Assembly: GCF_000425225.1 (NCBI RefSeq)
Contig: NZ_AULJ01000008.1
Span: forward strand, 1-64,000
DNA length: 64,000 nucleotides
From: Pontibacillus marinus BH030004 = DSM 16465
GTDB lineage: Bacteria; Bacillota; Bacilli; Bacillales; BH030062
Direction of reading: 5' to 3'
The notes under the pieces were generated by a model. The model had not been told where the DNA came from and made no database searches. It saw only the letters and a list, made by a program, of their open reading frames with translations. Position numbers and translations under genes: made by a program. Positions 1 to 64,000 of this stretch are shown here, piece by piece; the first letter of the stretch is position 1, and each line of letters opens with the position of its first letter.

Positions 1-3
1 GTT

Positions 4-21
4 CGAGACCAGTGAAAAAGT
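4..21 (+). repeat. IS1182 left terminal inverted repeat
   Basis: CGAGACCAGTGAAAAAGT; pairs with the reverse complement of 1658-1675 with one mismatch. Confidence 0.85.
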
Positions 22-37
22 CCACCAATATAAAATA

Positions 38-96
38 AAAACCCCCTACATGGTATAATGAGTACGACCAAATACCGAACCATGAGGGGGTTTTTC
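38..96 (+). promoter_or_regulatory. Hairpin with embedded -10 box upstream of the transposase
   Basis: AAAACCCCCTACATGGTAT (about 38-56) can pair with ATACC-GAACCATG-AGGGGGTTTT (about 74-96), a long stem ending in a T run, so it can act as a terminator for incoming transcription. A perfect TATAAT (54-59) lies in the left arm. A transcript started from the element's own promoter would lack that arm, while a read-through transcript from outside would form the full hairpin just before the GTG start at 99. No good -35 box is visible. Confidence 0.6.
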
Positions 97-98
97 TT

Positions 99-1622
99 GT
101 GCTTCGACAAGAGCCAAAGCAACTCAGTCTTCACTCTATATTATATAGTAAAATTCCAGAACATCATATCCTTAAATTGATTGATACCTATATCGATTTC
201 AGTTTTATCAATGAGCTTCTCAAAGAGACCTACTGTACAAATTTTGGACGTCCTGCCAAAGAACCTGAATTGATGTGTAAGTTGTTGTTTATACAACATC
301 TTTACGAGCTTTCGGATGAAGTAACGATACGGGAAGCTAACTTAAACTTAGCTTATATGTATTTTATCGGCGTCAATCCTGAAGATGAACTTCCGGATAA
401 AAGCCTTCTATGCAAATTTCGTCGACATCGTCTAGGTAATTCCACACTAGATGAAATGATGATTGAAATCACCAAACAGTGTGTGGAATTAGGTATTATC
501 AAGGGAACTGGCGTCAGTATTGATGCCACCCATGTCGAAGCGAATACGATTAAAAAGACCCCTGAACGAATGATGAAACATTTAGCACGAAACATTAAAC
601 AGCTCTTTGAAGAAGAAAAGGAAGAGGCGTTAACCAACATCCCTGAAACCCCTGATTATCAAGAGATTGAAGATCACAAAGAAGCTAAAGCCGTCATGAA
701 AAACCATTTAGAATTAGTAATTCATGAAGCCGAAAATCAAGGTTCATCTACCGAACCACAAACATCTGAGGCAATTCAAGAGGCTAAGGACATTCTGGCT
801 GATCCGAAGTTTATGGCTCAAAAAGGTATTCGTTCCCTTGTTGATTTGGATGCTCGTGTAGGAAGAAAAGGTAAGAACCAATCGTTTTATGGATACAAAA
901 CAGAATTTATGATGACAACAGACGAGCGAATCATTACCTCCGTGCGCACCTCCGATGGTGCCGCAATCGACGGTAGTGATACGAAGGATTTGTTGACGGA
1001 AACGAAGAAATCGGGGCTGTGTGTCGAAGAAGTGTTCGGAGATAAAGCCTATTTCAGAAAAGATATTTTAGATGACATCAAATCGCTTGGAGCGAAAGCA
1101 TATATTCCTGTGAGTCCTCTCGTGTACCGAATGGATGAAGAACAATTCTCTTACAATAAGGATGCCGACGAATGGCACTGTAGCCAGGGAAATACGACAG
1201 TCAAGAAGAAGTATTACACCTCAAATAATAAAGATGGCAAACGAGAAGGGTATAAGTATTATTTTGAAATGAATCAGTGTAAAGCTTGTCCCCTCCATGA
1301 CCAGTGTGCCAAGAGATCGGCTAGAAGAATACTAACGGTAGGGGTAAACACGCCTGAATTTTACCGCATTTCCCAATACCAGAAGACAGAGGCGTTTAAG
1401 GAAAAGTATAAAAAGCGAGCTTCCATAGAAGGAAAGAATGCGGAGCTCAAACGATTCCACGGTCTATCCCGAGCTAGGGGGTATGGCCTCTTAAGCATGG
1501 ACAATCAGGCGAAATTAACCGCCATAGCGGTTAATTTCAAGAGGATAGCAGCCCTACTATCCTCCAAAACTCCTTCTTTTTTGATGCCAAATCCAAATTT
1601 AATGGTATATATAACAATTTGA
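99..1622 (+). CDS. IS1182-family transposase (DDE)
   Basis: A 507-residue transposase, the usual length for IS1182. The N-terminal ~130 residues match the DUF772-type transposase domain (FGRPAKEPELMCKLLFIQ, then LPDKSLLCKFRRHRLG). Likely catalytic acids are D in SIDATHVEANT, D in VFGDKAYF and E in ASIEGKNAELKRFHGL. A Cys-rich stretch, CKACPLHDQC, precedes the last acid, as is typical of the family. Translation starts at GTG 99 at the end of the upstream hairpin, and no strong ribosome binding site is visible, which fits low expression. The frame is intact, so the element may still be active. Confidence 0.93.
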   Translation: MLRQEPKQLSLHSILYSKIPEHHILKLIDTYIDFSFINELLKETYCTNFGRPAKEPELMCKLLFIQHLYELSDEVTIREANLNLAYMYFIGVNPEDELPDKSLLCKFRRHRLGNSTLDEMMIEITKQCVELGIIKGTGVSIDATHVEANTIKKTPERMMKHLARNIKQLFEEEKEEALTNIPETPDYQEIEDHKEAKAVMKNHLELVIHEAENQGSSTEPQTSEAIQEAKDILADPKFMAQKGIRSLVDLDARVGRKGKNQSFYGYKTEFMMTTDERIITSVRTSDGAAIDGSDTKDLLTETKKSGLCVEEVFGDKAYFRKDILDDIKSLGAKAYIPVSPLVYRMDEEQFSYNKDADEWHCSQGNTTVKKKYYTSNNKDGKREGYKYYFEMNQCKACPLHDQCAKRSARRILTVGVNTPEFYRISQYQKTEAFKEKYKKRASIEGKNAELKRFHGLSRARGYGLLSMDNQAKLTAIAVNFKRIAALLSSKTPSFLMPNPNLMVYITI

Positions 1623-1657
1623 ACTTCTCACCCTACCATTTCATCCGAAAAAAGCCT

Positions 1658-1675
1658 ACTTTTTCACTGATCTCG
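1658..1675 (-). repeat. IS1182 right terminal inverted repeat
   Basis: ACTTTTTCACTGATCTCG, the mirror of 4-21. It is followed directly by GACGGTTC of a dispersed palindromic repeat. Confidence 0.85.
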
Positions 1676-1725
1676 GACGGTTCTTGCGTTTGTGAATAAT
1701 ATCACTAACAGTGAGAACCGTTCCC
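1675..1725 (-). repeat. GGGACGGTTC palindromic repeat, copy 1 (5' edge replaced by the IS)
   Basis: Imperfect palindrome running from GGACGGTTCTTGCGTTTGTGA to GTGAGAACCGTTCCC. It reads in the opposite orientation to most copies in the window. Its first G residues coincide with the IS1182 right end. Confidence 0.8.
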
Positions 1726-1732
1726 GCATTTT

Positions 1733-2080
1733 TTAACGAGAACGTACTCTAAAGTACGTTTTCCCTCTAGCGTGATCGTATTTCCCGAATAACCATTCTG
1801 CTGGATGATCTATGATCACCTTATATAAGATTTGCCCATAAAATTTAGCTGCTACTTCATCATTCCGTCCACAGGCTTCCCAGATAGGCTCATAGACAGT
1901 CCCTCTCCAGTCACTTCCTGGAATCCAACTTGAGGTTATAACTTCCTCTTGATCTGCAATTCTATTTAGTTCTGTAACGATTGCTCTATGTTTATCTTGG
2001 GGGAGTTTCTTCATCAAACTTGTGTAATTCGTTTTATAAGCCACTTCAGTTATCATTTTACCTTCCGTGTTCTTTAACAA
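1733..2080 (-). CDS. Conserved-looking hypothetical protein, 115 aa
   Basis: I do not recognise this protein. It starts at TTG (2078-2080) with GGAGGG eight bases upstream, which supports real translation. It has no signal peptide or membrane segment and is a mixed-charge cytoplasmic-type sequence with a conserved-looking middle (SSWIPGSDWRGTVYEPIWEAC) and an FYGQILYKVIIDHPAEW segment. It ends close to a palindromic repeat. A short decayed reading frame on the same strand just upstream (2114-2197) may be what is left of a partner gene. Function unknown; it is reasonably likely to be a true gene. Confidence 0.55.
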   Translation of the reverse strand: MLKNTEGKMITEVAYKTNYTSLMKKLPQDKHRAIVTELNRIADQEEVITSSWIPGSDWRGTVYEPIWEACGRNDEVAAKFYGQILYKVIIDHPAEWLFGKYDHARGKTYFRVRSR

Positions 2081-2113
2081 GTAAATCCCTCCAAATTAAA
2101 TAAAGTGTCAGAA

Positions 2114-2197
2114 CTACCTACGTAGATGGTTCATTAGTTCTTTTGCTGCTTCTGAACGAACGGTTTCGTCATCTGCGTTATTCATCAAGTCTTTAAG
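2114..2197 (-). pseudogene. Short C-terminal gene remnant
   Basis: An open stretch of 27 codons (LKDLMNNADDETVRSEAAKEL..) ends at TAG and is preceded in frame by TGA. It has protein-like composition but no start codon with a ribosome binding site. It probably is the tail of a lost gene upstream of the 115-aa gene. Low certainty. Confidence 0.3.
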
Positions 2198-2216
2198 TCA
2201 ATAGTGTTGTTATATA

Positions 2217-2489
2217 GATCTTCAATTGTTGGATAGATTGGACCATGGGGTTGCTTTGTCTCGAGAAATCTTTGGAACTCTCTTCGACTTTGTGCTTACT
2301 TTTTATGAAAATGATCACATGGGACCTAGTGATATTTCAGTGACAGTTAACAGTTTATGGGATGGGAGAGCTGGCGATACGTATTAAAACTTTGATTCAA
2401 ACTTAGAGGATAGATTTTATAAAATGTATGAGATTTTATTTGGGAATGATGGAGAGCAATTAGCCAATATAGCTAAAGATGGTATTTGA
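2217..2489 (+). pseudogene. Decayed hypothetical gene with internal stop
   Basis: One frame reads as ordinary protein for about 90 codons (LDRLDHGVALSREIFGTLFD.. and, after a TAA at 2385-2387, NFDSNLEDRFYKMYEILFG..), ending at TGA 2487-2489. There is no start codon with a ribosome binding site. I read it as a C-terminal fragment carrying a nonsense mutation. The family is not recognised. It is followed by a good terminator. Confidence 0.5.
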
Positions 2490-2512
2490 TAGAGTGAAAG
2501 ATAAGATTTAGC

Positions 2513-2540
2513 CGCTTAGATTGGTACTAGGCGTTTTTTT
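2513..2540 (+). terminator. Intrinsic terminator
   Basis: Stem CGCTTAG / CTAGGCG with a seven-base loop, followed by seven T residues. It lies directly after the decayed gene ending at 2489. Confidence 0.65.
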
Positions 2541-2542
2541 AT

Positions 2543-2562
2543 TTGATCAAACGTTTGATCAA
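2543..2562. promoter_or_regulatory. Perfect 20-bp palindrome, candidate operator
   Basis: TTGATCAAAC followed by its exact reverse complement GTTTGATCAA, centred on ACGT. It lies about 50 bases upstream of the likely -10 box of the CAP-protein gene. The lack of a loop argues for a dimeric repressor site rather than an RNA hairpin. The regulator is unknown. Confidence 0.45.
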
Positions 2563-2610
2563 GGAAACAAAAGGACAATGAATCTATTTTACGTTCCTCT
2601 TACAAAATTA

Positions 2611-2619
2611 TGGTAGAAT
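2611..2619 (+). promoter_or_regulatory. Extended -10 promoter element for the CAP-protein gene
   Basis: TGGTAGAAT is a TGn-extended -10 box, 44 bases upstream of the GTG start at 2663. The -35 region (around 2589-2596) is weak. Confidence 0.4.
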
Positions 2620-2662
2620 AAACCTGATAAAGGATAATTTAAATTTTTGAGGGGGTTCATAA

Positions 2663-4183
2663 GTGAAGAAATGCATAATGCTCATATTGATTGTTTTTGT
2701 AATAAGTTTTCCAATAAAAACGAATGTGTTTGCAGACAGTAATAGCCATTTTACAGCCCAGGAGTTAAATGAGGGTTTGGAGTATATTAATAGAATCCGC
2801 AAAAGCATGGGGCTAAATGAAATCGAATACGACCCACTTCTTAATCAAGCCGCACAAAACCATGCAGATTATATTGAGTTACATAATACGGAAGATAGTG
2901 GACTAGCAGTACATGATGAAACTGAAGGAAAAGAGGGTTTCACAGGGGTTGCAGCTCACAATCGTGCTAAAGCTGCGGGATATAGTAAAGGAGCTTCAGA
3001 AGTTATAAGCTTTCAAAAGGAAAATCTTATCGAAGCTGTTGATAGCTGGATGACCACAGCTTATCACAATAGTCCCTTTACATCTCCTTATACAGATGAA
3101 ATTGGAGTTGGAATCAATGAGGATGGCACAGTGGTTTTAAATGCATCATCATCTCAAGACCCAGATGCTAACATAGCTGTTTATCCGTATGATGGTCAAG
3201 AAGGAGTTGGGATAGGTTTTTATGGCATGGAAATCCCGAATCCATTAGAACAGTTTAATGTAGAAAAATCTGGAACAATCATTACAATTTCGACAGCTGA
3301 ATTTATAGATGAAATGGAAGCAACGATAACCAATAGTAGAGGAGAAAGTATTCCTTTTTTCAATGAAGCTAATATCTATTTATACCCTAAGCAGGAATTG
3401 GATTACGATGAAACTTATACAGTCTCGATCTCCTATACGTTAGATAGCTCAAGTAAACAACATCATAAGACTTGGAGTTTTTCTACTATGGAGGACCCTG
3501 AAAAAGTAAGGCAGCGGGAAGAACAATTTGAACAGATATTAAAATGTAAAAGGTATGAAAATCGTGTCGTCAAGAATGGAGAAGCAATAAAAGATGGACA
3601 GTTAGGCACATTACAAGTCCTTAAAGAAACCAAAATTTATCACTTAGATCCACAAACGAAGAAGATGCGTTTTGATAGAATGATCAAACCAGGAGAAGAA
3701 CTCCGCATTTACTTCAAAGGACTAACTGCCCGAGCTGAACCGGTCTATGGAATTGGTGATAGAGAATATTTGAAGCAAAACAATAATGTTAAGTTCGAAT
3801 GGATCAAGAAAAATGTACGACAAGTTGTATCAGATTGTGATCAAATTGAAGAACTTAAAAGGAATGTAGACATGAATGCTTACACCAACATATCTGATAG
3901 GACCATTGAAGATCCCTCTAAAGAATGGACTATCCAATTTAGTGATGAAATGGATGAAGATGACTTTTCTTATCAGAAGGTAACTGTATTAGATGGAAAT
4001 GGAAACTCAATAGGGATAACACTTCAATATCAAGAAGGGACAAAAAAGGGTGCGGTGAAAGCTCCTATTGATGGTTATCAATCTGGACAGCAATACAGCC
4101 TGATCATCCATCCAGGCATCGAAACCAAGATGGGTGAGAATATTGAGCGGGGCGTAAAAATGAATTTTCGTTTGAGTAAGTAG
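2663..4183 (+). CDS. Secreted CAP-domain protein with SbsA/Big_5-like Ig modules
   Basis: A 506-residue secreted protein. It starts at GTG with GAGGGGG seven bases upstream, and residues 1-25 form a signal peptide (charged start, hydrophobic core, cleavage near VFA-DS). A CAP/SCP domain (about 30-175) shows LNQAAQNHADY, AVHDE and EVISF motifs and a W-MTTAYHNSPF helix. A first Ig-like segment (about 190-275) is followed by a linker, and the C-terminus (about 405-506) is an SbsA/Big_5-like module with the motif KEWTIQFSDEM. This module recurs in five other secreted proteins of the window. CAP proteins of Bacillaceae are cell-surface or spore-associated and have no settled enzymatic role. The gene stands alone, between the 2543-2562 palindrome and a repeat. 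Confidence 0.85.
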   Translation: MKKCIMLILIVFVISFPIKTNVFADSNSHFTAQELNEGLEYINRIRKSMGLNEIEYDPLLNQAAQNHADYIELHNTEDSGLAVHDETEGKEGFTGVAAHNRAKAAGYSKGASEVISFQKENLIEAVDSWMTTAYHNSPFTSPYTDEIGVGINEDGTVVLNASSSQDPDANIAVYPYDGQEGVGIGFYGMEIPNPLEQFNVEKSGTIITISTAEFIDEMEATITNSRGESIPFFNEANIYLYPKQELDYDETYTVSISYTLDSSSKQHHKTWSFSTMEDPEKVRQREEQFEQILKCKRYENRVVKNGEAIKDGQLGTLQVLKETKIYHLDPQTKKMRFDRMIKPGEELRIYFKGLTARAEPVYGIGDREYLKQNNNVKFEWIKKNVRQVVSDCDQIEELKRNVDMNAYTNISDRTIEDPSKEWTIQFSDEMDEDDFSYQKVTVLDGNGNSIGITLQYQEGTKKGAVKAPIDGYQSGQQYSLIIHPGIETKMGENIERGVKMNFRLSK

Positions 4184-4191
4184 TGGGACAC

Positions 4192-4231
4192 TGGGTAGAT
4201 CCACGGGGACAGGTCCGTCGTCGCTTCGAGG
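4192..4231 (+). repeat. Second dispersed repeat family (GGTCCATCGTCCC-like), divergent copy
   Basis: GGGTAGATCCACGGGGACAGG followed by TCCGTCGTCGCTTCGAGGG. It resembles the GGGATAGGTCCATCGTCCCT elements at 17467, 28394, 31870 and 42839. It sits just upstream of a main-family repeat. Confidence 0.4.
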
Positions 4232-4241
4232 GAATAACATA

Positions 4242-4292
4242 GGGACGGTTCTTCTGTTTGTGAAAAAAGATACAAACGAAAGAACCGTCCCC
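4242..4292 (+). repeat. GGGACGGTTC palindromic repeat, copy 2
   Basis: GGGACGGTTCTTCTGTTTGTG, an A-rich centre, then CAAACGAAAGAACCGTCCCC. Near-palindromic and about 50 bp, it follows the CAP-protein gene and could also terminate its transcript. Confidence 0.85.
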
Positions 4293-4315
4293 GCGTTTGC
4301 TTCCCGCGTTTGCAA
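4290..4315 (+). repeat. 13-bp tandem duplication at the repeat's 3' edge
   Basis: CCCGCGTTTGCTT followed by CCCGCGTTTGCAA. The unit begins with the terminal CCC of the palindromic repeat and includes the adjoining flank; 11 of 13 bases are identical. Confidence 0.65.
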
Positions 4316-4500
4316 TTTCGCTTTTTCATCCCATAAAAGGACGGAAAAAGATCAATTTAACTAAAAGAAAAATCACTTTTGACTATATTTCCTCCCCATA
4401 AAATCGAAAAAGACCCATTCGCCTTTCCAAAGATAAACGTGTAAACTAGTCACACAATCAAACGGAGGAGAGCTTGTTTCTCTTCGGAAGGAGCAACCGA

Positions 4501-5078
4501 ATGTCGGCAAAAGTAACATGTATTGGATTGAAAGGACTTGATGGATACCGGGTCCAGGTGGAAGCGGAAGTGACGGAAGGTGTTGAGTCGATGGTAGTTG
4601 TAGGGCTGCCGGATGCTTCGGTGAAGGAGTCGAAGGAAAGGGTTTCAGCGGCGGTCAGGAATCTTGGTTTTTCGCTTGTTGATCAGAAGGTGGTCAATTT
4701 ATCGCCTGGGGAACAAAAAAAGAACGGACCTCTGTTTGACCCTGCAATTGCTCTGGGCGTGCTTAAAAGTGGAGGTTTTTTGAAAGGAGAGATTCCAGAG
4801 AATACAGCTTATATCGGTGCGGTTTCTCTGGATGGGTCTGTGATCCCTGTTGAAGGAATGACTGCAGCAGTTCTTGCGGCGGGGAGGTTGGGTATCGAGC
4901 GTCTATTTCTGCCATTTGACCCTGATGTACCTGATATAAGCGTACGAGGACTTGAGCTTGTGTACATTTCGCATATCTAGGACGTCATCGATCATCTCTC
5001 TGGTCAGTCTAAGCTTCATTTTTTACCCGAGCGTCCCAATCATGAAGAAACGTTTGAATGTGAACAGGATTTTTTTTT
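4501..5078 (+). pseudogene. comM/yifB (Mg-chelatase-family ATPase) remnant, nonsense-mutated and truncated
   Basis: ATG 4501 has AAGGAG upstream. The 159 residues to TAG 4978-4980 match the N-terminal domain of YifB/ComM (GLKGLDGYRVQVEAEVTEG, VVGLPDASVKESKERV, GEQKKNGPLFDPAIALGVL). The same frame continues after the TAG with family-like sequence (DVIDHLSGQSKLHFLPERP), so the TAG is a nonsense mutation, probably of a Lys codon. Homology stops at a T-run near 5070, where the AAA+ and C-terminal domains (about 340 residues) should follow. Full-length members are about 500 residues. The REP-associated transposase gene begins 15 bases later. The gene is very likely non-functional, although the N-terminal domain could still be translated. 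Confidence 0.82.
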
Positions 5079-5093
5079 AAGGCAGGGGAATTT

Positions 5094-5873
5094 ATGCCAA
5101 GGCGAGCGAGAAAAAAGAGTAGAAGCGGCATTTACCATGTGATCGTACGAGGAGCGAACCGTCAGGAGATTTTTCATAAGGAGGAAGACCGACTACGTTT
5201 TCTGGAAACATTGAAACGATACAAGATCGAAAATGATATTGAGGTACTGGCCTGGTGTCTGATGGATAACCATGTGCACCTTTTGCTAAAGGAGAAAGAC
5301 AAGACTATATCGGATCTGATGAAGCGGCTTGGAATCAGCTATGCTTCATATTACAACTGGATATACGGGACAAACGGTCATCTGTTTCAGGACCGATTCA
5401 AGAGCGAGAACGTTGAAACGAATGGCTATCTTGCGACGGTCGTACGTTATATCCATATGAACCCTGTAAAAGCGGGTCTTGTCCGTGGACCGGAGGAGTA
5501 TGTGTGGAGCAGTTGTAGTAATTATTATGGAAAGCGTTCCTATCCAGTGGACCTTCTCACCTCGTCATTAGTCTTCGCTCTATTTTCCCCGGAGAAAGAA
5601 AAAGCTCAAATGCTGATTAAGGAGTTTCATGAGCGGCAGTGTGACGATAAGTGTTTGAGTGCATGGGGAGAGAAGCGAGTCCGGTTAAGAGACGAGGAGG
5701 CGAGAGGTGAAATTATGGAGGTGCTTGGCGATTTAGAGATTCCACAGGTGAAGTCGCTTCCGGGGAGGGAGCGGGATGAGGTACTGAAAAGGGTGAAGAA
5801 AATTGAAGGGCTGTCACAGCGTCAGGCAGCTAGGATTCTTGGTGTTTCGGTTTATTTGGTGAACAGGGCTTGA
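5094..5873 (+). CDS. REP-associated tyrosine transposase (RAYT, HUH/Y1 family)
   Basis: A 259-residue single-strand DNA transposase relative. The Y1 domain (about 1-145) opens with RSGIYHVIVRGANRQEIFH, has the metal-binding HUH motif in MDNHVHLLL (about 60-68), and the probable nucleophile Tyr in VVRYIHMNPVKAGLV. The C-terminus ends in a helix-turn-helix (LSQRQAARILGVSVYLVNRA), as in long Bacillus-type RAYTs, so the protein looks complete. Unlike IS200/IS605 elements, RAYT genes have no mobile ends of their own and are linked to short palindromic repeats. Here two copies of the GGGACGGTTC palindrome lie directly downstream (5895 and 6026). It probably acts on these repeats, which is inference. 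The gene replaced the rest of comM. Confidence 0.88.
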   Translation: MPRRARKKSRSGIYHVIVRGANRQEIFHKEEDRLRFLETLKRYKIENDIEVLAWCLMDNHVHLLLKEKDKTISDLMKRLGISYASYYNWIYGTNGHLFQDRFKSENVETNGYLATVVRYIHMNPVKAGLVRGPEEYVWSSCSNYYGKRSYPVDLLTSSLVFALFSPEKEKAQMLIKEFHERQCDDKCLSAWGEKRVRLRDEEARGEIMEVLGDLEIPQVKSLPGRERDEVLKRVKKIEGLSQRQAARILGVSVYLVNRA

Positions 5874-5897
5874 TATGGGAACAGGGCTTGATATGGG
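5862..5897 (+). repeat. Exact 18-bp tandem duplication at the 5' edge of a palindromic repeat
   Basis: AACAGGGCTTGATATGGG occurs twice in a row, then continues as GACGGTTC of the repeat. The first unit contains the transposase stop codon (TGA 5871-5873). Confidence 0.9.
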
Positions 5898-5945
5898 GAC
5901 GGTTCTTCTGTTTGTGAAATAATCCACAAACGTGAGGGCGTTCCT
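5895..5945 (+). repeat. GGGACGGTTC palindromic repeat, copy 3
   Basis: GGGGACGGTTCTTCTGTTTG, a short centre, then CACAAACGTGAGGGCGTTCC. The right arm is eroded. Starts 22 bases after the transposase stop codon. Confidence 0.8.
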
Positions 5946-6025
5946 ATATGTCACTTTTTTAATAGAGATGTTCTTAATCTCAAAACCTCTTTTCAGTCGT
6001 TCTTCAGGGGCTTGCACAAATATAG

Positions 6026-6078
6026 GGACGGTACTCGCGTATGTTTATAACTTCACAAACAGCGAGAACCGTTCCTAT
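6026..6078 (-). repeat. GGGACGGTTC palindromic repeat, copy 4 (inverted)
   Basis: GGGACGGTACTCGCGTATG at the left and TTCACAAACAGCGAGAACCG at the right. The loop content shows it is in reverse orientation. It lies between the transposase gene and the 3' end of the nuclease-helicase gene. Confidence 0.8.
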
Positions 6079-6095
6079 GGTATAAGGTATTGGGT

Positions 6096-9000
6096 TTATT
6101 GATAAATTTCTAAAGTAATATTTCTATCGCTTATATGATGAAAACTAGGGGCAGTATAATTTAAATGATTTTTAATACCCAAGAAAAAGCTATAATTATG
6201 GATGTTTCTTTCTTCCAAAAGAGTAGAATAGTTTGGTTTAAATAAGGTATCAGGTATGAGTAAGATTAGTTTCTTCATAGCTCGTGTCATAGAGACATTA
6301 AGCCTTTTTAAACTATAAAGAAAATCAGCTTCCCTTTCAGCCAATTCTTCATCGGTTATACCATAACTCACGATGACTACCTCAGCTTCTTGGCCCTGGG
6401 CTTTATCTACCGTTCCGATATTGGGAAGTGGTATATGATTAGCAATTAACTTTTCCTTAACCAGCTGAATTTGGTCTTTGTGAGGACAGACGATAAACAA
6501 ACGATTCCCTTTCCAAATATCTTCATTGATGTTTGCTTGATTTTTGAATGGTTTGCCACTATAGTAACAAACTAGTTTCTTCACTGTTTCAAGAATAATC
6601 GTAGCTTCGACTTCGTTATCACGTCGAGCTAAGGCACCTTTTGTAATTCCGAGGGTTAATGGTGCCTGCGGATCTAAAAGTTTCGATGTATAGCTATTAG
6701 GATCTTTACGAATTTTAGACTGATCTAAAGTTTGTTCTGCTATTGAACGTTCAGGTGCTTTGTAGTCCTTGTCATCAGTGTTATAAATCTTCTTTGCGGA
6801 ATAAGAAGAAATGTAATCATTCATTCTAAAATTGTCAGATAACTGACAAGGCTCAATATGATGTTTCTCTAATAATAAACTGAATAATGAATGGGTAGAG
6901 AATGGTTCTTTCTCTTGAAAGTCACCTTTAAAAACAGGTGGGAGTTGGTAATGATCCCCTACAAGGAGTAGCCTGGCACTATCGGAATTATGAAGTTTGG
7001 TTGTGGCCATTAGCCCTTCTGTTAGTTTTACTTGAGATGCTTCGTCAATAATAATGAGATCGTAATTAACTTCATAACCTTTTTCCTTTATTTTTTGTTG
7101 TTGAGAAAGTGTTGTACCCGTGATACTAATTGGATAATCCTCGAGAAAGTCTTGATAATCATCGTATATATTTCTTCTACTCTGATATTCCAAATTAACA
7201 AAGTTTGGAAAAGCGTTAGCTATCTCATCAGATTTACTTTCTTTTAACCCGTCAAGTTTACATACCCCTATTTGATCTAAGTCTAAGTCAGTAATAAACT
7301 TTTTCAAACCATCAATTATCTTTGCCAAACAATTCTCGATAGCTGTATGCGTTTGGGCGCTCACCAAAATATTTAACCCTTTATCTTGTTCTTGATAAAG
7401 TTTTATAAACAATACCAACGCTAGTGAAATAAAGGTTGTCTTGCCGGTACCAGGAGGACCCCAGAGAAGAGTAAGCTTGTTATTAACTAAATGTTTGAAT
7501 GTGTTTAGTTGATCGTCTGTGAAATTTACTAATTCTTTCGCTTCCTCCCAATAGTCGTTATCTATAGAATTATTAATGGGCTGTTGATATTTATTTGGAT
7601 CTTGCAATAAGAGATAACTTTCTTCAGGATTATTGTCAAATTCTCTAATGGCTTTCAAGGTTCTCTTTCTCATAGGATTAAAATAAATAGGTGCAAATAT
7701 ATAATTTTCATTGGATTTTAATTGATTTGGCAATTTACTTGCTTTGAAATATATACATCTCTCACTAAGATTGACCTCTTTTGGATTTAATGGGCTCATG
7801 GTATTATCTTTAATTTTATTAAGCTCAACCCAGCCCTTCTCGTCATCGTTCAAAATCATCCATCTATTAAATGGTGAATACATTTTTATACCTGTATCAT
7901 TTAAGATGTTAAATTTCGCTATATTATTCTCTTCACCCTTATATTTAACATGCAAAACATTTCCCTTATGAATTTGTTCTTCAATAGGTAATTGTCGCTG
8001 TTTCACTAAATCCTGCAATTGTATATAGGATTCATAGTTTGTTATAAAAGCAAGTTTCTCACTCAGGTTATTAGAATATTCAGTCTCAATCGGAAAGGTT
8101 TTAAAACGTGCATCAAGTACAAGTCTGTCACCACAAAGCTTTTTTATTGAGTAGACTATTAGGGATAACGCATGCTGTTTAGCTTCTAAAATTGACTTAA
8201 TTTTAGAAAGCTCTCGCTCCTTTTCTTTTTCCCCATCCCAGTAAGAATATAATGCATCAATTTTGACACGACCTGATAAAGGGGATAATAAACCGTTACG
8301 GTCTTCAATAGGAGCTCCTATAAGGGTGCGATAACCCACTATTCCCTGTAAATATTCATAAAATTGTTGCGATACTTCTTTTATAGTGTTTGCAAAAGGG
8401 ATTGGCAATGCATATAACCTTTGAACTGCCTGTTGAACAATAGTATAGGGATATGGAACAAAGTCATTCAGTTGTTCCTCTGTATTGGGGCCTCCTATTT
8501 CTAATAGCTTGTGAGAGTAACAGAGATATAAAAGAGCTTTTGCTTTGTCTTTAATAGAATGTTCTATTGTGGCATCTTGAATGATCTGTAATAGTAAATC
8601 GATGTAAAGATCTTTCTCATAACTAGTATAAAAATATAAATGAAAGGTCTCTTTCCTATAGATTATATCTTGAATAATTTTATGAAATTCATCTACAAAC
8701 TCTTTGTTCAGTTCATATGAAAGTTCCACACTTTCTGGGATTAGTGGACCGAAACTCTTCTTTAATTGAAATGATTCACTATAAACAACTAAGCTTTGAC
8801 CAAAAAAGCTACCGCTAATAGGATCTTTTTCAATTGTTATGCACACACTGTTATCTTCTTTCTTGGGCATATCCACCAATTTTTGATTTGTAGGAATGAT
8901 TTTGTTGGTGTTAAGTGATGTAATTTCATTCTCCAAGCCGTCACGCCTCTTGAAAAAACTATCGTTCTTTGCAAGTAATTCTGGATTTTCTGTTATTAAA

Positions 9001-10661
9001 AATTGTAAGGTACTAAGAGTAGAAGAAGCTTGCCCATTTGGAATGTAGCTTGAATCGAGCGAATTTAAAAAACGACTTGTATAAGGGCTGAGATCATGAA
9101 GTCGCGATATATGCTGGTCTGTTTCCGTGGTTTTTATACAGTGCTTTAAAAAAGAACAATTTTCACATTGTCTATAAATATGATAGTTAAGATCTTGAGC
9201 GTAAGTTTGATTGTCGGTGTTAATTATGTCACTCAATTCTTTATTGAAGAAGGCATGAACCACCTCTTTTACAGGGAGGAGGTCGAATGTTTCGTAAGTT
9301 TTGACGTTATTCTTTGTCCAAATCCCGCCTTTATTATTTCGAATTTTAAAGTGATGGCTAAGTGTTGGGGTGTGCTCAATAATCTTCTCTAAAATCATAG
9401 TATATAGAGTTACTTGAATCTTTTGGGATGGTTTTATTTCCTCTGAAGACTTTGCATCTATTACACGTAGATTATATTGATCGTCGTGTACATCATCTTT
9501 TGAAATTTCAATAAAATCTATTTCAATGGGTTTTATAGTGGGTAAATTTTCTTCTTTAAACTCTTTATAAAATTCTTCAGGTACAGTAGAAATAGAAGAG
9601 TAAATATAATAGTTGTGTTTATCAAGATTTAGACGTTTTTTTTGATGAAGAAATTTTTCGAGTTGATAGGTAATATCCCTATGTTTATCAATGGTACTAT
9701 CTGATACTTTATGACCTTTTACAATTAGTTCAGAGCGGATCTGTTGTTCCCATTGATTGCCCGCTTCCTGTTGAATCCCATTAGCTTCGGTACGCTTAAT
9801 ATTCAGTTCCTCAAGTTCTTTATTGGTTTTACTATTGAGAAAAAGTTGTCGATCACAACCAGTAAAAAAATAGTTAGATAAACTAGAGACAGATACTTTT
9901 TTCTTTCTGCTGGGCTCGTGTGGTAATGACTCGCGTATATGTTCCTCATAGTCAAAGGACAGCTCATGTTTATGGGAAAGATCTTTTATTACACCCACTA
10001 AGTCTTCCGCACTATCTATAAAGAATCTAGGTTTACAACTAAAGTTCATAGCATAATCATTACAATCTACATCAATGTTTGTTGTATTTGTTGGAAAATA
10101 AGGTTCTAAACCCTTGTAATCAAAGTTATAAACCAATCCATTAGTATAAGCATAAAACTTTAAGTCGTATAAGAAATTAAATCTATGTGATGCTTTATCG
10201 CATCCTAAGTTAAAGATAAATCTGGGGTGATCAGTTTCATCAGGTATCAAAAGGTTAATATCATGATTAGGTTTTAAATTTGTAAAAACATACGGGTGAT
10301 CTCTATGTTTGAGGTTAAAATAGTCTCTAAGTCCAAGAACATTGAGGATATGTTTTGTTTCACTGGTGCCTCCGAACATGTTACTAAGCCATATTTGATT
10401 TCCTGAATCATCTTTTAGTATAAAGTGGTATTCATTGTGGTTTTCATAGGAGTATTGATGCCTATTTCGGTTGAATTCTTTTAAATCTGTAAAATAGTGA
10501 TTCTCATGATAATGATGTGAGTTTTTAATGCTCGCAATGTGATAGGGTGTATCATCGCTATGAATTTCGAAATGAGTAATGTTTCCAATAAAGGGTAGTA
10601 TGGATTTTACATAGTCTAATCCTTCCATAGAAGGGGAAGGTTCATATGAAAATATAGCCAA
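6096..10661 (-). CDS. Dna2-like fusion: RecB-family nuclease with Fe-S cysteines plus SF1B helicase (candidate phage defence)
   Basis: A 1521-residue protein. Residues 1-250 are an unrecognised His/Asn-rich domain. Residues 255-520 form a PD-(D/E)XK nuclease: C269 opens a Cas4/AddB/Dna2-type Fe-S set closed by C499, C502 and C508 (CENCSFLKHC), with EIDFIEI, IDAKSS (D402, K404) and a following Q-x3-Y helix between. The C-terminal third is a UPF1/Dna2-type SF1 helicase: Walker A GPPGTGKTT near 1070, Walker B DEAS near 1207, DKAQGQEAE near 1420 and LNVSMTRA near 1455. All key motifs are present. The start is TTG 10659-10661 with GAGAGG upstream, 14 bases after a small membrane-protein gene. Such fusions process DNA ends or flaps. 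The repeat-bounded accessory setting suggests anti-phage defence, but this is unproven. Confidence 0.85.
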   Translation of the reverse strand: MAIFSYEPSPSMEGLDYVKSILPFIGNITHFEIHSDDTPYHIASIKNSHHYHENHYFTDLKEFNRNRHQYSYENHNEYHFILKDDSGNQIWLSNMFGGTSETKHILNVLGLRDYFNLKHRDHPYVFTNLKPNHDINLLIPDETDHPRFIFNLGCDKASHRFNFLYDLKFYAYTNGLVYNFDYKGLEPYFPTNTTNIDVDCNDYAMNFSCKPRFFIDSAEDLVGVIKDLSHKHELSFDYEEHIRESLPHEPSRKKKVSVSSLSNYFFTGCDRQLFLNSKTNKELEELNIKRTEANGIQQEAGNQWEQQIRSELIVKGHKVSDSTIDKHRDITYQLEKFLHQKKRLNLDKHNYYIYSSISTVPEEFYKEFKEENLPTIKPIEIDFIEISKDDVHDDQYNLRVIDAKSSEEIKPSQKIQVTLYTMILEKIIEHTPTLSHHFKIRNNKGGIWTKNNVKTYETFDLLPVKEVVHAFFNKELSDIINTDNQTYAQDLNYHIYRQCENCSFLKHCIKTTETDQHISRLHDLSPYTSRFLNSLDSSYIPNGQASSTLSTLQFLITENPELLAKNDSFFKRRDGLENEITSLNTNKIIPTNQKLVDMPKKEDNSVCITIEKDPISGSFFGQSLVVYSESFQLKKSFGPLIPESVELSYELNKEFVDEFHKIIQDIIYRKETFHLYFYTSYEKDLYIDLLLQIIQDATIEHSIKDKAKALLYLCYSHKLLEIGGPNTEEQLNDFVPYPYTIVQQAVQRLYALPIPFANTIKEVSQQFYEYLQGIVGYRTLIGAPIEDRNGLLSPLSGRVKIDALYSYWDGEKEKERELSKIKSILEAKQHALSLIVYSIKKLCGDRLVLDARFKTFPIETEYSNNLSEKLAFITNYESYIQLQDLVKQRQLPIEEQIHKGNVLHVKYKGEENNIAKFNILNDTGIKMYSPFNRWMILNDDEKGWVELNKIKDNTMSPLNPKEVNLSERCIYFKASKLPNQLKSNENYIFAPIYFNPMRKRTLKAIREFDNNPEESYLLLQDPNKYQQPINNSIDNDYWEEAKELVNFTDDQLNTFKHLVNNKLTLLWGPPGTGKTTFISLALVLFIKLYQEQDKGLNILVSAQTHTAIENCLAKIIDGLKKFITDLDLDQIGVCKLDGLKESKSDEIANAFPNFVNLEYQSRRNIYDDYQDFLEDYPISITGTTLSQQQKIKEKGYEVNYDLIIIDEASQVKLTEGLMATTKLHNSDSARLLLVGDHYQLPPVFKGDFQEKEPFSTHSLFSLLLEKHHIEPCQLSDNFRMNDYISSYSAKKIYNTDDKDYKAPERSIAEQTLDQSKIRKDPNSYTSKLLDPQAPLTLGITKGALARRDNEVEATIILETVKKLVCYYSGKPFKNQANINEDIWKGNRLFIVCPHKDQIQLVKEKLIANHIPLPNIGTVDKAQGQEAEVVIVSYGITDEELAEREADFLYSLKRLNVSMTRAMKKLILLIPDTLFKPNYSTLLEERNIHNYSFFLGIKNHLNYTAPSFHHISDRNITLEIYQ

Positions 10662-10675
10662 TATCCGTCATCCTC

Positions 10676-11137
10676 TCAATCAAAAAAGCCAAATTTTTTC
10701 TGAAGAAAATCAAAAGCAGAATCTACAAGTGAAATTATGGTTCTTGCAAGGTTAAGGGCTAAGATTAAGATAACTCCAAACAAGTGAACTGATAATAATA
10801 CTGTTAGTAAAGTGGCGGGACTATTATTCATATTGGAAACCAAATCAATTAATGAGTAAGTGGAGGAAAATTCATTGATCTGACTTAGACTAATGCTTTC
10901 ATTAAAGAAGATTGGCGAACAGAAATGAATAATACTATAAAAAAGAAAAAAAGAAAGTACATTTAAACTTACCCCGCTATGAAGTATTAAGATTCTTTTC
11001 CACACAGACACATTGTGTGCTTTCAACTTTTGTGGGTTTACTTTAAAGAACCGACTTAGATTCACAATTCCTAGTTCATCTAGAAATATGCAGTAAAACA
11101 ATATCAGTAATAACAAAAACCATCCAATAGCATCCAT
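10676..11137 (-). CDS. Small membrane protein upstream of the nuclease-helicase
   Basis: A 153-residue protein with three likely membrane segments (about 4-20, 48-72 and 108-132) and a basic stretch after the first. The start ATG 11135-11137 has an ideal AAAGGAGG seven bases upstream. A longer frame running back to 11362 passes through a palindromic repeat and is not credible. The gene ends 14 bases before the nuclease-helicase start, so the two form an operon. The family is not recognised. It may anchor the partner or act as an effector if the pair is a defence system; both ideas are inference. Confidence 0.72.
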   Translation of the reverse strand: MDAIGWFLLLLILFYCIFLDELGIVNLSRFFKVNPQKLKAHNVSVWKRILILHSGVSLNVLSFFLFYSIIHFCSPIFFNESISLSQINEFSSTYSLIDLVSNMNNSPATLLTVLLSVHLFGVILILALNLARTIISLVDSAFDFLQKKFGFFD

Positions 11138-11246
11138 AAAAAGTCCTCCTTTAATTTGTTCGAAATAAATATATGTGCTAATGGACAAGTATATGTCAAT
11201 AGCATGTGATGAAGTTACGGGGGCTTGAAACATGGAAACAAAACAT

Positions 11247-11296
11247 GGGGACGGTTCTTTTGTTTGTGAAAAAGATACAAACGCGAGAACCGTCCC
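11247..11296 (+). repeat. GGGACGGTTC palindromic repeat, copy 5
   Basis: GGGGACGGTTCTTTTGTTTGTG ... ACAAACGCGAGAACCGTCCC, a close match to the consensus. It lies upstream of the two-gene nuclease-helicase operon. An imperfect duplication (GAAACATGG / AAAACATGG) precedes it. Confidence 0.88.
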
Positions 11297-11318
11297 GGTG
11301 TTACTACCGGTGTTACTA
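11295..11318 (+). repeat. Exact 12-bp tandem duplication at the repeat's 3' edge
   Basis: CCGGTGTTACTA twice in a row, starting with the last C residues of the palindromic repeat. Confidence 0.88.
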
Positions 11319-11340
11319 TTACTGCTAAACTTCATAATTT

Positions 11341-11370
11341 TTGGCAACACGACTATTTTCATGGTAACAT
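11341..11370 (+). promoter_or_regulatory. Probable promoter of the c-di-GMP riboswitch transcript
   Basis: TTGGCA (11341-11346), an 18-base spacer, then a TGG-extended TAACAT (11365-11370). It lies about 30 bases upstream of the riboswitch aptamer. Confidence 0.45.
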
Positions 11371-11394
11371 TGTACTAATTAAAGATGGTTAATT

Positions 11395-11482
11395 TGAGAA
11401 AAGCAAACTTATTGAAAGATAAGGACGCAAAGCTATAGGGCCTAATGCATCATTCTGTTATGGTAGCCTGGTTGCCGAGGAA
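11395..11482 (+). promoter_or_regulatory. Cyclic di-GMP-I (GEMM) riboswitch aptamer
   Basis: The order of motifs matches the GEMM-I consensus: AGCAAACTTATT-GAAA-GATAAG (stem P2 capped by the conserved GAAA tetraloop), GGACGCAAAGC (ligand-binding core), then CTATAGGGCCTAA (tetraloop-receptor side of P3) and TATGGTAGCCTGGTTGCCGA closing P3/P1. It binds c-di-GMP. A terminator follows directly, so control is probably by transcription termination of the secreted-protein gene at 11539. Whether the ligand turns expression on or off cannot be read with confidence. Confidence 0.92.
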
Positions 11483-11487
11483 GGAAG

Positions 11488-11519
11488 CACGTATCGACCT
11501 TATCGGTATGTGTTTTTTT
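11488..11519 (+). terminator. Terminator of the riboswitch expression platform
   Basis: CACGTATCGA pairs with TCGGTATGTG (10 bp, two G-T pairs, five-base loop), followed by seven T residues. It lies six bases after the aptamer and 20 before the start codon at 11539. Confidence 0.75.
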
Positions 11520-11538
11520 ATTAAAGGAGAGAAGAAAC

Positions 11539-12666
11539 ATGTGGAAGAAAATTATACTTATTATGATATGTTTAGTTGTATTAGTACCTATGTCAGCATC
11601 TGCGGAAATATTATATATGAATTACCCTCTTCCAGAGAAAGATAGCGCTAAGAAGTCTGGCGCTTGGCTGCAAGGTTTCATAACACAAAAAGATCGAATG
11701 GTGTACTTTTATAATAGAAAAATAAAAGAATTGAAAAAAGGCAAATCTCGTACTCTCTATGAGCTCAATAATTTAAAAGATGAACTTAAGCCATATGACC
11801 TTCATCTTAATAACTCTATTAATAGTTTTATTTTAGGAGACATGGATATAAAAGACGGTGATTTATATGTTTCAGGCTTGATCTTTCGTGATGCCCAATC
11901 AGACCGAAAAAAGTTAAGAGGACAATATGTAGTAGGGGAAACATATTCAATCCTTTTTAAAGTGAATGAAGAAGAAGATGAACTCCTTCATATTGGGTTA
12001 GCAAAGACTCATCTCGGCAATGACAATAGTTATGTTGTTCATGATAATGCTACTGGAATGCCAATGGGAGAACCATCAGAATATGAAGATAGATATTTTG
12101 ATCCTATTTTACACTTTAAGAATATATCACTTCCTAGGTTTACATTTCATGACGATAAAATTGTTTTTGTGCAACGTCGAGAAATAGAAAGTCCATATAG
12201 AAAAGTAAATGATATTCTTTTAATACAGGAAAAGAGAACAAAACGATTAGCACGTGTTCTTTTAGATAATAGAGATAATTATAAAAATCCTGTAATGCTG
12301 GCTTATATTAAAGATGACAAACTAATAATTAATGATGACGAGGGTTATTATACCCAAGATTTGAAAAATAACCATAAGGTGTTAGATAAACTATCATATA
12401 TAGTTAAATATACATCAATCCAATCTAATTACCCTTTTACTGATATAGATTATGATAACGGTAAAGTTCTTCTAATAGATAAAATGGGATTCATGAAATT
12501 AAAAGGCAAGGATAAAGTGCAATATATAGTACATTCCTCAGCCTTAGACTACAAGATTAAGGTAACTTATTTTGATTGGAATGCTGAAAAAGGTGTACTT
12601 TACACTAATGACTTTTTAAGAAGACACACATTTTGGTCATTTAGACCAACAAAAATTATCCCGTAA
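11539..12666 (+). CDS. Secreted protein of unknown function under c-di-GMP riboswitch control
   Basis: A 375-residue protein starting at ATG with AAAGGAGAG upstream. Residues 1-22 are a signal peptide ending in ASA-EI. The rest is rich in short strands with repeated tyrosine/aspartate blocks (for example DGDLYVSGLIF, DDKIVFVQRREI, DDKLIINDDEGYYT, NGKVLLIDKMGF), suggestive of a beta-propeller-like fold, but no family is recognised. It has no LPXTG or lipobox. Its only evident control element is the c-di-GMP-I riboswitch in its leader, so it probably acts in attachment, matrix or the motile-to-sessile switch. That role is inferred from the riboswitch alone. A tiny Pmp3-like gene follows. Confidence 0.8.
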   Translation: MWKKIILIMICLVVLVPMSASAEILYMNYPLPEKDSAKKSGAWLQGFITQKDRMVYFYNRKIKELKKGKSRTLYELNNLKDELKPYDLHLNNSINSFILGDMDIKDGDLYVSGLIFRDAQSDRKKLRGQYVVGETYSILFKVNEEEDELLHIGLAKTHLGNDNSYVVHDNATGMPMGEPSEYEDRYFDPILHFKNISLPRFTFHDDKIVFVQRREIESPYRKVNDILLIQEKRTKRLARVLLDNRDNYKNPVMLAYIKDDKLIINDDEGYYTQDLKNNHKVLDKLSYIVKYTSIQSNYPFTDIDYDNGKVLLIDKMGFMKLKGKDKVQYIVHSSALDYKIKVTYFDWNAEKGVLYTNDFLRRHTFWSFRPTKIIP

Positions 12667-12696
12667 AAGTATTTGAAGTATGAAACGAGGGAAAAC

Positions 12697-12837
12697 TTGA
12701 TATATGCTCTAGCAATTCTTTTCCCGCCAGCTGCTATAATGCTGTTAGGAAAACCCAAAAAAGCTTTGTTGAATCTATTGCTATGGTTATTTTTCATTTT
12801 TCCAGCTATAATACATGCACTTTATAGTAGTAGATGA
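12697..12837 (+). CDS. Pmp3/YqaE-like small membrane protein, 46 aa
   Basis: A short gene starting at TTG 12697 with GAGGG seven bases upstream. It encodes two hydrophobic helices joined by a GKPKKALLN turn and ends IIHALYSSR. The pattern ILFPPAAIMLLGKP..LLNLLLWLFFIFPAIIHAL is that of the Pmp3/YqaE family of plasma-membrane proteolipids, which influence membrane potential and salt tolerance. It starts 30 bases after the c-di-GMP-controlled gene and could be cotranscribed. A terminator-like hairpin follows at 12897. Confidence 0.8.
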   Translation: MIYALAILFPPAAIMLLGKPKKALLNLLLWLFFIFPAIIHALYSSR

Positions 12838-12896
12838 TAATCAGGAAGATGAGTCATTAGAAATCGTACTGAACATTAAATATTAAACAAAAATAA

Positions 12897-12929
12897 AAGG
12901 GTCTACCCAAATTAGGGGGAGGCCCTTTG
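12897..12929 (+). terminator. Probable terminator hairpin
   Basis: AAAGGGTCTACCC and GGGGGAGGCCCTTT can pair with few mismatches. The T run is short. Confidence 0.5.
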
Positions 12930-12965
12930 TACTATCTACTAGAAAACCATTGGTGATAAATTTGA

Positions 12966-13110
12966 ACTGTCAATAAACCTCAAAAGTGCTTTGGACACTG
13001 GGATGAAACCTATCTTAAATTTGGGGAAGAGGGCTTTTACAAGGAACGTAGTGGACGTCCCTCTTCAAAAGAACTTACTACGGAGGAGCAGCTAGAGAAA
13101 AGTATTATAG
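12966..13110 (+). pseudogene. Fragment of an IS3-type OrfA (helix-turn-helix transposase part)
   Basis: One frame reads W-DETYLKFGEEGFYKERSGRPSS and then KELTTEEQLEKSI. This resembles the end of the HTH and start of the leucine-zipper region of IS3/IS150-type OrfA proteins (YxxxGEEGxYxxRxGR pattern). It has no start codon, no partner OrfB and no inverted repeats, so it is a relic. Confidence 0.5.
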
Positions 13111-13195
13111 TTTTGACTCAGGCCTTTTTCAACAAAAATTTGCTAAAATATATTTCATTATTGTTTCTCATTACCTAATAGATCAAGAGAGAAAG

Positions 13196-15268
13196 GTGAA
13201 TACATTGACTCCCTATAGAGAAAAAATGGAAGAAGCCAAAACCATTATCGAGAATAATAATAAACAAATGGCTAAAAAATTACTAAATAAGCCGTTTAGA
13301 TTTTTTCATCCAAATTCAACTTATTTAACGCTAGCTTGTAAAAATGGCAACACAGGTGACATTCGTTACTTACTTGAAAATGGTGCTGATCCGAACAAAG
13401 AAGGGATTGGCAAAAGAACCCCCCTTAACATGGTGTGCGGGGATGTTGAATTATTAGAAGCTACTGAATTGTTAGTGGAGTATGGAGCTGATGTGAATGA
13501 AGTCGGTAGTGGCGGTTCTCCACTAGGTAGAGCGTTGCGATCTTCTTATCAGATTTGTGAAAAACTTCTGGAATTGGGGGCAACTCCTAATGCGTCGCTG
13601 ATGAATGTCGTAGGAAGAGAATATTCAGTTGAATATCTGAAATTATTCTTATCTAATGGAGCAGAACTGCCTCCAACTATATTAAAAGAGGCTTTAAGAG
13701 GAAAGAATTATCTCACCCTTAGATACTTAATTTCTAATGGGTTCCACAAGACAGTAGAAAATACTGAATACCAAGAATGGTATATTCGACCTTATAATGA
13801 GGAAGATAAAGGTTTATTAGAACTTATACTTGCAAACATACATGGTATAAATCTTGAGAAACTGATGATGTTAGCTCTGGATGAGGAAACAGTTAAGATT
13901 CTTATAAAGGCAGGCGCTGATATTAATAGTCGGGATACTGAAGGGAATACGAAGCTTTACAAAGAAATGGAAAAAATACCGTCAAAGACAAAATTTAGTT
14001 TTATTGTATTCCTGATCAAACAGGGTGCTGATCCTAATTTAAAAAACCATGACAATAAGTGCCCAATTGATCTTATGTTCTCTAAAATACAGCCTTGGAG
14101 ACCCTTGCTAAAGAATGAGAAGTGGTGCTTTAGGTTGTTATATGAAACTACTGACTATGAAAATATCAAGAGAAAGATCACGAGATATTTAAAGAAAGTG
14201 ACTGCCCCATCGGATATAGAATTTTTTATTGAAGAAATAAATGCTGATCCAAATATATTTATGAATCCTCTCCTGAAATCGAATGATCATGATTTGTTAG
14301 GTAAAGCTCTTAAGACCAACAAAGTTAGGATAGAAAGCGAATATGTTTCTGCTGCTCTTGAAAATGAAAATTTACATATGGTGAACCACTTTATGAACTA
14401 TGGATATAAATTATCCGACAACGAAATAAAGAGAGCATTACAGATCGCTCTGGAGAAGAAGTTGTATGAGTATCTAAAGATATTTTTAGAAGCTTTAAAT
14501 GATGATGAACGATTGTATTCTTGTGTAGTCTATTGCTACCAACAAGCACTGAAATTAGATGACTATCAAGCTATTCGACATATGATTGGTATAGGGTATT
14601 CATTACCATCAGATTTCGATTTGGCATTAGAGATCTTTGAAAAAGCCCTATATCAAAACGATGATCGAGGAATAAACCATGTTCTAGATTGCTATGGTAA
14701 GGATGTATTGAATGTTGATATAGATAACGATACTGTGCTTACGTTTCTCTATAAAAACGGTAACTATAAAATGATGGAGAAGTTTTTGGTGAGAGGTGCC
14801 GATCCGAATCAGTTAAACTCATTACAAGAAACACCTATTCATCTTTGTGTTATGGATAATAACAGTAGAATATTCCAATCATTAGTGAGTTTTGGTGCTG
14901 ATTTAAGGAAATTATATAAGAAGAAAGAATCTCCAATTGGTTTAGCTTTACAACACAGTCATTATGAAATGTTTAGATTGCTACTAGAAAACGGAATAAG
15001 TCTAAACTCAAAGGTTCTATCGACTCGTCATAGGGATAGCTTATTGGCTAAGTCAATTCTTGAAGGGAAAAAAAGCTTTGCACAGTATCTGCTGCAAGAA
15101 GGGGCAGATGTAAATCAAAAGAATGACTTTAATGAAACCCCTTTACATACCGCATATAAAGTTAGTAATAAACCTATGATTGAACTTTTAATAAATATGG
15201 GTGCGAACCAAGATATAAGAAATGATTACGGTCAATTACCGAAGTACGTTAATAGGATTTACAGATAG
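13196..15268 (+). CDS. Ankyrin-repeat protein, 690 aa
   Basis: A soluble protein made almost wholly of ankyrin repeats. Clear units include LACKNGNTGDIRYLLENGADPN, TPLNMVCG..ATELLVEYGADVN, KILIKAGADINSRD, KFLVRGADPNQLNSLQETPIHLCV and AQYLLQEGADVNQKNDFNETPLHTAY. The middle (about 260-500) is more diverged helical-pair repeat. There is no signal peptide or membrane segment, so it is cytoplasmic and presumably binds proteins. The start is either GTG 13196 or, with better spacing from AAAGGTG, TTG 13205. It is a single gene, and the 850-residue protein at 21888 also carries ankyrin-like repeats. Function unknown. Confidence 0.83.
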   Translation: MNTLTPYREKMEEAKTIIENNNKQMAKKLLNKPFRFFHPNSTYLTLACKNGNTGDIRYLLENGADPNKEGIGKRTPLNMVCGDVELLEATELLVEYGADVNEVGSGGSPLGRALRSSYQICEKLLELGATPNASLMNVVGREYSVEYLKLFLSNGAELPPTILKEALRGKNYLTLRYLISNGFHKTVENTEYQEWYIRPYNEEDKGLLELILANIHGINLEKLMMLALDEETVKILIKAGADINSRDTEGNTKLYKEMEKIPSKTKFSFIVFLIKQGADPNLKNHDNKCPIDLMFSKIQPWRPLLKNEKWCFRLLYETTDYENIKRKITRYLKKVTAPSDIEFFIEEINADPNIFMNPLLKSNDHDLLGKALKTNKVRIESEYVSAALENENLHMVNHFMNYGYKLSDNEIKRALQIALEKKLYEYLKIFLEALNDDERLYSCVVYCYQQALKLDDYQAIRHMIGIGYSLPSDFDLALEIFEKALYQNDDRGINHVLDCYGKDVLNVDIDNDTVLTFLYKNGNYKMMEKFLVRGADPNQLNSLQETPIHLCVMDNNSRIFQSLVSFGADLRKLYKKKESPIGLALQHSHYEMFRLLLENGISLNSKVLSTRHRDSLLAKSILEGKKSFAQYLLQEGADVNQKNDFNETPLHTAYKVSNKPMIELLINMGANQDIRNDYGQLPKYVNRIYR

Positions 15269-15392
15269 TTGGAATAGGGACAAAGGCGTCTAATTCCCGA
15301 TATATTCATCTTTTTTTACATCTTTTCCATTTAAATTACTACAGAACGTCAAGGAACTTATTACATAGTGCCTATATATTTAGCAATAAATT

Positions 15393-15438
15393 AAGAAGCC
15401 CTACAGAAGAATTGTTGAAGAGTGTAGGACTTCTTTTT
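15393..15438 (+). terminator. Intrinsic terminator after the ankyrin gene
   Basis: AAGAAGCCCTACA pairs with TGTAGGACTTCTT around a 15-20 base loop, followed by a T run. Because it is nearly symmetric it may also serve the convergent gene ending at 15515. Confidence 0.65.
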
Positions 15439-15514
15439 ATTGCTAGTTAAATAGATCTGTTGTAAAAATAGCTAAAAATTATTTTTCTGGAACCTTCGTA
15501 TATTTGCTATATCC

Positions 15515-17395
15515 TTAAGGTTTAATAGTAAAGTCAATCTTAACTCCGTTCGTGATCTCATTGCTATTTACACCTTTTATTTTATGTGAAATAACCAACG
15601 TATAGTCTTTTCCAGAGTTAAACCCTCCCTCTACAGGAGAGACTTTAACTTGTTTTTTTGAATGGCTGAATACATTTTCTGGGGGGATCTTTTCACCTTT
15701 TCCATCCATATAAAAGATGTATTGCTGGTTGATATACTTTTTTTGAATAGGATTATTAAATGTTATTGTCCATTGTTTATTTTTAGAGATATCAGATTTA
15801 GCTGGAAAAGCTTTATACTCTTGTTCATGGCTTTCCTCTTTTGTAAACTTCAAAGAACCTGCTTGATTAACTTTAGTTGGGACCTGTGGTTCTATAAATG
15901 TACCATTGATTGCATGTGCCATTGTATTCATTCCCCAACCATATATTTCTCCATCTGCCGTTAAGGCTAAGGTGTGTTTGCCCTCTGCACCGACTTCTGA
16001 AGCGGAAGTCCATGTTTGGTCTTGACCGATTTGAATAGGAACATAAGACATCTTTGAAAAGTAAGTTCCATCAGAAACATTTCCTAATCTCCCTTTTCCC
16101 CAAGCCCAGAGTGAACCATCCTCTTTTGTAGCAAATACACTTGATTGACCAGTAGATACAGTTTCCCAGTCTGATTCGTTTCCAACTTGAACAGGGGACT
16201 TATAGAGTTTCTTAAACTCTGCTTTACCATTACCTATATGTCCACTTCGATTATCTCCCCAGGCCCAAAGTGTTCCATCCTCTTTTATGGCTAAAGCCAT
16301 GCTTATGTCAACGGAAACGTCCTTCCAATTCTGCCCCGTACCAACTTGAGTTGGCCTTGTTCGTCGATTTAAATCTCCTAGCCCTAATTGTCCTGATCGG
16401 TTATGCCCCCAAGCCCAGAGCGTTCCATCTTTTTTAATTGCAAGGGTTTGGGCGAAACCGGGTGCAACATACTCCCAATCATTCCCTTCAACCTTCACTG
16501 GAGTGCTTCGGTTAGTTAGCGTTCCATCGCCCAACTGCCCAGCTGAATTCATCCCCCACATCCATAGGCTTCCATCCTTTTTAATGGCAGCTACATGCCA
16601 TGATTTTGAATAGACACGGTCCCAATCATTGCTTGTACCAATTTGTTTAAGGGTAGCTCGGTCGTTAAAGCTTCCGTCACCCAGTTGGCCAACATCATTC
16701 ATACCTAAGGTCCACAAGGTGCCATCTTCTTTAATGAGGGCTACAGAATAAGCTCCTGCTGCAACGTCTTTCCAATCTCTCACATTACCAACACTATCTA
16801 TGTACATTCGATTCTTTTTCGTACCATCTCCAAATACACCATTATAATTGGATCCCCAGGCTGTTACGGTCCCATCTTCTCTTAGGGCCATGGAAAAAAA
16901 CCGACCTGCGACAGCCTTTATAACCTTAGAAGTATTCTTTTTATCAGGGACAAATTCCTTCGTTATCCCGTCTTCTATTTTTTTAATAAAGATGGTGTTG
17001 GATTGCTTGTTCCAGTCTACAGTTAAGTTGAATGCATTTGAAACAAATTTGAGAGGTACATATTTAACATTCTGTTTCATTCTAGCAGGTGTTTGAAGTT
17101 TCACGACGTTACCATCTATGAATCCTACATAACTGTCCATGATGACCCATAACATTTGATTATCTTTTGTTGCTTTGATTTTCTTGTTCCCATCAACCCA
17201 CTCAACTTTAGCGTTAAAAGCTTCAAAAATGTCATGTGAAGGAACGAGAATTGATTCGTTTTCTACAATAATAGGGGAACTGAGGTTTATGTTGTCCCCA
17301 TTAAATATAATTGTCATGCCTTTAGCATTAACCTTTTCATCCACTGTAATGCCTAAGAAGGGTATAAGGCACAGGATGAATGATAATTTCTTCAT
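15515..17395 (-). CDS. Secreted RCC1-repeat protein with stalk domain and SbsA/Big_5-like module
   Basis: A 626-residue protein. Start chosen at ATG 17393-17395, 11 bases after GGAGG; a six-codon longer start overlaps that ribosome binding site. A signal peptide (1-24) precedes a copper-amine-oxidase-N-like stalk domain (about 25-135: ILVPSHDIFEAFNAKVEWVDG, VKYVPLKFVSNAFN). Seven or so RCC1 repeats (about 160-500) follow, with the pattern VALIKEDGTLWTLGMNDVGQLGDG and forming a beta-propeller. The C-terminus (about 530-626) is the KQWTITFNNP Ig-like module shared with five other secreted proteins here. It is probably a surface-exposed binding protein; the ligand is unknown. The gene converges on the ankyrin gene. 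Confidence 0.85.
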   Translation of the reverse strand: MKKLSFILCLIPFLGITVDEKVNAKGMTIIFNGDNINLSSPIIVENESILVPSHDIFEAFNAKVEWVDGNKKIKATKDNQMLWVIMDSYVGFIDGNVVKLQTPARMKQNVKYVPLKFVSNAFNLTVDWNKQSNTIFIKKIEDGITKEFVPDKKNTSKVIKAVAGRFFSMALREDGTVTAWGSNYNGVFGDGTKKNRMYIDSVGNVRDWKDVAAGAYSVALIKEDGTLWTLGMNDVGQLGDGSFNDRATLKQIGTSNDWDRVYSKSWHVAAIKKDGSLWMWGMNSAGQLGDGTLTNRSTPVKVEGNDWEYVAPGFAQTLAIKKDGTLWAWGHNRSGQLGLGDLNRRTRPTQVGTGQNWKDVSVDISMALAIKEDGTLWAWGDNRSGHIGNGKAEFKKLYKSPVQVGNESDWETVSTGQSSVFATKEDGSLWAWGKGRLGNVSDGTYFSKMSYVPIQIGQDQTWTSASEVGAEGKHTLALTADGEIYGWGMNTMAHAINGTFIEPQVPTKVNQAGSLKFTKEESHEQEYKAFPAKSDISKNKQWTITFNNPIQKKYINQQYIFYMDGKGEKIPPENVFSHSKKQVKVSPVEGGFNSGKDYTLVISHKIKGVNSNEITNGVKIDFTIKP

Positions 17396-17774
17396 ATGTA
17401 TTATTTCCTCCATTCTTTTATTATAAGACTATTGTATCATAAGGTTAAAATGGAAGTTAGATTAATAGGGATAGGTCCATCATCCCTGTGGCCAGTTAAG
17501 CGTTTAAATGTAGACCCAAGTGTGCTTACTGCTCTCTATTATAATGTTTTTTATATACAAAAAACATGCTGCTATTTTATATGAATTAAATGACAAATAA
17601 GCGGTATTTACTATGTAAACATATAAGGTGAGAACCTAAGAGGTTTGCTGTAAGTAGTAAGATCGACCTAACCGTTCCTATGATACACAACCTCTGTCTT
17701 CATTCTAATGGATAACTTAACAAGAAGAGGAAAATCGACAATAATAAAAGCAAATATAGTTTGGGGTGTTTTGT
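17396..17774. other. Non-coding stretch upstream of the RCC1 gene
   Basis: It holds the promoter side of the RCC1-protein gene and one copy of the second repeat family (17467-17491). I see no credible gene. The 62-codon frame at 17396-17584 has no ribosome binding site and crosses the repeat. Confidence 0.5.
17467..17491 (+). repeat. Second dispersed repeat family, copy
   Basis: AGGGATAGGTCCATCATCCCT followed by GTGG. It is a compact palindrome-like element with related copies at 4192, 28394, 31870 and 42839. Confidence 0.55.
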
Positions 17775-17888
17775 TTGGCAATAGAAAATGTTACTTATTC
17801 TTTAGATCAAATAGAAAGTAAAGAGGTAAGAACAAGATTAACTGAGGAAGTAAGGAGAACAAAAGAGTTTTTGGGCAACACTTGGTAG
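17775..17888 (+). CDS. Possible small protein, 37 aa
   Basis: TTG 17775 to TAG 17886-17888 encodes a charged, helical peptide (AIENVTYSLDQIESKEVRTR..). A weak GGGGTG lies upstream. It sits in front of two decayed small genes and may belong with them, or be a truncated remnant. Not recognised. Confidence 0.3.
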   Translation: MAIENVTYSLDQIESKEVRTRLTEEVRRTKEFLGNTW

Positions 17889-17917
17889 TTCCTCAGCAAA
17901 TTTGAAGGGAGGGATCA

Positions 17918-18111
17918 ATGTCAAAACATGGTTCACCCGTTGTGGTGGTTGCGGAGGTTTTATGGTAGAGAACTCGATGTAACATCGTAATGGTGTAGTA
18001 GATGCTTTATGTTATGAATGCTTTGAAGAATCTAGAGAGATAGCAGATAGAAAAAGGAAGAAAGGGGGATCATACTCAAGCACAAAATTTAACAGCTCAA
18101 TGGGCAATTGA
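17918..18111 (+). pseudogene. Decayed small zinc-knuckle protein gene
   Basis: GGAGGG and ATG 17918 are followed by MSKHGS and then a frameshift into TRCGGCGGFMVENSM, a TAA (17978-17980), and continued coding HRNGVVDALCYECFEESREIADRKRKKGG to TGA 18109-18111. The two CxxC pairs (CGGC and CYEC) indicate a small zinc-binding protein of about 60 residues. With one frameshift and one nonsense mutation it is not functional. The family is not named. Confidence 0.6.
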
Positions 18112-18232
18112 TCAATATTTTAAAAGAAAAAGGGGAGGAAATGGAGTTTCATTAGATGAAATATACATAACAAAACCCAAAGAAGTAGAAAAACCATCAA
18201 TAACCCTATGTCAAATGGGGGATTATTGGTAA
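18071..18232 (+). pseudogene. Overlapping small reading frame, start codon lost
   Basis: In another frame, from about 18071, sequence such as QNLTAQWAIDQYFKRKRGGN and GVSLDEIYITKPKEVEKPS runs to TAA 18230-18232. AAAGGGGG lies just upstream, but no ATG/GTG/TTG is at the right distance, so the start may be mutated. It looks cotranscribed with the decayed zinc-knuckle gene. Confidence 0.45.
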
Positions 18233-18287
18233 TTTCATTATTTGGGATACTGCTTATTACAATTATATAATATTTTTGATTAATATG

Positions 18288-18312
18288 AACAAACAAAAGA
18301 ACCGTCCCTATG
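18288..18312 (+). repeat. GGGACGGTTC repeat, 3' half only (copy 6)
   Basis: AACAAACAAAAGAACCGTCCC, the right arm of the consensus; the left arm is absent. Confidence 0.6.
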
Positions 18313-18444
18313 ATCTGGTGAATACTAGATAGCCGCTAGCTGTTGCTTGGCGGCTATTTTGGACTGATCGCAGCCTATTTGGAATAATGACAAATGGTTA
18401 AAACTTTTAATAGTATATGATGAAATTTAATATAGAGGATAAAT

Positions 18445-18495
18445 ATGAAAAAAATCAAAGCAGCTATAGTGCTTGCTACACCAGCTGGGGAATAA
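18445..18495 (+). other. Signal-peptide-like 16-codon frame, probable remnant
   Basis: ATG 18445 with GAGGA upstream encodes MKKIKAAIVLATPAGE and then stops. It looks like the beginning of a secreted-protein gene that was cut off. I see no downstream continuation. Confidence 0.25.
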
Positions 18496-18539
18496 GTTGT
18501 TTCTATATAATTAGAAACTAAGAGTACAGAGTACAATAA

Positions 18540-19064
18540 TTAAATAGATCCATAAAGGTCCATGAACCTCTTTTCATATGTGTTTATATAGCTCTCTAAT
18601 CTTTCTTGATTAATTTTTATGTAATTAAATTCATGTTTAGATGCTACATTCAATTTATTGGTATTATTAATTAACTCAAACATTCTGTAAAAATTAAATA
18701 TATTTTTAACTGGAATTATGTTGATCTTTATTAATTCGTATTTCAAATTATTGAATTCATTTACACGTAAGTCGTTAGGCAATATAATATCAGTTTGTTG
18801 ATAATCTGCTATAAAGGTGTCATAGTCTAATTCTAAATAAGGCTTCAAGTTTTTAATTTTATCATTATTCATTTTTAATTCCTCTATCAGGAAGCTTTTA
18901 ATCATTTCTGATGTTCTTTTTTTTATTTCTAAATCTTCTTTTTCACGTAATTTATTCTGATGTTTTATTTCGACATGTGATCCCCAATAAGAAGCTAGGC
19001 CGCCAATAATTGCTCCTGAAAGTCCTGAAATTGCTGTTATCCATACTTCTGATTCAATAACCAT
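18540..19064 (-). CDS. Small membrane-anchored helical protein, 174 aa
   Basis: It starts at ATG 19062-19064 with AGGAG eight bases upstream. A single glycine-rich membrane segment (about 9-28, ISGLSGAIIGGLASYWGS) is followed by a long charged, coiled-coil-like helical region, giving a one-pass protein with a cytoplasmic tail. It lies 26 bases downstream of the M48 protease gene, so the two are probably cotranscribed. Similar anchored helical proteins are common near phage or defence genes, but no family can be named. Function unknown. Confidence 0.6.
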   Translation of the reverse strand: MVIESEVWITAISGLSGAIIGGLASYWGSHVEIKHQNKLREKEDLEIKKRTSEMIKSFLIEELKMNNDKIKNLKPYLELDYDTFIADYQQTDIILPNDLRVNEFNNLKYELIKINIIPVKNIFNFYRMFELINNTNKLNVASKHEFNYIKINQERLESYINTYEKRFMDLYGSI

Positions 19065-19090
19065 TTTTACTACGCTCCTAATGCGGTTTT

Positions 19091-19945
19091 TTAAGTGCCT
19101 GTCTGACTATAAAACTGCAAACTTCCTATACGTTGATCTGCATCAGGGTGGTTTGATGATAATGTTGCCCACAACCCCTTAGAAGACTTATTGAATTCTA
19201 GTTCATTCATTTGATCAAGTACTTGTATTAGCAACATTCCATAACCACACTTGTAAGCGAATTGATCAGCCTCATATTCATTTTTCTTTATAGTTTTTAG
19301 CACAAGAAGCGTTCCAAGCTTAGTCCATATAAACACCATAAAAGTTAACAATAAGTCAATGAAGATTGTAATAATTCTTGAACCTATATCTTCATTAAGA
19401 TAACTGAAAAACATTCCTACTACCATAAATATTAGTTTATAAATTGTAAAAGCTAATGAAACTAACATGTTTCCTACTGTTACAACAAGGATTAAATCAG
19501 TATCTTTATTTGATAAATGTCCAAATTCATGTGCTAATGTTGCCTTTATTTCATTATCCGTAAAATCTAAAAATCCTTTAGAAAGACAAATAGTTTTTCT
19601 GCCTGTAGCGAATGCATTTGGATTTTCATCCTTACTAATAAACAAACTTACATTGTCAGAAATAGTAGGGTCTAATTCTTTTGCTTTAGTATAAACTTCA
19701 TTAAATAATGGATCTAAACGCTCAATATGCTCTTTCCTCCGAATTGGTTTACAATCATGCTGCAACCTTAATAGAGACTCTCCTATTGGAGATAATGCAA
19801 GAATTAAAGAGATTACATAAAAAATAACACCTGTTAAGATATCTTGGAATATCAATATAATTAGAGTGGCATTAAGAATAAGGTAGATAAGAACTCCGAT
19901 TTTGCTTATTTTAAATAAATTTCGTATGAAATCTGTTATGTACAT
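19091..19945 (-). CDS. M48-family (HtpX-like) membrane zinc metalloprotease
   Basis: A 284-residue protein starting at ATG with GGGAG upstream. Two hydrophobic segments at the N-terminus (about 15-52) and two in the middle (about 150-210) flank the catalytic region. Zinc ligands and catalytic Glu are in AHEFGH (H139, E140, H143), with the third ligand in NEYEAD (about 222-226). The conserved FATGRKTICLSKGFLDF segment precedes the HEXXH helix. HtpX-type enzymes degrade misfolded membrane proteins under envelope stress. This is an accessory copy paired with the 174-residue membrane protein downstream, so a specialised role is possible. Confidence 0.85.
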   Translation of the reverse strand: MYITDFIRNLFKISKIGVLIYLILNATLIILIFQDILTGVIFYVISLILALSPIGESLLRLQHDCKPIRRKEHIERLDPLFNEVYTKAKELDPTISDNVSLFISKDENPNAFATGRKTICLSKGFLDFTDNEIKATLAHEFGHLSNKDTDLILVVTVGNMLVSLAFTIYKLIFMVVGMFFSYLNEDIGSRIITIFIDLLLTFMVFIWTKLGTLLVLKTIKKNEYEADQFAYKCGYGMLLIQVLDQMNELEFNKSSKGLWATLSSNHPDADQRIGSLQFYSQTGT

Positions 19946-20246
19946 ATTAACTCCCTCTTGCTTCGCATTTAAATTTTAATTAAGATGGTAGTCTTTTGAA
20001 ATTATACCATATAGTGATTTAACTATGTCACCATGATTTTCTAGCTAGGAGAGAACATGGGGACGGTTCGTCTGTTTGAAAAAGAAAAAGAGAGTCAGCA
20101 ATCACGATTTCAGGCCAAGAAATGGGACCAAAACCAACTTAAATGGCAACAAGACATGGGACTTAATGACTGACCTGATCTAGTTACTCTCAGTAATGAT
20201 TCAGTAATGAAATGAGCCTTACAATAAATTTAATGGAGGGATTTAT
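19946..20246. other. Intergenic region between divergent genes
   Basis: It contains the 5' half of a palindromic repeat (20059) followed by a short protein-like stretch (RFQAKKWDQNQLKWQQD..) that ends at TGA near 20172 and has no start. That stretch may be a gene scrap adjoining a broken repeat. GGAGGG for the next gene lies at its end. Confidence 0.4.
20059..20079 (+). repeat. GGGACGGTTC repeat, 5' half only (copy 7)
   Basis: GGGGACGGTTCGTCTGTTTG, then unrelated sequence. The right arm is missing. Confidence 0.6.
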
Positions 20247-21638
20247 ATGAAGATTAATAAAAGAATGGTCACACAAGTATTCATTGTAACTACTTTTCTA
20301 GTCTGCATTTTGGGAACATCAGTACATGCTGAATCAGAACTAAAGGAATTAGAGTCATTTAAGATATCTAACCCTATGAAAGTATGGACAATTGATTTTA
20401 ATAAAGTTATGAAAAGTAAAACCTTTAATGAAAAGAACGTACAAGTGACAGATGAGGAAGGTAGGGTGATCAGCACAGAATTACGTTATAACAAAGGAGA
20501 GAAGAGTGGTATTATAAAGCCTCCTTCTAATGGATATCAACTTGGAGAAGTGTACAAGCTTACGGTTTATAGTGGAGTAAAAGCTCAAGGTGGTTCCAAT
20601 TTAAGTCAAGGTATTACTTTTAAATTTAAGTTAGTAGAGTCTGAGATTGAATCAGCTTATGATATTGGTGAAATTGAAGGCTTATATGAAATGTTTCAAG
20701 ACATAGCAGATCCTATGAAGGATGAGGATAATAATAATATAGAATCCACCTTTAAAGCTGAATTAGCAGAAGACCATGAAGATGCCTCAATTATGGAGTA
20801 TATAACAAGAAGACCTATTAATGATAACCCGTGGATCGATGAAGAGTACCAAGTTCTTGCTAGCCGTTTTGAAGCAGGTATTGTTATAGATTTTAACCAT
20901 GACTTTCGTGAGTCTATAAAGATGCAAGGGATTAAAGATGCAATGTATAGAGATAATTTAAATAGATCAGCAATTACCGACGAAATGAAGAGAAAACTTG
21001 AAAAAGATAAAGTTGTTGATCAAGTGGCGAGAGGAGTGTTTCGTGGTTTAGGGATTGAAACGTCAGTTGAAGACATTAAGAGGAAAGTGCTGCGAGTAGA
21101 TGGATCTGATATTCATAAAAATATCAATGGTCATAAAGTTGTTTTAAAAGGAATGGGAGCTTATAGGGAATCTCTGAAAATTCTTATTTATACAAAGATG
21201 AAAAAAATAAATATAGATCCAACCAATAATAAAGATTGGTACAAGTTATTCGTGGATATAGCACAAGAAGAAAATGTATCCCATAGTATGAATAATGACT
21301 TAGGTTATGCAAGTGTGGTGAAGCAAGAAAAAACTGCAGTATATGGTAAAAGGAGAACCATGTTTGGTTTTTATCTTACTTCTTTTTCTTATAACGATGG
21401 GATAACCATTACTATGAGGGAATTTAATAATGTCTTAAGAGATGATGAATGGAATGAAAAGGGATATAGAGTAATTGATTCCTTCCTAACAAAATTAGAT
21501 GTGGGTCTAACAGTGGATGAGCTCATCAAAACGTTAAACGAAAAGTGGGGTCAGGAGTTTACGGTGAGTTTTAATGGGAAAGAGTTATTATTTAAACAAA
21601 AGACTAGAAATATTGTGAAAGTCTTTATTAAAAAGTAA
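20247..21638 (+). CDS. Secreted protein with N-terminal SbsA/Big_5-like module and unknown C-terminal domain
   Basis: A 463-residue protein with ATG preceded by GGAGGG. A signal peptide (1-28, ending VHA-ES) is followed by the shared Ig-like module (about 35-135: KVWTIDFNKVM, NVQVTDEEGRV, YKLTVYSGV). The remaining ~320 residues are mixed alpha/beta and not recognised. They include DEEYQVLASRFEAGIVIDFNH, a helical DEMKRKLEKDKVVDQVARGVF region and a C-terminal part with FGFYLTSFSYNDGITITMREF. No enzyme motif is evident. It is a paralogue of the other module-bearing proteins only in the shared domain. A strong terminator follows, so it is monocistronic. Confidence 0.75.
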   Translation: MKINKRMVTQVFIVTTFLVCILGTSVHAESELKELESFKISNPMKVWTIDFNKVMKSKTFNEKNVQVTDEEGRVISTELRYNKGEKSGIIKPPSNGYQLGEVYKLTVYSGVKAQGGSNLSQGITFKFKLVESEIESAYDIGEIEGLYEMFQDIADPMKDEDNNNIESTFKAELAEDHEDASIMEYITRRPINDNPWIDEEYQVLASRFEAGIVIDFNHDFRESIKMQGIKDAMYRDNLNRSAITDEMKRKLEKDKVVDQVARGVFRGLGIETSVEDIKRKVLRVDGSDIHKNINGHKVVLKGMGAYRESLKILIYTKMKKINIDPTNNKDWYKLFVDIAQEENVSHSMNNDLGYASVVKQEKTAVYGKRRTMFGFYLTSFSYNDGITITMREFNNVLRDDEWNEKGYRVIDSFLTKLDVGLTVDELIKTLNEKWGQEFTVSFNGKELLFKQKTRNIVKVFIKK

Positions 21639-21740
21639 AAAACAGGTATCAAGTATTCAATTATATTTGTTCGCATTAGTATCTTCCTAATTTCTCAAAT
21701 TACCCCTTTAGATATGATAAGCATGGGATAAATAAGTGAA

Positions 21741-21775
21741 AATCCGAACTACTTTCTATAGTTCGGATTTTTTTA
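21741..21775 (+). terminator. Strong intrinsic terminator
   Basis: AATCCGAACTA pairs perfectly with TAGTTCGGATT, followed by TTTTTT. It lies about 100 bases after the 20247-21638 gene. Confidence 0.85.
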
Positions 21776-21887
21776 TTGAAATAATTATCCTAGCCCTATT
21801 CCTTTTGAAAAGTGATTAAAAAGCAGTAATGATTTGGTAATGCCCTTCTCTGTAAACTGAATGGTAATCGTAAAGGAGGTATAGCGA

Positions 21888-24440
21888 ATGGAGGCAACAT
21901 GTAGGGAATGCCAAAGTAAGTTAGTTTTTTCAGAAACTGCGTGTGTTCCATGTAGAAGTCATGGACTTCACATATCTACGAAGGAGGGATGGGTTCATAG
22001 TAAATCCTTTTCTTGGAGGGCAAGTGTATTTGCAATTATATTATTAAGTATCTTTTTGTCCCCTGTTCTCACCTTTATTGGTATTTTAAGTTATATATTT
22101 TATAGCTCCAATACAGCTAGAGCTTTTTTAGGTGGGTTACTCATTCCAGTGGCATTAATGTATTTTGTTCCTTCACCTGTATTCATTTTTATAACCCTAG
22201 CACTAGGTGGAATCTTTTTGTTAATGGCTTATTTTATTTCTAGTTTTGATACGAATAAGAAAGTGTTAAAAGCGAACGCCCTTAACAATCTCGTCTTACG
22301 TTATAAGTTTAAGGAACTTGGACTTGAGCGTAACAATCCTCAACATTTTTTAAAGGTGATTATGCTTGGGGATCGACGTCTTGCTCAAGAATACATACAA
22401 CATTTTAAAGATGATCCTGAAAACTTATCTTATGAAGAGGATGGATGGGATGCATTAAAGCTTGCGATCTATTATGGACATAACGAAATATTAAATGACC
22501 TTCTCCGTTTTCGGAACGTTGAATCTCTTGTTAAAGAGGGGAAATGGGGAGAACAATCTTTATTACGAAAAGCATATGAACTTAATCATTTATCCATTGT
22601 AGAAACACTTAAGAATTATGGGGCAGTGTTAACTGTGGAAGAGCAAAAAGAAGTAATTAGTGAAAGACAACATGATTTAGAAGGGTTGCAGAAGTTATTT
22701 CAAACTATGAATCCTGCCCGAGAAGTTCTCAATGACCGTTTTCAAAAATCTATTAAGAATAATGGCGATCTTTCCATAATTAATCTGTTCTTAAAGAATG
22801 GGAGTGATCCATTTCTTGAGGATGATGAAGGTTATAATGCTTTTGATCATGCCTTTTCAAAAAACAATTACGATCAAATAGAAATATTCTTAGATACTAT
22901 AGACATTACTGAGAACTATGCTTTTCTTCATAATTTCCTTCTCCAGGCAGTCAGTGAAGAGAAGGATAGTTTAGTTATTCTACTTAATAAAAAAGGGATA
23001 TCTCTAACACACTCATATGAGAATGAACCATCTGCTTTAGAATATGCGATAGTAAACTCCCGATTTGTAGCTCTTGAAAAGATCGCGAATGAGGTAGGCG
23101 AGCCCCGAAAAACAAAAGCTTATTCATTAAGAATGTGGGATTCTATTGAGGTACCTGGCAATGTAGATCTCCAAACGTTTTGCTTGGAGTTAATTAAAGA
23201 TAATGTACAAAAATGGAAGAATGTGATCCAATCTGTCTGGAGTTCTAACACGCTTCCTGATATAGCTGCAGAAGGAATGTTGGTACGAGCGCACGCTTCT
23301 TATGATTATATGCAAGAAATTGATCATTGGGTAGAAGATTCCTTATATGGTTCGCCAACCTATTCAAAAGATGAGATGTTAGCGCATTTTAAAAAACATT
23401 ATCAAGATCAAAAGGAAATTGAGTACGTCAACAGCTCGGTAAAGGTAAACTGTAGTCATTGTCAAGATGGAAAAATAACTTGTTTAACTTGTGATGGAAG
23501 GAAGAGGGTTGACTGTAAAGAATGTGATAGAGGCTTAACCATATGTGATACCTGTGATGGTTGTGGGGAATATGAAGTAGAATGTGATGTTTGTAATAGT
23601 GAAGGTACCTACAAATGCCCGTCCTGTTCATTTGAGCAAGAAGTAGACTGTACAATTAAGGATTGTATATATTGTGAAGGAATAGATACCCATAAATGTG
23701 AACATTGTGTTTCTGGAGAGTTATTATTTGAAAGAGAGATGATAATTCCTAGTAAATCCAGGTCTGGTTATTTTAAAAAAGTATGGGAAAGGTACGATCC
23801 TGAACAAAAAAAGCTTGTTGTTATCGGTACAACTGAAGACCATTTGAAATGTGAGGGGTGTGAGGGCCATGGCGCATTCTATTGCGAAGAGTGTGACCGA
23901 GAAGGGCATATTACGATAGAGTGCCGAAACTGCCGTGATGGTTACGTACGTTGTGCTAATGCAGAATGTCATAATGGGATCCAAATTTGTGATGATTGTA
24001 ATGGAGGTGGATATCATTTTTGTGAGGAATGTAATGCAACAGGGGAACAGTTTGAAGATCATTTTGTAAAGGTTACATCTAAAGTATATGAAGGACTTGA
24101 ATCTAAGAAAATTTATGACGAGCTTAATTATGTATCTGATCGACTCATAAATCAAATAGAAAATACTTCTATTCCAGCAGACCAGTATAGGTATCAAGCT
24201 GAATCCGCTGAGGAAAACCTCGATCATATATTGTCTGATAAAAGCTTAGCCTTATGGGTTAAAAAGTTTGTTCAACGTCAAAACCGACCTTCCTATATGT
24301 TAAAAGAACACGTAAACCTTGAACCTCTTCATTATCAGGTATTTCAGGTAGAACAAGAAAAGCTTTTGTTGTTTATCAATACAACATTTTTCTCTGAAAT
24401 TAATTCATCAGACTTATTAGCAGATGAGGTATTAACATGA
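21888..24440 (+). CDS. Membrane protein: zinc ribbon, membrane helices, ankyrin-like repeats and DnaJ-like CXXC zinc region
   Basis: An 850-residue protein with an ideal AAAGGAGG before ATG. A short zinc ribbon (CRECQSKLVFSETACVPC, 5-22) precedes three or four membrane helices (about 45-125). Ankyrin-like repeats follow (about 160-420: DGWDALKLAIYYGHNEILNDLL, LSIINLFLKNGSDPFLEDDEG). Residues about 518-722 carry over 15 CxxC-type pairs in DnaJ-like order (CSHCQDGKITCLTCDGRKRVDC, CEGCEGHGAFYCEEC), split by an insert. A helical tail ends the protein. DnaJ-type zinc regions bind unfolded clients, but no J-domain is present. The stop overlaps the start of the 113-residue membrane protein by four bases. 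The combination is unfamiliar to me; it may be a membrane-tethered client-binding scaffold. Confidence 0.78.
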   Translation: MEATCRECQSKLVFSETACVPCRSHGLHISTKEGWVHSKSFSWRASVFAIILLSIFLSPVLTFIGILSYIFYSSNTARAFLGGLLIPVALMYFVPSPVFIFITLALGGIFLLMAYFISSFDTNKKVLKANALNNLVLRYKFKELGLERNNPQHFLKVIMLGDRRLAQEYIQHFKDDPENLSYEEDGWDALKLAIYYGHNEILNDLLRFRNVESLVKEGKWGEQSLLRKAYELNHLSIVETLKNYGAVLTVEEQKEVISERQHDLEGLQKLFQTMNPAREVLNDRFQKSIKNNGDLSIINLFLKNGSDPFLEDDEGYNAFDHAFSKNNYDQIEIFLDTIDITENYAFLHNFLLQAVSEEKDSLVILLNKKGISLTHSYENEPSALEYAIVNSRFVALEKIANEVGEPRKTKAYSLRMWDSIEVPGNVDLQTFCLELIKDNVQKWKNVIQSVWSSNTLPDIAAEGMLVRAHASYDYMQEIDHWVEDSLYGSPTYSKDEMLAHFKKHYQDQKEIEYVNSSVKVNCSHCQDGKITCLTCDGRKRVDCKECDRGLTICDTCDGCGEYEVECDVCNSEGTYKCPSCSFEQEVDCTIKDCIYCEGIDTHKCEHCVSGELLFEREMIIPSKSRSGYFKKVWERYDPEQKKLVVIGTTEDHLKCEGCEGHGAFYCEECDREGHITIECRNCRDGYVRCANAECHNGIQICDDCNGGGYHFCEECNATGEQFEDHFVKVTSKVYEGLESKKIYDELNYVSDRLINQIENTSIPADQYRYQAESAEENLDHILSDKSLALWVKKFVQRQNRPSYMLKEHVNLEPLHYQVFQVEQEKLLLFINTTFFSEINSSDLLADEVLT

Positions 24441-24778
24441 AAGATAAACAAGTGACAAAAAGAAGTCGTCAAAGAAAATATGGGAATATTAAGAAGACCG
24501 CACCATACTACTACAGGAAGAAATCGCACCCAACACCTGCTCCCCATAGAAAAAAGGTTGGAGAAGTTGGTTCTGAGACAGAAGAATCAAGATCCTCTGG
24601 GGGAGCTTTAAAGGTGATAGCCGGATTATTTTTCTTATCTATGATCATTGTGTCGATTTTATTGGGGGCACTTTTCCCAAACCTTGACCCAAGTGGGAAT
24701 ATGGGTTTGTTCTTTACTTTAGTCTTTATAGTATTTGGGAGCTTCATGTTTATAGTCTATAAGATCGGACGTTCATAA
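24437..24778 (+). CDS. Small membrane protein translationally coupled to the zinc/ankyrin protein
   Basis: A 113-residue protein. Its ATG overlaps the upstream stop codon (ATGA), a sign of translational coupling. The N-terminal 50 residues are very basic (KRSRQRKYGNIKKTAPYYYRKK), followed by a Ser/Gly linker and two membrane helices (about 59-78 and 88-108). It presumably works with the 850-residue partner at the membrane. No family recognised. Confidence 0.7.
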   Translation: MKDKQVTKRSRQRKYGNIKKTAPYYYRKKSHPTPAPHRKKVGEVGSETEESRSSGGALKVIAGLFFLSMIIVSILLGALFPNLDPSGNMGLFFTLVFIVFGSFMFIVYKIGRS

Positions 24779-24807
24779 CAAACGTCTACACCATGGGAGG
24801 ATGAAAA

Positions 24808-26022
24808 ATGAAAAAGTTATTATTAGCTTTCTTTCTATTAAGTTTCAGTTTGTTTTTTATCAACAATCCAATACATGCTGATAATTGGAAAGATAGAAAG
24901 AATTATAAAAATAAAATTCAAGGAAAAGGCATGTTGCAGGCCGATGTAGAATATGGTGTGCCTATAGATAAAGAATGGACAATTACGTTTAAGGAACCTA
25001 TGGATAAAGAGTCGATAAAGAATTCCGTTTTATTACTAGACGAAAATAACGCCGGAATGGAGAGAGACATTGAATTTGTAGATGGGACCAAGGTCATCAA
25101 ATTAATTCCACAAGAACCTTTAAAACCTTATAAACAATATATGGTGATTGTTACGGCTAAGGCTAAAACGGAGCAAGGAGATTTTATAAAAAATAACTAC
25201 TTGCAGCCTTTTGAAACAGCCCTTGAAAAACCAAAATCTAGTGATCAGAATGTAGTCCACGGTATAGAAGAATTTAAAGAGGTGATGAATTCACAAAAAC
25301 CAGACCGTACCTTACCTCACCCGAATAGTGGAAGTTGGCAAACGTTTCTGAGTGATGATTACCTAAGCTACAGAGTTGTACATGAAAAAGAAGGGGAGAT
25401 AGTTGGAGGTTATTCGAAAACCGAAGGAGATACTTTCCATGAAGCATCTGTAGGAGATGTTTATGAAGCGATAGGTACAAAAAATTTAGGTATTTGTACT
25501 AATAGCTATTGCTACAAATGGGATAAGGAATATACCTATTATTACTTTTATAAGCGGATACCGAATAAATTTCAAATAACTGCTATTCAATGGATAAAGC
25601 GTGATGTGGATAGTTCGCCTGATTTTCATAAGGAAAATCTTAATGAAATTGCACAAGGACAAAAAACTATTCTCTATGATTTATTAAATGTGGATCGAGT
25701 CAAGCTTGGGCTAGAACCATTTGAAAGAAATAGTGAAGTGTCTGAGTTAGCCGATACACATGCTGAAAAGAAACTAAATGGAAAACTTTTTATAACGAAT
25801 ACACAAAAGATGTTGCAAACTGTTGATAAAAAAATAACTTCAGGTGATTTACTTTATAATGTGTCTGCTGAAAATGTCTTTCAAGGTTACCAAGGAATGA
25901 TTAGCGATGTTTTTCAAGATGGATTCTTGACAAATATTGAACATACAGGAGTTGGTGTAGGGGTTCGATTTGATCGTGATAAGCAAAAGTTTGGATATGT
26001 TATGATAAACTATGGTTACTGA
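24808..26022 (+). CDS. Secreted protein: SbsA/Big_5-like module, CAP-associated region, degenerate CAP domain
   Basis: A 404-residue protein with GGAGG before ATG and a signal peptide (1-25, ending IHA-DN). The shared Ig-like module (about 35-135) begins VPIDKEWTITFKEPMDKES. The middle (about 165-285: SDDYLSYRVVHEKEGEIVGGYS, IGICTNSYCYKWDKEY) resembles the CAP-associated domain found before CAP domains in Bacillus surface proteins. The C-terminal ~120 residues (LLNVDRVKLGLEPFERNSEVSELADTHA.., SAENVFQG, GVGVGVRFDRD..FGYVMINYGY) are CAP-like. The usual first His-containing motif is weak, so the CAP cavity may be altered. It lies 29 bases after the coupled membrane-protein gene, so all three genes may be one operon. 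Terminator at 26077. Confidence 0.8.
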   Translation: MKKLLLAFFLLSFSLFFINNPIHADNWKDRKNYKNKIQGKGMLQADVEYGVPIDKEWTITFKEPMDKESIKNSVLLLDENNAGMERDIEFVDGTKVIKLIPQEPLKPYKQYMVIVTAKAKTEQGDFIKNNYLQPFETALEKPKSSDQNVVHGIEEFKEVMNSQKPDRTLPHPNSGSWQTFLSDDYLSYRVVHEKEGEIVGGYSKTEGDTFHEASVGDVYEAIGTKNLGICTNSYCYKWDKEYTYYYFYKRIPNKFQITAIQWIKRDVDSSPDFHKENLNEIAQGQKTILYDLLNVDRVKLGLEPFERNSEVSELADTHAEKKLNGKLFITNTQKMLQTVDKKITSGDLLYNVSAENVFQGYQGMISDVFQDGFLTNIEHTGVGVGVRFDRDKQKFGYVMINYGY

Positions 26023-26076
26023 TAGGTCCATAGTCTATCTGAATTTCTACATCGTTTTGTTACGTTACTAATATTT

Positions 26077-26112
26077 AAAAGAACCGCATCCATCTGAGGA
26101 TGCGGTTCTTTT
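26077..26112. terminator. Bidirectional intrinsic terminator
   Basis: AAAAGAACCGCATCC pairs perfectly with GGATGCGGTTCTTTT around a six-base loop. It sits between convergent genes ending at 26022 and 26196. Confidence 0.85.
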
Positions 26113-26195
26113 AGTCTGACATGCTTTGGGTTAGGTCGTAATGATAAGACAAACATTTTCGTTTACGTAAAGGGAGAGGAGATATTTATTTCCTT

Positions 26196-28316
26196 TTATT
26201 TTAGTTCAATATTCAGTTCTGCTAAAACTAACTGTGCTGAGTGTCTTTTAACTAATAATTGAAGCGTTCTATCCTCTAAATCCCATGTCATATACCTATC
26301 TGTTTCTTTCGGATTGTCAGTATTAAATTCTTCATTTATATGGTTTATATAGTTTTTCTTTATATCATTCACTGTGCCTTCATGAAAACCACTAACTGTG
26401 TAACTGTAGAGATTGTCACCATGGTAGAAGTTTGACAACCCAAGACCGTATTTACCACTATATCCAAAAAGCTGATCTAAATTATAAGTGATTTGGTAAT
26501 CACCATCACCTTGATGATTAATGCGTTTAGGTTTTACTTTAAGTAAATCAGTGACACTCTGCTTTGTATAATCTTTGTTGAATTCTGTTAAAAAACTCAA
26601 ATCCTTTACACTTTTAGCATTAGGGTGGTAACCGTCAACAACATTAAACCTCATTACGATGGGGGTGATTGTTTTACCGCTTGTTGATTTGATATTACGT
26701 ATATATAGAAAATGAGGTTTTGATTCATATTTAGAATTAGGACGAATAAGTAATGTTCGTTTATTTTGTACTTCTGTATTGAGGTCAATAAAACTCCCTT
26801 CATAATCTTTTACATATACGTTGTTTGTATTTACAGTAGAGAAATCTATGTCTTGACTAAAAGTTACATTCCACTCCTTATCCACAGGTATATTGTACTT
26901 TGTGTCCAGTTCCTTGGCTTTGGAATGGACTTTATAAGGAAATGTTTTGGAAAATCCCTTATAAGTAACGTTAAATTTACCTTCTCCAGAATCTAAAACT
27001 TTTAAGGTATTACGAGTTGCGTCTAGGTGTTTGTTTTTAATTCCAATAGGAAGATTGAACACCTTTTCTGTTTTTCCACTTTCATATTCAACCATAAAAT
27101 AATATTTGAGTTCATCTTTAATATCTAAATGTTTGAGTGGTATATCAAGAGTTGTTCCTGATATATTACGCATTATCCGAATATTATCAATCTCAGGTTT
27201 TTTTATGATTTCCTCTGAATCAAAGGATTGGATTAATTCTCCCATATTTATGTTCTCCCAAAAAACAGTAGGTCTGTTCTTTTCATCTTTAACGATATAA
27301 GAAAATTTATATACAGTGTCCTGGTAAATGGGATTACGATCCATATCATAGCTGAGAGTAATGTCATCGATGGAACCAAATAACTGGAATACATTCTTTA
27401 TGGAACTATGTGTTTCTGATAAATTTATACTCTGACCATATACATGTTCCGAATCATTTATAGGGCGATTTGCTTTGAAGTATATTTCGTTCTTTTCAGG
27501 GTCGCCTCCAATGAATTCTAAATTTATTGGTTCGCTTTTTCCTTCCAGAGTAGGATGTTTTGCTTTCATTCCTGTGAGATCTTCAAAGTATTTTACTAAT
27601 CCAGGTACATGTTGAGGATAAGGAATAAACGTATTCTCTTGATATTCTTTATTAATTAAAGCCTTTTCACTTCCATACAACTGAACATAGTCTTCTGCTG
27701 CTATCTCATTTAATCTCCACATGTGATCCACTTTTGTGTTTGTTGTCACATTTTTATGGCTACGGTATTTAGCGTAACTGAGATTTCTCAAGTTATCGGT
27801 TAAGTATTCATCGTTTTTTTTATCTAAATAATAATAAGTAACATGGTGACCGTATTCATGTGCTATTAAACCAGCAAGGTATTTGTCGGCTTGAGCAATA
27901 TCATCTGAATCAAAGCGTCTCATATTCAACAATTCAATCCAGTTACCGTTTGTGAGTTTGCGATCTTTATAAACGGGATGATAGTAACCATCCAACGTAT
28001 CCACTCTATCATTCAACACGATAAAATCGAGGAATTTGATTTCTTCACTATACGAATTCTGTAATAGTTCTTGAAAGATCCCTTTTAGTTTATCTTTATC
28101 ATCCCAATTTTCACTATAGCTGTATATCTGTATTGTATGGTTATAATCAGGAACATTTCCTTCATATTGCGCATAAAGCTCACACTCATTTTCACCACAC
28201 AATGCTTCAGGATCGATATCCTTTACATTAGCCATTACTTCAACCTCAGGAATTAATGATACTGTGATCACCAATATTGCAAAAATAAAACAGGTTCTTA
28301 TTAGATTTTTTCTCAA
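26196..28316 (-). CDS. Secreted zincin-type metalloprotease-like protein with SbsA/Big_5-like module
   Basis: A 706-residue protein starting at TTG 28314-28316 with AAGGAGG upstream. A signal peptide (about 1-29) precedes a zincin-like domain (about 40-230) with HEYGHH at 153-158 and an acidic helix downstream (RLNEIAAEDYVQLYGSE, about 201-217) that could supply the third ligand. Ig/fibronectin-like regions follow (about 265-450). The shared module (about 475-565) reads IPVDKEWNVTFSQDID. A ~130-residue C-terminal domain (GYSGKYGLGLSNFYHG..) is unknown. It probably is an extracellular protease tethered to the envelope through its Ig modules; the substrate is unknown. Confidence 0.8.
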   Translation of the reverse strand: MRKNLIRTCFIFAILVITVSLIPEVEVMANVKDIDPEALCGENECELYAQYEGNVPDYNHTIQIYSYSENWDDKDKLKGIFQELLQNSYSEEIKFLDFIVLNDRVDTLDGYYHPVYKDRKLTNGNWIELLNMRRFDSDDIAQADKYLAGLIAHEYGHHVTYYYLDKKNDEYLTDNLRNLSYAKYRSHKNVTTNTKVDHMWRLNEIAAEDYVQLYGSEKALINKEYQENTFIPYPQHVPGLVKYFEDLTGMKAKHPTLEGKSEPINLEFIGGDPEKNEIYFKANRPINDSEHVYGQSINLSETHSSIKNVFQLFGSIDDITLSYDMDRNPIYQDTVYKFSYIVKDEKNRPTVFWENINMGELIQSFDSEEIIKKPEIDNIRIMRNISGTTLDIPLKHLDIKDELKYYFMVEYESGKTEKVFNLPIGIKNKHLDATRNTLKVLDSGEGKFNVTYKGFSKTFPYKVHSKAKELDTKYNIPVDKEWNVTFSQDIDFSTVNTNNVYVKDYEGSFIDLNTEVQNKRTLLIRPNSKYESKPHFLYIRNIKSTSGKTITPIVMRFNVVDGYHPNAKSVKDLSFLTEFNKDYTKQSVTDLLKVKPKRINHQGDGDYQITYNLDQLFGYSGKYGLGLSNFYHGDNLYSYTVSGFHEGTVNDIKKNYINHINEEFNTDNPKETDRYMTWDLEDRTLQLLVKRHSAQLVLAELNIELK

Positions 28317-28624
28317 AACTTTTCCTCCTTTTTAATATCCTATAATTATTCATAGTATAAAAAGAAACGTTACCAAAGCATTACTGGGAAGAATAGGGGG
28401 TAGGTCCATAGACTCTTAAGCTTTATTTAATTTCTTGAGTGATTGGTAGAAAAACTTTTAAGATTAACCATCGGAGATACCTGTTTTCTTTCGAAAGTAA
28501 GAATATCTCAAATAATTGATGTTAGTCCTTTTTGCTTACTATCTATAGATTTTTTGTTCTCTACCTCATAAAATGGAATTAAAAGTTATTTATGTGCGTC
28601 GTAATATGCGTAGGAGGGGAGAAT
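28317..28624. other. Divergent intergenic region
   Basis: It carries the promoters of the zincin gene (left) and the hydrolase-regulator gene (right), plus a second-family repeat at 28394-28420. No gene is seen. Confidence 0.45.
28394..28420 (+). repeat. Second dispersed repeat family, weak copy
   Basis: AGGGGGTAGGTCCATAGACTC. It keeps the TAGGTCCAT core but not the closing CCC. Confidence 0.4.
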
Positions 28625-30067
28625 GTGAGTTTTTACACCAAAGATAACGAAGAAGCGGTTTATTATAAGTACATACAAGGTGAACAAGAGGATGGAGAAA
28701 CGCTTTTACTACTACATGGCATTGGTCTTGAACTAACGATGTGGGAGAAACTTATCCCTTATTTACACGATTACAATATTTTAATGCTAGACATTCGAGG
28801 GCATGGTCGTACACAAGGAAGTATGACGCCTGTTCAGTGGAGTTTATTTATTGATGATATTGTGATGTTAGTCGAACATCTAGGAATAAAAGTTGATCAT
28901 ATTGTGGGTCATGGACTCGGGGCGTTTCTTGCCTACGAAATCATACATAAAGAAATATTACCTTCAAAGAGTCTTACCATTGTTTCCACCCCCTTTTATT
29001 ATCCAATTGAACCAGGGAAAAAAGGAGTTCAATATAGGAGGGATCATTCAGATAATTTAGCTGATCTTATGATTCACTTTTTATTAGCTAAAAAAACTGA
29101 AGAACATGAAGCGTACATTCGAGATGCTTTTGGAAAAGTTAATTTGCAAGAGTATTTTGAAGTATTAGAGTTCCTATACAAAAATACTTCAATTGAGAAG
29201 TTGAAAAATATTGAAGTACCAGTTTTCATGCTTTCAGGTGAGCATGACCTGAATTATCCACCACAATTGTTAACTTATAACGCTCATTTCATTAAAAATG
29301 TACGAACCTTGATTGTGCCTGCAGCATCCAATTTAATTCCCATGGAACAGCCAGTTATCATGGCAAAATGGTTAATAGATTTCTACGAGAATCTAAAAAA
29401 CGATCATTCAGTCGTCACAATTCCTTACTTAGCAGAACTAGGCCACCACTTACATCCCCAACCTAAGAATGAATCCATTCCAGGAGAGGTGCGTATTTTA
29501 AATGGGTTTGAGTTCTATTATAAGGGCCATCAATTACAAGGCAATTGGTCGAAGCGTAAGATGAAAGAAATTTTAACGTTTTTATCCATTCATCAAAAAG
29601 TGTCTAGAGACCAAATCTGCGATCATATTTGGCCAGAATCCCTCTTGAAGAATGCGAAAAACTCCTTGCGAGTCAGTCTCAATCATATAAAACAACTGCT
29701 TAAAGAGAATAATGCAGAAAATATGCTATCAATTGATCATCAAACTGTTTCTTTCGAAGTGCCGGTAATTTGTGATGCTGTCACGAAATGGGAGCAGTTA
29801 AAGCTCATTACTGATGAAGATGATAATGATGTATTAAGAGACAAGTTATTCAAGTTCTTAGATGATTACCCTACTAAACCATTCCCTCATATTTTTGAGG
29901 ACTGGATTTTGGAATATCAATATGAAATTGAAGAACGAATTAAACAAGCCTTAGTTGATATTTATCAAAAGAACCTCGATTCAGAGAATAAAGCCCAACT
30001 TAAAGCAACTGAACAGTATATGGAGCGATTTGGTATGTACGATGAAGTGATGGAACTAGTCTATTAA
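28625..30067 (+). CDS. Regulator: catalytically dead alpha/beta-hydrolase fused to SARP/BTAD-like transcription factor
   Basis: The start is set at GTG 28625, seven bases after GGAGG; a frame from 28592 would include that ribosome binding site. The 480-residue product begins with an alpha/beta-hydrolase fold (about 1-260: LLLLHGIGLELTMWEKL, DIRGHGRTQG). The nucleophile elbow reads GHGLG (95-99) where Ser is expected, D208 is kept (GEHD), and the catalytic His is replaced by N236 (PAASNLIP). Both Ser and His are lost, so it cannot work as a hydrolase. Residues about 285-375 are a winged helix of the OmpR/SARP type (WSKRKMKEILTFLSIHQKVSRDQICDHIWPE), followed by a BTAD-like helical domain. It probably is a ligand-sensing transcription factor. 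Neighbours do not reveal its target. Confidence 0.8.
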   Translation: MSFYTKDNEEAVYYKYIQGEQEDGETLLLLHGIGLELTMWEKLIPYLHDYNILMLDIRGHGRTQGSMTPVQWSLFIDDIVMLVEHLGIKVDHIVGHGLGAFLAYEIIHKEILPSKSLTIVSTPFYYPIEPGKKGVQYRRDHSDNLADLMIHFLLAKKTEEHEAYIRDAFGKVNLQEYFEVLEFLYKNTSIEKLKNIEVPVFMLSGEHDLNYPPQLLTYNAHFIKNVRTLIVPAASNLIPMEQPVIMAKWLIDFYENLKNDHSVVTIPYLAELGHHLHPQPKNESIPGEVRILNGFEFYYKGHQLQGNWSKRKMKEILTFLSIHQKVSRDQICDHIWPESLLKNAKNSLRVSLNHIKQLLKENNAENMLSIDHQTVSFEVPVICDAVTKWEQLKLITDEDDNDVLRDKLFKFLDDYPTKPFPHIFEDWILEYQYEIEERIKQALVDIYQKNLDSENKAQLKATEQYMERFGMYDEVMELVY

Positions 30068-30080
30068 TCGATCGAACATA

Positions 30081-30129
30081 GGGACGGTTCGTCTGTTTGT
30101 GAAAAAGATACAAACGCAAGAACCGTCCC
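30081..30129 (+). repeat. GGGACGGTTC palindromic repeat, copy 8
   Basis: GGGACGGTTCGTCTGTTTGTG ... ACAAACGCAAGAACCGTCCC, almost exactly the consensus. It lies 13 bases after the hydrolase-regulator stop codon. Confidence 0.88.
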
Positions 30130-30187
30130 TATGATAAGGCGATAAAAAATGGATTTATAATAATATTACGAATCATTACTTATTAAA

Positions 30188-31054
30188 TTGATTGGACTGA
30201 TTTATTTGATTGAGAATTTTAGTGAAGTTTCAAGTGTACTTTTTGGTGTTTCTAGTGGATTGTTAACTATTGTGGGTTTGATAGCAGTGTACATAACATT
30301 AAATAGTCAGCAGAGTGTGGAAAAAGCAAGAGAGATATTATGGAATTTGCAATCATTAAACTTTTCAATTAAAAAAAATTTCAGTGAAGAGAATACTGAC
30401 TCATTACAAGAAATAAGATGGTGGTTTCGACACTATGAAAATCTAGTAAGTAAGAGTAAACCTACCGATGTTGTAACATATTTAGCAATAATAACAATTT
30501 GTTTTGTTGCATTCTCATGGACTACTTTTACACTTATGGTTGATCTAAGTTCTCCATTAAATGTTTTTATGGTGGGATCTATTCTTGTTTTATTATCATT
30601 TAGTTATATGCTCTTTAAACTAAATGATAATAAAAATTTGGGTAAGTTACCTAGCTACCATGAATTAATGTCAATGAATCACAAAGACAAAACAGAAATG
30701 GACATGCTACAAATCTTGAAGAAAACAACAATTTGTGAAGTATCCTTTGAAGATGATAGTAGTATTAAGTTATTCTTTCATTTTCCTTTTAATAAAATGG
30801 AGTTTAAGTATGAGGTAACAGTGTTCGACACTGAAGAAGGAATACTCGGTGGAGAGGCGATTGCTTCTAGTCATTTCACGCTTGAGGAATTAGATACAGT
30901 TTATTCTCCTTCCGAATTGATGGGGATGGACCTGGATTACTTATTAGTAAGAGTGGATTTTTGGCATGACTCAAAAGAACAGGATATTTATGGACGAGAG
31001 TTTAAGTTTCCTCTATTTGAGTATAAGGAAGAAGATGATTTTCAGACAGTGTGA
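30188..31054 (+). CDS. Membrane protein of unknown function, 288 aa
   Basis: Starts at TTG 30188; no clear ribosome binding site is visible, so the start is uncertain. Three membrane helices (about 17-37, 94-114 and 119-141) flank a cytoplasmic helical loop (SQQSVEKAREILWNLQSLNF..). The C-terminal half (about 170-288) is soluble, alpha/beta and acidic, with FHFPFNKMEFKYEVTVFDTEEG and ELMGMDLDYLLVRVDFWHDS. No family recognised. It sits between two palindromic repeats as a single-gene cassette. Confidence 0.6.
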   Translation: MIGLIYLIENFSEVSSVLFGVSSGLLTIVGLIAVYITLNSQQSVEKAREILWNLQSLNFSIKKNFSEENTDSLQEIRWWFRHYENLVSKSKPTDVVTYLAIITICFVAFSWTTFTLMVDLSSPLNVFMVGSILVLLSFSYMLFKLNDNKNLGKLPSYHELMSMNHKDKTEMDMLQILKKTTICEVSFEDDSSIKLFFHFPFNKMEFKYEVTVFDTEEGILGGEAIASSHFTLEELDTVYSPSELMGMDLDYLLVRVDFWHDSKEQDIYGREFKFPLFEYKEEDDFQTV

Positions 31055-31060
31055 GGAAAT

Positions 31061-31131
31061 GGGGACGGTTCTCCTGTTAGCCGTAGGGGGGAGTTTCATC
31101 TTCCTTTTATAAACGTAAGAACCGTCCTCCC
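31061..31131 (+). repeat. GGGACGGTTC palindromic repeat, copy 9, with enlarged loop
   Basis: GGGGACGGTTCTCCTGTTAG, about 30 extra bases, then TAAACGTAAGAACCGTCCTCCC. The arms are conserved while the centre is replaced or expanded. Confidence 0.75.
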
Positions 31132-31142
31132 TATATATAAAG

Positions 31143-31796
31143 TTATGGTGTGAATTCCATCTTAACCCCCTCAGATAACGCAATACCGTCTTTACTCTGT
31201 ACTTCGCTAGTTATCACCAAGATATGAGTCTTGTCCATCCATCCCATTACAAATGGCTTAAACTTGACTGTGGTTTGCCCATCTGTTGTGTATTCAAGCT
31301 GCCCATTACTTTCAGGATGTCTAATTCCATTTTTATCGATGACATAGAAATTATCCCTATTAATTGTACTTTCTTTTAACTTAGTAGAAAAGGTTATGGA
31401 CCACACTTTATCTTTACCCACATTAATCTTTGTAGGAAGACTTTTATACTCTTTTATAGTGTCTAACATTTTTTCTCTTTCTAGTTCTTCTTGTTCTCTT
31501 TTTTCTTTTTCAGCTTCATATTTACTTTCATATTCTACATTACTACTGTGTTTTATTACTTCAAAATTACCTATATTATACCATATGTGTTCCTCACCAT
31601 ACACAACACCTAAGACTTTCACAGTTGTCCCTTTTTGAATCGTTCTTGATTTAGGGAAATCTTTAGAATTAAAATAGACATTTGTTTCAGCCTTTACAGT
31701 AAGCTTCCCAACTGAATCTACTTCGGCATTAGTTACTGGTGAACATACAAGAAAAATGAAGAGTATCAAACATATGGATATAATCTTCTTTAACAT
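31143..31796 (-). CDS. Secreted SH3-like plus SbsA/Big_5-like protein, 217 aa
   Basis: ATG 31794-31796 has GGAGGAG upstream. A signal peptide (1-24, ending TNA-EV) is followed by an SH3b-like segment (about 28-85: KLTVKAETNVYFNSKDFPKSRT, IQKGTTVKVLGVVYGEEHIWYNI) typical of cell-wall binding. A charged linker (YEAEKEKREQEELEREK) leads to the shared Ig-like module (about 118-217: DKVWSITFSTKLKES, NFYVIDKNGIR). It is the smallest of the six module-bearing proteins. It may bind the wall or another surface protein. Single gene. Confidence 0.78.
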   Translation of the reverse strand: MLKKIISICLILFIFLVCSPVTNAEVDSVGKLTVKAETNVYFNSKDFPKSRTIQKGTTVKVLGVVYGEEHIWYNIGNFEVIKHSSNVEYESKYEAEKEKREQEELEREKMLDTIKEYKSLPTKINVGKDKVWSITFSTKLKESTINRDNFYVIDKNGIRHPESNGQLEYTTDGQTTVKFKPFVMGWMDKTHILVITSEVQSKDGIALSEGVKMEFTP

Positions 31797-31869
31797 AAAA
31801 TCTCCTCCTGCTAATTTTCTATATCCTCTCTATTAGTTATTTTATACCATATAGTAATTTAATACTATA

Positions 31870-31896
31870 AAGGGATAGGCCCATCGTCTCTTTGGA
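31870..31896 (+). repeat. Second dispersed repeat family, copy
   Basis: AAGGGATAGGCCCATCGTCTC followed by TTTGG. It is close to the copies at 17467 and 42839. Confidence 0.5.
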
Positions 31897-31990
31897 GTAT
31901 CGAAATATTAGGGAGATTATTCATACAGAATTTTTTGAAGGATAGGTTTCTGGATTCAGATTAAATACATATATGGGATTGGTGGTGTGA

Positions 31991-32428
31991 AGGGGTAATG
32001 CTATTCTTTTCCTTTGTTTCAATAGTGGAGGTATTAGTTGGGGAGTCTCTTCTTATGTATTTAATAATTTATTTCCTATAACATTTTATAAAGAGATAAA
32101 TGGAACTGGAAACACTAAAAGTTCTGAACTACTAGATGATAATGTTGGATTAAACCCACACCCGAGAGTTTATTTATTTCCGATTTATCAATGTTTTATG
32201 AGACAGAAGACGATCCTTACATGCCTGTTTTAAGAGGCATGCAGTATATCCGGTTTACATCTGGTACGAACCTTCCTAAGGATATAGAGTTAAACAAATG
32301 GTATAAACGAGTCGTTGATGTGAAATTTTCTAAAAAAAAGACAAGGTGGAGATCCTGTGAGCTGGGATACTGCTAAGTCGGTTTTAGATGGAGTGATTCC
32401 TATTACTTCATATGAAGAACTGAAATAA
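31991..32428 (+). pseudogene. Decayed hypothetical gene with two frameshifts
   Basis: Three frames join into one protein. GNAILFLCFNSGGISWGVSS.. to NPHPRVYLFPI (31991 to about 32190) continues after a shift as FYETEDDPYMPVLRGMQYIRF.. to VVDVKFSKK (to about 32340). A second shift in an A-run leads to RQGGDPVSWDTAKSVLDGVI and PITSYEELK, ending at TAA 32426-32428. About 140 residues remain and the start is lost. The family is not recognised. It lies among repeats, as do most decayed genes here. Confidence 0.6.
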
Positions 32429-32431
32429 ACA

Positions 32432-32452
32432 CGGGAATAGAACCGTCCCTAT
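32432..32452 (+). repeat. GGGACGGTTC repeat, 3' end only (copy 10)
   Basis: GGGAATAGAACCGTCCCTATG keeps the right arm only. Confidence 0.45.
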
Positions 32453-32583
32453 GTATGTATCTGTATGTCATATAAGCTTATATACTTATTAAATCATTTA
32501 GAGAAATCACATTTTTTGGGTTTTTTGATTCATTTAATTGTTGTAAACTAGTAAATGAATACTATATTTTGAGGGGTGACACC

Positions 32584-33003
32584 ATGTCTAATGTTGAAAG
32601 ATTCAAAGAATTATTAAGGCAAAAAGAAATTTATATGAACGAAGGAACAAATGAAGACGGTAGTGTGTTTTTTCGTACTGAACAAAAATTAAAAAATGGT
32701 GGTTCAATCGGTTTAGTTGTAGCATTCTCAGTCGAAGAGCATATGGTTGATGTTTATGGTTTTGATATTGCTGAAATAACAGATCCATTAAAAAAGGAGT
32801 CAATACATAAATTACTAAATGAAATTAATATAGATTATAGATTTAATAAATTTTATATGGATAATCAGGGGAGAATAAGTAGCAGTGCTGCTTTAATATT
32901 TGAAGACAATTTCAATCCTAATGTAGTTTTCAGATTAATGGTTATGGCGCTAAATACTGCTGATGAGGTTTATCCGAAGTTTATGAAAGTGATGTGGTCA
33001 TAA
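32584..33003 (+). CDS. YbjN-like small protein, 139 aa
   Basis: Start chosen at ATG 32584, preceded by GAGGGGTGA. The fold pattern (ERFKELLRQKEIYMNEGTNEDG, FFRTEQKLKNGG, VVAFSVEEHMVDVYGFDIAEI, LLNEINIDYRFNKFYMDNQGRI, then VFRLMVMALNTADEVYPKFMK) matches YbjN/type-III-chaperone-like proteins, which have a helix, a beta sheet and a C-terminal helix. These are thought to act as small chaperones or regulators. It is a single gene with its own terminator, and no membrane segment is seen. Confidence 0.62.
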   Translation: MSNVERFKELLRQKEIYMNEGTNEDGSVFFRTEQKLKNGGSIGLVVAFSVEEHMVDVYGFDIAEITDPLKKESIHKLLNEINIDYRFNKFYMDNQGRISSSAALIFEDNFNPNVVFRLMVMALNTADEVYPKFMKVMWS

Positions 33004-33005
33004 AG

Positions 33006-33031
33006 AAGACAACCTTTTATGAGGTTGTCTT
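33006..33031 (+). terminator. Intrinsic terminator
   Basis: AAGACAACC pairs with GGTTGTCTT, followed by TT(C)T. It lies immediately after the YbjN-like gene. Confidence 0.75.
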
Positions 33032-33160
33032 TTCTAAACCCATAAACATATCACTATGTTTAAATGATTATTAACAGCTAAAGGATGAAAGGCATACCAG
33101 CTGTTATATAATATAACAATTTTAAAGACAGAACCCATTATCCTAAAAGGAGAGAATTAA

Positions 33161-33538
33161 GTGAAAAAAGATAATAGTCTTACTGACATAACAATTGATT
33201 TTGAAGGACAAAAACTAAAATTCCCAAATATGAAACTGTCCGAGGGTGCAGTGCTTTTTTATTTAGAATCTCAACCTCATTTGGAAAATCCGTATGAATT
33301 GATGATTTTTGAAGATTATATGGAAGCTAAAAATTTAGTGGCATGGCTTGAGGTAAGTAAAAGAACATTATCTGAAATAGATAATCATATAAAAGACAAC
33401 TGTCCATCATTTAAGGGATGTTCTCACTTTAATCATTCCAACCTTCCAAAAACGAAAACAGTTGATTTTGTGAACGATAGAAATGAAGTCGACTTTTCTG
33501 CTCAAATTATCAACTTTGAAAACATCTTTTCAGCATAA
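33161..33538 (+). CDS. Hypothetical protein, 125 aa
   Basis: GTG 33161 has AAAAGGAGAG upstream. The protein is soluble and acidic, with a short beta-strand start (TDITIDFEGQKLKFPNMKLSEG) and a helix (DYMEAKNLVAWLEVSKRTLSEIDNHIKD). Two Cys and three His residues occur near 100-112 (CPSFKGCSHFNHSN) and might bind metal. I do not recognise the family. Its stop codon overlaps the first base of a tandem duplication that marks the edge of a palindromic repeat. Confidence 0.55.
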   Translation: MKKDNSLTDITIDFEGQKLKFPNMKLSEGAVLFYLESQPHLENPYELMIFEDYMEAKNLVAWLEVSKRTLSEIDNHIKDNCPSFKGCSHFNHSNLPKTKTVDFVNDRNEVDFSAQIINFENIFSA

Positions 33539-33562
33539 GGAAACATGGGAAGGAAACATGGG
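33537..33562 (+). repeat. Exact 13-bp tandem duplication at the repeat's 5' edge
   Basis: AAGGAAACATGGG twice in a row; the last GGG is the start of the palindromic repeat at 33561. Confidence 0.88.
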
Positions 33563-33589
33563 GACGGTTCGTCTGTTTGTGTCGTCCCT
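33561..33589 (+). repeat. GGGACGGTTC repeat, internally deleted (copy 11)
   Basis: GGGACGGTTCGTCTGTTTGTG joins directly to TCGTCCC. The centre and most of the right arm are deleted. Confidence 0.7.
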
Positions 33590-34029
33590 TTATATTGTTT
33601 TTTAACCGAGATGTTCATAAGGTCATTTTCTGCAAACTAATCCTCATATTTTTGTACAATCTCAAAAACTCTTTTCATAAATGCTCCTCTTAATTGTTTT
33701 CTGCAAGCAATCTCATTTTAGGTTAAAGATCATTATTGTGAATAATCCTAATGACAATCATCAGAACTGCACTACCCTTTACACGTTTATTATTAATGAA
33801 CGCCAATGAATTCACCGAACACTGCCAATCTATATACCAGTCCCTTTGATAAAACGATCGCATACTTATTATTTATAAAAATAGATATTTCTGTTAAAAT
33901 AAATAGTAAATATTACCTATAACCTATGGAAATAGTTAATACATTTTAACTGATAACCATAGGCTTGGGTTGATGGGAATAAATTCTATAATAAGAGGTT
34001 ACGATGAAATGAATAGAGGAGAAAAAATA
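33590..34029. other. AT-rich intergenic region
   Basis: No gene is seen apart from an alternative upstream start of the glycosyltransferase frame (TTG 33970 / ATG 33973), which lacks a ribosome binding site. A-T-rich promoter-like sequence occurs around 33870-33910. Confidence 0.4.
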
Positions 34030-34851
34030 GTGGTTAGTCCATATGTTTCTATTGTTATCCCCACATATAATCGGTTGCTATACTTGACGGAATTAATGGA
34101 ATGTTTAAGTAGACAAACCTTTCAAAGCTTTGAAATTATTATTGTGAATGATTGTGGAGAAAAGGTGGATATTGTAAAAGAGTTATACCCTCAGTTGTTG
34201 ATAACGATTATCGAAATGGACACGAATGTAAAGCATGTTCATGCTCGAAATGTAGGCGTAGCTCATGCAAATGGTGATTATATCATGTTAATCGATGATG
34301 ATGATTTAATTGTTTCTACACACCTTAAAACCATGCTCGAGGTTATATCTGAATATGATTTGATCTATTCTGATGTAGAGATTGTTAATTATGAATGGAT
34401 TCATCAAGTACGTGTGCCTAAAGCACGTTTTTTATTTGCTTATGAGTTAGACTTAAAAGGTATGCGCACATTCTCGACCTTTATTCCTTCTGGATGTTTA
34501 TATCGAAAAGAAATTCACGATCAAATCGGTGGGTTTGATGCCGACATGCATCATTACTGGGATTGGGATTTCTTTTTACGTGTGTCAGAAAAGTTCCGAG
34601 TCAATCGCGTTCCTGTGGCAGGCGTCCTTTATGACTTCTCTGATAGTCATGGTAATCAATCCAAGAATGTAGATTCGATGCAAGGATATTTAAAGAAGTT
34701 ATCAGAGAAACATAATCTAGGCGAGCTCCCAACCAAGAATTTTTTTACGTTGTTAGATGAACCAGGGGTAAAGAAGAGGAAAGCAGGAACCAAACAAGTA
34801 TGGGATGGAACTCCTTTTAGAACACGAGCGACTAATCGGACGCACCTTTGA
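34030..34851 (+). CDS. Family 2 glycosyltransferase (GT-A fold)
   Basis: Start chosen at GTG 34030 with AGAGGAG eight bases upstream; the frame is open back to 33970. The 273-residue protein begins a few residues before the hallmark VSIVIPTYNRL strand. It shows the nucleotide-binding EIIIVNDCG, the NVGVAHANGDYIMLIDDDDL metal-binding DxD-type motif and the acceptor-side GGFDADMHHYWDWDFFLRVSE (catalytic ED/WD region). GT2 enzymes transfer sugars from nucleotide donors to surface polysaccharides or proteins. It stands alone with no other polysaccharide genes, so the acceptor is unknown. The last dozen residues (RTRATNRTHL) look like drift at the repeat edge. Confidence 0.82.
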   Translation: MVSPYVSIVIPTYNRLLYLTELMECLSRQTFQSFEIIIVNDCGEKVDIVKELYPQLLITIIEMDTNVKHVHARNVGVAHANGDYIMLIDDDDLIVSTHLKTMLEVISEYDLIYSDVEIVNYEWIHQVRVPKARFLFAYELDLKGMRTFSTFIPSGCLYRKEIHDQIGGFDADMHHYWDWDFFLRVSEKFRVNRVPVAGVLYDFSDSHGNQSKNVDSMQGYLKKLSEKHNLGELPTKNFFTLLDEPGVKKRKAGTKQVWDGTPFRTRATNRTHL

Positions 34852-34947
34852 AAAAGGGGGAGAGTTCTATTGTTTGTGAAGTGTTGGAGGATGCAGGGAC
34901 GTTTCTTGTATTGGTTGATATTGTCACTGAGAATTTCTTGAACAAGA

Positions 34948-34971
34948 TGATAACAAGGGTGATAACAAGGG
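34948..34971 (+). repeat. Exact 12-bp tandem duplication at the repeat's 5' edge
   Basis: TGATAACAAGGG twice in a row, then GACGGTTC of the palindromic repeat. Confidence 0.88.
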
Positions 34972-35016
34972 GACGGTTCGTCTGTTTGCAAAAAATACAA
35001 ACGCGAGAACCGTCCC
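34969..35016 (+). repeat. GGGACGGTTC palindromic repeat, copy 12 (last in the window)
   Basis: GGGGACGGTTCGTCTGTTTG ... ACAAACGCGAGAACCGTCCC. No further copy was found to the right. Confidence 0.88.
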
Positions 35017-35064
35017 TTTGATACACCTGTTCAAAATAGGATGAAGTTGATCCTTATTACTTGT

Positions 35065-35124
35065 AGTGCCTGTCCCCTGCCGCCGAGATGATGCTTTAAT
35101 GTGGTGGGGGTCAGGCACTTTTTA
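35065..35124. terminator. AGTGCCTG..CAGGCACT hairpin (terminator-like repeat)
   Basis: AGTGCCTGTCCCC and GGGGGTCAGGCACT pair across a ~30 base loop, followed by TTTTT. A partial relative (GTGGGGTCAGGCG) occurs near 42811, so this is probably another dispersed hairpin family. Here it can terminate transcription before the iclR gene. Confidence 0.6.
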
Positions 35125-35221
35125 TTCACTTTAGTGCTGAAAAGTAGTTGGGGTGATCGTCAGTTTTTTATGAATTTTCTGAAAAATATTGACTAGTAGA
35201 AAACAAGGGTGTTAAACTTTT

Positions 35222-35311
35222 CATTAACATCATGTTAATATTGTTAACTCATCGTTAACAAAAAGGGGCGGCCGTTATTTGACAATACCCTGATTGTTAA
35301 TGAGTTGTTAA
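35222..35311. promoter_or_regulatory. Cluster of GTTAAC half-sites, probable IclR-type operators
   Basis: TTAACATCATGTTAA (near-palindrome), GTTAAC-TCATC-GTTAAC, and ATTGTTAATGAGTTGTTAAC lie within 90 bases upstream of the IclR regulator gene. A TATAAT follows at 35326-35331. Regularly spaced GTTAA(C/T) boxes suggest binding sites for the regulator encoded just downstream, controlling itself and the gentisate operon. Confidence 0.55.
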
Positions 35312-35357
35312 CACCAACAAAAGTTTATAATGAAACGTGTTAAAGGGTGTAGAGATT

Positions 35358-36116
35358 ATGAGTCAATCGAAGAGTGGGATACAGGCAGTGGAAGTGGCTT
35401 TCAAAATTTTAAAAGCATTTTCACGGAGTAAATCAGAACTCACATTAAATGAAATTTCGAAGGAAACAGGCTATCACAAGAGTCAGTTGTATCGTTATCT
35501 GAACAGTCTGGTGAATATCGGCGCATTGATCAAACATGAAGAATCCACCTATCCACTATGGAGTCTTGGACCTGAACTGATTGAACTTGGGGAAGCGGCT
35601 TTTGCATCATTGGATGTTGCTAATGAAGCGAAGCCACATCTCATCAAACTGAAAGATAAATTAAATGAGACAGTCGCTCTTTGTATTTGGAGAGAGAATG
35701 GTCCATTTTTCGTGCGATGGGAGAAGAGCAACAATTTAATCAATATTGGTTTAGATACAGGTTCCTATGTACCGCTTTATAGTGCTACGGGAATGATTTT
35801 CCGAGCATTTATGCCCGAGACGATTACAGACCCAATCTTAGAAAATGAACTAGAAGAAAGTGCTGTTGACCCAACTTTATTAAAGGGAGAAATTGAGCAA
35901 GTAAAGGAGAAGAAATTATCAACCAGTAACAGTCGATTGATAAAAGGAATCTCTGCAATCAGTACACCCATATTTTATCCATCTGGTTCATTGGCTGCAG
36001 CCATTAGTGTTGTAGGTTTTGAAGGAAACTTAGATGTCAGTGAGGATGGAGAAGCTGTTCAATCCTTAATTGAAACAGCGAATGACATATCAAAGAAATT
36101 AGGCTTCATGAAATAG
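35358..36116 (+). CDS. IclR-family transcriptional regulator of the gentisate operon
   Basis: A 252-residue protein starting at ATG 35358 with AAAGGGTG upstream. The N-terminal winged helix (about 8-70: QAVEVAFKILKAFSRSKSELTLNEIS, TGYHKSQLYRYLNSL) is followed by the IclR effector domain (about 85-250: DKLNETVALCIWRENGPFFVRWEKS, YVPLYSATGMIFRAF, GISAISTPIFYPSGSLAAAISVVG). IclR proteins commonly control aromatic catabolism in response to pathway substrates. The gene is 16 bases upstream of the monooxygenase gene and likely cotranscribed with it. GTTAAC boxes in front suggest autoregulation. Confidence 0.9.
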   Translation: MSQSKSGIQAVEVAFKILKAFSRSKSELTLNEISKETGYHKSQLYRYLNSLVNIGALIKHEESTYPLWSLGPELIELGEAAFASLDVANEAKPHLIKLKDKLNETVALCIWRENGPFFVRWEKSNNLINIGLDTGSYVPLYSATGMIFRAFMPETITDPILENELEESAVDPTLLKGEIEQVKEKKLSTSNSRLIKGISAISTPIFYPSGSLAAAISVVGFEGNLDVSEDGEAVQSLIETANDISKKLGFMK

Positions 36117-36132
36117 AAAGGTGTGAATACAG

Positions 36133-37359
36133 ATGACAAAACCAATTGTAGTATCTGGGGCGGGTCCAGTAGGATTAACGGCTGCTACCATTTTATCTTC
36201 AAAGGGCATTCCAGTTATTGTATTAGAAAAAGAAAATCAACCAAGTAAAGAGTGGAGAGCTTCAACATTCCACGCAGGAACATTAGAATTGTTGGAAGAG
36301 GTAGGGATTGCTCAAAGCCTTGTTCCAAAAGGAATTATTGCAGACAAAGTGCAATACCGGGATCGTCAAACTGGCTTGTATGCTGAATTTGACTTCAACT
36401 TAATTAAAGATGAGACAAACTATCCTTATAGACTTCAATGTCCACAATCCACATATGTAAAGATGCTTAAAGAGGAATTCTTAGATCCGGCAGACAATGT
36501 TGAATTGCTTTTTAATAGTGAGTTAACCTCACTAGAGCAAGATAAAGATTCCGTAACCATTAAAGTACAAACCCCAGAAGGTGAACGTGTAATTGAAACA
36601 CCGTATCTCTTAGCTGCGGATGGTGCGCGTTCCACAACAAGAAAACTACTAGACTATGACTTTACTGGCTATACGCTAGAGGAGAAATTTTTATTAGTAG
36701 GAACCCCTGCAAACTTCCATGACTATATACCAGACATCGCTTATGTAAATTACGTATCGGACCCAGAACAATTTTTATTTCTATTGAAAGTGCCAGGAGC
36801 ATGGAGATTGTTATTCCCAGTTCCATCTAACATGACGGATGAAGAGGCAACATCTGAAGAAAATGTACAAAAACAACTTCAAAAAGCCCTGAAAACTGAT
36901 GATCAGTTCGAAGTCATTGAACAGATGATTTACCGTGTTCACCAAAGAGTGGCAGAGAAATTTTACAAAGGTCGTGTTGTATTAATGGGAGATGCGGCCC
37001 ACGTAAACAGTCCAATGGGTGGATTAGGACTAAATAGTGGAGTTCATGATGCGGTGGATATAACGCGTCGAATTGAACGCATTATAAATGAAGACAATGA
37101 ATCTACCATCCAGGAAGAGTTAGAAACGTATTCAGATGTAAGAAGAAAAGTTGCTTTAGAGTATGTAAAGCTAATCAGCGAGAAAAACACCCGACTAATG
37201 AAAGAGAAAGAACCAGAATTGAGAGTGCAAATGCAAAAAGACATGCATGAAGAGGCGACAAATGAAGACTTAGCTCGTAAGTGGATTTTACGATCATCAT
37301 TAATTTCTAGTGTTCGTGAGCAAGGGATAGGGAAACCTCCTGCATTTTATATTAAATAG
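36133..37359 (+). CDS. FAD-dependent aromatic monooxygenase (candidate 3-hydroxybenzoate 6-hydroxylase)
   Basis: A 408-residue protein with AAAGGTG before ATG. It has the Rossmann FAD motif (VVSGAGPVGLTAATILSSKG, 6-25), the DG motif (LAADGARSTTRK, about 158) and the GD motif (VVLMGDAAHVNSPMGGLGLN, about 281-300) of the p-hydroxybenzoate-hydroxylase class. These enzymes use NAD(P)H and O2 to hydroxylate aromatic acids. Being upstream of a gentisate dioxygenase, it most likely makes gentisate, from 3-hydroxybenzoate or salicylate. The exact substrate cannot be told from sequence. It is the first structural gene of the operon and is followed by a cre-like site. Confidence 0.82.
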   Translation: MTKPIVVSGAGPVGLTAATILSSKGIPVIVLEKENQPSKEWRASTFHAGTLELLEEVGIAQSLVPKGIIADKVQYRDRQTGLYAEFDFNLIKDETNYPYRLQCPQSTYVKMLKEEFLDPADNVELLFNSELTSLEQDKDSVTIKVQTPEGERVIETPYLLAADGARSTTRKLLDYDFTGYTLEEKFLLVGTPANFHDYIPDIAYVNYVSDPEQFLFLLKVPGAWRLLFPVPSNMTDEEATSEENVQKQLQKALKTDDQFEVIEQMIYRVHQRVAEKFYKGRVVLMGDAAHVNSPMGGLGLNSGVHDAVDITRRIERIINEDNESTIQEELETYSDVRRKVALEYVKLISEKNTRLMKEKEPELRVQMQKDMHEEATNEDLARKWILRSSLISSVREQGIGKPPAFYIK

Positions 37360-37364
37360 ATTTA

Positions 37365-37378
37365 TGTAAGCGCTTAAA
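37365..37378. promoter_or_regulatory. Candidate cre (CcpA) site between monooxygenase and TRAP genes
   Basis: TGTAAGCGCTTAAA matches the consensus TGWAANCGNTNWCA at all but one position and has the perfect core TAAGCGCTTA. As an intra-operon site it could act as a roadblock under glucose repression. Confidence 0.6.
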
Positions 37379-37396
37379 ACAAAAAGAGAAGGGTGT

Positions 37397-38422
37397 ATGA
37401 GAGTGAAAAAATTCAAAGGTTCATTATTGCTTATTTTAGCTTTAGTTTTGGCTTTAGGAGGATGTGGCAACCAAGCTCAAGGTGGAGCTGACAACGGAGG
37501 TTCAGAAGCTAAATCCGTTAAACTGAAAATTTCAACCAACGTGCCCCCTGGTCATATATGGACGCAAACGGTAAACAAGTTTAAGGAAGATGTTGAAAAG
37601 CAAACAGATGGAAGGATTACGGTTGAAGTATTCCCAAGCTCTCAATTAGGGGGAACAAATGATGTTGTTCAAATGTTGAATTCAGGATCAGTGGACTACG
37701 CAGTGATCCCAACAGCATTTTTAACATCAAGCTATCCTGACTTAAATGCATGGTTTATGCCGTTCCTTTTTGAGGATATGGAAGATGCAATGAAAATGAG
37801 AGGTACCGACGAATCAAAAGAATTACTGAAAGTGTTTGCGAAAGATCAAAATTTCAAAGGTGTAGACTGGTTGTTTACGGGAAATCACAGTATCTTAATG
37901 AAAAACGGAAAAATGGATTCTCCTGAAGACTTTAAAGGGAAAAAGATTCGAGCTCCAGGAACACAAGCGATCACTGACCTGTACAATGCTTTAGGCGCTA
38001 GTGCCGTTTCCATGCCATTAACAGAGGTATATTCAGCACTTAAAACAGGCGTAGTGGATGGCATTAACGCCAGTGTAAACTCTATTGCCTCCCAAAAATA
38101 TCATGAAATCGCAAATGACTTTACTTTACTGAACCAGACAGCATTTAATGCGGTTGTTTTACAGAGTAATTCAACGAATAAAAAATTAAGCGATTCTGAT
38201 TTGGAATTGATCAACAATGCTATGAAGTCTGCTGTTGATTGGGGTAATGATGAGGCAATTACAGAGCTTGAAGAAAATATGAAAAAAGTTAAAAAGACAG
38301 ACTTGAACATTCATAAAGTAGAAGATATCAAGCCTTTCTTATCAGTAAAAGACGAAATTTATCAAAAATATTCAGAACAATCTGACATAATTAAAGCATT
38401 TATTGAAAAAGCACAAGACTAA
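37397..38422 (+). CDS. TRAP transporter solute-binding lipoprotein (DctP family)
   Basis: A 341-residue protein with a lipoprotein signal (LALVLALGGCG, Cys near 23). The DctP fold is shown by KLKISTNVPPGHIWTQTVNKFKEDVEKQT, the PSSQLGGTNDVVQMLNSGSVDYAV segment and the conserved GKKIRAPGTQAITDLYNALGASAVSMPLTEVYSALKTGVVDGIN region, whose Arg normally binds the substrate carboxylate. It delivers an organic acid to the DctQ/DctM membrane subunits encoded next. The setting suggests hydroxybenzoate or gentisate as substrate. Start is ATG 37397 or GTG 37403; AAGGGTG fits the latter slightly better. Confidence 0.9.
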   Translation: MRVKKFKGSLLLILALVLALGGCGNQAQGGADNGGSEAKSVKLKISTNVPPGHIWTQTVNKFKEDVEKQTDGRITVEVFPSSQLGGTNDVVQMLNSGSVDYAVIPTAFLTSSYPDLNAWFMPFLFEDMEDAMKMRGTDESKELLKVFAKDQNFKGVDWLFTGNHSILMKNGKMDSPEDFKGKKIRAPGTQAITDLYNALGASAVSMPLTEVYSALKTGVVDGINASVNSIASQKYHEIANDFTLLNQTAFNAVVLQSNSTNKKLSDSDLELINNAMKSAVDWGNDEAITELEENMKKVKKTDLNIHKVEDIKPFLSVKDEIYQKYSEQSDIIKAFIEKAQD

Positions 38423-38436
38423 TCGGATGTGATGAA

Positions 38437-38931
38437 ATGGCTGTATTGAAGAAAATAAGTGATGGAATTTACAAGTTAGAAGCGGTTGTTATAAGTTTAG
38501 CGATCTTAATCATTTTTGTATCACTTACATTAAGTGTTATTTTTCGCTACTTTTTGGACAATCCATTGGAATGGTCAAGTGAGCTTTCACTTTACGGATT
38601 AGCTTGGACAACCTTTATCGGTGCGAGTATTACCATTAAGCGGCAGCAAAGCGCTGCCGTGACCATGGTTTATGAAAAAGTACCAGAGAAAGTCCAAAAG
38701 GGGCTAAAAGTTTTCATTCAATTGGTTGTGGTTTGTTTTGCTGCGTATATGTTTTATATCTCGTTTGGGTGGATTACACAACCAACTATAAGCTCACAAA
38801 AATCGTTAGGAATGGAGATCCCCTTATTTTATCCGTATCTGTGTGTCCCAATTGGATTCTTATTTATGACCATTCACTCGTTATACTTGTTACTTGATTC
38901 TATTCGTACATCGAAGAGGGATAACTTATGA
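38437..38931 (+). CDS. TRAP transporter small membrane subunit (DctQ family)
   Basis: A 164-residue protein with four membrane helices (about 15-40, 50-70, 90-110 and 128-152). It has the family signature of a Trp-rich first loop (NPLEWSSELSLYGLAWTTFIGAS) and a charged helix after it (KRQQSAAVTMVYEKVPEKVQKGL). It pairs with the large permease, whose start overlaps its stop codon by four bases (ATGA). Confidence 0.88.
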   Translation: MAVLKKISDGIYKLEAVVISLAILIIFVSLTLSVIFRYFLDNPLEWSSELSLYGLAWTTFIGASITIKRQQSAAVTMVYEKVPEKVQKGLKVFIQLVVVCFAAYMFYISFGWITQPTISSQKSLGMEIPLFYPYLCVPIGFLFMTIHSLYLLLDSIRTSKRDNL

Positions 38932-40199
38932 TCATATTATTGATTTTCTTTGCCTTATTACTCATTGGAATCCCCATATTTATGGTTCTTGGGATTAGTG
39001 GGATTTCTTATATTTTTGCTTCTGGCAATCTACCATTATTGGAAACAGCGCCACAAAGGCTGTTTTCTGCAAATATCAATTTCTCACTTCTCGCTATTCC
39101 GTTGTTTATTCTAGCTGGTGAGTTGATGAACCATGGCGGGATTACGAAAAGGCTGATCAAGTTCGCTCAGGTCTTAGTGGGTCACTTCAGAGGAGGACTG
39201 GCCTATGTGAATGTGGTGACCAATACCTTTTTGGCATCAATCCTAGGGTCTTCCTTAGCCCAAACAGCCATGATGAGTCGAATCATGGTACCAGCTATGG
39301 AAAAGGAAGGGTATAAAAGGGAGTTTAGTACTGCAACTACTGCAGCTGCTGCGATGATGGGGCCTATCATTCCACCAAGTATGACGTTCATCATTTATAG
39401 TGTCATCGCGGAAACATCGATCGGTACCATGTTTTTGGCTGGAATTGTTCCAGGGATCCTGATGGGGATTTCATTCGTAGGCTTAATTGCGTATTTTGGC
39501 TATACAATGAGTTTCCCTAAAACGGAAAGGTCAACATTTTCTGAGATTATTACAGCCTTTGTGCAAGTTTTTCCTGCGCTATCAGTACCGATAGTAATTG
39601 TAGGGGGAATTATTCTTGGAATCTTTACGGCAACGGAATCGGCAGCCTTTGCTTGTTTAATCGCCCTGCTAGCAGGACTTGTATTTTATCGTGAACTAAA
39701 AAAAAAGGAACTTCCGAAGGTATTCCTTGAGGCTGGTGTAACAACAGCTATTGTGACGATTTTAATTTCGATGGCTAAGTTATTTGGGTTAACACTCACA
39801 TTTGAACGTATTCCGCAAATGATTACAGAGTGGATGGTGTCAGTGACAGATAACCCATTGTTCTTCTTACTTTTGATTAATGTCTTCTTATTATTAGTAG
39901 GAATGGTGATGGACGGTATTGCAGCGCTGATCATTTTAGCTCCAATACTAATCCCTGCTGCGGTTACCTATGATATTAACCTGATTCACTTCGGTGTTCT
40001 TTTCTGTATCAACATCGTGATTGGAAGCTTAACACCACCAGTTGGTTCAGGGCTGTTTGTTGCGGCAAGTACTGCTGAAGTGAAAATTGAAAAATTAGTG
40101 CGGTCATTAGCACCATTCTTGGTAGCTGTAGTCATCGTATTACTGATTGTAACGTATTTTCCGGAATTAATTATGTTTATTCCGAATCTAGCAAAATAA
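38928..40199 (+). CDS. TRAP transporter large permease subunit (DctM family)
   Basis: A 423-residue polytopic protein with about 12 membrane helices. DctM signatures include LLAIPLFILAGELMNHGGITKRLI, the GGLAYVNVVTNTFLASILGSSLAQTAMM region and PPSMTFIIYSVIAETSIGTMFLAGIVPG. A second inverted half includes GMVMDGIAALIILAPILIPAA and GSLTPPVGSGLFVAA. It carries the substrate with sodium symport together with DctQ and DctP. Translational coupling to DctQ is shown by the ATGA overlap. Confidence 0.92.
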   Translation: MIILLIFFALLLIGIPIFMVLGISGISYIFASGNLPLLETAPQRLFSANINFSLLAIPLFILAGELMNHGGITKRLIKFAQVLVGHFRGGLAYVNVVTNTFLASILGSSLAQTAMMSRIMVPAMEKEGYKREFSTATTAAAAMMGPIIPPSMTFIIYSVIAETSIGTMFLAGIVPGILMGISFVGLIAYFGYTMSFPKTERSTFSEIITAFVQVFPALSVPIVIVGGIILGIFTATESAAFACLIALLAGLVFYRELKKKELPKVFLEAGVTTAIVTILISMAKLFGLTLTFERIPQMITEWMVSVTDNPLFFLLLINVFLLLVGMVMDGIAALIILAPILIPAAVTYDINLIHFGVLFCINIVIGSLTPPVGSGLFVAASTAEVKIEKLVRSLAPFLVAVVIVLLIVTYFPELIMFIPNLAK

Positions 40200-40229
40200 C
40201 ATATTAGTAGATTTAAATGGAGGTTTAAC

Positions 40230-41645
40230 ATGAAACTCGTAACTTATTATACAGATGCTGAAAACAGAATTGCTGCGATGCATGAAGAGTCAAAAATCAT
40301 TGACTTGAATGAAGCGTATAAAGCTTATTTAGAATATAAAGGAGAATATTTCCCTGATGAGGTTGCGGATGCAAGAGTACCAAGTGACTCTCTTGCTTAC
40401 TATTACGGGGGAGATGAAACGCATCGTGAAGCAAAAAAGGGTTATGAATTTGCTTTAAATCGCCCAAGTGAATTTTATACTCTTCAAGCAAATGATGTAA
40501 AAATTGGACCGCCAGTTTTAAATCCGAACAAAGTCATTTGTGTGGGTCACAACTACCGTGAGCACATTTTGGAAATGGGGCGTGACCTTCCGACTCATCC
40601 AGTGCTATTCGCTAAGTTCAACAATGCGATTTTAGGACCTGAAGATAACATTCCTTATTACAGTAACTTAACTGAGAAGCTAGATTACGAGGCGGAGTTC
40701 ACTTTTGTTGTTGGTAAGCAAGCTAAAAATGTTCCGAAGGAAGAGGCGCTTGAATATGTTGCTGGTTACACGATTGTAAATGATGTAACTTCACGTGACA
40801 TGCAAAAAAGAACTCTACAGTGGCTGCAAGGAAAATCAGTCGATGGAAGTGCTCCAATGGGGCCTTGGCTTGTCACTTCAGATGAGTTGCAGGACACAAC
40901 TAATCTAGATGTTGTATTGCATGTGAATGGTGAGGAAAGGCAGCGTTCCAATACGAAAAATCTAGTTTTTGATGTTGCAAAACTGGTTGAGTTTTTATCT
41001 GAAATTATGACGTTGGAGCCGGGGGATGTGATCTGTACGGGAACACCTGGAGGAGTAGGTGTTGCTATGGATCCACCTCAATTCTTAAAGGATGGAGACA
41101 AAGTAACCATTTCTGTTGACCAGGTAGGTACGTTAGAAAATAATGTAAAAGAAGTTCATAAAGAAAACGTAAAAGAATATGCAAATAAGATTAATAGCTT
41201 ATTGGATGAATTTGTAGAAACAGTACGCCAGGCTGACGATGGAATCATTGACGTGAAGCCATCAGAAGAGGAGTGGTCTATCCTTGAAGTGGTCAACCAC
41301 GTGAATGAAGCCAACCAATACTGGTTGACTGAATTAAAAAGAGTTACAGAGGTGCCAGGCACTGAATGGGGGCGTGGATTGACTGACTCTGAAAGGTTGC
41401 GTGCTGTTGAAGAGGCGACGATGAATAATTTTGAAGAGACATTGAAATCTATTCAGTCGTTCAGAGCAAACATTCGTAGAGAAATCGTTGCTTTAGACGA
41501 TGAACACCTGGATGAGGAGTCTCCGCATAGGAATCCGAAATTTGGGACAAAACCAGTATCGTTCTTACTGGACCACTTTATGGTAGAGCACATTGAAAAG
41601 CATATTGCACAAGTAAAACGTAATATGGAAAAGCTACAAAAATAA
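40230..41645 (+). CDS. Fumarylpyruvate/acylpyruvate hydrolase (FAH family) fused to a DinB-like domain
   Basis: A 471-residue protein with GGAGG before ATG. Residues about 90-300 are a fumarylacetoacetate-hydrolase domain: VICVGHNYREH, metal-binding KLDYEAEF (ExE), VNDVTSRDMQ, GPWLVTSDE and TGTPGGVGVAMDPPQFL. Residues about 315-471 are DinB-like, a four-helix bundle. It keeps a possible metal triad: His in VVNHVNEANQYW and two in the HIEKH stretch near the end. Thiol-dependent maleylpyruvate isomerases and the bacillithiol transferase BstA belong to the DinB superfamily. The fusion could therefore isomerise maleylpyruvate to fumarylpyruvate and then hydrolyse it to fumarate and pyruvate. The hydrolase role is well supported; the isomerase role is inference. 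Confidence 0.82.
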   Translation: MKLVTYYTDAENRIAAMHEESKIIDLNEAYKAYLEYKGEYFPDEVADARVPSDSLAYYYGGDETHREAKKGYEFALNRPSEFYTLQANDVKIGPPVLNPNKVICVGHNYREHILEMGRDLPTHPVLFAKFNNAILGPEDNIPYYSNLTEKLDYEAEFTFVVGKQAKNVPKEEALEYVAGYTIVNDVTSRDMQKRTLQWLQGKSVDGSAPMGPWLVTSDELQDTTNLDVVLHVNGEERQRSNTKNLVFDVAKLVEFLSEIMTLEPGDVICTGTPGGVGVAMDPPQFLKDGDKVTISVDQVGTLENNVKEVHKENVKEYANKINSLLDEFVETVRQADDGIIDVKPSEEEWSILEVVNHVNEANQYWLTELKRVTEVPGTEWGRGLTDSERLRAVEEATMNNFEETLKSIQSFRANIRREIVALDDEHLDEESPHRNPKFGTKPVSFLLDHFMVEHIEKHIAQVKRNMEKLQK

Positions 41646-41659
41646 TAGGAGGGTCACAA

Positions 41660-42772
41660 GTGGCTGGAAAAAATAGTTTTTTTGAAAGTGAAGAAGTTAA
41701 AGCGTTTAATGAGGATATTCAGCAGTATAATTTGGGACCTTTATGGAATGCGATTCCTGACTTAATGAATAAAACTCCGGATACGGGTGCAGAGCCGTAT
41801 CTATGGAAATGGGAAACGATCTATCAAAAGTTAATGGAAGCGAAGGAGATCTTTACACCAGAGCGTGGTGGCGAACGTCGGGCGATCTATCTGCAAAACC
41901 CTGGCTTAACAGACAGAAAGCCGTGGGGATGGGGTTCGACAACACAGAACCTATATGCAGCGGTTCAGTTGATTTTACCTGGTGAGAAGGCGCCTTCCCA
42001 CCGCCATACTCAAAGTGCGCTTCGTTTTATTACGAATGGAGATGGTGCTTTTAGTACGGTAGATGGTGAGAAGATGTACATGAATGAAGGAGACTTCCTC
42101 GTGACCCCAGGGGGACTATGGCACGGTCATGGTCATGAAGGGGACGAGCCGATGATTTGGATGGATTGTCTAGACATTCCTTTTGTATATAGTATAGGTG
42201 GAACATTCTTTGAGCCGTATCCAGATGGTCTACAGCCTGCGAAAAAGCCTGATAACTATTCGAGTCATCATTATGAAGGGGGAATGGTTCGCCCAATTAC
42301 TCACCGAGAGCCCCAAGTTGCCCCCGTTGGGAAATATACATGGGCACAGACAAAAGATGCTCTAGATAGTATTAGCCAATATGAGCCAGATCCATATGAT
42401 GGCTATGGCGTTGAGTACATTAATCCATCAACGGGTGAACAAGCGAACCCAACCATCCTGGCTAAATTATTGAAGCTACCAAGTGGGTTTAAAGGAAAAG
42501 CTCACCGTCATACAGATTCGAATATCTTTACGGTGTATAAAGGAAGCGGCTATACAGTAATTAATGGACAGAAGTTTGAATGGTCTAAAGGAGATTACTT
42601 TGTGATCCCGAGCTGGGCTACTCATGAGCATGTAGTAACCTCTTCGGAGGATGCTTATTTATTTAATGTTAGTGACCAACCAATCATGGAAAAGTTCAAC
42701 TTCCAACAAGAAGAAGCCTATGAAGAAAATGAAGGACATCAACAGATTACAAGTGTTTTTGAACCGAAGTAA
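41660..42772 (+). CDS. Gentisate 1,2-dioxygenase (bicupin)
   Basis: A 370-residue protein starting at GTG 41660 with GGAGGGT upstream. Two cupin domains are present. The first carries the iron-binding APSHRHTQSALRFI (about 113-126) with a downstream LWHGHGHEG; the second has KAHRHTDSNIFTVYKG and SWATHEH. The length, the WEWET-type start (PYLWKWETIYQKL) and the ICYLQNP-like segment (AIYLQNPGLTDRKPWGWGST) match gentisate dioxygenases, which open gentisate to maleylpyruvate using Fe(II) and O2. It is the last gene of the operon, 14 bases after the fused hydrolase/isomerase that would act on its product. Confidence 0.9.
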   Translation: MAGKNSFFESEEVKAFNEDIQQYNLGPLWNAIPDLMNKTPDTGAEPYLWKWETIYQKLMEAKEIFTPERGGERRAIYLQNPGLTDRKPWGWGSTTQNLYAAVQLILPGEKAPSHRHTQSALRFITNGDGAFSTVDGEKMYMNEGDFLVTPGGLWHGHGHEGDEPMIWMDCLDIPFVYSIGGTFFEPYPDGLQPAKKPDNYSSHHYEGGMVRPITHREPQVAPVGKYTWAQTKDALDSISQYEPDPYDGYGVEYINPSTGEQANPTILAKLLKLPSGFKGKAHRHTDSNIFTVYKGSGYTVINGQKFEWSKGDYFVIPSWATHEHVVTSSEDAYLFNVSDQPIMEKFNFQQEEAYEENEGHQQITSVFEPK

Positions 42773-42838
42773 CTGGTATCTTCCCCCCGACTGTTTAAAC
42801 GCAAAAACGTAGTGGGGTCAGGCGTACCTGGGGCAACT

Positions 42839-42860
42839 TGGGATAGGTCAATCGTCCCTT
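42839..42860 (+). repeat. Second dispersed repeat family, copy outside the accessory region
   Basis: TGGGATAGGTCAATCGTCCCTT. It is the only member of either main repeat family right of 35.1 kb. A GTGGGGTCAGGCG scrap just upstream (about 42811) resembles part of the 35065 hairpin. Confidence 0.5.
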
Positions 42861-42970
42861 CGATTCTCGAAATAGTAGGATAATGAACCTATACCATCGT
42901 ACTGAAACTGTTAATATTAAAAATAGAAACTTTCTAGTTACTCTATACTCCATTGTTGTGGAAGCATATG

Positions 42971-43004
42971 AAAAGCCTGCACTCGTAATGAATGCAGGCT
43001 TTTA
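42971..43004. terminator. Bidirectional terminator between convergent operons
   Basis: AAAAGCCTGCA and TGCAGGCTTTT pair around a short AT loop, with A and T runs on both sides. It serves both the gentisate operon and the opposite semialdehyde-dehydrogenase operon. Confidence 0.88.
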
Positions 43005-43021
43005 TATATAGCTTGTCTTAT

Positions 43022-44440
43022 TTACAACCCAACGGATATATACTTCGTCTCCAAATACTCCTCAATCCCATGATGACCACCTTCACGCCCAAGTCCACTT
43101 TGCTTAAACCCACCAAACGGAGCCTGTGGAGTGGATGGGAGTCCATCATTTAAACCAACAATTCCATATTCTAAATGCTCACTTATGGTGATACCTTTCG
43201 TTATGTTTTCTGTAAAGACGTAAGCAGATAGACCATAAATCGAGTCATTAGCTCTATGGATTGCTTCCTCTTCTGACTTGAAGGTTGCGATGGGTACAAG
43301 TGGCCCAAATGTTTCTTCCGTCATACAGATCATGTCATCTGTTGTATCTCTTACAACTACAGGATCAAAGAAGAGCCCATCTTGATTTTCTCCTTGATAG
43401 AACACTTTTGCGCCTTTTTGTTCAGCATCTTCTACATGACTTTGTACTTTTGATACAGCTTGCTCATCAATAAGTGGACCAATGTTGACGCCATCTTCTA
43501 ATCCATTTCCTACTTTAAGTTTTTTTACTTCTTCAACTAGCTTATCTGTGAAAGGTTCTACGATTGATTCATGCACATATATACGGTTTGAACAAACACA
43601 AGTCTGACCAGCATTTCGGAATTTTGAGCCCATTACACCCTCGACTGCTTTATCCAAGTCAGCATCATTTGTAACGATTACAGGTGCATGTCCTCCTAGC
43701 TCAAGGGAGACTTTTTTGACCGTATCGGCTGATCCTTTCATCAATAGCTTTCCAACTTCAGTTGAGCCTGTAAATGTTAATTTGCGAACACGTTCATCTT
43801 CTAGCCAAGTCTCTCCAATGGCTTTTGGATCGCCTGTCACAACATTGATAACACCTTTAGGAATCCCTGCTTCTTCAGCAAGTAATGCTAGTTTAATAGC
43901 TGTAATCGGTGTTTGCTCAGCGGGCTTTATGACCACCGTACATCCTGTAGCAAGGGCAGGGGCAACTTTTCTCGTGATCATGGCTGCAGGGAAGTTCCAA
44001 GGTGTAATAACAGCGACCACGCCAACGGGTTGTTTTTGAACGAAAAGTCGTTTGTTTCGTTGTGTTGCGGGGATTTGTTCGCCGTACACGCGTTTTCCTT
44101 CTTCTGCATACCAAGAGATGAATCCATTAGCGTAGTTGATCTCGCCTCGGGATTCTTTTAATGGTTTTCCTTGTTCGATCGTCATCGTGCGTGCTAGGTC
44201 TTCTTTGTGTTCATTGATGAGGTCATGCCATTTTCGGATGACCTCACTTCGTTCATAGGCGGAATATTGGGACCAGCTTTTGAACGCTTGGGATGCAGCA
44301 TCAACGGCTTGTTTTGCTTCATTGGCTCCTGCATGAGGAACGGTTGCAATAATCTCTCCAGTTGCTGGGTTGTTTACTTCTAATGGTGGTAATTCTTTTC
44401 CGATATCTTCTCCGTTTATTCTCATAGCATATGTTTCCAT
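43022..44440 (-). CDS. NAD(P)-dependent succinate-semialdehyde dehydrogenase-like aldehyde dehydrogenase
   Basis: A 472-residue ALDH with AAAGGAGG before ATG 44438-44440. Family landmarks are VAVITPWNFPAAMITRKVAPALATGCTVVIKP, the LTFTGSTEVGK nucleotide loop, LELGGHAPVIV (catalytic Glu region), GQTCVCSNRIYV (catalytic Cys) and EETFGPLVPIATF. The SSADH (GabD) type is favoured by the CVCSN cysteine pair and the overall length. It oxidises an aldehyde, probably produced by the iron alcohol dehydrogenase of the same operon, to an acid that could enter the TCA cycle. It is the third gene of the SigL-type operon, 21 bases after the permease. Confidence 0.88.
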   Translation of the reverse strand: METYAMRINGEDIGKELPPLEVNNPATGEIIATVPHAGANEAKQAVDAASQAFKSWSQYSAYERSEVIRKWHDLINEHKEDLARTMTIEQGKPLKESRGEINYANGFISWYAEEGKRVYGEQIPATQRNKRLFVQKQPVGVVAVITPWNFPAAMITRKVAPALATGCTVVIKPAEQTPITAIKLALLAEEAGIPKGVINVVTGDPKAIGETWLEDERVRKLTFTGSTEVGKLLMKGSADTVKKVSLELGGHAPVIVTNDADLDKAVEGVMGSKFRNAGQTCVCSNRIYVHESIVEPFTDKLVEEVKKLKVGNGLEDGVNIGPLIDEQAVSKVQSHVEDAEQKGAKVFYQGENQDGLFFDPVVVRDTTDDMICMTEETFGPLVPIATFKSEEEAIHRANDSIYGLSAYVFTENITKGITISEHLEYGIVGLNDGLPSTPQAPFGGFKQSGLGREGGHHGIEEYLETKYISVGL

Positions 44441-44461
44441 CGTTATCCTCCTTTTTGCTTG

Positions 44462-45853
44462 TTACGAGATTTTTTGTTTGATCTCTTCTTCTTCAATGTC
44501 TTTTGTAAAGATCTGATCGTTTTCACCAGTAAAGAACTGCTTACCGTACACTAATAGCGTCAGTAGTACACCTACAGCGAAGGCCCATGTTGCTCCTTTT
44601 GTTGCTAAGACAGCTCCGATAATACCTGCGATACCAAGGTCACGGTGACTTCGTGATTCTAATATACCTACTCGCACACTTACATAACCCTGGATTAATA
44701 ACGTTAAAGCAAGGGCAATTCCTAGAATAGGTTGAACCAAGCTTACGATTGGCATGAGAATCAGTCCTGTATTGGTACCCCAACGGAAGGAACCTGATCC
44801 ACCGAATAAGGAGTTCATCGCTTTTTTACCTTCTTTAAAGCGTTCAATGACAACAACTTGCATCGCTGCCCATAATGGACCAGCCATTGTTACGTCTGGA
44901 CCTAGGAAACTCATGATCGAGTTACGTCCGCCGAAGATCATGTGAGCGCGGTTTTCGTTATAATCAATTTTTTCATCTCTTCGTACATCATCAGCTTCAG
45001 AGATAAGTGCTTTACTTTGTAGAACATCACCAAATAGGACAATGTAAGCTGCTAATACGGTCGGTACGGCTTTAACAAATAGCATAAAGGACGGGAAGCC
45101 AACTCCGAATACCGTATACTCGCTCCAAAGCGTGGCGAAGTCAGGGTTGATTAATCCCCATTCAATCGTTGGCCATGAAGCTTCACCGAATAGGGGAGCA
45201 ATCACGACAGCTAAAATGATAATTGGAAAGATTCCTAGTTTCCCGATTAATCCCCATGCTGAGTTGCGATTTTTAAGTTTGTTGAAGTGTTTGGAAAAGA
45301 TAATATAAAAGGCAATCCCTACAGCAATGGAAATGGACCATGGGAAGCTTTCGAATCGTCCGCCTACTTCAAACACGGATTTAACGGCTGCGATACCAGC
45401 TCCTAAAATAATTCCGGATTTAATCGCTGGTGGAACAAACGATACAACTTTTCTTGCTAGCCCGGTAACTCCTAAAAAGATAGAGAAGAGCCCGAGTGTT
45501 AACTGAAAGGCGACGAGAGCATGAACCCGGTCAACACCTTCAGGGAACGTGGATACATAAGCCATAATTAATGGAATGGCTGGTGTGATCCACCCTGGCA
45601 CAACGGGATCTCCAAGTAGGTGGTGGGTTAAGTACAAGATACCGTTTAAAAGCACAACAGCTAAGGCAACCTCAAATGGCATGCCTAACAGTTCCGTCAT
45701 TAAGGGGATTGCTGCCAAGTCAACAGCACACATCATAAGTCCTTGCACATAGTCTGGCCATTCAAATTTGTAGTGAATAAAAGGTAGTCTTAATTTGAAT
45801 GGGCCTAATGGGATGTATGGAGATTCTTCTCCATAGTTACGATTTTTCCACAT
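44462..45853 (-). CDS. Putative permease of the NCS2-like/DUF3360 type
   Basis: A 463-residue polytopic protein with about 12-14 membrane helices, starting at ATG 45851-45853 with AGAGG upstream. It begins FKLRLPFIHYKFEWPDYVQGLMM and has the two-fold pattern of nucleobase/sulfate-type permeases (VVPGWITPAIPLIMAYV; FLGPDVTMAGPLWAAMQVV). I associate it with the poorly characterised DUF3360 permeases. Sitting between an alcohol dehydrogenase and a semialdehyde dehydrogenase, it probably imports their substrate, perhaps a hydroxy acid. The substrate is inference only. Confidence 0.72.
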   Translation of the reverse strand: MWKNRNYGEESPYIPLGPFKLRLPFIHYKFEWPDYVQGLMMCAVDLAAIPLMTELLGMPFEVALAVVLLNGILYLTHHLLGDPVVPGWITPAIPLIMAYVSTFPEGVDRVHALVAFQLTLGLFSIFLGVTGLARKVVSFVPPAIKSGIILGAGIAAVKSVFEVGGRFESFPWSISIAVGIAFYIIFSKHFNKLKNRNSAWGLIGKLGIFPIIILAVVIAPLFGEASWPTIEWGLINPDFATLWSEYTVFGVGFPSFMLFVKAVPTVLAAYIVLFGDVLQSKALISEADDVRRDEKIDYNENRAHMIFGGRNSIMSFLGPDVTMAGPLWAAMQVVVIERFKEGKKAMNSLFGGSGSFRWGTNTGLILMPIVSLVQPILGIALALTLLIQGYVSVRVGILESRSHRDLGIAGIIGAVLATKGATWAFAVGVLLTLLVYGKQFFTGENDQIFTKDIEEEEIKQKIS

Positions 45854-45893
45854 TTCGCATACCTCTTTTCTTATAGTTTTGGCACACTAGTTT

Positions 45894-47042
45894 CTAGTAT
45901 GCAGATTGATAGATTTGTTCAATTTCTTTCTTTCCTAGTTTGCGAGGGTTGTTATTGAGCAATCTTTCAATTTTACTAGCATCCTCAGCCATGTTTGTTA
46001 TGTCGCTTTCCGGTATATCAAAAGACCTTAAGCCTGTTGGGATATTCACTTCGGTGCATAGGCGTTCCATCGCTTTTACAGCTTGGTCTGCAGCATCTGA
46101 ATCGGAAAGGTGAGAAACTTGTTCTCCGAAAGCATCTGCAATGTCACGGAAACGTTCGACGCAAGCGATTTTGTTCCATTCCATCACATAAGGGAGAAGG
46201 AGAGCGTTACTTACACCATGAGCGATATTGTAGCGGCCGCCTAATGGGTAAGCGAGTGCGTGTACAGCTCCTACGCCAGCGTTCCCAAACGCCATACCTG
46301 CCATCAGGCTAGCTGTCGCCATGTTTTCGCGCGCTTCCATGTGATCTGGATTCGCATAGGCTTTTGGAAGGTTTTTTGAGATCATTTTTATAGCCTGAAT
46401 AGCTAGGGCATCTGTAATAGGGGAAGCGTTTACTGATATATACGCTTCGATTGCATGAACGAGGGCATCTACGCCACTTGCAGCTGTTACAGATGGGGGC
46501 ATGGTTAACGTCATCTCCGGTGCTACAATGGCAACATCCGGGAGTAGGTAATCACTGACGATCCCCTTTTTCAACTGTGCTTCTTTATCAGATAGTATGG
46601 AGATATTGGTCACCTCAGATCCTGTTCCAGCCGTGGTAGGGAGAGTGATAATCGGACAGCCTTTCTGAGGGACAAGGTCTGTTCCAATAAGCTCCGCTAG
46701 CTGACCGTTATGGGATGATAAAGCCGATACACTTTTTGCGATATCAATCGCACTTCCTCCGCCAATGGCGATCAGGCTATCGTGATTCCCTTGTGAAAAT
46801 ACTTCGGCGCACTCTTCAACAATTTTTAATTCAGGATCTGGTTTAACCCCTGTAAATGTTTCATAAGAAAGCCCTTTCAAAAGTGGGGTGACTTGATCGA
46901 CAACACCAACTTTCTGTAAGATTTCATCGGTTACGATTAACGGGTTGGAGACCTGTAGTCGATTCATTTCTTCCGACAGTTTTTCAGTTGCTCCGTTACC
47001 GGTTATGAGTTTGTTTGCGATTTTAAAAGTAGAGATAGACAT
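45894..47042 (-). CDS. Iron-containing alcohol dehydrogenase (candidate 4-hydroxybutyrate dehydrogenase)
   Basis: Start set at ATG 47040-47042, downstream of the sigma-54 promoter and with AAAGGAG 11 bases away; a longer frame to 47153 would begin upstream of that promoter. The 382-residue protein has the NAD-binding GGGSAIDIAKS, the TAGTGSEVTNISI segment and iron ligands in GVDALVHAIEAY and GAVHALAYPLGGRYNIAHG. Group III ADHs oxidise primary alcohols. Coupled with a succinate-semialdehyde-type dehydrogenase, 4-hydroxybutyrate is a reasonable substrate, though not proven. It is the first gene of the operon. Confidence 0.85.
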   Translation of the reverse strand: MSISTFKIANKLITGNGATEKLSEEMNRLQVSNPLIVTDEILQKVGVVDQVTPLLKGLSYETFTGVKPDPELKIVEECAEVFSQGNHDSLIAIGGGSAIDIAKSVSALSSHNGQLAELIGTDLVPQKGCPIITLPTTAGTGSEVTNISILSDKEAQLKKGIVSDYLLPDVAIVAPEMTLTMPPSVTAASGVDALVHAIEAYISVNASPITDALAIQAIKMISKNLPKAYANPDHMEARENMATASLMAGMAFGNAGVGAVHALAYPLGGRYNIAHGVSNALLLPYVMEWNKIACVERFRDIADAFGEQVSHLSDSDAADQAVKAMERLCTEVNIPTGLRSFDIPESDITNMAEDASKIERLLNNNPRKLGKKEIEQIYQSAY

Positions 47043-47078
47043 GTTGTTTGGTACTCCTTTCTCGTTTACTTTTAAATA

Positions 47079-47094
47079 TGCAAAATTCATGCCA
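47079..47094 (-). promoter_or_regulatory. Sigma-54 (SigL) -24/-12 promoter
   Basis: On the minus strand TGGCATG-AATT-TTGCA matches the sigma-54 consensus TGGCAYR-N4-TTGCW at every position, with GG and GC elements correctly spaced. It drives the dehydrogenase-permease-aldehyde dehydrogenase operon from about 37 bases before its start codon. Confidence 0.88.
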
Positions 47095-47187
47095 AAACGG
47101 TGAATTTCTGAAAATAACGACAACGAGGCGGTTCGGAGTGAAAACGTTGCCATAAAAGTTTCGAAATTTTGAACAGGAAATCAATCG

Positions 47188-47232
47188 AAAATGGGAAGGG
47201 TGATTTAAATTCTAATCACCCTTCCCATTTTT
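47188..47232. terminator. Terminator overlapping the activator's stop codon
   Basis: AAAATGGGAAGGGTGATT pairs perfectly with AATCACCCTTCCCATTTT around a nine-base loop. The stop codon of the truncated regulator lies in the stem. It can work in both directions. Confidence 0.75.
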
Positions 47233-47965
47233 TCATTTTCTGTACGATCGTTGATTGGCTTACTTCTAAAACTTCCGCTACTTTTCTTGTGGTTTTATAT
47301 TTTCGCATTGCTTTTGTGATCATTTCTCGTTCGACTTGTTCAATTGCTTGTTTAAGAGGGATGATTTCTTGATCGTCTTTTCGTTTGGCGTCGTCCCGAC
47401 TTTGGATAAGTTCCTCGGGGAGGTCTTCGCGTGTAATTTGATCCTCAGGTGTGATCACGACTAACTGCTCAATCAAGTTTTTCAACTCACGGATGTTCCC
47501 AGGCCATTCATAGTCATATAAAGCATCTAGGGCATCAAGCGTAATGGTTTTGTTGAATCCATAGGTTGAATTATATTCTTGCAAGAAATGCTGCGTCATC
47601 GCATGAATTTCTTTTGTTCGCTCACGTAGTGGAGGGATGCGAATCGGTACGACATTTAGTCGATAGTATAGGTCTTCACGGAAGTCTCCTTTTTCAACTA
47701 GGTTCTTCAGATTCTTGTGAGACGCTGCAATGATTCTGACATCAATATGTTTTAGTTTTGATGAACCAACAGGGTAAAAGGCTTGATCCTCAATGACTTT
47801 TAATAGTTTGACCTGGAGCTCCAAAGGCAAGTCTCCAATTTCGTCTAGAAATAACGTGCCCTGATCAGCAACCTCTAAAAGTCCTTTTTTGCCTTTAGTA
47901 AGAGCACCGGTAAATGCTCCTGGTTCATAGCCGAATAATTCAGCTTCGATTAAATTGGAAGCCAA
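47216..47965 (-). pseudogene. Truncated sigma-54 enhancer-binding activator (lacks sensor domain and Walker A)
   Basis: Only the last ~249 residues remain. The frame begins ASNLIEAELFGYEPGAFTGALTKG, just before the sigma-54-contacting GAFTGA loop. It keeps Walker B (GTLFLDEIGDLP), the arginine-finger region (FREDLYYRLNVVPI), WPGNIRELKN and a C-terminal Fis-type HTH (TTRKVAEVLEVSQSTIVQKM). The N-terminal sensor/PAS part and Walker A are gone, and homology stops near 47967, next to the start of the glycan locus. It can neither bind ATP nor activate sigma-54, though it might still bind DNA. The adjacent operon has a sigma-54 promoter, so it presumably was its activator. Confidence 0.85.
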
Positions 47966-48023
47966 ATTTGTGCCTTGAAGTAAAGTTCATTGAAGATATT
48001 CCATTCAATTTTGTAAATTTACT

Positions 48024-48052
48024 TTTTCATCCAAAAAGTAATTATGTATAAT
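48024..48052 (+). promoter_or_regulatory. Probable sigma-A promoter of yesL-yesM-yesN
   Basis: TTTTCA (48024-48029), a 17-base spacer and TATAAT (48047-48052) preceded by TG. It lies about 50 bases before the ATG at 48101. Confidence 0.6.
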
Positions 48053-48100
48053 AGAATAAAATACAGAATTTTTAAAAATTTTAAACACGAGGGGGATTAC

Positions 48101-48748
48101 ATGCAATTTCATGGTTTTTTAGGTGTATTTAACCGTATTTCTATTTGGATTATGCGTTTAGCATATCTGAATTTACTTTGGATCCTATTTACAATCATAG
48201 GCTTAATATTATTTGGTATGGGCCCCTCTACTATTTCCGTGTTTGTTATTATCCGGAAAATGCTTAATAGGGAAGAGGAAATAAAGGTTTTTAATGTTTT
48301 TAAGGTGCATTATAAAAAATATTTTCTAACAGGTAATATGTTGTTTATTATCTTTATCGCAATAGGGTTTATTTTTTACTTCGATGCAAATTTGTTTATT
48401 CAATATAACCATATTATATATCAATATATTGCTATTGTATTCTACATACTTACTTTTTGGTGCGGTTTATCCATAATATATGTAGGACCAATGTTTACTC
48501 ATTATAATATGAGGTTCTTTGACTATATCAAGTATTCATCTTTATTTCCGTTTTTCGCACCATTTCAAACACTAATTATTTTATTAGGTATTTTAGGTTC
48601 TAATCTACTCTTTACATTTTTACCTGGTTTACTCCCATTCTTTTTTATTAGCTTACCTGCATTTATAATAAGTGTTTTCGCCTTTCAAGGGTTCAGAAAG
48701 TTAGAAGAGAAAAGAGCACAATCGAAGCAATTATTGAGGAATTTATAA
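48101..48748 (+). CDS. YesL-family membrane protein (DUF624)
   Basis: A 215-residue protein starting at ATG 48101 with GAGGGGG upstream. Five membrane helices are visible. The DUF624 signature is NRISIWIMRLAYLNLLWILFTIIGLILFGMGPSTISVFVIIRK, a charged loop, then further helices and a FQGFRKLEEK tail. YesL proteins are found at the head of YesM/YesN-controlled sugar-uptake operons, though their exact role is unknown. Its stop codon overlaps the start of the histidine kinase (TAATG). Confidence 0.85.
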   Translation: MQFHGFLGVFNRISIWIMRLAYLNLLWILFTIIGLILFGMGPSTISVFVIIRKMLNREEEIKVFNVFKVHYKKYFLTGNMLFIIFIAIGFIFYFDANLFIQYNHIIYQYIAIVFYILTFWCGLSIIYVGPMFTHYNMRFFDYIKYSSLFPFFAPFQTLIILLGILGSNLLFTFLPGLLPFFFISLPAFIISVFAFQGFRKLEEKRAQSKQLLRNL

Positions 48749-50532
48749 TGATTAAAAAGTTAAGAAGATTGTCCATTAAGTCGAAGCTTTTTCTATTAGT
48801 AGTTTTCTTTATTTTTTTTCCGTTCCTCTTTTTCGGATTTCTTTGGTATAGCCAGTCTACCAAGTTAATTGAAAAGACAGCTAAAAACTATAGTGAACAA
48901 TTAGTTCAACAACAAAATCATTATTTGGAATATTACTTTGGGAATCTTGAACGTCTAACCTTTCCTGTAGTAACACATCCAGTTATCCAAGATTTTATTC
49001 TATTAGGCCCTGATGATAAATTTCAGAGTTTTATATTATCAAAAAGAATCGAAGAAGAAATTTCGCCTGAACTATATGGAAGAGGGGATATTTATTCCTT
49101 TAATGTTGCTTCAGAAAATGGAGTAGCTACATCAAGGTTTACTGCAGAAAAGTTTAAACGATATTCAAACGAGGATTCACCACAAATACGAGGCTTTAGT
49201 CTGAGGGAAGTACATACTGATAATATTGATTCCATTCCAGTTATAACCCTGACTCGCTCCTTTTTGGATTCTAAAACATACAGTACCAATGCTATGTTAA
49301 TCATTGACTTAAAAATGAAGGTATTAAAAGAAATAAGTGAACAAACTCGTTTAGGAAAAACGGGTTTTATATGGATTACAGACGAAGAGGGAAGGATTCT
49401 TTACCATCCAACCGAGGAGAAGATCGGAAAGAAAGTAAGTGGAAAAGATTCAGAAAGAATTTTCACCTATAGTAAAGGTACTTACATTGAAGACATAGAA
49501 GGTGAAAAAACATTGATTACATACCATCAATCACCTTTAACGAACTTGATTATAGTAGCAGAGGTCCCTTTAAAAGAATTAATAGGAGAACTGGGTTCTA
49601 TAAGGGGGTATTCTATTACGATCGGAATCATATTAATCACTACAGCATTATTACTTGTTGGTGGATTTTCGTTGTCATTAACAAAATCTTTAACAAATCT
49701 AAAAAAGTTAATGAAAAAAGCAGAAGAGGGAGATTTCACAAAAAGATCCCTTGAAAAAAGAGAAGATGAAATAGGTGAAGTAAATCGAAGTTTCAATAAG
49801 ATGGTTCAAAAGTTACAACAACTGGTTGATGTCGCTCATCGTTCCGAAATAAAACAAAAAGAAATGGAAATAAAGCAAAGAGATTCTACTTTAAAAGCTA
49901 TGCAATCTCAAATAAACCCCCATTTTTTATATAATACCCTGGAGCTCATTAACTCCCATGCAATTATGGATGATAACTCGACGATAAGTAGAATGGCTAC
50001 CTCATTAGCAGATTTGTTTCGTTATAATATATCAAACCAATCTCAATTCGTTACCTTATATGAAGAAATGCAACAAGCGAAAGCTTACATGGACATTCAA
50101 CAAGAAAGATATCCTGGCTTAAAAGTAGATATGGATTATGACGTAGAAATACTAAAGAAAGTAAAAGCAGTACGAATCATTTTACAACCACTAATTGAGA
50201 ATGCATTTGAGCATGGTTATGAAAATCATAAATTGAAACCTAGTTATTTAGAAGTTAAAGGTTTTGTTAAAAATAGAAATTATTACTTAAATATTAGAGA
50301 TAATGGGAGGGGGATGACAGCAGATATAAAAAATAAATATGAGTCAGCTTTTTCCATTAAGGGAAACCTTGGTTTAGTCGATGAGGTAGAAAAAAATGAT
50401 ATTAAACGGATTGGGCTATGGAATGTGCACTCAAGAATACGCTTAACGTTTGGTGATCAATATGGCTTAAAGATTGTTCGGACAGATGAAAGTGGGACAA
50501 CGATACAAATAGAGTTACCAATGGAAGAATAA
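48748..50532 (+). CDS. YesM-type sensor histidine kinase
   Basis: A 594-residue membrane kinase. A first membrane helix (about 13-33) and an extracellular dCache-like sensor (about 35-280, with GKTGFIWITDEEGRILYHP) lead to a second helix (about 288-312) and a HAMP linker (LKKLMKKAEEGDFTKRSLEKREDEIGEVNRSF). The LytS/YesM-type H-box is in MQSQINPHFLYNTLELINSHA (His about 393), and the ATPase shows ILQPLIENAFEHG and NIRDNGRGM. It phosphorylates the YesN-like regulator encoded next. It likely senses a sugar or its binding protein at the membrane. Confidence 0.92.
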   Translation: MIKKLRRLSIKSKLFLLVVFFIFFPFLFFGFLWYSQSTKLIEKTAKNYSEQLVQQQNHYLEYYFGNLERLTFPVVTHPVIQDFILLGPDDKFQSFILSKRIEEEISPELYGRGDIYSFNVASENGVATSRFTAEKFKRYSNEDSPQIRGFSLREVHTDNIDSIPVITLTRSFLDSKTYSTNAMLIIDLKMKVLKEISEQTRLGKTGFIWITDEEGRILYHPTEEKIGKKVSGKDSERIFTYSKGTYIEDIEGEKTLITYHQSPLTNLIIVAEVPLKELIGELGSIRGYSITIGIILITTALLLVGGFSLSLTKSLTNLKKLMKKAEEGDFTKRSLEKREDEIGEVNRSFNKMVQKLQQLVDVAHRSEIKQKEMEIKQRDSTLKAMQSQINPHFLYNTLELINSHAIMDDNSTISRMATSLADLFRYNISNQSQFVTLYEEMQQAKAYMDIQQERYPGLKVDMDYDVEILKKVKAVRIILQPLIENAFEHGYENHKLKPSYLEVKGFVKNRNYYLNIRDNGRGMTADIKNKYESAFSIKGNLGLVDEVEKNDIKRIGLWNVHSRIRLTFGDQYGLKIVRTDESGTTIQIELPMEE

Positions 50533-50548
50533 GGGGAGGGAAAGTTTT

Positions 50549-51598
50549 ATGTATCGTACCATTCTTGTAGATGATGAGCCAATTATTAAGAAAAGTATAG
50601 CAAAGTTGATTGAAAAGAAGTTTTCTCATTTTGAAATTATTGGTGAAGCTGAAGACGGGCAAGAAGCACTAGAATTAACATTAAATTCTGATCCGGACCT
50701 CATTATTACTGATATACGAATGCCTGAAATGGATGGTATAGAATTAATAAGAGAAATACATAAGCTGAATAAAGGAACCCATATTGTTGTCGTTTCAGGC
50801 TATAACGAATTTGATTATGCTAAACAAGCTATTCACTATAATGCAGTTGATTACTTGCTCAAACCAGTAAAGCCACAAGAATTATACCTAACAATGGAAA
50901 GAGTGGAAGAAAAATTACAGAATAGAGATAGATATAAACCCGAGAATAGAAAGTGGCTCTGGGACTGTAAAATTTATAGTGAGGAGATGGTTGAATACAT
51001 TTGGAAGGGGAGGATCATTGATATTAAATCCTACCTAACTAATGTACATAACTCCCTCCTTAATAATGATTTAGATCTGCCTGTTTTAAGACAGTTTTAT
51101 ATTGATATGCTTGCATTAATAAGAAATGGTTTGATTGAAAAAATTGGGGACAAGCCCGTCCTTAACAGGTTAAATGTTAAAGATATACCGGATAGTGAAA
51201 TAGTTTCATTTATTATTAATATATTTAATGAAATTATAGAATTCATACAAGAATCTCGAGATTGGAGTAAATATTCTAAAGTTAATTCGGCTTTAAAGTT
51301 TATTGATAACCAATACTCCGATCCGGAGTTAAATTTACAAGTGGTCTCAAGGGAAATTGATATGTCTCCAACCTATTTTAGTCGGCAATTTAAAGAGGAA
51401 AAGGGAATTAGTTTCATTCAGTATTTGACACAACTTAGAATGGAAAAGGCGAAGGATTTATTGGAAGATGTCACTTTAAAAACGTATGAAGTTGCTGAAA
51501 TGGTTGGGTATAATGATTATCCACATTTTGCAAAAACATTTAAGAAGCTTTATCAAGTTTCTCCGAATTCATATAGAAAATTGTTGAATAACTTATAA
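50549..51598 (+). CDS. YesN-type response regulator with AraC DNA-binding domain
   Basis: A 349-residue protein with GGGGAGGG upstream of ATG. The receiver domain (1-125) has DDEP at the start, the phospho-acceptor Asp in DLIITDIRMPEMDG (about 54) and the conserved Lys in YLLKPVKP. The C-terminal AraC-type double helix-turn-helix (about 245-349) has MSPTYFSRQFKEEKGISFIQYL and EVAEMVGYNDYPHFAKTFKKLYQVSPN. It is expected to activate the ABC-transporter/mannosidase operon whose promoter region lies directly downstream (51599-51827). Confidence 0.92.
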   Translation: MYRTILVDDEPIIKKSIAKLIEKKFSHFEIIGEAEDGQEALELTLNSDPDLIITDIRMPEMDGIELIREIHKLNKGTHIVVVSGYNEFDYAKQAIHYNAVDYLLKPVKPQELYLTMERVEEKLQNRDRYKPENRKWLWDCKIYSEEMVEYIWKGRIIDIKSYLTNVHNSLLNNDLDLPVLRQFYIDMLALIRNGLIEKIGDKPVLNRLNVKDIPDSEIVSFIINIFNEIIEFIQESRDWSKYSKVNSALKFIDNQYSDPELNLQVVSREIDMSPTYFSRQFKEEKGISFIQYLTQLRMEKAKDLLEDVTLKTYEVAEMVGYNDYPHFAKTFKKLYQVSPNSYRKLLNNL

Positions 51599-51770
51599 TC
51601 TTAGAGTATCTATAGGAACTCCTGTTTTTAATTTGAGGTGAGAGATTTCATTGAACATTTAAAAACTGGGGTCTTTTTGTGTTAAATGATATAAATTTAT
51701 TAAATTAAAATTCAGAATAATTAAAAAACGTAGAAAATTCACAACAAATCACAAGAAATTACATGGAAAA

Positions 51771-51784
51771 TGAAAGCGATTTCA
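51771..51784. promoter_or_regulatory. cre site (CcpA catabolite repression) before the glycan operon
   Basis: TGAAAGCGATTTCA fits the cre consensus TGWAANCGNTNWCA at every position. It lies 44 bases upstream of the first permease start, over the likely promoter (TATATAAC follows at about 51795), so CcpA binding would repress the operon when better sugars are present. Confidence 0.75.
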
Positions 51785-51827
51785 ATTACAGTTTATATAA
51801 CATAGCAGAAGGGACAGGAGGTTCGTA

Positions 51828-52814
51828 ATGTTAGAAGATCAAAAGAAAGAACAAGCAGCACCTAGTCCAGAGTTTTTCGGATCAAATAAAAAAGTAATAC
51901 AGCCTGTTAAAGGTAAGAAGAAAAATTATTTTATAAAACATTGGCAAATCTACTCCATGCTTATACCAGGAATTTTATATTTTATTATATTCAAATACAT
52001 ACCTCTTGGTGGAATTGTAATTGCCTTTCAAGATTACAACGTTTTTAATGGTGTTTTTGATAGTCCTTGGGTAGGTTTTAAACATTTCAAAAATTTGTTT
52101 GAATATCCAGAGTTTTATCAAGTTCTTAATAACACGATTTTAATCAGTTTGTACCAACTTATCCTTGGTTTTCCGGCACCAATAATTTTAGCATTATTAT
52201 TGAATGAAGTAAGAAAAATGATGTTTAAACGCACAATTCAAACGGTTTTATATTTACCCCACTTTTTGTCTTGGGTAATTGTTGGGGGATTAGTAATTAG
52301 CTTCTTATCTCCTTCTACGGGTTTAGTAAACGAAGTAATTAAATACTTTGGAGGCGCTCCTATCTTCTTCGTTCAAGAGCCAGAATATTTCCGAGGCATA
52401 ATAGTTTCTTCAGCTATATGGAAGGAAGTTGGTTGGGGAACAATCATTTACTTAGCTGCAATTGCGGGTATAAACCCTGAACTTTATGAAGCTGCTGAAG
52501 TGGATGGAGCGGGGAAGTTAAGACAAGCGATTAGTATTACAATTCCTAGCATTCTTCCCACAATTATGGTTCTACTATTACTTAAAATTGGAAACATTTT
52601 AGATTTAGGTTTCGAACAAATTTATATGCTACTGAATCCATTAGTACGTGATACTGGGGAAGTGTTTGACACATATATTTATCGCGTTGGATTGTTAGGA
52701 GGACAATATAGTTATACGACTGCTATTGGGTTGTTTAAATCTGTGGTTGGGTTCATATTGCTTGTTGGTGCAAACAAATTAAGTAAAAAAATCACAGGTA
52801 ATTCTGTTTATTAA
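51828..52814 (+). CDS. Sugar ABC transporter permease, LplB type
   Basis: A 328-residue permease with AGGAGG upstream. A long cytoplasmic N-terminus of about 45 residues, typical of LplB, precedes six membrane helices (KHWQIYSMLIPGILYFIIFKYIPLGGIVIAFQDYN opens the first). The EAA loop that docks the ATPase reads ELYEAAEVDGAGKLRQAISITIPSI. No ATPase gene is present in the operon, so it probably uses a shared MsmX-type ATPase encoded elsewhere, as known for Lpl/Yes transporters. Confidence 0.9.
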   Translation: MLEDQKKEQAAPSPEFFGSNKKVIQPVKGKKKNYFIKHWQIYSMLIPGILYFIIFKYIPLGGIVIAFQDYNVFNGVFDSPWVGFKHFKNLFEYPEFYQVLNNTILISLYQLILGFPAPIILALLLNEVRKMMFKRTIQTVLYLPHFLSWVIVGGLVISFLSPSTGLVNEVIKYFGGAPIFFVQEPEYFRGIIVSSAIWKEVGWGTIIYLAAIAGINPELYEAAEVDGAGKLRQAISITIPSILPTIMVLLLLKIGNILDLGFEQIYMLLNPLVRDTGEVFDTYIYRVGLLGGQYSYTTAIGLFKSVVGFILLVGANKLSKKITGNSVY

Positions 52815-52831
52815 GCGAAAGGAGTTATCTT

Positions 52832-53701
52832 ATGATTAAGCAGTCCTTCAGACAGAGATCATTTGCAAAGTTTAATTATGTTTTTCTTACAATACTTAGC
52901 ATTTCGATGTTACTTCCCTTTTTTCACATAATTGCAGGGTCTTTTAGCTCAGGAAATGCCATTATGCAAGGTAGAGTTTCCTTATGGCCTGTTGAATTCA
53001 CCTTTGATAATTATCGGGCTGTCCTATTTGATAAAAATATTTGGCGATCTTTTGGTGTGACAGTCTACATCACTGTTATGGGGACTTTTTTAAATTTATT
53101 TTTCACCTCATTAATGGCGTATGGACTCTCTAAATCAAATTTAAAAGGAAGAAAGATTATTATAATTATGGTGCTTTTTACAATGATATTTTCAGCACCA
53201 CTTATTCCTTCTTATTTAGTGGTTAAATCTTTAGGGATGCTTAACACCTTATGGGCTCTGATGATACCGGGTCTAATAAGTGCATTTAACTTAATAATCA
53301 TGATTTCATTTTTCCAAAATATACCTCAGGACCTTTTTGATTGCGCAAAAATTGATGGTTGTGGAGAATATCGAACACTGTGGAGTATAGTCATTCCGTT
53401 GTCCATGCCCTCACTAAGTACAATTGGTTTATTCTATGCAGTTGCTCATTGGAATGGATACTTTCAGGCATTGTTATTTATACGTGATCAAAGTCTCTTT
53501 CCATTACAAGTAAAGTTACGACAGTTGATTGTGGAAAGTGATGCAGAACAAATGATTCAAACGGCTGCTTTAACTGTTCAATCTATAGAGGGAATCAAAA
53601 TGGCTTCAATTATTTTTGCTACAGTACCTATTTTAGTTATCTATCCTTTTATTCAAAAGCATTTCATGAAAGGTGCAATGCTTGGGTCTATTAAAGGGTA
53701 A
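52832..53701 (+). CDS. Sugar ABC transporter permease, YtcP/LplC type
   Basis: A 289-residue permease with AAAGGAG upstream. Six membrane helices start with FAKFNYVFLTILSISMLLPFFHIIAGSFSS. The EAA-type loop is DLFDCAKIDGCGEYRTLWSIVIPLSMP. It pairs with the LplB-type permease 17 bases upstream and imports oligosaccharides delivered by the downstream lipoprotein. Confidence 0.9.
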   Translation: MIKQSFRQRSFAKFNYVFLTILSISMLLPFFHIIAGSFSSGNAIMQGRVSLWPVEFTFDNYRAVLFDKNIWRSFGVTVYITVMGTFLNLFFTSLMAYGLSKSNLKGRKIIIIMVLFTMIFSAPLIPSYLVVKSLGMLNTLWALMIPGLISAFNLIIMISFFQNIPQDLFDCAKIDGCGEYRTLWSIVIPLSMPSLSTIGLFYAVAHWNGYFQALLFIRDQSLFPLQVKLRQLIVESDAEQMIQTAALTVQSIEGIKMASIIFATVPILVIYPFIQKHFMKGAMLGSIKG

Positions 53702-53728
53702 ATATAAAAAATTTGAGGGGGAAACCAA

Positions 53729-55366
53729 ATGAAAAGAAATTTTATGTTTATCTGTCTAGTGTTTTTATTAGCTTTATTTGGAGTATTAACAGGTTGTAAA
53801 TCAACTAGTGATGAAACATCTTCTGAAACAAATCAAAGTGATGAAGCATCATCTGAAACAAATCAAAGTAATGAAGAATCAAATGAAAAATCTAACGATG
53901 ATTCAGCAGCTAAGACACCAACTATAAATGTTGCTCTTGAAACTGGCGGACTTCAATATATAGAAGGTCATAATGATATTAACAACGATCAATATGTGAA
54001 GCAGCTAGAGGAACTTGCTAATGTCAATTTAGAACTAGAGGTACTTCCTCATGAAAATTATGATCAAAATATTCAATTATTACTTGCTGGCGGAGAACTC
54101 CCTGACTTATTACAAACAAAGGGTATTAACCGTCCTGAAATAGCTCCTGCAGTAGATGCGGGTGTGTTTATGCCATTAAATGATTTACTTGAGAAACATG
54201 GGAAGAATCTACTGAAATATGTTCCTGAGGAGTCTTGGGATAACGCAAGGGTTAGTAAAGATGGGAAAATTTATGGTATTCCGCAAGAAAACCCTATTCG
54301 AAATTGTTGTGTTACTTATATGAGGAAAGATTGGCTAGATAAGCTTAATTTAGAAATTCCAAAAACAGTTGATGAGTATATTGAAGTTTTACGAGCATTT
54401 AAAACACAAGATCCAAATGGAAATGGATTACAAGATGAAATACCGTTCTCTGCACGAAAGAACTTTTCTTTCGGCCATGCATTTTTTAGTGCTTATGGAG
54501 TGCAACCAAGCTCATGGTCATATGAAGATGGAAAGTTATTACCTAACTTTATAAAACCTGAAATGAAAGAAGCTTTAAAAGTCTATCAAACTCTTTATGA
54601 AGAGAAATTATTAGACAATGAGTTCTTAGTTCAATCAGGTAAAGATTGGGATTCTAAAATTATAGGAGCTACACAGGTTGGAATGTGGGCACACTCTTCA
54701 GCGGCACCTGATTCATGGATACAGAGAATCCAGGCAAGTAATCCAGATGCTGAAATTGTTATTGTACCGTCCCCAGTAATTCCTGGAGGAGAGCCAGGAG
54801 GAATTTACCCGTTAGGCTCTAGTGTGTCTGACTTTGTGTGGACAATTCCAAAGGGTGCTAAAAACCCAGAAGAAATTATTAAGTTTTTGGATTGGTTCTA
54901 TGCAAAAGGTAACGAAAAAGCAGATAAATTCTTCTTATATGGTATAGAAGGAAAAGATCATACTGTGGAAAATAACTCAGTTGAGTATGAATACCCTACT
55001 ACCAATGAGGGGATTGGACAACAATTTATGTATCAGCAGTGGATTCATTTCACGGGACCGAAGGAGTTCTTAACTAATGAGGAATTTGTTAAAAATAAAC
55101 CTCATGGCGAGTTAATTTATAATTCACTTCAGGTTGCTGATAATGAAGGTTTTGTAGATGATGGAGCAGATATGCCTCCGATGCCAACCCTTAAGGCACG
55201 TCCAGAGCTTGCATATGATGGTTTATGGTTAGAGTTTGCAGCAAAAGTTGTAACAGGTAAAGAATCTGCAGATAAATTTGACGATTTTGTTGAACAGTGG
55301 AAGGATCGTGGTGGTCAGAAACTTATCGAAGAAGCAACCGATTGGTATAACAAGAACAAAAAATAA
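53729..55366 (+). CDS. Oligosaccharide-binding lipoprotein (LplA type)
   Basis: A 545-residue extracellular solute-binding protein with GAGGGGG before ATG. The lipobox is LTGC (Cys about 24). A Ser/Glu/Asn-rich linker follows, with the short direct repeat SSETNQS (about 33 and 43). The type-1-family fold features NVNLELEVLPHENYDQNIQLLLAGGELPDLL and, later, TFKTQDPNGNG-like Ca-binding sequence (FKTQDPNGNGLQDEIPF). The large size is typical of LplA/YtcQ proteins that bind longer oligosaccharides. A terminator-like hairpin follows, probably making this protein more abundant than the downstream enzymes. Confidence 0.9.
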   Translation: MKRNFMFICLVFLLALFGVLTGCKSTSDETSSETNQSDEASSETNQSNEESNEKSNDDSAAKTPTINVALETGGLQYIEGHNDINNDQYVKQLEELANVNLELEVLPHENYDQNIQLLLAGGELPDLLQTKGINRPEIAPAVDAGVFMPLNDLLEKHGKNLLKYVPEESWDNARVSKDGKIYGIPQENPIRNCCVTYMRKDWLDKLNLEIPKTVDEYIEVLRAFKTQDPNGNGLQDEIPFSARKNFSFGHAFFSAYGVQPSSWSYEDGKLLPNFIKPEMKEALKVYQTLYEEKLLDNEFLVQSGKDWDSKIIGATQVGMWAHSSAAPDSWIQRIQASNPDAEIVIVPSPVIPGGEPGGIYPLGSSVSDFVWTIPKGAKNPEEIIKFLDWFYAKGNEKADKFFLYGIEGKDHTVENNSVEYEYPTTNEGIGQQFMYQQWIHFTGPKEFLTNEEFVKNKPHGELIYNSLQVADNEGFVDDGADMPPMPTLKARPELAYDGLWLEFAAKVVTGKESADKFDDFVEQWKDRGGQKLIEEATDWYNKNKK

Positions 55367-55374
55367 AAAATGTG

Positions 55375-55411
55375 AAAATCCCTCAGATGGTACTCATCTG
55401 AGGGGTATTTT
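55375..55411 (+). terminator. Intra-operon terminator/attenuator hairpin
   Basis: CCCTCAGATG pairs perfectly with CATCTGAGGG around a five-base loop, flanked by AAAAT and TATTTT. It lies between the binding protein and the mannosidase, so only part of the transcription should continue into the enzyme genes. Confidence 0.75.
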
Positions 55412-55437
55412 CCATATAGCTAGTAAGGAGAATAATT

Positions 55438-57948
55438 GTGAAGAAATTACATTTGTTATGTAATGCTCATTTAGATCCAGCATGGTTATGGGAACTAGAA
55501 GAAGGGGCAGGAGAAGCCCTTTCTACATTTAGAATAGCTGCTAATTTTTGTGAACAATACGATGGTTTTGTTTTTAATCATAATGAAGTTATTTTATATG
55601 AATGGATAGAACAGTTCGATCCTAAATTGTATAAAAGGATCCAAAATCTTGTAAAAGAAGGTAAATGGAATATTATGGGTGGTTGGTATCTGCAACCAGA
55701 TTGTAATTTGCCTAGCGGTGAATCGTTTTTAAGACAAATATTACATGGAAGAAATTATTTTAAAGAAAAGTTTGATAAGCAACCAACCACTGCCATTAAT
55801 TTTGATTCCTTTGGACATACAAAAGGGTTGGTTCAAATATTAGCAAAATCCGGGTACGACTCTTATATATTTTGCCGTCCTGATCAAAATGACTGCCCTT
55901 TACCATCAAACGATTTTATTTGGGAAGGGTATGATGGATCAAGTGTAATGGGGCATCGCGCATTCAACGCTTATTTATCAGGTAAAGGTAAAGCGCATTC
56001 AAAAGTCGGAAAGTGGATGGAGGAATATCCAGATAAAGAAGTTGGCCTAGTGTTATGGGGGATAGGGAATCATGGAGGAGGTCCCTCTAAGATCGACTTA
56101 GACAATCTAACAGAATTACAAGCAAGTTGGGAAGAATTCGATATTGTTCATTCTACACCTGAAGAATATTTCTCCGAGTTAAAAAGGTTAGAAAATCTTC
56201 CTACATATCAAAACGATTTAAATCCTTGGGCGCCAGGGTGTTATACCTCCCAAATTTTAATAAAACAGAAGCATCGCCAATTAGAAAACGAAATTTATAT
56301 GGTTGAAAAAATGTGTTCGTCAGCTTCATTACAAGGTTTAATTGAATACCCGAAGGAAAACATTAATCAGGCAGTAAAAGATTTATTAACTGCTCAGTTT
56401 CACGATATCTTAGCGGGAACTTCTATAAAGGCAGTAGAAGATAGCTCACTCAGATTAATGGATCATGGTCTTGAGACCCTTTCAAGGGAAAAGTTAAAAG
56501 CGTTTTTTGCACTGACAAGTGGTGAGGATAAACCTAATGAAGATGAATTACCTATATTTGTTTACAATCCTCATCCATATAAAATAAAAACAATCATCGA
56601 GTGTGAGTTTCAATTACCAAAGTCATCGAAAGATAAATTCACACAGCCAGTTATTTTTAAAGATGGAGTACAAATTCTTTCGCAGGTGGAACAAGAAGAA
56701 AGTAACTTATATATCGATTGGAGAAAAAAAGTATCCTTTGTTGCTGAACTTGATCCATCCCAAATGAATCGATTTGATTGTACAGTTAATCTGCTTGAAG
56801 AAAAGCCTAAACCAACACTCATGAAGGAAAATGATTTTATTGAATTTCAAACAGAGGAGCTTCATATCATCATAAATTGTCGTACTGGATTAATCGATAA
56901 GTATGCAGTAAACGGTATAGATTACCTGAAAGAAGCTTCATTTTTACCTATTGTGGTTGATGATAATGAAGATTCATGGGGCTCACAAGTAAAAAGCTTT
57001 CCATCCAAAGTGGGAAAATTTAAATTAATGAGTCCAGCTCAATCAGCTAAAATGTCGGGTGTCCAGGCAAGTACGTTAGCACCTGTTCGTGTTATTGAAG
57101 ATGGAGAAGTAAGGTCCATTATTGAAGTAATGTTTGAATACGGAAACTCAACTATTTGCCAACGATTCAAGCTTCCAAAAAAAGGGGCAGAAATAGAAGT
57201 AGAATTGATTACTCATTGGCTAGAAAAAGGTAAAATGTTAAAGCTTTCTGTACCAACTTTATTTGAAGAAGGAAAGTATTTTGGGCAGGTCGCTTATGGT
57301 TCTGATGAATTGGAACAAAATCATAGAGAAGTCGTTTCTCAGAAATGGAACTGTATTGTAAATGAAAGCGAACAATTAGCTTTTTCTTGTATAAATGATG
57401 GGGTGTACGGATCAGATGTGAATAATGGAGAGGTCAGATTATCCTTACTTCGTTCAGCAGGTTACTCTTCACTTATTGGTGGAGATAAAAATACGGTCAT
57501 TCCTCAAGATAGATTTTCTAATCGATTAGATCAAGGGGAAAGACATTTTAAGTTTTGGTTTAATGCTTCAAAACTAAATGAGCGTATGGAGAAGGTTAAT
57601 CATGAAGCCTTAATCCATAATGAAAAACCTTATGCCTTATCCTATTTTCCTTCAGGTGAAGGGGATAAGACTAATGGCTTAATAGAATTAAGTGATCATT
57701 CTGTAGAACTCTCTGTAATTAAACAAGCAGAATCTACAGATGATTTTATAATTAGATTGTTTGAAACTACCGGAGAGAGCCGAAAGGTAACTGTATCTTT
57801 ACCATTTTTAGATGTAAAAGAAACCGTTAAATTAAAGCCTTATGAAATAAAAACATTTTTACTAGATACTAAGGATGAATGTTTAATAGAAACAGATTTA
57901 TTAGAAAAACCTATAATGGCTCATGCCAATACAGTTATGGAGGATTAA
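55438..57948 (+). CDS. Alpha-mannosidase, glycoside hydrolase family 38 (short type)
   Basis: An 836-residue enzyme starting at GTG 55438 with AAGGAG upstream. The GH38 catalytic domain begins at once: LHLLCNAHLDPAWLWELEEG holds zinc ligands H11 and D13, and INFDSFGH holds the nucleophile D123. WGIGNHGGGPS supplies a further His. A three-helix mid domain (about 255-335, AQFHDILAGTSIKAVEDSS) and C-terminal beta domains follow. No signal peptide, so it acts on imported oligosaccharides in the cytoplasm, removing alpha-mannose. Linkage specificity is not readable. It is one nucleotide upstream of the aminotransferase gene. Confidence 0.92.
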   Translation: MKKLHLLCNAHLDPAWLWELEEGAGEALSTFRIAANFCEQYDGFVFNHNEVILYEWIEQFDPKLYKRIQNLVKEGKWNIMGGWYLQPDCNLPSGESFLRQILHGRNYFKEKFDKQPTTAINFDSFGHTKGLVQILAKSGYDSYIFCRPDQNDCPLPSNDFIWEGYDGSSVMGHRAFNAYLSGKGKAHSKVGKWMEEYPDKEVGLVLWGIGNHGGGPSKIDLDNLTELQASWEEFDIVHSTPEEYFSELKRLENLPTYQNDLNPWAPGCYTSQILIKQKHRQLENEIYMVEKMCSSASLQGLIEYPKENINQAVKDLLTAQFHDILAGTSIKAVEDSSLRLMDHGLETLSREKLKAFFALTSGEDKPNEDELPIFVYNPHPYKIKTIIECEFQLPKSSKDKFTQPVIFKDGVQILSQVEQEESNLYIDWRKKVSFVAELDPSQMNRFDCTVNLLEEKPKPTLMKENDFIEFQTEELHIIINCRTGLIDKYAVNGIDYLKEASFLPIVVDDNEDSWGSQVKSFPSKVGKFKLMSPAQSAKMSGVQASTLAPVRVIEDGEVRSIIEVMFEYGNSTICQRFKLPKKGAEIEVELITHWLEKGKMLKLSVPTLFEEGKYFGQVAYGSDELEQNHREVVSQKWNCIVNESEQLAFSCINDGVYGSDVNNGEVRLSLLRSAGYSSLIGGDKNTVIPQDRFSNRLDQGERHFKFWFNASKLNERMEKVNHEALIHNEKPYALSYFPSGEGDKTNGLIELSDHSVELSVIKQAESTDDFIIRLFETTGESRKVTVSLPFLDVKETVKLKPYEIKTFLLDTKDECLIETDLLEKPIMAHANTVMED

Positions 57949-57949
57949 T

Positions 57950-59140
57950 ATGGTAAAGCTTGCTATTGATGGAGGTACACCAGTAAGAAAAGCCCCCTTC
58001 CCTGAATGGCCTATTTTCGGTAAAGAGGAAGAAGAATTAATCGTTGAGGTGTTACATTCGAGAAAATGGGGAGGGAGCAACCGAAATAAGCTCCCTGATT
58101 TAGAGGGGAAATTTGCGAAAATGCATCATTCCAATTATGCCATTTCTGTTGTGAATGGCACTCTTGGTATCACTGTTGCCCTTCAAGCTGCAGGTGTTCA
58201 GCCTGGTGATGAAGTTATTATGCCTCCCTATACATTTATAGCCACAGCTACTGCAGCATTAATGTTTGGGGCAATACCCGTGTTCGTTGATGTAGAGGAA
58301 GAAAGTCTTGTGATTGATCCTAATAAAATTGAGGATGCTATAACTGAGAGAACGAAAGCGATCATTCCTGTGCATATTGCAGGTGCGTCATGTAATATGC
58401 CTGAAATTAATCAAATTGCTAAAAAGCATAATTTAGTTGTCATAGAAGATGCTGCTCAAGCGGTAGGAACAGAGTGGGAGAATAAACGAGTTGGTGCTTT
58501 AGGTGATTTGGGATCTTTTAGTTTTCAGTCAGGTAAAAATATTACATCCGGAGAAGGTGGAATGATCCTAACCAATAATCAACAATTTGCTGAAACGGCA
58601 TGGTCCCTTTCAAATGTAGGCAGGAATAAAAAAGGTGCCTGGTACCAGCATGAGAGAATTGGCTGGAATTTAAGGATGACAGAGTTTCAAGCAGCTATTA
58701 TTTTAGGCCAATTAACTAGATTAGAAGAGCAGTTTCAAAAACGTGAAAGAAATGCGTATTTTTTAGATCAACTGTTAAATGATATTGATGGAATTGAGCC
58801 GTTACCTCGAGATCCAAGAGTAAATCGACATGCCTACCATATGTATATGTTCCGATTAAGTAATGAGGCAGTCAACCAAGTAAAGAAAAATGAATTTATT
58901 GAAAGAGTAAATGGAGAAGGAATCCCGGTTATATCCGGCTATGTATCTTTAAATCAAAATGAAGCGGTCATTCAAGAAACAGCGAAATGGCTCGGAGAAG
59001 AAAGGACATACTCTTGTCCAATAAGTGAACGTGCAAGCAATGATCAAGTTATATGGCTACAACAAAGAATATTACTTGGGGATGAAAAGGATATGGAAGA
59101 TATTGCTAAGGCGATTAGAAAAGTCATGAGCTCCTATTAA
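57950..59140 (+). CDS. DegT/DnrJ/EryC1/StrS-family aminotransferase
   Basis: Start at ATG 57950 with GGAGG six bases upstream, one base after the mannosidase stop. The 396-residue PLP enzyme has the family pattern YAISVVNGTLGITVALQAAGVQPGDEV, VVIEDAAQAVGTEW (PLP-binding Asp) and SFQSGKNITSGEGGM with the Schiff-base Lys near 196. Family members aminate keto-sugars or, in reverse, deaminate amino sugars. Inside a glycan-degrading operon it may remove or move an amino group on a released sugar. That direction is inference, since most known members are biosynthetic. Confidence 0.88.
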   Translation: MVKLAIDGGTPVRKAPFPEWPIFGKEEEELIVEVLHSRKWGGSNRNKLPDLEGKFAKMHHSNYAISVVNGTLGITVALQAAGVQPGDEVIMPPYTFIATATAALMFGAIPVFVDVEEESLVIDPNKIEDAITERTKAIIPVHIAGASCNMPEINQIAKKHNLVVIEDAAQAVGTEWENKRVGALGDLGSFSFQSGKNITSGEGGMILTNNQQFAETAWSLSNVGRNKKGAWYQHERIGWNLRMTEFQAAIILGQLTRLEEQFQKRERNAYFLDQLLNDIDGIEPLPRDPRVNRHAYHMYMFRLSNEAVNQVKKNEFIERVNGEGIPVISGYVSLNQNEAVIQETAKWLGEERTYSCPISERASNDQVIWLQQRILLGDEKDMEDIAKAIRKVMSSY

Positions 59141-59159
59141 TGTAATGGAGGGTGATGGA

Positions 59160-60863
59160 ATGAATCAAATTGCAAAAATTGGTGTTTACATAGATGATCG
59201 ATTATCTAAGCGCTATTGGGAATATGGGCAAAATGTATTCGCTTTATTTTTACATGAAGTATTAGGAAGATTACGTGTTCCCTATCAGACTATAAAGGAT
59301 ATTGATGAGGTTAAAACAAATGATTTCGATATTGTGATTGCTGGATTTTCACCTGAGACAAAAGATGAAGGAGAAAAAATACTGCAATACATGACAGATG
59401 GAGGCACAGTTTTAGCATTAGCAAACTTAAATCAGCTGGCACCAAGGTTAGGCTATAAAACGGGTAAAGAAATTAATGAAGGCTATGCCCAATATGACCA
59501 TGAAAAATATACAAAACTAAGATTTTTAAATGCTTCCCCCTGGAATTCTATTCATAATAATGGAGACTACGTTCATAAAGGAGTAGTTTACGAGAAAGGT
59601 ACTCAACCTTCTTTTAACACTCCACTATTTCAACAACTCCCAATAGGAGAGGGCAAATTCCATCGTTGTTCTGTTGACATTATGAAAACAATCGTCAATC
59701 TTCAACAAGGAAAAGAGCCTCTTTTTCATGATGGTGTTCCTGCACCAGATAACAGTGCTGAAATTGTAGATAATGTTTTGAAGGTTGACGATATGTACGC
59801 AATGGATTGGGATGAGGACCGGAAAACCACGGAGACCAATCAATCTTATTTTGCCTATCCTTATGCAGATTTATGGCGTGAGGTATTATTCAATTACTTA
59901 ATTAACCTAGCCTTAGATAAGGACTTAACCGTACCTTTTGTAGGGTATTGGCCTGATCAGGTGAAAAGTGTAGCCTTGATGTCGCATGACAGTGACTATA
60001 ATCAAGATGAACATGCTGAAACTACTTTGGATCTTTTAAATGAAACGGGAATTAAATCAACTTGGTGTATGATCCTGCCTGGATATAGTAAAGAAATCTA
60101 TAACCGTGTCAAAGAGGAGGGGCATGAATTAGCCTTCCATTATAACGCAGTACATGTAGATGAAGGGGTTTGGAGTAGAGAAGCCTTCCATGAACAATTC
60201 ACAGAGATAAAGGAGAATATTGGCCAAATCCCTATTCTATCAAATAAAAACCATTTAACTAGATACGAAGGCTGGGGGGAATTATTTGAATGGTGTGAAG
60301 AAACGGGTATTCAGTCTGATCAAACCTATGGACCTAGTAAAAAAGGAAATCTAGGCTTTTTATTTGGTACATGTCACCCTTACTTCCCTATAGCATGGGG
60401 GACGGATAGAAACCGTATGTATGATGTATTAGAAGCTGTTTTCCTTACACCTGATCTAGAGACAGGAAAATGGGGAGATACCTCAATTATTAACCCTATA
60501 CTAGATGAAGTAATGAATGTACAAGGGGTAGCTCATTTCTTATTTCATCAAATTCATATTCATCGAAATAGTAAAGTCCGTAATGCATTTAGAGAGTTTG
60601 TGAGTAAAGCAAAAAGTAGAGGATTTACATTTTGGACTGGTAAAGAGTTAAATGAATGGGAGCGTTTAAAGAGGACCGTTTTTATTAATGAAATCAATGA
60701 CCTTAACCACATTCAATATAAAGCTAATGAAGGTATAAAGAACTTTATCGTATATGTACCTACTAAATATACTGAAAACAAGGATGAATCTGTATTCGGG
60801 ATCTCTTGTCGAAAAATAGTATGTCAGCCAGATGAGGTGAAAAAAGATGAAGTCAACATATGA
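59160..60863 (+). CDS. NodB-like deacetylase-fold protein, unusual architecture
   Basis: Start at ATG 59160 after GGAGGGTG. The 567-residue protein has an N-terminal ~250-residue part that looks like a glutamine-amidotransferase-like/flavodoxin-type fold (IAKIGVYIDDRLSKRYWEYG, FDIVIAGFS, YMTDGGTVLALANL). A polysaccharide-deacetylase-like barrel (about 265-510) contains a metal Asp in ALMSHDSDYNQDEHAETTLDLL, GIKSTWCMILPGY and GHELAFHYNAVH (H-x4-H type). It lacks a signal peptide, so it would act on imported sugars. It may deacylate or otherwise process amino-sugar residues next to the aminotransferase. Its end overlaps the next gene by 17 bases. Confidence 0.65.
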   Translation: MNQIAKIGVYIDDRLSKRYWEYGQNVFALFLHEVLGRLRVPYQTIKDIDEVKTNDFDIVIAGFSPETKDEGEKILQYMTDGGTVLALANLNQLAPRLGYKTGKEINEGYAQYDHEKYTKLRFLNASPWNSIHNNGDYVHKGVVYEKGTQPSFNTPLFQQLPIGEGKFHRCSVDIMKTIVNLQQGKEPLFHDGVPAPDNSAEIVDNVLKVDDMYAMDWDEDRKTTETNQSYFAYPYADLWREVLFNYLINLALDKDLTVPFVGYWPDQVKSVALMSHDSDYNQDEHAETTLDLLNETGIKSTWCMILPGYSKEIYNRVKEEGHELAFHYNAVHVDEGVWSREAFHEQFTEIKENIGQIPILSNKNHLTRYEGWGELFEWCEETGIQSDQTYGPSKKGNLGFLFGTCHPYFPIAWGTDRNRMYDVLEAVFLTPDLETGKWGDTSIINPILDEVMNVQGVAHFLFHQIHIHRNSKVRNAFREFVSKAKSRGFTFWTGKELNEWERLKRTVFINEINDLNHIQYKANEGIKNFIVYVPTKYTENKDESVFGISCRKIVCQPDEVKKDEVNI

Positions 60864-63348
60864 AAATGAAGTATGGAAGATTTCTCAACTCCATTGGGAG
60901 AAAGCCAAGGAGGGAGAACTTTCAACAAGGTTTTATAAAATCCTGTCGCGATGGGTTTCATATGCTAAAGATGAGTTTAGTGAATGGACTGGCCGACCGA
61001 ATTGTGGCTATTTTTTTGGGGGTAACTTTTGGTATAGTTCTGAGACCTCTTCGACAGCATTGGTTTTTGCTATTGTTGCAAAATTAGGGGAGTTTGACGA
61101 GGAAATAACTCAAATAAGTCGCGAAGATGCAAAGCAGAAAGCAATCCAATCTCTACGATATATGGGCTTTACCCATGATACGGGTCCTGAAGATTGTGTT
61201 CGAGTAAAAGGACCAAATAAATATACAAGCGAAAAGAAATGGGGAGGAAAAGGTGACCATTTCTTTATGGCGAGTCAAAATGGCAGATCCATTGCGTCTA
61301 TTGCAAAAACTGCCTGGTTATTGTGGGAAGACCTCGATAAAGAAACGAAGATCTTAGTACAAAACATGGTTCAAGATTATTCGGATCGTTTTTGTGAGAT
61401 GGATCCTAAAAGTGGTAGTTATTACGATACCCAATGTGAAGAAGATGCATGGACCTCAGAAGGAATATACGCTGCCGTTATGATGTTTCCGGATCACCCC
61501 CATCATGAACGTTGGGCAAAGGGTGCAAAGAATTGGGCTGTAAATACCGTTACAACTTATTGGGATCGACTAACCTCGAAATCTGGTCTAATCGAAAAAA
61601 GTTCAAGTACAGATATTAAGACCATTAACTTTCACCCAGATTACACGACGGAAAATCATGCCTTTGTGCATCCTAGTTACCTATGTGCTGGTATTAATCT
61701 TCGTGCATCTCAGCCTATATTAGCTCATATGAGTGGGCAGCCAATAGATGATGCTGCAATCTTTAATAATGAAAAATTATATGAAAAAACTGTTAAGCTA
61801 TGGACCCAGTTTGATGGTCTGGCTGTTCCGATCCAAGGACAAGATTGGTGGTATAACAGGCATCATGAAAGGCAGTATACACATGCTGTGCTTAATGTCA
61901 TTCATAATAATTCGGACGCAGCACGTCTAGAAAGAAATTGTCTTAACTCTATTGAAGCCATTCAAAACAGTAATCAAATTGGCTGTTTACTAGAAGAAAA
62001 TGAGCATGTATTTAATCCAGAACACGCTCAATCATCAAGAGATTTTGAACCTGGTTCTGCTCTTGATTTAGCTAATGCCTATTTATTGCATGTCTTTGGG
62101 GGAAATGGAAGTGACCCTACACCTCAATCAGATCTTCTTCAAAAATTATCGGGTACCTATAGTTATCCTCATGGAAATTTTATTATTCACCGAACACCAG
62201 AAACGTTTACTAGCTTTAGTTGGCGGAACAATGTAATGCTGCTGAATCTACCTAAACAAGGAAATTGGAATATAACACCTATATTTAACAGTTATACAGG
62301 GGTTATGAAGTTTGAAAGCTCTAAGGGGATAAAAGGTTTGACCAATGAGGAATTTATACGTGGTATGGAAATGAATCACTTGCAAAAATTTGATGAGGGC
62401 TTTGCAACCACAGGTACCATAACACGTGGGGACGATGAAATCCAACAACAGCTTTCTGTTATCTCCTTACCAAATGGCCATAGTGTGTACACAGAGAAAA
62501 TTACAGCATTAAAAGAATGTGAGATCAAAGAAGCGTACACAGGAAACCTTGGAGTGAGGAATGAAAACTATAAAGCTATTCCTCACTTAGCCCCGGGTGA
62601 AAGGTCTGTCTATTTACCAGACAAAAACCATAGCTTCAAAGGTTTTATTGGTAAAGAAGACAATCAAGAATTTCATTGGGGACCTCAAGAATTTTTAAAC
62701 CTTGATCATAAAATAGGGTTTATCATAAATGGATCTAATGGTGTTAAATATATAAATCGTCATCAGTACGCAAGGTGGAAAGGAATAGAAGACTTTTTAA
62801 TTTTAAATGATCTTGGAAACCTATCTTTATCAGAAGGTGATTCATTACCGGTTTTTACTATTGTTACTATGCCGAATAAGTCTTTTCAAGAGACGGAGGC
62901 ATTAAATAATGACACCACATTTTTTGATTGTACAGACAGTCATGTTCAAGTGATAAGCCATGGTCGATACTTAGTCTTTAACAACTTTAATACTTTAGAT
63001 AACTGGATCGTTGCTGAGGCTAAGATAAGTAATGATTTTCAATGTATATATGAAGGAATTAATGTGATACAAGATCAGGAATACAAATGGCAAGCCTATC
63101 TTCCAAGATTACAAAATGGATTTACAGAAAGTGAATGGAAGATTGTATCAAGTCAACTTTCTTCATTAAAATTGGAAATTCAAAGTAGAAATGGACGTTT
63201 AACATTTTTAAATTTATCTGAAGAATTATGTACGTTTAGGTTAAAGCATATGAAATCGAATGAAGAACTAGATATTAAGTTAAAAGGACAATCATTCCAT
63301 ACGATAAGTGCAGAACATTTATCTCATGATCCATACCACATGCAATAG
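60847..63348 (+). CDS. Large protein resembling alpha/alpha-toroid polysaccharide lyases, family not identified
   Basis: An 833-residue protein with GAGGTG before ATG 60847, overlapping the previous gene by 17 bases. The N-terminal ~400 residues are helical with aromatic, acidic motifs typical of alpha/alpha toroids (YFFGGNFWYSSETSSTALVFA, GKGDHFFMASQNGRSIASIAKTAWLL, DWWYNRHHERQYTHAVLNVIHN). The C-terminal half is beta-rich (HGNFIIHRTPETFTSFSWRN, GHSVYTEKITALKE), as in heparinase-II/III or PL8-like lyases. No signal peptide. Candidate catalytic residues are the conserved-looking His/Tyr in FHPDYTTENHAFVHPSYL. It probably acts on an imported uronic-acid or glycosyl oligosaccharide; the assignment is by fold impression only. 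Confidence 0.55.
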   Translation: MKSTYENEVWKISQLHWEKAKEGELSTRFYKILSRWVSYAKDEFSEWTGRPNCGYFFGGNFWYSSETSSTALVFAIVAKLGEFDEEITQISREDAKQKAIQSLRYMGFTHDTGPEDCVRVKGPNKYTSEKKWGGKGDHFFMASQNGRSIASIAKTAWLLWEDLDKETKILVQNMVQDYSDRFCEMDPKSGSYYDTQCEEDAWTSEGIYAAVMMFPDHPHHERWAKGAKNWAVNTVTTYWDRLTSKSGLIEKSSSTDIKTINFHPDYTTENHAFVHPSYLCAGINLRASQPILAHMSGQPIDDAAIFNNEKLYEKTVKLWTQFDGLAVPIQGQDWWYNRHHERQYTHAVLNVIHNNSDAARLERNCLNSIEAIQNSNQIGCLLEENEHVFNPEHAQSSRDFEPGSALDLANAYLLHVFGGNGSDPTPQSDLLQKLSGTYSYPHGNFIIHRTPETFTSFSWRNNVMLLNLPKQGNWNITPIFNSYTGVMKFESSKGIKGLTNEEFIRGMEMNHLQKFDEGFATTGTITRGDDEIQQQLSVISLPNGHSVYTEKITALKECEIKEAYTGNLGVRNENYKAIPHLAPGERSVYLPDKNHSFKGFIGKEDNQEFHWGPQEFLNLDHKIGFIINGSNGVKYINRHQYARWKGIEDFLILNDLGNLSLSEGDSLPVFTIVTMPNKSFQETEALNNDTTFFDCTDSHVQVISHGRYLVFNNFNTLDNWIVAEAKISNDFQCIYEGINVIQDQEYKWQAYLPRLQNGFTESEWKIVSSQLSSLKLEIQSRNGRLTFLNLSEELCTFRLKHMKSNEELDIKLKGQSFHTISAEHLSHDPYHMQ

Positions 63349-63394
63349 GAACAGGTATAGTTTTATATTTTGAGTGATCAAAGGAGAGCCAAAT

Positions 63395-64000
63395 ATGCTG
63401 TGGAAAGAAGAAAAATTAAAGAATCGAATAGATGAACTGGAACAATACAGGTACCGGGATCTTATTACTATACCATCTATGGCGATACAACTTGATACAG
63501 AGGGGAAGGTTGGAGAAAGGCCTCCAAACGAGGGAGAATGGTCTGATATTTCTATTGGTGAATATTGGAGAGGAAGAGACCTATATGCTTGGTTACAAAC
63601 CAAAGTATCCTTCCCTGACAATTGGAGTGGAAAACAAGTTGTCGGAATCTTTAATTTTGGTAAAACCGGTGGCGGTCATAACTCTGGTTTTGAATCCTTA
63701 CTATACATGAATGGTGAGCCTTTCCAAGGTGTTGATAGTAACCATAAAGAAGTGTTTTTCCCTGGTGAACTGCATGGAGAAACACTAGATTTAACATTCC
63801 GGTTATGGTCAGGTTTAGAAGGTGGAGGAGAACCAAAAGAACAAGAGCATCAAATTAAAAAGGCTGAGATCGGATGGCTGGATGAGGATGTTGATGACTT
63901 ATTTTTCACAAGTAAGGCCATTATTATGACGCTCCATCAATTAGATGAAAATCAACCTGAGCGAATTAGTTTATTAAATATTTTAGATAAGAGTTTTCAT
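63395..64000 (+). CDS. Second GH38 alpha-mannosidase, long type, N-terminal part (runs off the window)
   Basis: ATG 63395 has AAAGGAGAG upstream, and the frame stays open to the window end (202 codons). The sequence (LKNRIDELEQYRYRDLITIPSM, GEYWRGRDLYAWLQTKVSFPDNWSGKQVVGIFNFG, ESLLYMNGEPFQGVDSNHKEVFF) matches the beta-sandwich region that precedes the catalytic domain of ~1000-residue bacterial GH38 enzymes. The zinc-binding HxD motif lies beyond the window. With the short GH38 enzyme upstream, it points to a branched, mannose-containing substrate. Confidence 0.82.
   Translation, partial: MLWKEEKLKNRIDELEQYRYRDLITIPSMAIQLDTEGKVGERPPNEGEWSDISIGEYWRGRDLYAWLQTKVSFPDNWSGKQVVGIFNFGKTGGGHNSGFESLLYMNGEPFQGVDSNHKEVFFPGELHGETLDLTFRLWSGLEGGGEPKEQEHQIKKAEIGWLDEDVDDLFFTSKAIIMTLHQLDENQPERISLLNILDKSFH

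Follow-up and report, generated by a model that had tools for sequence, protein, structure and literature searches.

Short tandem duplications at the 5' edge of palindromic repeats linked to a Y1 transposase in Pontibacillus marinus and other Bacillus-like bacteria

The window analysed here, a stretch of 64,000 nucleotides from Pontibacillus marinus BH030004 = DSM 16465 (contig NZ_AULJ01000008.1), carries a dispersed palindromic repeat, and at several copies the adjoining DNA is duplicated in tandem, which raises the question of how and when these duplications arise. The repeat lies on both sides of a transposase gene at 5094-5873 (arms at 4242-4291 and 5896-5945), whose stop codon falls inside the first unit of an 18-bp duplication. 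The features concerned are the following.

4242..4291, strand not applicable: REP pair, two inverted arms
4290..4315, minus strand: tandem duplication of period 13, 11 bp exact, before the minus-strand arm with core 4291-4282
5094..5873, plus strand: REP-associated tyrosine (Y1/HUH) transposase, 259 aa (NF047646, Pfam Y1_Tnp)
5862..5897, plus strand: exact tandem duplication, 2 x 18 bp, before the arm with core 5896-5905
5896..5945: REP arm whose inverted partner is degenerate, directly 3' of the transposase gene, scored as single
11248..11296: REP pair with an additional, weak repeat of the module on the left (8 bp exact)
11295..11318, minus strand: exact tandem duplication, 2 x 12 bp, before the minus-strand arm with core 11296-11287
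30081..30129: REP pair, not duplicated
33537..33562, plus strand: exact tandem duplication, 2 x 13 bp, before the arm with core 33561-33570
33561..33580, plus strand: single REP arm
34948..34971, plus strand: exact tandem duplication, 2 x 12 bp, before the arm with core 34970-34979
34970..35016: REP pair

All five tandem duplications of the preliminary description are present, four exact and one imperfect; the exact four are also reported by Tandem Repeats Finder, and in the fifth (4290-4315) the two mismatches fall at the end of the unit, in its final two bases. Among the 14 exact GGGACGGTTC arms of the window, five have a self-match of at least 10 bp, and these are the same loci. Each unit had been described as flanking DNA plus the terminal GGG or CCC of the repeat; the unit at 11295 includes only two of the three C. 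The claim that different loci duplicate different sequences stands for the site-specific flank within each unit and not for the module, which several units share (for example AAACATGGG). The window's own genus also has GGGACAGGT families, in which the sequences of module and core overlap.

Two sets of arms were compared with controls, a first of 570 arms and a second of 868 GGGACGGTTC arms, which include cores in coding DNA and of which 683 pass a REP-like filter. Thirteen arms of the first set, two of them duplicated, are absent from the second; they come from four single loci (G033, G027, G035 and G040). The window's own genome has 30 exact cores, 26 of them in the DNA examined, and a match of at least 10 bp was found at 7/26 arms vs 0/1,799 control GGG sites. 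The corresponding figures for the first set were 53/570 arms and 13/12,624 control GGG sites, and when its arms were re-anchored 35 bp further upstream only 2/570 matched. In the second set, 72/868 arms (8.3%) showed an exact self-match of at least 10 bp ending at the 5' edge, while shuffling the flanks with the module kept gave 12/17,360. The 72 comprise 55 full tandem copies (8-18 bp), 6 that are nearly so and 11 matches of longer period. The preliminary description had named random palindromes of equal GC as the comparison that could refute it; other GC-rich palindromes gave 1/294 edges against the 72/868 arms. Eight repeat-rich genomes each contain 120-234 copies of GGGACGGTTCT. Non-duplicated arms show an excess of GGG in front, an observation confounded by the module itself, which starts with GG in several families.

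The duplication had been placed at the edge of the repeat, and this is true of the 5' edge, with each arm read in its own orientation, and not of the 3' edge: among single arms the counts were 37/384 and 2/384, respectively. Single arms were duplicated as often as paired ones (29/278 vs 21/292, p=0.18); a large palindrome is thus not needed for duplication, and slippage at such a palindrome is ruled out as a necessary cause. By score, one arm carries nearly three copies (G151 L257:17820), and others do so by eye.

Each arm has three parts: the 5' module, which spans about -8 to +2 and ends in GG; the core, GACGGTTC; and the 3' arm, at about +13 to +19. The inner boundary of the duplication is nearly fixed, since a junction at GG^GACGG (+2) is possible in 46/55 exact duplications, and among the 20 unambiguous junctions 16 lie at +2. 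The outer boundary is variable and is commonest at -8 (16/46), near the 5' end of the conserved module; conservation of the module starts at -9 or -8 in 7/9 genomes profiled. In the window's own genome conservation runs from about -6, while the duplications extend out to -10, -10, -11, -11 and -16. At empty sites in three g29 species, the boundary of the insertion lies before GGG, not after GG. The suggestion that something specific happens where the repeat ends is supported by this nearly fixed inner boundary, in a family tied to an HUH (Y1) transposase; the copies are also, as had been pointed out, unlike a target-site duplication bracketing an element, being adjacent and on one side only.

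The module and the 3' arm co-vary between genomes, in one pairing frame in most of them. Pairing in this frame was found in 66% of cells vs 21-42% in twelve other frames, and own 3' arms out-paired arms drawn at random from other genomes in 18/20 genomes. H. locisalis (G151) shows weak pairing (0.42) despite frequent duplications. The covariation looks, by analogy, like that of guide and target in IS608, and since the module can fold on the 3' arm, the latter may act as an IS608-like guide and the module as its target.

The 259-aa protein matches NF047646 REP_Tyr_transposase (E=4.3e-23, 81.8 bits, cut-off 80) and Pfam Y1_Tnp (E=1.9e-17), and the class 2 signature Y---NP (YIHMNP) and the HUH motif (HVH) are visible in its translation. 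The whole protein also scores above the cut-offs of two helix-turn-helix (HTH) models (HTH_23 31.2, cut-off 24.6; HTH_28 26.1, cut-off 25), with the best stretch at 64-90, and its last 70 aa alone match weakly, below the cut-offs (HTH_23 E=0.0035, HTH_28 E=0.087). It appears to be related to TIRYT / TnpA-Y1 subclass 2.1.

Presence of a long transposase (at least 50% identity) was scored per genome or locus. Arms were duplicated in 68/695 cases with it vs 4/173 without (p=0.0006), in 55/544 vs 3/139 after REP-like filtering (p=0.002) and in 11/114 vs 4/173 within genus g29 (p=0.012), p values that are a rough guide only, because of the relatedness among species and because the named loci had been picked for holding the gene. 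Duplications were forecast in G317 from its transposase and were observed at 10/58 arms; all but one of the 11 duplicated arms found in gene-carrying g29 genomes belong to G317. Some genomes have a long transposase yet few duplicated arms (G136 0/34, G234 0/3, G396 1/19). A long transposase was not detected in the G108 and G161 assemblies, where 2/30 arms each are duplicated, so the forecast of zero duplications in G108 failed. In G358, G186 and G297, none of 94 arms (70 REP-like) has a match of at least 10 bp.

We propose, with about even confidence, that the transposase nicks and rejoins DNA at its own cut site and leaves the module in tandem at resident repeats. The repeats would be mobile palindromes of a TIRYT / TnpA-Y1 subclass 2.1-type tyrosine (HUH) transposase, and in most genomes the module would fold back on the 3' arm. 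An enzyme of the kind encoded in the window would then nick at GG^GACGG, a candidate cut site deduced from the junctions, and the strand would occasionally be rejoined one module out of register, giving a tandem module. This could follow a second cut close to the 5' end of the module, or a further round of copying of the module on a single strand. Duplication would thereby recur at repeats already resident. Several observations count against this reading: the genomes that have a long transposase but few duplicated arms, the duplications in G108 and G161, the mismatch between conservation and outer edges in the window's own genome, the lack of a module-arm fold at the 18-bp duplication, the weak pairing in H. 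locisalis, and the insertion boundary before GGG at the empty sites. A more detailed version, that in HUH transposases of the TIRYT kind a family-specific DNA guide of 6-7 nt within the element sets both the landing site and the cut site, and that out-of-register strand transfer repeatedly multiplies the landing module in place at resident repeats, is put forward only tentatively.

The main rival to the transposase reading is replication slippage at the small hairpin of module and arm, with no enzyme of the element involved, where polymerase stalling at the hairpin leads to tandem joining of the nascent strand or of an unremoved 5' flap; we regard this as possible and rather doubtful. Module and 3' arm do fold in some arms (L378, z=-6.6; L276, z=-4.2; L379, z=-3.0), but three duplicated arms of the window show little or no folding (z=-2.0, -1.45 and -0.27), and G358, G186 and G297 lack matches of at least 10 bp although L276, the only one of their arms that was folded, folds well. 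Nor do duplicated arms pair clearly more strongly than others (4.12 vs 3.97 of 6). Families of the GGAAGC type have GG or GGG at both ends of the module, which at two shared sites is possible homology for slippage; microhomology at their junctions, however, was 1.48 against 1.76 expected (p=0.76), and in the other families it lay above expectation without being significant (1.33 vs 0.89, p=0.11). Duplication in G108 and G161, which have no detected long transposase, would suit slippage, whereas the clustering of the inner boundary at +2 argues against it.

The preliminary description also asked whether the duplication arises together with insertion, and this is not supported by the orthologous sites in sister species. 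Four insertions are common to sister species and have a single module in one species and two in another. One of them is shared by five species, with a single module in G136, G108 and G276 (the most distant of the five) and two modules in G161 (11-bp unit) and G317 (13-bp imperfect unit); at the three others, two modules occur in only one species each. Duplication therefore arises mostly at resident repeats, a conclusion that rests on four sites (site 6 was left out, being not orthologous). Among 206 directional ortholog pairs, 180 were without duplication, 24 differed and 2 had it in both members; on inspection, some of those that differed seem to be wrongly matched (L382/L386, L384:11349/L397 and one L391/L384 row). 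Empty and filled sites were also found for G358, G186 and G297, with no match of at least 10 bp. Ortholog searches between distant species gave no usable flanks with G151 as query (65-85% matches, intergenic flanks unusable), and with G313 the genus matched poorly (best 77% over 2 kb).

These distributions bear on a one-sided target duplication made when the repeat inserted, which in some of the species would then have collapsed to one copy. Tandem repeats can collapse, and each unit does contain site-specific flanking DNA, but the single module in G136, G108 and distant G276, the restriction of two modules to one species at the three further insertions and the nearly three copies at G151 L257:17820 make this explanation unlikely. 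Independent target modules adjacent by chance, or a preference for inserting into runs of modules, could mimic a duplication, and some copies are indeed imperfect, with 8-9 of 10 positions identical in 22/166 arms with an upstream GGG; a control stretch further upstream had 8-10 identical in 22/186. This we disfavour as very improbable, because the exact 10-bp copies of H. locisalis share non-consensus positions and the signal is lost on shuffling the upstream DNA with the module kept. Deletion within tandem arrays of whole repeats was rejected as a source of double modules, since it would rarely copy site-specific flank when most adjacent same-strand arm pairs (n=73) share only 0-3 bp upstream of the core (55 pairs; 5 bp in 1, 8-10 bp in 13, at least 12 bp in 4). 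In Bacillus massilionigeriensis (L105), the arm pairs make up a genuine 50-bp tandem array.

The duplications are a natural, countable scar at a nearly fixed position. From them follow a predicted cut site (GG^GACGG) and a predicted guide, which a single purified protein and a few short oligonucleotides would suffice to test. Copies at the 5' edge in Bacillus-like bacteria may trace a cutting enzyme that travels with the repeats.

The comparisons with known systems draw on portions of three published texts (PMC3733652, Di Nocera et al. 2013; PMC6006769, BMC Genomics 2018; PMC8266576). In the portions of the literature on RAYT, REP, TIRYT and tandem duplication available to us, no account of such duplications was found; those of PMC3733652 yielded no description of module duplication for TIRtrons/TIRYT, those of PMC8266576 and PMC6006769 none for IS608/ISDra2, and those of all three none of the movement of subclass 2.1 transposase palindromes. 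Unlike a DDE element, the insert has no direct repeats on both sides, the copies being adjacent and one-sided. GTAG REPs differ in their GTAG foot, where the repeats here have an arm pair of 6-7 nt and the core GGGACGGTTC; no GTAG foot was found in the consensus of 11 genomes from -25 to +35. In the CGTC REP, as far as the text covers it, the CGTC tag lies outside the pairing and no transposase gene is flanked (Di Nocera 2013), whereas in the paired arms here CGTC does pair, with GACG, and a transposase gene is flanked.

The TnpA-Y1 subclass 2.1 is described as a long protein with helix-turn-helix similarity, and no REP-like sequences were found alongside its genes (PMC6006769, in part). The window's transposase is likewise long, with the class 2 signature and the HVH motif. 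It has helix-turn-helix similarity as well, with the best stretch at 64-90, whereas the HTH of TIRtron / TIRYT and subclass 2.1 proteins is C-terminal (Bac_DnaA_C, HTH_23 or HTH_28). Dispersed arms flank its gene, unlike subclass 2.1 as published. In TIRtrons/TIRYT, a Y1 transposase gene is flanked by inverted repeats sharing GGGGWSAS (PMC3733652, Di Nocera et al. 2013, in part). Here too a Y1 gene lies between inverted repeats, and GGGGACAG lies next to the genes of relatives within the window's genus; the window core GGGGACGG, however, is one base off the TIRtron motif GGGG[AT][CG]A[CG], and the repeats occur as single arms and pairs, unlike what the available text gives for TIRtrons. E. coli TnpA-REP, which cuts and transfers single strands (PMC8266576, in part), likewise has short palindromes beside a Y1 transposase. 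Finally, in IS608/ISDra2 the cut site adjoins a target chosen by pairing with a guide within the element (PMC8266576 and PMC6006769, in part), and the putative pairing of target and guide in our repeats would likewise lie next to the predicted cut site; the IS608 guide consists of tetranucleotides, and here up to seven pairs could form.

The preliminary description had reported that five palindromic repeats carry tandem duplications of 12-18 bp at their edge. All five duplications are present; the four exact ones are also reported by Tandem Repeats Finder. Here an arm is one repeat copy in its own orientation (5' module, core, 3' arm), numbered from the core, and the module is the stretch of about -8 to +2 that ends in GG at the inferred cut site, GG^GACGG (+2). 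The window holds 14 exact GGGACGGTTC arms, 5 of which have a self-match of at least 10 bp. The whole genome has 30 exact cores, 26 in the DNA analysed, and self-matches of at least 10 bp were found at 7 of these 26 arms versus 0 of 1,799 control GGG sites, one of the seven being a 13-bp copy beyond the window (L229:3638, contig position 87638). The same locus contains a decayed second transposase, in pieces with stops and at 55-82% identity (G000 C4:88398-88973), whose remnants lie less than 1 kb from the repeat with the 13-bp duplication.

Self-matches were scored when exact, at least 10 bp long, of period 7-30 and ending at the 5' edge. They were found at 72 of 868 arms, spread over 15 of 27 genomes or loci, and comprised 55 full tandem copies (8-18 bp), 6 nearly full and 11 longer-period matches; shuffling the flanks with the module kept gave 12/17,360. 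The same DNA contains other GC-rich palindromes, whose edges gave 1/294. The effect is one-sided, since single arms showed 37/384 matches at the 5' edge versus 2/384 at the 3' edge, while single and paired arms did not differ in the first set of 570 arms (29/278 vs 21/292, p=0.18). Among 55 exact duplications with a match of at least 9 and fewer than about two extra copies, 46 are compatible with a junction at GG^GACGG, and unambiguous junctions fell at +2 in 16 of 20. In this phase the outer edge lay at -8 (16), -10 (9), -9 (8), -11 (5) or -7 (5), with single cases at -6, -12 and -16; in the genome that is probably Halobacillus locisalis, 7 of 9 full copies were 10 bp. Junction microhomology showed no significant excess over expectation. 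Module conservation starts at -9 or -8 in 7 of the 9 genomes profiled. H. locisalis shows weak conservation (0.3 bits at -8); in the window's genome it starts at about -6, whereas the duplications there have outer edges at -10 to -16.

The window also encodes a candidate enzyme:
5094-5873, REP-associated tyrosine transposase gene, 259 aa, between two repeats, with profile matches

The 259-aa protein scored 81.8 bits against the REP-associated tyrosine transposase model (cut-off 80), also matched Y1_Tnp, and contains HVH and YIHMNP; it has HTH matches too, weak ones in its last 70 aa. Directly before its gene lies a truncated ChlI-domain ORF of 168 aa (4474-4980), presumably ComM/YifB-like, as if a gene had been disrupted at that spot. 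In a sample of 61 genomes, nearly full-length homologues at 49-62% identity were found in 8 others, one with a stop, and homologues at 41-45% in further genomes; in Bacillus massilionigeriensis a 50-bp tandem array of arms with a common spacer directly follows the transposase gene (L105:10777-11000). A second sample comprised 397 genomes of the order, 108 of them with ATGGGGACGGTTC, and eight repeat-rich genomes carry 120 to 234 GGGACGGTTCT copies apiece. The transposase and its repeats belong with the RAYT/TIRYT systems. YIHMNP fits Y---NP, the class 2 signature in PMC6006769; according to that paper, genes of subclass 2.1 had no REP-like sequences next to them. TIRtrons with a GGGGWSAS motif are described in PMC3733652. 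A literature search covering mainly open-access journal papers found no account of module duplication.

The link between duplication and the long transposase (homologues of at least 50% identity) is partial. Duplicated arms numbered 68/695 in genomes or loci with the gene and 4/173 in those without (p=0.0006), and 11/114 versus 4/173 within one genus, g29 (p=0.012); these p-values are only a guide, as related species were compared and the presence of the gene was the reason for choosing the named loci. G211, which holds a 42% relative, was scored as without. A genome picked beforehand as a test, G317, gave 10/58; a 22-bp spacing between two of its arms had been seen earlier. G108, for which none was forecast, had 2/30 duplicated, as did G161, also without the gene, and G136, which has it, had 0/34.

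Shared insertions in g29 permit a repeat-by-repeat comparison. At site 2 there is one module in G136, G108 and G276, the last being the most distant of the five genomes (81.5-82.7% to the others), and two in G161 (11-bp unit) and G317 (13-bp imperfect unit). At site 5 G317 is longer than G136 by a clean 10 bp, and at site 7 G108 exceeds G317 by one module and some T-rich sequence. At site 3 G161, compared with G136, carries a 9-bp duplication and a somewhat changed flank, and G317 has one module. An automatic comparison of 206 directional pairs gave 180 without duplication, 24 differing (some mispaired) and 2 duplicated in both. Such single and double modules at shared insertions indicate that most duplication takes place at repeats already resident; some single modules may still be older duplications that collapsed.

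Empty sites in sister species (L311:9060 vs L289 and L272; L300:6361 vs L283 and L315) look like small core-less palindromes, e.g. TGACGCATGTGTCA, which leaves two routes, insertion into a palindrome or loss of the repeat by deletion between short repeats like CATG. A DDE insertion sequence (window 1-1674, transposase 99-1622), with ends GAGACC..TGAAAAAGT that adjoin a repeat core, seems to target these repeats; the loci concerned also include L231, L260, L264, L266, L267, L032, L050, L057, L106, L373, L413, L415 and L416. Among 20 distinct end-like matches in the DNA analysed, a script flagged GGACGGTTC at most 14 nt before 6; by eye, 9 follow GAACCGTCC, 1 a degenerate core, and the other 4 are seemingly unrelated. 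Among the arms listed, 37/39 in G395 C1:1129806-1337915 and 6/6 in G012 C1:2620373-2659414 lie on the minus strand, a strong bias over long stretches that would fit replication-linked, single-strand spread.

The preliminary description had suspected a nick or HUH-nuclease event. Taken together, the observations fit a model in which the transposase nicks a strand at its own presumed cut site and rejoins it out of register: the inner boundary hardly varies, the unit has the size of a module, the effect is one-sided, microhomology shows no significant excess, and there is a partial link with the enzyme. The main rival of this model is slippage at the small module-arm hairpin. Strong hairpins do occur, as in L378 (z=-6.6), but no fold was seen for the arm at 5896 (z=-0.27), which has the longest full copy.

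In most genomes one frame allows pairing between the 5' module (about -9 to -3) and the 3' arm (+13 to +19), the partners being GGAAGC/GCTTCC, TGAAAC/GTTTCA, GGCTAA/TTnGCC and TGACGC/GCGTCA. Watson-Crick cells made up 66% in this frame versus 21-42% in twelve others. Of the 20 genomes with 12 or more arms, 18 had own 3' arms that out-paired a single random draw of other genomes' arms; B. massilionigeriensis, whose best frame is one shorter, and Bacillus sp. PS06 did not. An earlier, looser test had found no excess in H. locisalis or Halobacillus salinus and little in the window's genome, whose own family has about 4 such Watson-Crick pairs. The pairing resembles the way a guide selects its target in IS608, the putative guide being longer here.
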